From assembly GCA_031763025.1 (NCBI GenBank), contig JASSKH010000009.1, forward strand, positions 4,267,512 to 4,331,511: 64,000 nt of DNA, in the 5' to 3' direction. The DNA comes from Macrocystis pyrifera. Taxonomy: Eukaryota > Sar > Phaeophyceae > Laminariales > Laminariaceae. Below, piece after piece: positions 1 through 64,000 of this stretch (its first letter is position 1; every line of letters starts with the position of its first letter). The notes under the pieces were generated by a model that was not told where the DNA came from, did not search any database, and saw only the letters and a program-made list of their open reading frames with translations. A program made the position numbers and the translations under genes.

Positions 1-197
1 GTTCTGCGTCGGGATAATGCTCGGTGCGTGTAGGCCAATGAAACAGAGATCCAAAAGCTACCGTAACTTTCGCTGAAATCCTTACTTCGCTAAAGTCTTT
101 TCCGGCCGTTTTTTTCAGAAATTTACCTCAAAAATTTACATCGGGAGAATTTTTAGAGAAGTAAAAGTAAAAAAAAAAAATCGCAAACACTCCAATA
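1..197 (+). repeat. Left arm of a long inverted repeat
   Basis: Nearly identical to the reverse complement of 11575-11774 over the whole length, from GTTCTGCGTCGGGATAATGC to TCGCAAACACTCCAATA. It starts at base 1, so it may extend outside. A shorter degraded piece lies at ~12590-12655. Confidence 0.85.
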
Positions 198-1631
198 TCT
201 TATTTTAACATTCCGTTACTGTGTTCCCATACCAGGTAGTATCCAATCCGGGCCCAGTATTACGTTAATGAGTTACAGTTGAGGCCGAAGTCGGTCCAAC
301 GTCCAACGCTATGTTGCGACGTTACCCTTTGGGTTTTCCCGAGATCTGACATGTATTACCTGTGTTAGATAAGTGGCGTCGCGGCGTAACGTAATGTAGC
401 CGTGTTGTCGAATTTCGCCGAGATCCCAGTAGGGGCACCTACATAAGGCAATCAGAAGGGGCTCCGAAAAACGTAGTGTTAATGGTGCTAGCCCCTACGT
501 TATGTTATGTTTATGTGTTATTTGTAACACAATGTTAGGTGCTAATAGTGCTGCCCAACATGGTAACGTTATGTTGGGGTGTTATGTATAAGACTACGCA
601 AAGTTGGTGTGATATGTCTAACGCCACGTAGACAGTAACATTATGCTATGGTGTGAGTAAATCTGCGGATATCGATCTGAGCATGTTAAGGTGATAACGT
701 ACGGTGAAATAGTAACCTTGTTTCAGTGTAGTTAGTGGTACAAGTACGGATCACGGCGGAACATAACGTCACTATACCAGAGCTGGACGAGATCGAACAG
801 AAACATAACGTTAAGGCGTGAGCACGTTCGTGGGTTTCCAGTCATCAATGTGTTGCGGCGCTAACGTGATTGCTCCTCCAGTGCCAACACAATGTTAGCA
901 CGTGGCGACGTCCTGCGCTAGGGCCACAACGTAGATATGTGTTACCCGAGTGTTACGTTATCCGAGGTGTCGAACGTTCATGTACCAATACACAATACAA
1001 ACATCCCTTGTATCGAGGGACAGATTGGTGCATGTCGTACCGCGGCTGTGAAGAAGGAGTAGCACTATCAGAGCTGTCAACATGACCACGCCACCCTGTA
1101 CGCGTTTGAGCTCCGGTGGAAAACTTTTACAAGTTTGAGGGCGCACGCTACTTGTACGGTACCGGCGCTCTCCCAAGAAACAAAGACCCTAAGCCCAGCC
1201 TGAGATTCCCGGGGACACGAGAACTTCGGTAGCGGTTATACTACTGTAAGTGTTATTGCAGTGTGGAACGCACCTTTCTTGAACGAAACATCTAGTCTTA
1301 TTGGACCATTGTCACGGTTTCTTATTAAATCTAGCCTCATTCGGGCAGTACCCGGGTTTCTTGTTCATAGATATATTGTTGTCTCACCTTCCTGTGCGAT
1401 ACTTAAGTGATACCGATGGCTGAATGTAACCGACGTGGAAGCCTCGGCACCCCCTTCCGCTTTCGAGCTACTCATGCCTCTACTTTTTCTTGCGAGGGGA
1501 CTTTCGTTCACCATCTCAAAATATGATAAATATGACACCAATTTTCTGCGCAAAATGTTTGTTTTACGATAGAAGGCATTGCAAATCGGAGACGGGTTTT
1601 TTTTCCCACGGCTCATTTTGTTAGGTTCACC

Positions 1632-2752
1632 ACCTGTGTTGCATTGCCCACAAAAAAAAACTCATTTTGGCCAATTGTACAATCAAGGAAATGCCTGGAA
1701 TCGCCTCTACTTCCGTTTTTTTTTTTCATCACCGATATTTCGTTTTTCTGCTCTAGCTCAAAACTTTTCCATTGATCCAATATTTGGCAAGGCAGATATG
1801 GGCTCCTTGGTGCACTCCCGTGACGGTGGCAAAGCGGCAGCAGTTTCCGTGCCCTGCTTCCAGTCGGATCTCGTCGCGCTTCCAGTCGGACCTCGTCGCT
1901 GAAGTTTGAAAATGGGTACAAAATATGGTTCCAGGCGTTTGAATTTGATTTTCTTGTACTGGAGCCAAGTATATTTTTGGCTGCTGTAGAAAAATATGCT
2001 CGTATCATACTCGTACGTACCACTTTCCTTTGTAATTTTTTAGTAACGTTTTTTTTAATATGATATTTGGGTAGGTCTAAGCCCTGCAGCAGAAGCCTAG
2101 AACATGCTCCATCGCTCTGCCGCTGCTCTTCCCAAGGATACAGTGGCTGCTGTATTGGCAAGGCCAGCACGTACCACGTGTCTGCATATGCATCGGGACA
2201 GAAAACGGAGTTCTTTAGCGTGTTTCGACTGTCGGCACAAGCGAGAGCAGGATGGCCGTTATGTGCATATTTTTGGTGATTTTTTAGGCATCATTCTCAG
2301 GTCGACCGTGGCAGCTGGAGGTTTGGAGGTTCGATCCCTAATTTCGCAAGACGGAAATGACATGACTGGCTGTATGCGAGCACACACACACGGAAATCTA
2401 GTCTATTTCGTCAAGGTCTTCGAGTCGGACCTCGGCCGTGAAAATGGCCTGATCAGGCGGCGTAATTGCCTCCACCGAAGCTACCGTTTGCTTGAAGCTG
2501 CGATGAACCAAAATTATCCAAGCATAGGACGGCCAAGCGCCAGCCAGCCACAGAACAGGCTCTATCATGACTTGATTGAGTTTCTCTGAGCGTCCTGTGT
2601 CATTTGGGGCCTTCAGTGGGCAGCACGGTGACCCTGAAGAGTGCCTCAAAAGGCCCTCTGTGGGGCTGATCTCTGCGAAACCCCGGTTTCAATAATATTC
2701 GCATTTTTTTGTTGCACCTAAAAAAACATTTTGTGGGCAATGCAACACAGGC
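1632..2752. repeat. Foldback element with 22-bp terminal arms
   Basis: CTGTGTTGCATTGCCCACAA near 1635 recurs inverted at 2729-2750. About 1.07 kb lies between; no transposase is visible. Confidence 0.55.
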
Positions 2753-2922
2753 GTTACGTTTACGTTGTGAAATTTCGGTTACAGGAACCATTAATTCCCA
2801 TCACCCGTCGACGTTCAGTGATGTTATGGGTACGTCTTTTTAACAATTTTTGGAATCCGGGGATGACGACCAAATCAAAACGTCAGGTGCGGTTTCACCA
2901 ACCGACTGCTGTAGTACAGTAA

Positions 2923-3109
2923 TGGTCCCTCTATAGTGCCGGTATCACATGCGCCAGCCCACAATACCGGCACTATATATAACGGCAACCGGCACTAACT
3001 ACTCCCGCACACTGACTACCACACTGATTAATCCCGTCCGTGCCAACCTATTTCGAAGGCACTACAGCGGGCAGCCCCTACCACCCAACCAGCACTACGG
3101 AGGGACCAC
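2923..3109 (+). repeat. Family C MITE-like element
   Basis: About 190 bp with inverted ends GGTCCCTCTATAGTGCCGG / ...CACTACGGAGGGACC and an internal AACGGCAACCGGCACTA block. Confidence 0.8.
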
Positions 3110-3318
3110 TACTGTAGTGGAAACGCGGTGTACTATACCCTGTGTATGTGTATACGGCTGTGCTGTAATCGAAGCAGCAATCGCACACACGCGGCTTGCA
3201 AAGGCGAGGTTCGACGAAATCCTCGATCTCCCAGCTCAGGTTGTGTGTGTGTTTGTTTATTTTTTATTTTTAGTAGACAGAGTGGTGCCATGCGGCGCAT
3301 GTATCGGAGATTTCCATG

Positions 3319-3576
3319 CACTACCTGTACAGTATTGCGGGGTAGTAATCAGAACCAAATATGGTGTGCAAGTATGAGGGGATACCTGTTTTTTACGCCC
3401 ATCGTGGGTTCTGATCCTTACTACATATGCCCACCCGTAATAGTTCCCACTACCTGTACAGTATTGCGGGGTAGTAATCAGAACCAAATATGGTGTGCAA
3501 GTATGAGGGGATACCTGTTTTTTGGGCCCATCGTGAGTTCTGATCCTTACTACATATGCCCACCCGTAATAGTTCC
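3319..3576 (+). repeat. Family B element, tandem duplication (129-bp period)
   Basis: 3319-3447 and 3448-3576 are nearly identical. Each runs from CACTACCTGTACAGTATTGC through GTAATCAGAACC to CACCCGTAATAGTTCC, with an inverted AATCAGAACC/GGTTCTGAT core. Confidence 0.9.
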
Positions 3577-4440
3577 GGTACATCCCCTACCTCGGCAGCA
3601 GCTCGGGCTGCTTGCTTCGTGACGCCAATGGTACAATTGCCCCTTTTTTATGTTTATTTTATTTCTTTTCTCCCGTCGAACCCCGAAAAGAGTAAACATG
3701 AACCCCTCTGGGCCACTTCCGGGTCGAAAGGAGACGAGTAAGGTGTCGATTGGCAGCTAGCAGGTGGTAACTTCTGTAATACCCGAAGCTCAGCAAGCAG
3801 AGCAAGGGACTGGGCGACAGGCCTGCAGCATGGGCGTGATACTGCTCGTCCTGCTGCGCGTAGGTTGGCAGTTGTGACACTTGTGGTTTTTGGTCGATAT
3901 GCCTACAGCGTGAAAAATGAAAGCAGCAACAGCTCTCCGAGGAAAAAAAAGAAGCGTATTTACTGATTTGAGCTGTTGGTTGTAGCAGTTTTCACCGTTC
4001 AAATGACCCAATCAAGTAGTTTGGTGCTCAACACATGTTGCTTATGCCGCCTCTGTCTGTCTGCGCGGCCTAGTGCTCAATGAACGTTGCTTATGCCGCC
4101 TCTCTGTCTACGCAAATAAACTAGACCCCACGTTGAGTTACAAGTAGGTGTGTTTTTCGCGGAGGATGGGGAAAGGCGCGGCGCGCGACCTTAAGCTACG
4201 CCGTGCGTTTAGCGTCACCGGATACGGCCTCTTCCAGTTATGCCGTGGTTTTTGCGCGATCGAATACGTCCTATTTTTTCCGCTGTGAAGGGTATTCCAG
4301 CGCCCACAGTCGGGAGCACCGTCTCCCGTGCCTAAATTGCCTTTGCTCCCACGCGGTGTGTGTCCCGGTGCAAATTCGATTTTCTGGTGGGCCGCCAACA
4401 AGCTAATTTGTCGGCGGATTATTTTTGCCGCTTCATGCAG

Positions 4441-6625
4441 AGGATTCCCATCAAAGAGGAGCGCGAGCGCTGCGCCCTGTCCGTCGGACAGTTCAGACCG
4501 GAGAAGGACCACGCGATGCAAGTCCGAGCGCTGGCGGAGTTGAGGAAACTCTCGAACACACGCAAGTCGTCAGGCAACGACACACCCAACGGCCTCAGCT
4601 ACTCGTCCTTCGACGACGTGCGGTTGGTGATTCTGGGCAGCTGTCGGAACGACGACGACCGGCGAGTGCTGGCGATGACGCGAGCGCTAGCGGTGGAGCT
4701 GGGCGTGGAGGAGCGGGTGGAGTTCGTGGTGAACTGTAGCTACGACGAGCTGAAAGGCTGGCTGGGGCGGGCCAGCGTGGGGCTCCACACCATGTGGAAC
4801 GAGCACTTCGGGATCGGCGTGGTGGAGATGATGGTGAGTGGCGTTTTGGTGGGCGGCATTGTTTTTTTTTCGCGTTTCGGTAGGTCGTACCACTCTGGCC
4901 GGGAATATAAGGAGCGTTCAGACATTGATATGAAGACGAAGCGGTCCTTCTATTTCCGCCTACAGTAGTATGTATCGACGTTCTTGCACGGAAACTCTTG
5001 AGAATTTGTTTGTGGGCATGTGGTTTGTTTTCCTCTGTGTACCGCTTATTTACATATCTGGAACGCAAAAATAGCAAACGATGACCGGCTTCGCGGGGTT
5101 TCTCGTCCAACCATGTAGAGGATGTGCAATCCACCGACTACTGCTGCAGTTAGCTTGATTCTGCGGCAAGTTTGCTCTTCTAGTGGTGGTTTTACGACAT
5201 GTACTTCACGGACGCCATTCGCACCGCAGCAGGCTTCTTCGCCGTTTTTCACAGAGCAGAGCATCCTGCTGAGAATTTACGTATTTGCATGCCGCCCGCA
5301 GGAATTGGTAGAATCTAGGTTGCTAATTGTTAACGCAAAAAAAATTATTAAATACCCTCTCACACACTACCTGGGATGTTTCTTGCAGATTTGTGTTTGC
5401 TTTAAACTGTCAATGCTTTTTACTCACAGTCGCTACTGAGTTGCCCCGGTTTACGGAGGCTTCTAGACACTCCTCTGGCCGGAAATGTAAGGAACGATTG
5501 GTATTCATATGTGTGTGTAAAGGTTCCTTGTATTCCCGCGTAATACGTAGACGCGAAACTATTTATTGTCCGTGCGTCTGTGACCCCCCCAAATTCAGAA
5601 GCTCATAACCTACACATTTTTTTTTTTTTTTTCCGAACGATCCCTAACGGTTGACGCCCATACCGCACGCAGCGGAAATCGATAGCCGACCCACCTACAA
5701 GCGGTGACGCGCCAACCATCGGCTGCTTTTTTCTGTGTCCTGTGCTTTGAGCTATATGCGAGCCCCGCACCCAAACACCCCTGTTCCAATAGTCGCTCGA
5801 GCAAGAATCGGTGCGAGCATCATTCGGAAAGCACGCACGGATCATCGATCAAAACAGATATGGGTTCTATCGGTAGAGGGGTTTGTCGCCCGACGGCATT
5901 GCCAAGTTCGGTCCGCGCTGCTGGCATGGGCGTTGATGGTGTCTTGCGGTGGCATATTTTGACAGGGGTGGTTGGGGCCCAGGGTCGCTTATTTCTGCAA
6001 ACAGCAACGCAAACAACACGCAACACCTCAGCAGCAGCAGCCTATCGCCACCATCAGCAGAAGCAACGTTATGGTGTAAGAAATGTCTTGCCCTTGGGCC
6101 TTGCCTCATTACAATATATATACTAGTCCCATATGCAGCAGGAGTGGCTACTCGTACTGTCGCTCTTGCTTGTTAGGATTGGAGCTGATTTTTTCGGAAT
6201 TTTCCTAATATTATATTATGTTACGAGTACAATTTTGTAGAATCTAGCTCTCATCACAGCAGCAGAAATTAGACACAACATCATGTCACACAACAGACAA
6301 GTTACCTCAGAACAAGTCCACAGCATATAGGGAAACGAAAATCAGCGCAAGGCTCAACAAACCAAAAGGGGGACACCGTTTTCTGTCAAACGGTCCATGA
6401 CTCCAAATATCACGACTAACGGCGATATACACAGATCAAGTGGAATCCAGACGTACGTGGGTAGATACTGCTACTAGCAGGAAACAGCAGCCGCAACAGC
6501 CACAACAACTGATAGTTGCAGGAATAATCAGCAATGGGTGTTGAGGTCTTGGTCTGTTGGGCTAATGGCAAAAGGTTTATCGATCGCCTATCCAAAGGAA
6601 GCCTTACCAGGTATAACTTGTAACG

Positions 6626-6661
<36 letters not shown>

Positions 6662-7496
6662 TGGAACGGACCGGATTAAATACGGGTCGACGTGTCACCT
6701 AGACGCGGTTCCAATTTCTGGGGACGCACGGATTTTTTTTTTTTTCAGCATTGACATGGGGCAAAAGTTGAACTTTTGTCTTTCTAAACGGGTTATCGTG
6801 GAGGGTGGTGAGATTCGATCCCGCGACCCAAAAACCCATATTCTGCCGACGACGCCATTTGTTGCATGGTTTAGTTCTTTGTGAAAATTGATGACCTCGT
6901 GCGTCCAACCGTCATGCTTGAGCAGTACATTGGGAATAGCAGGGCAGCGCATGTCGTGGGCACTGCTCTACAGTATAAATACATTATAAGAGGTGCCTTT
7001 TCAAGGACGGCTCGACCGGCGATGCGCTCGGGGGACGCGACATACCGGGACACAAGTCTTGCAATGGGCTGATCCTGTTTCCTTTTTTTTTTCCCGTCTC
7101 TTTTTCTTTTTCGCGTCCATTTCCGGGCCCCCTCCCTTCCGCATGCACCCCAAACAGGCAGCCGGGTTGATTACGATCGCGCATCGGTCGGGGGGGCCGG
7201 AGCTAGACATCGTCGTTCCTTTGCGCGGAGGCTTGCTCACCGGTTACCTCGCCGAAACGCCAGAGCGATATGCTCATTATATGGCGCAAGTTTTCGACGA
7301 AGGGCGAGAGGGTCGTGGGGCAGGTTTAATTGAAGCGTATGCAATGCCGTACTCCGTCCGCGCTGCTGCCAAGATATCGTCGCAACGGTTTTCAAACGAG
7401 GTGTTTGACAGAGAGTTTTCTGCTCGGTTTGCTGGGTTGTTGCAGCCCCGCACATCGTGGGTGTTCTCTCGTGGACGCAGGGGAAAGGAGGAATAG
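4441..7496 (+). CDS. ALG11: ALG11, GDP-Man:Man3GlcNAc2-PP-dolichol alpha-1,2-mannosyltransferase (3' part)
   Basis: Last two exons seen: 4441-4833 (131 codons) and 7158-7496 (112 codons plus TAG), both phase 0. ALG11 adds the two alpha-1,2-mannoses that finish the cytosolic Man5 intermediate of the dolichol-linked N-glycan precursor at the ER membrane. Visible GT4 family marks are SVGQFRPEKDH, the GSCRN loop, VNCSYDELK, then GLHTMWNEHFGIGVVEMM. This last contains the E-x7-E retaining-glycosyltransferase motif (EHFGIGVVE) and runs across the intron into AAGLITIAHRSGGPELDIVVP. The C-terminus keeps the family's SSQRFSNEVFDREF helix. Borders are ATG|GTGAGT and CAAACAG|GCA. The N-terminal half (membrane anchor and acceptor domain) is not in the window, so the intron upstream of 4441 exceeds 4.4 kb. 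No upstream exon could be found in 1-4440. Confidence 0.9.
4890..4968 (+). repeat. Family E short inverted-repeat element
   Basis: CTCTGGCCGGGAATATAAGG ... GGTCCTTCTATTTCCG ends. Confidence 0.65.
5468..5542 (+). repeat. Family E element
   Basis: CTCTGGCCGGAAATGTAAGG ... GGTTCCTTGTATTCCCG. Confidence 0.65.
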
Positions 7497-8722
7497 GGGT
7501 GGATGCCTGATGGGTTTGTTTGTTCGTATACAAGAAGGAGTGCGCTTTGGGCCTTGCTTCCGAAGGTCTCAGCATGCCAGAATCGGAGACCCCTCCCTGG
7601 CTTTCAATACGTGGATACCAAGTACCTGTATGATTTTTGCCAGCTACACAGCAGTCGATTTAACCGCTTGCTTCAAGTGAACGGCCTCTCACTGGCCCAT
7701 TGGTCGCACGGTGGGCATCTATCAGTGTGCAAATTGTGCTGACTGACTGCTGCGTCCCGCATCGCGGTAAGATATCCGAGGGATAGTGAGTGATCACCCG
7801 AAATCAGCCTGAGAACTGAACGGTATAACCGCAAGCTGGCCAACTACGCACGGAAAAACCGCACCAAATGCCCGGGGCCAATCTTGCAAGGTGATAAAGG
7901 ACCGGATGGATGGGTATAAAAATGGGACAGGCATCGTACATAGGTTCCCGAATAAATGCCTCCGCTAAAATGGCCACTGGTAGATTCCAGGGCGGCAGCG
8001 TTGCAATTCAAGGAACGGCTGGCCAGAAGGTGAAGAAGCCGAAAAAAAAAGTGGCATCACCACCATGCATGCAACAAGCAGCGACATACATTATATCGAA
8101 ACGCTGCGAAGAAAAAATCAGACAAAAAATCTTTATAAACAGGCCGCGCCTGCCAATGATGGCAGGCTCAAAATGCGGGGCAGACGAAAGAGAAGAAGCA
8201 GTCGGTAACCATCCACCCAAAAAAAAACAAATACAGAAGCAGCGGAGCCGTGTTGTGGCCCACGGTGTCTTCAGCGGCAATCCACCCAAAAAACGATACA
8301 GAAGCGGCGGGGCCAGCCGTGTTAGCCCAACCTGTCTATGTACTCCGAACGCATCAAGTCAAACAAAAAAAAGTCTCTTCTTCGGTGTCGTTTTGCGGGA
8401 CGATCGACGATCGAGCCGACCATGATTTAACATCTAGATCTAGCCTCTAAAGCCATGTTGTGCAGTGATGCTGCAAATGCAACAGGCCTTCGAAATTCTC
8501 TCACGAAAGCCCACAAAATCTCTCACGAAAGCCCACAAGACAGGTAGGCGATAACAACAACAACACCTATCAGGGCGGGGGGGGGGGGGGGGGGGGGGGG
8601 ACGGGGCATCTATCCTGGGGTAAGAACTACTACACCTCGCAGTATGGGTCACTGCTCCATCCTATCATAGGTAAACCCCATCCTACCATTCACGGGACGC
8701 AAAGAGAGACAGAGCCGCCATT
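7497..8722. other. Intergenic, convergent 3' ends of ALG11 and the decapping-factor gene
   Basis: No gene seen. A 23-G run at 8578-8600 and a small direct repeat (CTCTCACGAAAGCCCACAA) at ~8498-8540. Both 3' UTRs must end here; no clear polyadenylation signal was recognised. Confidence 0.5.
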
Positions 8723-10120
8723 TCAAGTGTCATCGTTCAGATGCCAGCTTTCACCCCATAGCATCCTCTTGATGTCGTCCTCCGCCCTTTTCGCAGTGCT
8801 CCGACTTTCCGTCTCCGTCCTCGCAGCAGCCCTCTCCGGGGGCGGCGGAGGCGTACGCAGTCCCGCCGACCCCGCGTCATCTGCACCCCAATCGATACCT
8901 TCTTCCCGCAAGTTCAGAGAAGGCGGTGCCGCCCCCGGGGCCCTCTCCCTCGGCGACGCCTCCCCGTCGAGAAACAGGTTTTTGAGAGAAGGGATGGGGA
9001 TACTCTTCGGGTCTGGGGAATTTTGAAACGACGACCATGCGTACGCAGGCGACGTTGCCGGCGCTTTCCCCCCGCGCCCTCCCCCCCACCCCCTGCCCCC
9101 CTTTGCCCCGCCGCCATTTTTCCCTTTTCTCGTCTCCCGTACCCGTACGGCCGTCGTGCCATGGCCTTGCCCCCCGCGCCCCTGCTTCCCTGTGGGCCCT
9201 CTGCCCGGCGTGGCCGACCTTTTGCGTTCTCCGCCCCGCACGGGAGACACAGGGTCATATCCACCTCCACCACCACCACCGTTGTTGTTACTGTTGTCGG
9301 CTCCGCCGCGGCCTCGGCCCCCACGCTGGTTCCGCCCTTTCCCCCTCTCCTGTCCGCGGGATTTGCTATTTTGGCGTTTGTGTCCATGTGGTGCGGTCTC
9401 AACTGCGAGGGGAAGCGGCGGTGGCGGCGGCGGCGGCGGCGGCGGCCCGGCAGCTGGCGGGTACTCGTAGGCAGCACGATGAATAGGAGGAGGAGGGGGG
9501 GGAGGAGGAGGAGGAACAGAAGAAGCAGAAAACGGCAGTTCGGTGCCGATGTTGTTGCGACTGCTGCTGCTGCTGCCGCCGCCGCCGCTGCCGCTGTCGT
9601 TGATGTCCAGGAACCTCTTGAGGAGCCGTTCCTGTTGCTCCGCGACGCTCCGCTGAGCGGACACAGGCGTCGGCGAGGCGGAGTATTGTTGCTCCCGTTG
9701 TTGGTGCTGGTATCGTTGCAGGGATTGCTCTCGTTGGCCTTGTTGCTGTTGATGAGGTAGGTGTTGTTGAAGAGTCGACGTTTCGGCGGGCGATTGCAGG
9801 GGTCCCTGCTGGATCATCCGCAGGAGATCTGCACCAGCCGAGCACCCAGGCGTGGCCACGGAAGGTGCAGAGTAGCGGGGCAAGTAGGCCGGACCACCGC
9901 CAATATTTGTTGGGCGGCTTCTGTCGTGTTGCTCGCCGGCGGCGGCGCTTCTCACGTCGGTTGCCGGTAAGGGACAGGATGAGGTCACCGGAGAAATTTC
10001 GGAATGTGCCCATGCATCTTGCGGCTCGCTCGGCAGGGCGGGGGCTGGGGGGGGTGGCTGTGCAGCGTTCAGCAGCCTCAGGAAATTCTTTCTCTCGTCT
10101 TCTCGATCTCGATCTGTCAT
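8723..10120 (-). CDS. PNRC/EDC-like decapping coactivator candidate, low-complexity protein
   Basis: Uninterrupted 465-codon frame with ATG at 10120 and TGA at 8723. At residues 360-383 it has YAWSSFQNSPDPKSIPIPSL followed by KNLF. This matches the layout of the PNRC / Edc1-Edc2 motif (aromatic-x-x-S-x-F, then SP-x-P...LP-x-P) that activates Dcp1-Dcp2 mRNA decapping in fungi, animals and plants. Four short leucine-type helices, NFLRLLN (near residue 12), DLLRMIQ (~100), RLLKRFLDI (~165) and DIKRMLWG (~452), resemble helical leucine-rich motifs of decapping scaffolds; this is an inference. The rest is Gln-rich, two Pro runs, an RG/GRG-rich basic stretch (~250-345) and an acidic C-terminus, so it is probably disordered. 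Convergent with ALG11 and divergent from the importin gene. The function rests on one short motif, but the open frame's length and motif support a real gene. Confidence 0.7.
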   Translation of the reverse strand: MTDRDREDERKNFLRLLNAAQPPPPAPALPSEPQDAWAHSEISPVTSSCPLPATDVRSAAAGEQHDRSRPTNIGGGPAYLPRYSAPSVATPGCSAGADLLRMIQQGPLQSPAETSTLQQHLPHQQQQGQREQSLQRYQHQQREQQYSASPTPVSAQRSVAEQQERLLKRFLDINDSGSGGGGSSSSSRNNIGTELPFSASSVPPPPPPPPPPIHRAAYEYPPAAGPPPPPPPPPPLPLAVETAPHGHKRQNSKSRGQERGKGRNQRGGRGRGGADNSNNNGGGGGGGYDPVSPVRGGERKRSATPGRGPTGKQGRGGQGHGTTAVRVRETRKGKNGGGAKGGRGWGGGRGGKAPATSPAYAWSSFQNSPDPKSIPIPSLKNLFLDGEASPRERAPGAAPPSLNLREEGIDWGADDAGSAGLRTPPPPPERAAARTETESRSTAKRAEDDIKRMLWGESWHLNDDT

Positions 10121-10351
10121 CCTATCGCTACTAGCTGCTTCGAGACGCGCGACTTTGCCGCCGTTGCCAGGCTACCGAGACTCCAAAACAAAAAACAACA
10201 CAACTGTTTGCGGTACGAGAGATGGAAGGCCAAACATTTGCGGGGGGAATGCGTGGAATACATCAAGTGAAAAGCGCAAGCGCACACACGCTCCGCTCCG
10301 CTAAGCAGCAGCGCAATCCATAGTAGCAGGGCCGTAGCTGCGTGCAAAAGG
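10121..10351. promoter_or_regulatory. Candidate bidirectional promoter, decapping-factor gene / importin gene
   Basis: 231 bp separate the two divergent start codons, so both 5' UTRs and promoters must lie here or overlap. I see no convincing TATA box or repeated element. The region is free of the transposon-like repeats that fill nearby introns, which fits a constrained promoter. Inferred from gene geometry only. Confidence 0.45.
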
Positions 10352-33061
<22,710 letters not shown>

Positions 33062-33065
33062 CCAT

Positions 33066-33540
33066 CAGCAGCGTCGGCAGCAGCAGCAGGGGCGGCGACA
33101 GCAGCACCAGCACCAGCAGCACCAGCAGCAGCAATATCATCAGCAGAGACAGCAGCAGCAGCAGCGGCAGGATTTGACCGCGTCACGTAGAGGGGCACAC
33201 ACGTGACGAAGCCAGGTTGGATGAATCAGAGCTGACCATTAGCAACATGAGCAGCAACAACAAACAGCAGAAGCAACACAATCATCATCATCATCAGCAG
33301 CAGCAGCAGCAGAAGAAGGAGCAGCAGCCGCAGTAGCAGGGCTTGTGGCGCCCTTGCGTATGATATACGGGTGCACCTGACGACACGAGCTTGGGATGAA
33401 TCAAAGCCGATTTTACAGCCACGTCGGCGGCAGCAGCACCAGCAGCAGCAGCACCAGTAGCAGCAAGGTTGGCTCCCTTGCATAGCGGGGCGCATCTGAC
33501 ATGTATGTCCGGTGTGGATGAACGGGAGCTAATTTGTGTT
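33066..33540 (+). repeat. Minisatellite copied from the importin stop region
   Basis: CAG runs plus GGCGCACCTGACGA..GCTTGGATGAATCAAAGC recur about three times after the copy that encodes the importin C-terminus (32990-33065). Confidence 0.8.
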
Positions 33541-34690
33541 TGGCCTTCTCTGGGTGTCTTGTCATTTAATGTACCGGAGATATCGAGGCATAGGTCTCGG
33601 GTTGGCTGGATGGCCCTGTGGGGGGGGTTGATGCAGGGGCGGAGGAGGTCTGACAGAAGGCTTTCTCGGTGTCTGGTTCAGCCGGGGGTCTGGCTGATCG
33701 GTTTGAGCAGGGCAGGCGTAGGCCTCACGACGCTCTCTGGGTGTGTGTGTGCGGCTTGATGCAAGGCTCTGTGTTTGATGGTCCCCCTATATAGATGTAG
33801 GAGGCAGATGTTTTTGACTCGCCCTCCTGTGAGTATCTGTCGCGTGGCTGATGCTGGCTGGGCCCTGATTGCCCCACCTTGGGTCTCTGTTTGCAGGTGT
33901 TGGGCCTCACGCCACTCTTGTGCGTGTGGTGTCTTCATTGCTGCGAGGCTCGGTGTTTGGTTCGACCTCCTAGATGTGCGAGGCAGATTTTTCGGATGTA
34001 GTAAACGCTTCGGGTGTCTTGTCGCACCGGCAGAGGTCTGATTGACCCTTTCCGGAGTGTCTCGCGCAGGCGGAAGTCTGAACGAGTGTCTGACGCCGGG
34101 GGCTCCGTGTTCTATTTGCCTCTCCTGTTAATAGATGTATTGGGGGGGGGGGCAGATGTCTGATTAACCCTCTGCGTGTCTGTTGCACCGACAGAGATAC
34201 CCGATCGGCTCCCACGAGTATCTGGTGCGGACTAAAGTCTGATCGATTCCTCTGGGCGTCTGGCAGAACAGATGCCGGGTCGGCTCTCTGGGTGTCTGGT
34301 AGGTAGGTAGGTGCCTCTAGTTGGTCGTGTGGGCCTGATTCAGAGGCAGATGTCTGATGGGGCCTGATTCAGAGGCAGATGCGGGCCTCGGTGTTTGGAT
34401 CGATCCCCCGGATGTCTGAGGTGAATGGCCTGGTCGACCCCTCTAGATCTGTGGTACACGGGTCGGGGTTCTATTTGACCCTCTTGGGTGTCTGGTGCCG
34501 GCAGAAGCCTGCTTGGCCCCGTCGGTCTCTCCTGCAGGGGCAGACTATGCATGTCTTTCTGGTTGTTCGCCTGTTGGGTGTGTGGTGCAGGCGCAAGTCT
34601 GAGATGGCCCTCCGGGGCTTGGAGGGGCAAATGTGCGATTGGTACCTCTGGGTGTTTTGGTGCGGCCAGAGTTTGGGACGACAACCGACC
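33540..34690 (+). repeat. Degenerate 50-60 bp tandem array
   Basis: Recurrent CTCTGGGTGTCTGGTGC, GGCAGATGTCTGAT and GATTGACCC blocks. Confidence 0.65.
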
Positions 34691-35115
34691 GCGGTGTGTG
34701 GGCGGCGGCTAACAGCCGACTCGTATTATACATGAAAGCTTGTCTTCATTGAGGAGAAGATTTTTATTACCAGTGTTTCATGTTACTTGTGGTCGGTAGG
34801 TTGGCCGTGCGATGTGTGGTAGGATGTGTACGTACGTATGTATGTATGTAAATGATGCTGATGTTAGGGTGGCATTGTCCTTCGTTCGACCGTCCAGCCG
34901 GCACACAAATAAAACAGTACGCTGGGGAACAGCACACGAACGGCTCTAAATTATAGTTGGCGCTGCATTGCATTGTCATGATCTATATGAACGAAAAAAA
35001 AAAATAATTTAAAAAAAAAAAAACGAAGCTACGTATGTACGTGGAAATTCTAAAAAGTTGTTTTTTTTTCAAAACTCATTTTTTGCGAGCTTGGTGTGAT
35101 ATTTCAATATTTTAA

Positions 35116-35224
35116 TATTACGGAGGACCATAGTAAATGGGACCAGATTTAGTTAGTAAAAATAGGTAAATATATAGGCTTTTGTGTGTACCGTAGGTCC
35201 TATTTATTATGGTCCCCCGTAATA
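35116..35224 (+). mobile_element. Family A MITE
   Basis: Complete plus-orientation copy in the importin-lipase intergenic region. Confidence 0.9.
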
Positions 35225-35363
35225 GTTCGATCGCGCGCTTCGCTTCTACGAGGTGTGTGCGTGTTTTCAGGGTTATCTACAAACTGTTTCAGATTTGATG
35301 AAAGGCAACGACAATCGCTACCTGGTATGCCCTACCAAAGATGCCACGAAAGGCGACAGCTGC

Positions 35364-35474
35364 ATTACACGGGGGTCCACAGTAAACAGGACCAAATATT
35401 GTCAGCAAAAATTAGGTAAATATATAGGTTTTTGTGTGCACCGTAGGCCCTATTAACTATGGACCCCCGTAATA
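35364..35474 (+). mobile_element. Family A MITE
   Basis: Second copy 140 bp after the previous one, left end slightly degraded (ATTACACGGGGGTCCACAG). Confidence 0.85.
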
Positions 35475-35692
35475 GTAGTTACGGTGTGCTGTCCCGGTAT
35501 CATGTACATGCAGTAAACAATGACGAGGGGACTGCTACCACCTGGCATCTTTCATGTCACCCGCCCATGCAGCGGTTCGTTCGCGCCCGGCACACAACAA
35601 GGGTGTTGTGGTTAAAGCGGGGTATACTCCCCCCCCCCCCCCCCCCCCCCCCCACCTTTTTCATACGACTACGGCCATGCATGATAATGAGT

Positions 35693-35693
<1 letters not shown>

Positions 35694-35754
<61 letters not shown>
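35694..35754 (+). repeat. 61-C homopolymer
   Basis: Follows a family F head in reverse (CATGATAATGAGTA). Confidence 0.9.
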
Positions 35755-36301
35755 TTGTGGCGGCCGAAAATTTGGGAGTACGTGGGGAAAACACGCCCGG
35801 CGGTACGTGTGCCCACGCGTGCCCCAGCCTGCCTCAAATTCGATTATGCCGCTTGCGAGACGCCCGCAGCCCGTGCCGAGCATGCAGACGTTATTGTTTT
35901 GCTTCCCGGGACGTTGTTAGGGGCTTCTAACCACACCCGTGGGCAAGAAAGGGGATGTTGGATACGCACGGATGAAAGGGTTTCAAGTTGTTGGGCGTGT
36001 CTTTTTATACACACACGGATGGGATTTTTTTGTTCGAGTGCCTGGGCGTGTTGGATACCACTGCGGTCACGGAACACCGACCATTGTCAAACGGTCCCCC
36101 TCGACGGTACCGCACTTTCTTCCACCCAGGCAACTAGCCAAGCACCACACACCCGCTCTGTAAAAAAACAAACGATACAAACACGGGAAACAGCGCACGA
36201 GCGCGGGCAAAAAAATGAGTACCATCCCATCCCATCCCATCCCATCATACTCCGTCCGGAACTTCGACGTTCTATCCAATCCCCTCCCATCCCCCATCCC
36301 A

Positions 36302-46313
<10,012 letters not shown>

Positions 46314-46563
46314 GGGCAAACTGAACCTCGACCTCGAACGCTCCCGCTCAAGCCGTCCCTCCAGGTATCGATACTTAAAAAAAACACCCTCCCATCAACA
46401 CGCCTCCCCAAACATTGCAAACCCTGATTACCCAAGGTTCTTCAGGTTCTTGTTCGTACTGCCGCTGCGTGGTGCGGTAGCAGTTGCGACAGGTCCAGTG
46501 CTCCCACTTCCCATCCATTTCATTGATCACTGACTACGAGGGAAGAATCCAGAGAAGACTCGC
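46314..46563. promoter_or_regulatory. Candidate bidirectional promoter, lipase / VPS18
   Basis: 250 bp between the divergent ATGs of the lipase (46313, -) and VPS18 (46564, +). No transposon-like repeat and no obvious TATA box. This is the second divergent pair in the window with nearly the same spacing. Inferred from geometry; it depends on the first exon of each gene being right. Confidence 0.4.
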
Positions 46564-49003
46564 ATGAATCTATTCGAGGACTGGGATGCCACAGAAAAGC
46601 GCACGCAGCAATCACAAAGGGGAGCACCGAAGGCGAGCTCTGCTGCAACACCAACGCGTGCACAACAGTTGTTGCAGCAGGGGCAAGGAACACAGCAACA
46701 ACAGCAACGACAGCGATCGCCAGGCTCGCGTGATGCGGGCGGCACCAGCAGCAGCACCAACAGTAGCAAGCCGAGCCAGCAGAGGAGACCGCAAGGAGGC
46801 ATACTGGGTTCCGCCTGGGGACAGCGGCATCGCTCGCCTTCCCCAACTCCGCAACCAGCAACTGCCATAGCCGCGGTAGCGTCAAGCTCAAGCGGAACAC
46901 GACCACCTGCCGGCGGCAGCTCGAGCACTAATCCTTTCGCGTCTACTAACCCGTTTGCGTCCTCCAATCCCTTTGCGACTTCCAACCCGTTCGGTTCTGG
47001 GGCGAGCACGAACCCGTTTACCTCGAATCCGAAGGGAGCAGCAGCAGGCGCGGCGACGGGGAGGAGCGTGTTCGGGGATGCATCGAATGTGAGACTCTTT
47101 TCTTGTACTGGTACGAGTAGCTCCGTGCTTTCTGTATTCCACCCCTATGCTCGGCGGACGGCCTCCAGCGTAGGTTGACCCCCTCGACAGCAGCAGGGCA
47201 GCAACAGCAGCAACGCTGTTTCTGTCTCCCTGCAACATGCCACGAAAGACTAAATCCGTCTCCACCAGCCCTGAGCAGCCTTTCCCGTACAGTTCATAGG
47301 TAAGCCTGTATACTTCGATGTTGGAAACCCCTCCCTTCACGCACCCCCCCCCCACCATACCGGGGACCAAGCATGTCGTCCCCGGGTATGAGTACCCCGT
47401 ACAGCATCATAGCTGTCAGTGTGACTACTCGTAATGTACAGCAAGTACAGCTGTGCTCCTTGTCTCCTCGTGTGCTTGTGTGGTGTTTGGGGTTCCCAAA
47501 CGGAACATGCCTCAAGCCTGCAACAGCGACCACTTTTGATGCAACTTGCGGCTCACCCGATGACGGTCACACGACTTATCTATTCCACAGAACACGCGAC
47601 GCACCGAGCGGAAGGCACGAAGAGGGGCCCAGCCCCCCTGCCTCCCTCGCCAAGCTTAAGCTTCACCCGCCATCGCAGACGTGTTTTTTTTCTGTAGTTT
47701 ACCACGAAAGACTGCGCCTGCCTCACCTTTGCCTGAGGCTCTCCCCTCCCTCCCTCCCTCCCCGTCTCTCTCCCTTACCTGGTACATCTCTGTCGCCTGC
47801 CTGCCCACGAGTCCATACGGCGACGCACGCCTCCGCACGACCATTCAACCCCCCCTCATTAGTGTTGGCGTTGTATCAACGAGTCAAACTACTTCATTAT
47901 CAGAACTGGTAGTCTACACTGCCAGAATTAACCAACTCTACAGTAGTTCGATTTGATAATGTATAGTTTAGACACATCGGACAGATCATCTACAGATCAT
48001 TTACAGATTATTCCCACTTGATTATCTAGATATTTCAGGGCAGATAGATAGATTCCTGATGTGTATGATCTGTAGGATATAGCTCATGTCGCCGGGCGGG
48101 ATCTGTACAATCTTTATGATCTACTGTGGGCCATGTTTACTGGGCCGGATCTGTGCTGTACAGGTCCTGTGCAACATACCACAACACCTGGTTAGGATGT
48201 ATTTGTACAGTAGATGATCTACAGATCTACGTCGTGATATGTCCGGCTCGCGATGGTTTTGTCTCCGAAACGTGGGTGCCCGCACTTGCTTCCAAAGGGG
48301 CTGTGAATGTAGCCGCTAACCGCGCACGTCTCCCGCAACCCCGTCTCTCTCTCTCTCCCTCCCCCCTTTGTCCCGCCCTCAACGCCCCATTGCCGTGCTG
48401 CCCCTGCCCCTTCTCCTGCCCTTGCTCCTACCCCTTGCCCTGTCCCCAACACAACACAACACCCCACAACACGGGATCCTTCCGCCACTGCCGCCACTGC
48501 CGCCGCCGCGCGTGCCCACCGCGCGCAACAACAACAAAACCCAAAAAAAAAAACGTTTCGCGTCATCGCATACCCACACCCACACATGCACACCCGCATA
48601 CAAAATGCACACAAACACGCAACCAAACCCTAAAAGCTTCTCCCCGCCGCGAAACGAGGAGAGCTGCCGATATTCTCCCTGCAGCGCCTAGACTTCGATG
48701 GCGCCTCGGCCGCCTTCTCCTCCTCCGCCGCCACCGGCGCCGGTGGCGGTCGCGGGAAGCATCTCCGAGCGGCTTCCGCGTCGTGGTCCATCTTGGCGGT
48801 TGCGGTCGGCAACGGCACCCTGGCCATGGCCACATCGGACTGCTGCGTCATCCGATGGAACGCGGAGAGGGAGGGCGAGGCGAGGGTAAGAGGGTAAGGG
48901 GGGGGGGGGGGGGGGGGGAGGGGTTCTCGGGGTACTGATGTCCAACTTGTCCAGCTTTCACCGACCAGGCAGACACTGCACCAAGCGCGAAGCGCTGTGA
49001 GGT

Positions 49004-49046
<43 letters not shown>

Positions 49047-50999
49047 CGAAACGATTTGTTCTTGTTCAGTTTCGGTTCCTTTGTTATTTATAGTTTTTCG
49101 CTGCCGGTGGTGTGTCAGTCGTGAATTCACCGCATGTAATGGTCACGGAGTATATGGACGCGCCTGTTTCGTTTTCACACATGGAGGGATATATCTTTTA
49201 TTTTTTCCCCCCGAGCGTTCGTGCCCAAATTTCGGTGCTGTGGGGCCGACCGCGGCGCACGACGACAAAAAAAAAGAAACGGGACTTAATTTCAATCTCT
49301 CCCAACTTGTCGAACTCAACGTGCTATGCTATTTTCAGTACAAATTCGAAGTAAGTATAGTAGTGAGAGGGTCGAAAATCCGTGCAGACCGCGGCGTCGA
49401 ACCGCGAACGCTGTGTGTGCAGAGATCGAGATCTCCAAGCGGCAGGAGGACACGATCCACAAGATCTTTCTGGATCCGACGGGTAATCACCTGCTGGCGT
49501 GCCTGCACGGCGGGGAGACGTACTACCTGCACTCGAGCACCGCGAGGCCGAAGCGGCTGCTCAAGTGGTCCGGCGTCGTCGTTGAGGCCGTCGGCTTCGA
49601 CGCGCAGCGATGCACAGAGGTACGCACGCCCGTGTACCGGGCAGGATAGCTGACGGTGACTTTTGGAAATATCTCGTTTTTATGGATACGCAGAGCGGAG
49701 CGGAGCGAGAGATTGACGGGTGTGTTTCGTAGGGTATGTACCCTGGGGGTACCCAGGTATCTGCTCGAATTACTCTGGAGGTACCCGGGTACCTACCCGA
49801 ATCACTCTGGAGGTACCCGGGTACCTTCCCGAATTACTCTGAGGGTACGCGGGTACCTACCCGATTTGCTCTAGAGGTACCCAGGTGCCTGCCCGAATTA
49901 CTCTGGAGGTATTCAAGCGCCTACCCGAACTACTCTGGAGGCACCCGGGCACCTACCCGAATTTGACCAAAACAACCAGGATTGGTGCCCGGGTGCTCAG
50001 GAGTATGCTGTATAATTCCGTACTATAACACACCCTTGAAGCATTTCGATCACAATGAGCAATGCCAGGGGCGGTACCCTATAGAGGTGGTGCCTCTCAT
50101 GAGGAGGTATACATACTCGCTGATCTCACCCGATATATATGGCTTCGGAGAAGTTTGCTCGCTCAATTCGACGGACGTTTCCATGCGCTAGGGTAGGTGG
50201 TCCCGAAACAAATACCCTGTTATATTAACGTGTAAAAATGTCACGCCTTGGTATGCACTGTTAATAACAGGCAGTCGCTCAGACGGTAAAATAAAAAATC
50301 TGAGCCTTGACCCTTTTTGTTTAGAACCGCAGTCCCGTTTTTGGGGCAAATCACCCTAATTTCAAGTAGTCTGTCGCCAAAACGGGACTGCGGGCCTGAA
50401 AAGGGGTTAAAGTGGCACTCTTACCGTGACATTGCTCTTAAATCAGGATCATTGCTCTTATATCAGGAGCATTGCTTTTATGTCGGGACCGGTATTGGCC
50501 GTAACACCGAGCTTGTGGTAGAAAGGGGCCGTTTTTTTTTTTTTTTTTGTTCTGTGCGTCGGGTTTGTTCGCCGCGTTGGGTTGCGTGCGTGGTCGGAGC
50601 GGCACCGTCAGCGGATTAATAAAAAATGGAAAAAACGCCTCGTTGTGTTTTATGGGGGTGACGCTGCAGTCAGGGCCTCCTACTATTCGTGATCCCCACT
50701 ACTGCTGTCATGTCGTGGCTGTGTAGGTAGCGTTTTGGGCTGCTGGACAGGTAGGGTGAGTTCCTTGCGCACATAACCGGTGTATCCCTAGATAGGCAGT
50801 AGGCGTTTTTTGTGGACAGGGGGCTTGGTTATCTTAGCACCTAATTGGTTTATACTTGAGTATACCTGTATGTATGTAGTAGGCGTTTCTTTTTTTTGCT
50901 CCTGCTCTTGTTTTTTTCCTCCGTATATATGTGTCGCAGTTATTTTTTTGCTTCTGCCCTTCTTTCTTGTCCGTGTTACTCCCCGATGCTTACCTTCCA

Positions 51000-51030
<31 letters not shown>

Positions 51031-54000
51031 CCTCCTCTTTTCACCTCGTTCCCACTCTCTCCCCTTCCCCCTTATCCTTCCACGAATCTATTCGCCGCGT
51101 TTCTCACACACAAAAACACTCAATAACAACAAACAAAACAAAACAAAACAAAACGAAACAAAACAAAACGAAACGACTATGATCTAACACGCTAAAAGGC
51201 AAGCACGAAGGGCATCGTCATCGGCACGCGGTCGGGTAACCTGTACGAGTCGTGCCTGGAAAACAACGGCAAGGAGCGACCCTTCACCCTCGTCTACAGC
51301 CTAGCTCGACGCAAGGGACACGGCCCACCCGACACCGGTGTCGGCATTGGAGGCGGTATCGGTGGTGGTGGTGGTGGTGGTGGTGGTGGAGGCGGAGGTA
51401 GCGGAGGCAGTGGCCGGGGTGGAGACGGAGGCGTTGTCGGTGGGTCGGCGGGAGGGGGGGCTCGGGAGGGTCATGGCGGGGCGGGCAGCGGAGGCGTGGT
51501 GGCGGCGCTGTACCTGGAATCGATGAGCTCGGCGGTGCACGGGGAGACGAGGGTGTTCGTCATGGCGGTAACGGCTAGCCCGCTTCGGTTGTACCTGTTC
51601 ATGGGAGGGCCGACCTTGGAGGTGGGATGGGGTGGGGGGCGGGGCGGGGTGGGGTGAGGTGGGGAGCGGTTCGGTGCTGTACGGCGTGGTGGGGTGCGGT
51701 GCCTTGCAGTGCCGTGCGGTATAGGTGCGGGGCGGGGTGGTTCGGTTAGATACGGTTCGGTTCGGCTCGGTTTGGTCCGGTTCGGTTCGGTTCGATTCGG
51801 TTCGGTTCGGTTCGGTTCGGTTCAGTTCGGTTCGATTCAGTTCGGTTCGGTTCGATCTGGTTCGATTCGGTTCGGTCTGGTTCGGTCTGGCACGGTTCGG
51901 TTGGGTTCGGTTCGGTTCGGTTGGGGGCGGTACGAAGTTGTGCTGTGCTGTGCTTGTGCTGTGCGGTTCGATGCATCTGGTCTAGGTCGGAAACTCTGCC
52001 GTTTACGTGCTTGTACTGCTCGGTTCCGCCAGCGATTGGCTTTTCACGAGGGCGAACGAGAAAAATACGCAGAAGGGGACTTTTCCCGCCGGAAGACACC
52101 ACTGCGGAACAAGCTCTTGTTGGGTTTTTGGTTTTAGTGCTTTCCGGGTGCGATGGAGCCGCTTTTCGCTGGGTCGGCGGGCGGGCGAGTTCAAGCCTCG
52201 GGAGTGGTTGACGTGCACAATATGTTTTGGCATCATTGTAGTTTGGGTCCGCTCGCTAGAAGCAGAAGTGCTGAGAGAGATGGAGACGCTTCGATCCTTG
52301 TCTTGTTCTTTTGACGTGTGTGCCATCGCGATGACATTCGAAAGGTCGGCGCCCCCTAAGACAGCGCTCTCGACGAGAAACAACATATGCCGTCGACTGC
52401 TTGCCGTGGGTCCGCAACTCAGAATAATCATGACCAGAGAGAAGTTGCCGAGACTGGGGGGGGGGGGGGGGGGGGGCGGCTGAGCCGGGTTCGATCTGAG
52501 CGGTCTGGTCATCTCCAACCCTTTTATAAACATATATACGCCTGCTGCATGGTCTCTGCGACTACTTTTTCTGCCGTGCCGCGTCTACCGACTGATCGAT
52601 CAACCGACCGACCGACCAAAGCACGCCTCCATTCGTCACCCTCCGCAACCCTCTTCCCCCCCCCCCAGACCCACCCCCCCCAAACAAAGATGTTGGTCGG
52701 TGGCATTGCTTGACAGCCTGAAATAAAAATAGTTTATTGAGTCTTACGAGGTCTTGACGGACGTCATCCACCCCCACACCCCCCCCCGCCCTATATATTA
52801 TATATCGGTTGGGTTGGCGTCGGTTGGCAACGACACTGTAAAACATGCCAGCCTCTACGTGAGCTAGACAACCAGGGTACCGTTTTTTTTTTTTTTTGGC
52901 GGTCGGTCACCGCTGGCGATCGCGTTATAGATGTTTTGTGCGAGGTGGAGAACCTTTACTCCGGACAAGAGGAATGATCGCATCACGTGGTGTTTATGGC
53001 AAGGCACTCACGAGGCAGTTACATACTAAACCCATTGCTGTCTCTGGAAGTAGCCACACCAGAAAATAGCCCATGTCATTGAAGCTGTCATCATGTGCAA
53101 GTCCTCATCACAACCGGATTTTAGTACTACGGGGGACCACAGTAAATAGGACCAAATATTGTTAGTAAAAATAGGTAAATATATAGGTTGTTATGTATAC
53201 CATAGGTCCTATTAACTATGGACCCCCGTGATAGGATGAAGCTCATCGTTTATGCGACTCGCAGAACACCGCTTCGCGCTTGGTGCACGCTAAGCTTGCA
53301 TGGACGGTGAAAACCCGACGTGCTCCCTCCCAGCATTGTAGGGATGCGAGGATCTACGGTCATACGACTACGACCGTGCATGATATCGAGTACCCCCCCC
53401 CCCCCCCCCCTTTCCCTATATTATATACCTGATACATATAGGTTGGGTTGGCGTCGGTTGGTGACGACGCTGTAAAACACGCCTCTCACTGCGTGAGCTA
53501 GACAGCCAGGGTGCCGTTTTTTTTTTTTTCTTGGCGCTTACCACGGCTGGCGGTCGAGCTAGATCATTTTTGTGCGGGGAAAACTTTTACTCCGCACAAG
53601 GGCGATGGTCGTATCACGTAGTGTGTATATGGTGAGGCACCCACGAGGCAGTTACATAGTGAACCCATCTCACACTTCATGGGACTCGCCCAACACCCCA
53701 CGTTGTCTCGCGCTTGGTGCAAGCAATGTCTTCCTGGTCGGTGAAAACCCGACGTGCTCCGTCCCGGCACTTTAGGGATGCGAGGATATATGGTCATACG
53801 ACTACGGCCATGCATGAGATCGAGTACACCCCCCCCCCTGCTCCGTATCGAAAGCTCGAAAGAGATGCCCGGTCAATGGTCAAATGACTAAGGCAAGCAA
53901 CTAGTGAGTATGTACGCCCCCCACGCCCCCCCCCTCCCGACTTCGGTGCTCCGTCTCGAGATGGATGCGTGGTCAATGGTCAAATGACTTAAGGCAACCA

Positions 54001-56174
54001 ACTAATGAATGTGTACGCCGCCCCCCCCCCCCCCCCCCCCCCCCGGCTACGATCACGGCCATGCGTGACACAAGTACCCCCCTCGTCACCGCCCCCACTC
54101 CCTCACCCCCCCCCATCCCCTCCACCCTTTCCACTCTCCCGCAGGTCATGTTTCGAGATCACCGAGAGTCGGGCTCCACCTCCTTCCGTGAGCTCCCCGG
54201 AAGCATGCTCGGGACGGAGTTGCACGTGTACCGGAGGGCGCTTGGGGCGGGGGCGGGGTCGACGAAAATGGTTGAAGCTGGCGGGCCGAAGCTTTCCGGT
54301 GGGGGCGGGAGCGGGAGCGGTGGGGGGGGTGCGGGTGCGGGGGGGGGGGTGAGAGGGCGGGGGCCGGGGGGGTTCGGTCACAAGGAGTCCCCGCAGTCGT
54401 TTGCCCTCCTTACGTCGATGGGGATCTACCACGGGAGCTTGGCCTTGGGGAATCAGGTGCGAGCAGGGGTGCATACGTACCGTGCGGTCTTGCGCACCAG
54501 GTGTGTGTGAAAGCGGGGATACTGGCCCAACAAGGCTGTAGATTTCTTGGTTGATGAAAAGGTAACAGACGCGTCCTACATTGTCCTGAGTATATATATT
54601 ACCGCTCTCGATTTTTTTCCGGGATACTTGCCCGATCTTAAGGCTAGAGTTTCATATTTTGATGGGATGTGGTACCGCACTGAGTTGAGTACCAGGTATA
54701 ACCAACCAAACCTTTCTCTCCCGATTTTCTCGTTTTCCCCCCGGAAAATTTGTGCGAAAGTTGGGGTTTCTTGTCGGAATATTTCTCGACCCTTTGAGGA
54801 GCGCAGTCCCGTTTTGGGGACGAACTACTTGGAGAATTTGATTGGTTTGTCCTCTGAAACGGGACTGCAGCCCTAAATGGATGATAGGCGGAACGTTTTT
54901 TTTTTTTTTTTTTGTTCTGTTCATCATTTTTACTTTCCAGCTTAACTCGTAGGATGGTTTTTACCCTCAAGCGATCTTCTGGACAAAAGCCGTGGTCACA
55001 AGTGTCGCCCAGCACGTGCCTTCATTTTTATCACGCATCAGCATTCCCACTGCTCGTCGACTTTCGTCGAATGATTGTAGCGAACTCACGCTCTCGCGCT
55101 TTCCGCTTCTCATTTTTTGTTTTGCATGAAATGCCCTTGCGAGCATGCACTCGACGAGCCTCGATCCCACGAAATTGATCTTAGTGCGGAGGGCCATAGT
55201 AAATAAGACCTGATATTGTTATTACGGGGGGCCATAGTTAACAGGACAAAATATTGTTAGTACTAATAGGGAAATATATAGGTTTTTATGTATGCCATAG
55301 GTCCTATTTACTATGGCCCCCCGTAATGGTAGGCACTCGGACCACCTTCCAAGCCGCACCGGGAATGGTGATGCGCAGATGGGATGGGATGGGATGTATA
55401 GGAGGGTCTTTTAAAGTTTCTCACCAATGCGTCAGCTGTGAGTACAGACCGATTGAGCGGTTGAAAAATACATTTTTTTTTTTTTTTTTTTTTTTTTTGC
55501 AAAAGCTGCATGACAGGACAGACGCGCTCGTCGGGCGTGCTTGTTCCACGTTCACATTTTATGGTGTGGCGTTTTTGTGTTTGATTAAGCCTACGGATGT
55601 AGCAGTCGATACTCGGTTCTGTAAGCGAGCGTAACGACATGTCGTCCGTCCGCGCGTGTTTTTGTGTGAACTCCTCTTTTAAGATAGCGGTCGACGACTG
55701 TCCTGCCGGACGATTTTTCGGGGACGATTTCGGTCCGTACGTAACCATTCTGCCCGCTGACACTATTCCCTAGGGGCATAGTAAATAGGACCTACGGTAC
55801 ACACAAAAACCTATATGTTTTCCTATTTTTACTAACAATATTTGGTCCTATTTACTATGGTCCCCCGTAATATATGATCTGCAGGTTATATAGTACTCGT
55901 TCTTGTGGGGGGGGGGGGGGGGGGGGGGGTACTCGATATCATGCATGGCCGTAGTCGTATGACCATATAATAGACCCTCGCATCACTACAATGCCGGGAC
56001 GGAGCATGCCGGGTTTCCACCGACCGGGCTTAAACATTGCTTGCTGCACCAAGCGCGAAGCGCCATGAGGCGTTCGGCGAGTCGCAGGAAGGGGTCAGCT
56101 GCATCCTACTAGGAACCGCTTGTGACGCGCGGACCTGCATATGGACGACGGCTTCAATAAGTTCATTTATTTTC

Positions 56175-56217
<43 letters not shown>

Positions 56218-59200
56218 ACAATATGATATGGTCACACGGTATAGAACAAGCAGCTACGTACGGTGTCATACAATGGCTGTGTCGATACGAACGAGTAAAA
56301 AAAAGGTTTAAAATATGATTAGCTTGCTGACAACAGCAAGCAGCTTTCGTACGAAGCGGTACGATTCTGGCGCGTGAGTATGTATGAGCACCCGGGGTAA
56401 TCTACTCTCTCATGGGCAAGGTGGTACAAGTATACCAGGTACCGCCTGGTATTCCGTGCCAGGTGCATCAAAGCAGTACATGTGCCGCGCAAATGTCGGC
56501 GTAGCCGCGTATGTACCCTGCGGCGGGTACGGGTCGAGAAATTCTGGAACGCACGCGCCGCGCGCTGTCGTAGGGAAGATTTTAACTGTATTTTTCCCTG
56601 AAAAAAAGAAGAAAAAAAAAAAAAAAACGAAACGAAATCAATTGCTGAGAGCGCCTTCGTAGCGTGGGTAGGCACGATTCGAGGCGAATCGACGCCGGCG
56701 TGAAAGGGCTGCTGCTGTCTTTCTCCTCGCGATAAGAATGCGACCTTGAAAGGCAAGGAACCGCAGTGGGGAGGGGGGAGACAAGAGCCTACTATTACGG
56801 AAGTCCATAGTAAACAGGACCTACGGTACACACAAAAATCTATATAGTCACGTAATTTTACTTACAATATTTGGTCCTATTTACTATGGCCCTCCGTACT
56901 GCTATTGCGGGGGACCATAGTAGATAGGACCAAATATTGTAAGTAAAAACAGGGAAATATACAGTTTTTTTTTGTGTGCCGTAGGTCCTACCAGGTAGTT
57001 TCTATGGTCCCCCCCCCTGTAATGTGTGCCCCCGCATCTGGGTTCGTAATAGGTACCCGGTAGGGGAGAGAAAAAAGGAAGGCGAGGGTGATAAATGGGA
57101 TGGAAAAAAGAAGAGAAAAAAGGAAAGGTGCGGTGCTAACAGGGTTGTGACCTAAACTATGCCCGCTCTCTTATCCCTCCCGCGCACTCCCGCTTGTGCT
57201 CTGGGCGTGTTGTCGTCCAGTCCACGCTCGACAACGTCATCGCCGAAGCTCAGCTGGTGCCCTACCCGGAGCGGGAGGAGGGAGGGGGGCGGTCTTGGCG
57301 ACGACACGAGCGCGGGGAGGGCCCGCGGGGGGGGTCCCGCCCCCGCTGTCCATGGCCATCACGGAGTTCCACTTCTTGCTGCTTTTTTACCGGCCGCCTC
57401 CAAGTGATCAGCAGACTTAATGGCGCCGTCGTGCAGGTAACGCGATTGCGCAAAAAATGTGTGTGTGTGTGTGTAAAAGGCGTGCCGCGGCAAAGGGGGA
57501 ATGCTCTCTTCCTTTAAGGGAAGCACTACCGACGGCAAGGGAAGCACTACCGACAGCGAAAAGAAAACCCCCAAAAACGAACGATCCCATGGCCTATTAC
57601 GGGGGACCACAGTAAATAGGACCAAATTTTGGTAGAAAAATAGGTAAATATTTAGGTTTTTTGTGTGTACCATAGGTCCTATTAACTGTGGACCACCGTA
57701 ATAGCGTGTAGATATATACAGCGAATGAGAGGTACCGAGTCTGTCCGGAAAGCACAAGGACGGTTTTCGCTATTACTGTGAAGATAAATGTGGCCTTATT
57801 TATTGCGGGGGGGTCCATAGTTAACAGGACCTATGGTATACATAAAAAACCTATATGTTTAACTATTTTTACTAACAATATTTGGTCCTATTTACTATGT
57901 GGTCCCCCGTAGTACTTTTCCGGGCAGAGTGGTGCGAAAGATGGAAAAGGGCTCTCAAGATTGTGAGATTGTTCTTCGGTGCGCTTTGCCCATTTGGTGT
58001 AGTGCTGCAGTCCCGTTTCGGGGACGAAGCACTCAAATTCCAAGTAGTTTGTTTCGGCTTTGAAAAAGGTACTGCTGTGTATACAAGGAAGTCATGTGTC
58101 GGTAAAAAAAAAAAAAAAAAAAGGTACAGCATCCTACTGTACCTGTCCTGGCGTGCGTTGCGATTTCGCTAGGGTATTTACGGACCGGGTATCCCAGAGG
58201 GGGTATATGAAGTGTGTGTCTTGTTAGGCTTGCACCATGCTGTTGTTGTTGTTGTTGTTGTTGTTTTCACTATAACTCATCGCCAAAATGCAGTCTGTGG
58301 CCGCAGGACAGGCTCCAATAACTCTGTGGAGTGGAATATTAGTAATAGACTGATTTCGAGCAGGGAAAAAAAAATACAGGACAAACGGAAAAATGATTCG
58401 TGAACACGGTACGTAAACTGTAGTACGGCAGAAAAAAAAAAAAAACTGCAACGAATCGTGTACGTCAGACCAAAGTAGAAAGGGAGACTACAGTAGCCTA
58501 CGTGCCAGATACGCATGATGAAATAAACGCTGCACAAGTCGCAACTGAAGCCGAGGAGACAGCGTTATAATATCCACGAGAAAAAAGACGGGATGAGGCA
58601 AATCGACGTCGAGATCGAAATCGAACCCGAGAGGGGAAGAAAGAAAGAAAGAAAGAAAGAAATATTTAAAGAAATAACCACTGCCGGCTCTTACTTCCCG
58701 TCCCGAGCAGGAGGAGAGCCTGGAGACGCAGGACTCCGACGTCGGGCACGTCCTGACAATGCTCACCGACCCTTTCACGGGTGGCGGGGCCATGCAGGGG
58801 GCGTCCCCGGGCATTGGCATCGCGAATCGCTTGTGGCTCTTCACCGACAGGCTCCCTTTCAAGGTGCGAACGCCTCGGACGGACCATACAGATCATACAG
58901 ATCATGCAGATCATACAGATCCCTGTGTGCTGCGATAGGGGTATTCCTCGCTTGATTTTAGTGCAGGAGCTCCGTACCCGCCACAACTGCATCTTTCCGG
59001 GCATAGTTCAAGGAGTGGTAGGTATGTATGATCTATATAGCTCAACGTTGCCGCGTGTGGAGTAAGGCGCATGTTCTGCATGATCTGCAGTAGTAGCACG
59101 TACGGGCAGCACATGTTGTTGTTTTTTTCCCTGCATGAGATCTGTTACTGTACAGATAGATCCTGCACAGCAAGAATATCATGACGGTAGGCTAGGATCT

Positions 59201-61277
59201 ATCTTATCTACCTGGTAGAAGATCTCGATCATGATCGGCCGGACACATGAAGGTGTGGACGGGACGGGGCGGCGGGAGACCAAAGGGGTGGGGGCGGGGG
59301 GGCAGGGGGGGGGGGGGCTATTTTGTTAGGGGGCTGAAGAGTGGACTCACTCTGTGTCGCCGGCATCGTACAGCAGTACTGCTGGTTCCCTCTACAGCAG
59401 TGCCGGCTGCTCCCTGTAGTAGAGTAGTGCCCGTGAAATCACATGGGCCAAGACACTGTATTAACCTGTACGGCAGTGTGCGGAGTAATCAGTGCCGGTT
59501 GGTTGCCGCTATACTTGTATATAGTGCCGGTATTGTTGTGCTGCCTGGCGCATATCATACTGGCACTATGGAGGGACCGGCAGTACTGCTGCTGTACCTG
59601 CTGTGCTGTGCTGTGCTGTGCTGCAGTATGGTTGTGTGGAGACAGGGGGAAACGTGTCACGGCGGCGTTTTCCCAGTGTATTTTCGAAGAACACAAATGA
59701 TGTAGCATGGACGGAAAGCCAATCATCAACCGCGTGCTTGAAACGGACAACGTTTTTTTTTTTCCGATTCACGCAGCGTTTCTCGAGGTACGACGCACTG
59801 AAGCGGGCGCTTCGGGCTTATTTTGGGCCTGTTTAATCAGAAGCCAATGTGGTGTGCAAGCATGAGGGGATACTTGATTTGTCGTGTCCATGGTAGGTTA
59901 TGATTCTTACTACATATGCCCACCCGCAGCCATCATTATTACGGGGAACGTATTACGGGGGCCCATAGTAAATAGGACCTACGGTGCACACAAAAAAATG
60001 TATATTTCGCTATTTTTTCTAACAATATTTGGTCCTATTTATTACGGTCCCCCGCAGTAGTAATCAGGACCGAATATGCTTCCTAGTTAGTGGTAAAAAT
60101 ACTGGAATATGTAGGCTTTGTGTGTATGATGGGTCCTGATCACTGGTAATACTATGGTCTCCCCGTGATAGTTGGCTCGTATCATAACCTGGTGGGCGGG
60201 GTGTTTATGGTCGCCTGCGTCGTGCGGTAATTTTGCGGAGGTCTAGTTGTGCTTTTTCGTACGTGCCTGGGTGGAGCGTGGGTGGGTCGGAGTGTGTGTG
60301 TGTGCCGGGATGAAGAATAACACTCTGTCCCAAAAGATATGAGGACCGTTTTTGATTTAATAATGAATGTACAGGCGGTACTCGTCTCGACGTATGTAGG
60401 TCCCGGCACACACCCCGGCATACCTTGCCGACGTCTTGTTCCGGTATCATCCACGCAGCAGCTGTTTGACAAGTATAATAGGTGGGCGTATATATATATA
60501 CATATATATAATTTATTTTTCACGCTTTTTTGTCGTTTTGCCTCCCATGTTCAGGTGCGAGTATCCCACGAAGACAGGGACGTGTGGATGCTGTTCTTGG
60601 AGAAGGCCCTAGCGGGGGAGGAGGGGCATTTCGACAGCGCTACGCAGTACTGCAAGAATGCCACGGAGCGCGCCCAGGTGAGGAAGGCCGTCAACCCTTC
60701 TGGTGTGCTGCGGTCCCGTTTCGGGGACGAAGTACGTATGTAGAGTCTGAGTGGCTCGGCCTCAAAACGGGAGTGCAGTCGTAAAAAGGGTGGACAGTAG
60801 TGGTACAAAACCGAAATAATATGATTAAGCAGATGTACGCGAATGGGGGGGGAATGGGGGGGGGGGGGGGTCCTCGATAGGAGAGATGTACTCGATCTCA
60901 TGCATGGCCGTAGTCGTATGACCGTAGACCCTCGCATCCCTGAAATGCCGGCACGGAGCATGTCGGGTTTTCACCGACCAGGCAGATATTTTGCTTGCAC
61001 CAAGCGCGAAGCGCCGTGAGGTGTCCGGCGGGTCGCATGAAGGGTGAGCTGCATCCTACTGAGAACCGCTTGTGAGGCGGACTTTCTTGCATATGGATGA
61101 CAGCTTCAATGAGTTAGTTTAATTTCCGGTGTAGCCACTTCCAGAGACAGCAATGGGAGTACTATGCAACTGCCTCTTGGGTGCCTTACCTTGAACACTA
61201 CGCGATACGATCAATTCCCTTGTGCTGAGTAACCTCGCACAAATGATCTAACTCGACGACCAGCTGTGGGTGACCGC

Positions 61278-61309
<32 letters not shown>

Positions 61310-63561
61310 GGTACCCTGGATGTCTAGCTCACGTACGAAGATTGAGCGGCATGTTTTACAGTAGTGTCGTTGCCAACCGACGCCAACCCAACCCATATAT
61401 AGTATATATAATGCGAATGGAGGGGGAACAAACACCAAAGAAGATGGGGGGATAAATGTCAAGCTATTTACGGGGGGCCATAGTAATAGTAAATAGGACC
61501 GAATATTGTTAGAAAAAATAGGTAAACATATACCTGGTAGGTTTTTGTGTGAACCGTAGGTTCTATTTACTATGGTCCCCCCGTAGAAAAGTAAGGATAC
61601 GGCGCGGGTGCGGAGGAGGAAAGAACGCAGGTGGATGGGAGGGAAGGAGGGGGAGGGAGGGAGGAGGGAGGGAGGAGGAAGGAAGGACGGGGTGGCAAGG
61701 AGCATGGGGCAGGGAAGCGAGGGTTGACGCCGTTCCGTTTATTAGACCCGACGACAACGAGGGAAGTGAAAAAAAAATTAGGCCGCATGAAACTGTCGTG
61801 GAATAACGCGAAAAAAAAACGACACAAGGTAAATCCTTGCTTGCTATTATGTTCCTTTTGCAACTTCCCTGTTCAACCCTATACAGTAGTCACAGCAATT
61901 TCAGTCGCGGAGAGCTCAAATTCTGGAGAACAAGCTCTCTCCGATAAGAACGACCCTTACCACATCTTTTTTTTTCCTTTTTTTTTTTTTTTTTTTTTTT
62001 TTCTAGAGTTGGTTGGTGAGCTCCTCAAGTGAAGAGGCGCCTTCGAAAATGGTGCCGGTTCAGCAGTATGCGCCAGCCAACAATACCGGCACTATATACA
62101 AGTATAGCGGCAACCAACCGGCACTAATTACTCCGCACACTGCCTGCCTCACTGGTTAATCCCGTATGTGCCAAGCGGCTTATTTCACCGGCACTATATA
62201 GAGCAGACAGGGCGGCACTACGCAACCGGCACTACAGAGGGACCACTATTACATGGGGACCATAGTAAATAGGACCAAATACTCTTAGTAAAAATATGGA
62301 AATATATAGGTTTTTGTGTGTACCGCAGGTCCTATTTACTATGCCCCCCCGTACTACTAGCGTACCTGTATGTCCCGACGATACCATGGTACGCGTCGTG
62401 ACACGCTCCTGCTTGCGCGCGCGCGCGCTGGGATTTTCGTATTTCGAACCAGGTGCACTACATTCAGGCCGGGTGGTACTTTCGAAGAGGGCAACACACC
62501 CTCGCGGCCCGCTACTACGCTAGGACTCCGTGCTGCTTCGAGGAAATAGGTACCGTGTTGCTGCTGGTGTTGTTGTTGTTGTTGTTGTTGGTGTTGGTTT
62601 TTGGTGGCGGTGGCGGTTTTGGTGTTGGTGTTGGGTGTTGGTGTCAGTGTTGGCGGTGTTGGTGCTAGGTGTTGGTGTTGGTGTTGGTGTTGGTTTTTGT
62701 GGTGGGGGTTGGTGGTGGTTTTGGTGTTGTCATTGCTGGGTGTTGGTGTTGTCATTTTTGGGTGTTGGTGTTGGTGTTAGTGGTTGTTTGGGTGTTGGTG
62801 TTGGTAGTGGTAGTGGTGGCGTGTTTATTCGTGGTGTTGGTGTTGGTTGTGTTGGTGTTGGTGGCGGCGGTGGTGGTGTTGGTGTTAGGGATGGAGTTGG
62901 TTTTAGTGTGGTGATGGTGCTGGTGGTGGCTGTGGTGGTTGGGTTGCTGTTGTTGTTATTGTTGTTTTCGTTGATGTTGGTGCTGGTGGAGGCTGTGGTG
63001 GTCGGGTTGTTGTTGTTGTTGTTGCTGCTGTTTTCATTGATGTTGTTGGTGGTAGACAGCGATGGTGGTTTGTTTTCGCTGTGTCTACTCTTCAATTAAA
63101 TTGACCCTTGTAGTGCCGTTTATTTTATTTACCCCTGGACTCAAATTTAACTTCAATGTGAACGGTCGCTAGCGTGTCCAGTCGACCAATGGAAACCACC
63201 ACCCCCTTCTCCCTGCCCCCGTCCCCCCTCCCCTCCCCTCCCCTCCCCCCCCCCCCCCCCTCTCTCTTCCTCTCCCCTCCCCCCTCTTCCCTCTCCTTCC
63301 CCTCCTTCCCCTCCTCCCCTCCCCTCGAAAACGCCAACCACCATCACCACCACCACCACCACCACCACCAACCAGCGTTGAAGTTCATCGAGTGCGACGA
63401 GGGGTGGAAGGCGACGGCTCTCAAGACATACCTTCTCGAGCGCTTGCGGCACTTGTCGTCGCGACAGGGGGAGCACAAGATGCAGCGGACGATGCTCTGC
63501 ACCTGGCTGACCGAGCTGTACCTTCGAGGGTTCACCTACCTGCCGCTTGATCCGGGAACCG
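46564..63561 (+). CDS. VPS18: VPS18 (Pep3), HOPS/CORVET core subunit; 3' end beyond window
   Basis: Ten exons: 46564-47088, 48685-48885, 49425-49619, 51199-51621, 54145-54456, 57221-57436, 58711-58863, 60555-60677, 62453-62549, 63376-63561 (810 codons). The last donor, G|GTGAGC, leaves phase 1 and the gene continues. VPS18 is the RING-bearing core subunit of the HOPS and CORVET tethers for endosome-vacuole fusion. Matches in order: RLDF start of the beta-propeller, DTIHKIFLDPTGNHLLACL, WSGVVVEAVGF, GIVIGTRSGNLYES, FALLTSMGIYHGSLALGNQ, PPLSMAITEFHFLLLF, RLWLFTDRLPFK, then helical repeats DVWMLFLEKAL...ATQYCKNA, YYARTPCCFEEI|ALKFIE and LCTWLTELYLRG. The C-terminal RING is outside. Oddities: a 175-residue head with five NPF motifs, Gly-rich insertions in exons 4 and 5, and paired frameshifts in exon 6. 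Confidence 0.9.
47089..48684 (+). other. VPS18 intron 1
   Basis: Contains a TACCTGGTA (47776) and a family G repeat (47973-48240); C-rich before the acceptor. A small additional exon cannot be excluded, but the phases already match without one. Confidence 0.6.
47973..48240 (+). repeat. Family G repeat
   Basis: Multiple AGATCATCTACAGATC units, GATATAGCTCATGTCGCCGG and CGGATCTGTGCTGTACAGG. Confidence 0.7.
48886..49424 (+). other. VPS18 intron 2
   Basis: Two G runs soon after the donor (48897-48918, ~49003-49045) around a family F fragment. The acceptor is the second AG of GCAGAG. Confidence 0.7.
48928..49002 (+). repeat. Family F repeat, internal fragment
   Basis: GTACTGATGTCC..CACCGACCAGGCAGACAC..GCGAAGCGCTGTGAGG between two G runs. 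Confidence 0.75.
49746..49964 (+). repeat. 32-bp minisatellite, ~7 copies
   Basis: Unit GTACCCGGGTACCTACCCGA plus ATCACTCTGGAG. Divergence rises toward both ends. Confidence 0.9.
50311..50410 (+). repeat. Family D element
   Basis: CGCAGTCCCGTTTTTGGGG ... CGCCAAAACGGGACTGCGGG. Core is inverted relative to 21451. Confidence 0.75.
51738..51930 (+). repeat. GGTTC pentanucleotide array, ~38 units
   Basis: GGTTC with GATTC/GATCT variants, grading out of a GGGGTGGGGC-rich stretch after the exon 4 donor. Confidence 0.9.
52790..53400 (-). repeat. Family F repeat, full length, split by a family A MITE
   Basis: Reverse copy from the TATATATTATATATCGGTTG end to GATATCGAGTAC and a C run; interrupted at 53125-53233. 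Confidence 0.85.
53125..53233 (+). mobile_element. Family A MITE with visible TA target duplication
   Basis: Interrupts a reverse family F repeat at TTAG-TA-GGATG. The two halves resume with TA on each side of the element (53125-53126 and 53232-53233), where intact family F copies have one TA. Direct evidence for TA-specific insertion. Confidence 0.9.
53411..53830 (-). repeat. Family F repeat, nearly full length
   Basis: Joined tail-to-head to the previous copy through a C run. Its terminal TA tract contains TACCTGATA. Confidence 0.85.
53835..54015 (-). repeat. Two family F leading units (A unit) in tandem
   Basis: CGATGCGTGG-type units ending CAAATGACTAAGGCAAGCAA, separated by C-rich spacers, directly upstream of VPS18 exon 5. 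Confidence 0.75.
54790..54878 (+). repeat. Family D element
   Basis: GCGCAGTCCCGTTTTGGGGA ... GAAACGGGACTGCAGCCCT; the most complete copy. Confidence 0.8.
55181..55328 (+). mobile_element. Family A MITE with an adjoining left-end fragment
   Basis: A complete copy (55219-55328) is joined to the first ~38 bp of another copy (55181-55219). Confidence 0.8.
55764..55872 (-). mobile_element. Family A MITE
   Basis: Reverse orientation; left terminus degraded (CCCTAGGGGCATAG). Confidence 0.85.
55906..56216 (+). repeat. Family F repeat, 5' half between G runs
   Basis: G run, TACTCGATATCATGCATGGC ... TTCATTTATTTTCCGGA, then a 39-G run. Confidence 0.8.
56793..56900 (-). mobile_element. Family A MITE
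   Basis: Reverse copy lying head-to-head with the plus copy that starts 3 bp further on. Confidence 0.85.
56903..57023 (+). mobile_element. Family A MITE carrying a CCAGGTA insertion
   Basis: The right arm reads GGTCCTACCAGGTAGTTTCT in place of GGTCCTATTTACT. This is a 7-bp insertion after a TA, with two substitutions in the following bases. Confidence 0.85.
57595..57703 (+). mobile_element. Family A MITE
   Basis: Complete; TATTACGGGGGACCACAG ... GGACCACCGTAATA. Confidence 0.88.
57801..57914 (-). mobile_element. Family A MITE
   Basis: Reverse orientation, 97 bp after the previous copy. Confidence 0.85.
57995..58070 (+). repeat. Family D element, partial
   Basis: Left end and core (CTGCAGTCCCGTTTCGGGGA, CCAAGTAGTTTG) present, right end lost. 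Confidence 0.6.
58878..59240 (+). repeat. Family G repeat
   Basis: Begins with four CAGATCATA/CAGATCATG units, then GATCTATATAGCTCAACGTT and CTGTACAGATAGATCCTGCA; ends with TACCTGGTA and GATCTCGATCATGATC. Confidence 0.7.
59383..59579 (-). repeat. Family C element
   Basis: Reverse orientation, both ends present (GGTTCCCTCTACAGCAGTGC; GGCACTATGGAGGGACC). Confidence 0.75.
59829..59937 (+). repeat. Family B element
   Basis: Diverged relative of 3319-3447 (AATCAGAAGCCAATGTGGTG ... TACATATGCCCACCCG). Confidence 0.7.
59951..60059 (-). mobile_element. Family A MITE
   Basis: Reverse copy wedged between two family B relatives, with a stub ATTATTACGGGGAACG just before it. Confidence 0.85.
60057..60174 (+). 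repeat. Family B relative
   Basis: GTAATCAGGACCGAATATGC ... GGGTCCTGATCACTGGTAAT inverted ends; intermediate in sequence between families A and B. Confidence 0.65.
60691..60790 (+). repeat. Family D element
   Basis: CTGCGGTCCCGTTTCGGGGA ... CTCAAAACGGGAGTGCAGTC; lies 14 bp after the exon 8 donor. Confidence 0.7.
60846..61412 (+). repeat. Family F repeat, nearly full length
   Basis: From a G run and TACTCGATCTCATGCATGG through to CCAACCCATATATAGTATAT; contains an internal A run (~61278-61307). Confidence 0.85.
61465..61586 (+). mobile_element. Family A MITE carrying a CCTGGTA insertion
   Basis: The centre reads GGTAAACATATACCTGGTAG where other copies have GGTAAATATATAGG. This is an exact 7-bp insertion that turns TA into TACCTGGTA. 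Confidence 0.88.
62051..62245 (+). repeat. Family C element
   Basis: GGTGCCGGTTCAGCAGTATG ... CCGGCACTACAGAGGGACC. Immediately abuts the family A copy at 62247. Confidence 0.75.
62247..62355 (+). mobile_element. Family A MITE
   Basis: Complete; ends ~100 bp before VPS18 exon 9. Confidence 0.85.
62550..63375 (+). other. VPS18 intron 9
   Basis: Phase 1 intron consisting of a ~500 bp GTTGGTGTT/GGTGGC array followed by a CT-rich tract and CCA repeats up to the acceptor. Confidence 0.75.
62555..63060 (+). repeat. GTTGGTGTT/GGTGGC array
   Basis: Strand-asymmetric T/G repeat filling most of VPS18 intron 9. Confidence 0.9.
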
Positions 63562-63589
63562 GTGAGCGAATCGTACAAATACACCTCGG

Positions 63590-64000
63590 GCGGATCATGA
63601 TCTATCTACTGTAGATCATCTATCTATCTACAGATCAGATAGATGATCTAGTTCCTCACCTGCCGTTGTGAGAGGTTGTGCAGGATCTATCTGCCTAGTA
63701 TTACGGGGGGCCATAGTAAATGTGACCAAATATTGTTAGCAAACGTAGGGAAAATATATAGGTTTTTGTGTTAGCGTAGGTCTTATTTAGTATGGTCCCC
63801 CGAAATAGTGCATACCAGGTGTACACCTCGGGCAGATCATGATCTAGCTATCTACTGTAGATCATCTATCACCATCTAGATCATCTAGTTCCTCACCTGC
63901 CGTTTGTGAGAGGTTATGCAGGATCTGTCTCCACAGTACAGGTCCGATCCGAGGAACATGTGCCAGAGATCATGCGGAATGTAAGGGTCCCACCCGGCAA
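63590..64000 (-). repeat. Family G repeat, duplicated
   Basis: CGGGCGGATCATGATCTA..GTTCCTCACCTGCCGTTGTG at 63590-63695 recurs at 63828-63925; the second copy continues to the window end (GGGTCCCACCCGGCAA). Confidence 0.75.
63699..63807 (+). mobile_element. Family A MITE
   Basis: Complete; splits two family G copies. Confidence 0.85.

Follow-up and report, generated by a model that had tools for sequence, protein, structure and literature searches.

A TA-flanked nine-base palindrome in the genome of the kelp Macrocystis pyrifera as the probable excision scar of a transposon working like Tc1/mariner

Transposons of the Tc1/mariner type leave footprints that come from the overhang made by cutting inside the element (PMC3878927). 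Published accounts, in the passages that give a length, put the footprints of such elements at 2-4 bp or at 1-4 bp. In Table 1 of one review, the footprint of Sleeping Beauty and Frog Prince is C(A/T)GTA and that of Hsmar1 T(T/A)A (PMC3878927); this is at odds with another review, in which Sleeping Beauty leaves TAG(T/A)CTA (PMC2874221). For Minos, a characteristic six-base-pair excision footprint is described (PMC3386967). Paramecium IESs, piggyBac and PIF/Harbinger elements (mPing) share TA or TA-containing targets with the kelp sites reported here, and their excision, in the passages of the literature that deal with it, is precise or footprint-free. In Macrocystis pyrifera, we find that the palindrome TACCWGGTA (TACCAGGTA or TACCTGGTA) is very abundant, and it is probably a scar left by the excision of a cut-and-paste transposon that targets TA and operates in the manner of Tc1/mariner. 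In searches of the open-access literature, judged mostly by titles, none of the papers listed describes such a scar.

The motif resembles the Sleeping Beauty and Frog Prince footprints in that TA is kept on both sides, the bases of the element ends would form an odd-length quasi-palindrome, and the centre is A or T. It differs from them in its residue, which is 5 nt rather than 3 nt, and in its 121,279 copies in one genome. Minos has 4 nt in its footprint, against 5 nt in TACCWGGTA, and where Stowaway MITEs and Osmar5 leave heterogeneous footprints of 1-4 bp in grasses and yeast, a single 5-nt product dominates in kelp. Excision of the piggyBac or PIF/Harbinger kind (precise, with a TTAA or 3-bp target) was rejected because the kelp sites keep a residue and their duplication is TA. 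The hAT kind, whose footprints are palindromes of flanking DNA, was rejected because the kelp residue is constant while the flanks differ.

We analyzed a window of 64 kb (G000:C223:4267512-4331511), a pool of 248 kb made up of the window plus fetched stretches, and the whole assembly (537,376,219 bases in 223 contigs), in which the counting took in TACCWGGTA, the tandem form TACCWGGTACCWGGTA, and the insert patterns of the MITE family A. A preliminary description of this DNA had listed 17 copies in the window, and a re-scan finds every one of them exact (Table 1). Its chance expectation of about 0.5 per 64 kb is likewise reproduced by dinucleotide shuffles (n = 100; mean 0.48, maximum 3); Markov models give 0.36-0.41 copies, and 2-kb block shuffles (n = 200) give a mean of 0.33. 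With the self-matching sequence of the window masked (26%), 14 of the 17 copies survive against 0.29 expected. All copies had been called noncoding, which holds as far as the Pfam-passing ORFs go: Among 40 ORFs scanned, two passed, and neither contains any of the 17. Both are exon-like. The ORF at 4360-4968 matches a group 1 glycosyltransferase in Pfam and is presumably ALG11-like; the one at 10271-10843 encodes an Arm-repeat protein, whose importin-beta-binding match stays below the threshold and which we take to be importin-alpha-like. Rfam gave no match at gathering scores.

Table 1. Copies of the palindrome, related TA-flanked gains, and the MITE copies that carry them, in window coordinates
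Feature	Position	Strand	Evidence
TACCAGGTA scar	230..238	+	exact match
TACCAGGTA scar	6605..6613	+	exact match; single weak empty-site sister in pool
TACCAGGTA scar	16020..16028	+	exact match
TACCTGGTA scar	18229..18237	+	exact match; single weak empty-site sister
TACCAGGTA scar	19511..19519	+	exact match
TACCAGGTA scar	30170..30178	+	exact match
TACCTGGTA scar	35319..35327	+	exact match
TACCTGGTA scar	38253..38261	+	exact match
TACGTA (2-nt class), 4-bp gain at TA	38876..38881	+	pool sisters 13 empty, 0 filled
TACAGTA (3-nt class), 5-bp gain at TA, family B copy	38900..38906	+	pool sisters 13 empty, 2 filled
TACCAGGTA scar	40581..40589	+	exact match
TACCAGGTA scar	43346..43354	+	exact match
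TACCAGGTA scar in dispersed repeat CCAACCGACGCCAACCCAACC	44944..44952	+	sister comparison
TACCTGGTA scar	47776..47784	+	exact match
Decayed scar TACCTGATA in sister of 44944 repeat	53426..53434	+	gain vs. empty sister
TACCAGGTA scar	54690..54698	+	exact match
TACCAGGTA scar, then CCGCCTGGTA (TACCAGG-TACCG-CCTGGTA)	56433..56441	+	exact match
Family A MITE copy containing scar 56989	56903..57013	+	
TACCAGGTA scar	56989..56997	+	bare-TA sisters: 14 window, 29 pool; filled 0
TACCTGGTA scar	59209..59217	+	exact match
Family A MITE copy containing scar 61531	61468..61581	+	
TACCTGGTA scar	61531..61539	+	bare-TA sisters: 14 window, 32 pool; filled 0

The excess is confined to one flank, one spacing, and one kind of central base. 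When the dinucleotides flanking CCWGG are compared, no excess is seen for any but TA: In the window, it accounts for 17 sites and the other fifteen for at most two each, and in the pool for 65 sites (2.0 TACCWGGTA expected), with no other dinucleotide above six. A scan of TACC-N(k)-GGTA has its sole peak at k = 1 (18 sites); no other k up to 29 exceeds six, and the larger of these counts include a local satellite. The central base, counted over TACCNGGTA in the window, is A in 11 cases, T in six, C in one, and G in none. Genome-wide, there are 121,279 copies of TACCWGGTA against 2,421 for the reversed-pattern control (∼50-fold). On average, 4.4 kb separate one copy from the next, and at the TA density of the sample, one TA dinucleotide in 225 is involved. 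The preliminary description had named the lack of a genome-wide excess as grounds for refuting its reading, and these counts do not refute it.

Near-matches, earlier described as common, are weak in the window and clearer in the pool. Half motifs without the second TA number 7 + 12 = 19 in the window, hardly in excess of the 13-16 expected from Markov models, and the other one-mismatch neighbors 16 against 11 expected. In the pool, the one-mismatch neighbors reach 101 against 47.5 expected, a decay that fits neutral scars.

The motif had also been claimed to arise when a TA gains 7 bp. This gain is clean at 56989 and 61531, both of which lie in copies of family A, a 106-bp MITE; it is probable at 44944, and weak at 6605 and 18229, with one sister each. 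For 44944, the minus-strand sister copy from 52834 is empty, the copy from 53468 carries a decayed TATCAGGTA, and the automatic sister test in the pool returned one empty and two filled sisters. The same test found a spanning sister for 14 of the 65 pool sites: At five, the sisters are mostly empty, and at the other nine, among which are recent duplicates like the C1 repeats, they are mostly filled; for other TA-N5-TA words, it counted 25 empty and 287 filled.

The genome-wide pattern TAGGTCCTA-N(1-16)-TTTACTATGG, which spans one fixed TA of family A, has 277 matches, and its reversed control has none. Among the 100 matches listed, 28 have inserts of 7 nt, and 11 of these read CCAGGTA and 10 CCTGGTA. 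The variants among these listed matches include CCGGTA (three) and CCATGGTA, CCCTGGTA, CTGGTA, CCAGTA, CCAGAGGTA, CCCGTA, CCGGGTA, CCGCGTA, and TCTGGTA (one each), with TA footprints of other classes also occurring once each (CTGTA, CAGTA, CTACAGTA, and CGAGTA). Overall, 36 of the 60 listed inserts of at least 4 nt start with C and end with GTA; the remaining listed inserts are chiefly T- or TA-rich runs and short duplications. From this spectrum, it follows that a bare TA alternates with TA-CCWGG-TA and that the inserts show the heterogeneity of end-joining, which matches what the joining of an excision break predicts. The preliminary description had made its reading depend on such alternation, and one and the same family A TA is indeed either bare or filled with CCWGGTA across copies, these being paralogs within one assembly. 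The filled rate at this TA, a rough 0.38% (range 0.15-1.4%, estimated from four empty copies in 140 kb and from 21 of 100 scaled to 277), agrees with the genome-wide average of 0.44% per TA.

A second pattern, in which CCWGG is fixed at the family A TA and the downstream sequence is free, has 375 matches (control, four). Among the 100 matches listed, which have 72 distinct tails, 85 have an intact second TA, in 12 the second TA is altered or the family A sequence is preceded by an additional G (six of these are identical copies), and three continue into foreign sequence. These three (in C192, C174, and C126) were considered as parents and rejected as chance matches, since the upstream sequence, when fetched, is not that of the MITE. 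In none of the other 97 listed is the filled TA occupied by an element, and a few of them are family A-like over the first bases only or have a second scar downstream. Three family A copies (G000:C131:2675481, C189:16179395, and C190:3102158) apparently have two TA scars each, or a CCWGG together with a CTCG, with separate TAs of one copy affected.

Words that can anneal to themselves are enriched between two TAs. Their observed/expected ratios are 1.89, 1.76, and 3.41 for lengths of 3, 4, and 5 nt, compared with 1.04, 1.06, and 1.19 for words that cannot, and self-annealing words with AT, CG, or GC flanks have ratios of 0.96-1.69. CAG, TTA, and CCAGG can self-anneal except at the middle base, and resolution of this mismatch can give either A or T. 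The centers of the motif are consistent with this pattern, with W over S at 17 to one in the window and 11 A and 10 T among the listed family A inserts, though orientation alone would also yield W. Together with the published footprint rule, the scar words predicted from families A and C, and the excess of TACTCGTA/TACGAGTA, this enrichment leads us to assign TACCWGGTA, as a scar, to an element whose ends are CCAGG/CCTGG.

Such an element would have the ends TA-CCAGG...CCTGG-TA (or the same with W swapped) and would duplicate the TA into which it inserts. On departure, cuts inside its own ends would leave a 3′ overhang of CCAGG on each flank. The two overhangs would be complementary save for a central A.A (or T.T), so that they could anneal and be repaired to CCAGG or CCTGG, and the repaired site would show a net gain of 7 bp (TA plus CCWGG). 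An element scarring at each departure would leave scars far outnumbering its resident copies. The reading as an excision scar, which the preliminary description had proposed, is supported by the excess, by the bare and filled TA, and by the heterogeneity of the inserts; the parent with TACC...GGTA ends, which was not found in the window or the pool, is a putative one.

The footprint behaves like that of a Tc1/mariner element: A duplicated TA brackets the residue, as the flank control indicates and as the CCWGG inserts at a bare TA of family A, which end in TA, also show. The dominant residue of 5 nt exceeds the 1-4 nt of the Tc1/mariner criterion. We say only that the element works like Tc1/mariner and do not claim membership in the superfamily, because the residue lies outside the published 1-4 or 2-4 bp and the parent was not found. 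As to the geometry of the cut, the dominance of CCWGG favors a 5-nt overhang (four pairs annealing), and the rare CCATGG favors one of 3 nt (CCA).

The search for the parent covered the window and the pool. An element with TACCWGG ends was not detected among the 93 half sites in the 248-kb pool, where no following 5-mer occurs more than twice. Searches of window and pool for TA-flanked inverted repeats (arms 20-22 nt, up to 5 kb) returned families A, B, and C and single cases, and none of the hits shown starts with CCWGG. A single dispersed pair with the half motif TACCTGGGGTATGTACGT, at 12801-12825 (minus strand) and L024:4859, shares a long sequence beyond the motif and was considered as an element end; as its homology (85% identity across 277 bp) extends to either side of the motif, it is a dispersed repeat, not an end. 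The parentless pattern would be given either by a low-copy element that scars at each hop or by direct insertion of a short word. A TA-flanked inverted-repeat element of 219 bp with the TIR CCGCTTATCSGAGAAAA lies at 27150-27372.

Direct insertion would mean that a TA-specific breaking enzyme or an abortive transposase writes CCWGG and a second TA and that a full-length element is never involved. The unoccupied state of all 97 filled family A-like copies among the matches listed speaks for it, as do the lack of a parent in 248 kb, the vast excess of scars over any candidate parent, and chains of TA-delimited units such as TACCAGGTACGTACTGCTGTACCTGGTA; but some of the units in these chains turn out to be copies of a single repeat, several units equal known transposon footprints, and the minor products CCGG, CCATGG, CCAG, and CCAGAGG resemble two joined ends. 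We know of no enzyme that writes such TA micro-insertions, and we regard this explanation as unlikely. That an enzyme system writes a 5-bp palindrome and a TA duplication genome-wide, spreading itself without any resident mobile element to about one TA in 225, appears decidedly unlikely. There is a sizeable chance that something stranger than a Tc1/mariner-like scar is at work. A possible, if rather doubtful, variant of the excision scar, whose probability is contained in that of the excision scar itself, has a 3-nt overhang: The ends would be TA-CCA...TGG-TA and would be joined by fill-in minus one base (CCA + GG or CC + TGG). The insert CCATGGTA (both ends filled) suits a CCA overhang better than one of 5 nt, CCGGTA (both ends trimmed) also occurs among the inserts listed, TACCATGGTA is found once in the window against 0.04 expected, and overhangs of 2-3 nt are the range documented in the literature. 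Against this variant, CCWGG outnumbers CCATGG by 21 to one among the inserts listed, a preponderance that a 1-nt A.A overlap does not favor, and TACCATA shows no excess in the window (seven against 6.3 expected).

Selection on a protein-binding or regulatory site could account for a motif that is palindromic, of odd length, and sharply defined in the window, but the motif arises by a 7-bp gain at a TA and not by substitution, the decay of its neighbors is compatible with neutrality, and its 121,279 copies are spread across many contigs; this explanation is barely credible. It is also very improbable that most copies merely hitch-hike in a high-copy repeat containing the 9-mer. Copies of one such repeat on small contigs (L025-L028) do hold three to five motif sites each, and at least four tandem sites belong to it, but of the 17 copies in the window, 14 fall in sequence that has no self-match there, and for 51 of the 65 in the pool, the pool contains no spanning sister.

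If the excision-scar reading is applied to other elements, it predicts further classes of footprint. A family C element lies at 2915-3116; it is TA-flanked, ∼198 bp long, and has Tc1-like ends (CAGTARTGGTCCCTC). The ends of family C, TA-CAGTARTGG, predict TACWGTA, of which the window has 28 against 4.45 expected, a count to which that element contributes its own two ends and a tandem pair another two. The ends of family A, TA-TTACGGGG (TA-TTAC...), predict TATWATA, of which there are 11 against 4.57 expected (three of 200 shuffles reach 11). Both words are also seen as gains in sister repeats. The T(T/A)A of Hsmar1 follows the same rule; it matches the gains of TATWATA as well as the family A ends (TTAC), and differs from CCWGG in bases and length.

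Another class looks like a 4-nt TA footprint: TACTCGTA/TACGAGTA occurs 14 times in the window against 1.05 expected, with mostly unrelated flanks (e.g., at 2008, 6149, 12871, 16968, and 47426). The four nucleotides of the Minos footprint are CGAG or CTCG, which this excess would match. The 1997 work of Arca et al. on Minos names heteroduplex repair in its title. In the pool, TA-CAGCAG-TA and TA-CTGCTG-TA together number 27 against 1.2 expected, with two of the mixed form TACAGCTGTA and none of TACTGCAGTA; these may be a 6-nt class, which suits the excision-scar rule less simply. TAGATSATCTA was rejected as a class since a single local repeat (63612-63887) accounts for all of its five sites but one, and that one (48211) has the same flank.

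If the sites are scars, one genome would hold a readable record of the order of 100,000 departures by a transposon that is perhaps hardly still present, and activity judged by resident copies would be far too low. From sequence alone, the scar classes (CG, CWG, CTCG, and CCWGG) could reveal families that are extinct or of low copy number, together with the geometry of their cleavage; a self-annealing overhang of 5 nt would widen the known range of the superfamily, and the presence or absence of scars could supply kelp population studies with markers at very high density. Should the sites be something other than scars, a novel route of DNA insertion at TA sites would be operating.

Some of the 121,279 copies do hitch-hike or duplicate locally, as the mostly filled sisters and the copies in tandems and repeats indicate; scars carried along inside repeats are a minority. 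The tandem form TACCWGGTACCWGGTA occurs 5,620 times genome-wide (control, 0). Among the 50 places listed, the W order is A then T in 22, equal in 27, and T then A in one, and at least four of the A-then-T places belong to one high-copy repeat family. Self-targeting was rejected as the cause of this excess, since the W-order counts fit repeats and duplication of the 7-bp unit instead; equal W in tandem copies suggests that the unit was duplicated rather than inserted repeatedly. A duplication of 20 kb (L005-L008, in G000:C3) has copies 99.86% identical and ∼120 kb apart in one contig, and comparison of the two revealed no gain or loss of TACCWGGTA between them. The repeat of L025-L028 is 94%-96% identical over several kilobases and includes the perfect palindrome TACCAGGTACCTGGTA. 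At 49739-49963, the window has a 32-bp tandem repeat of seven copies with TACCCGGGTACC-like cores.
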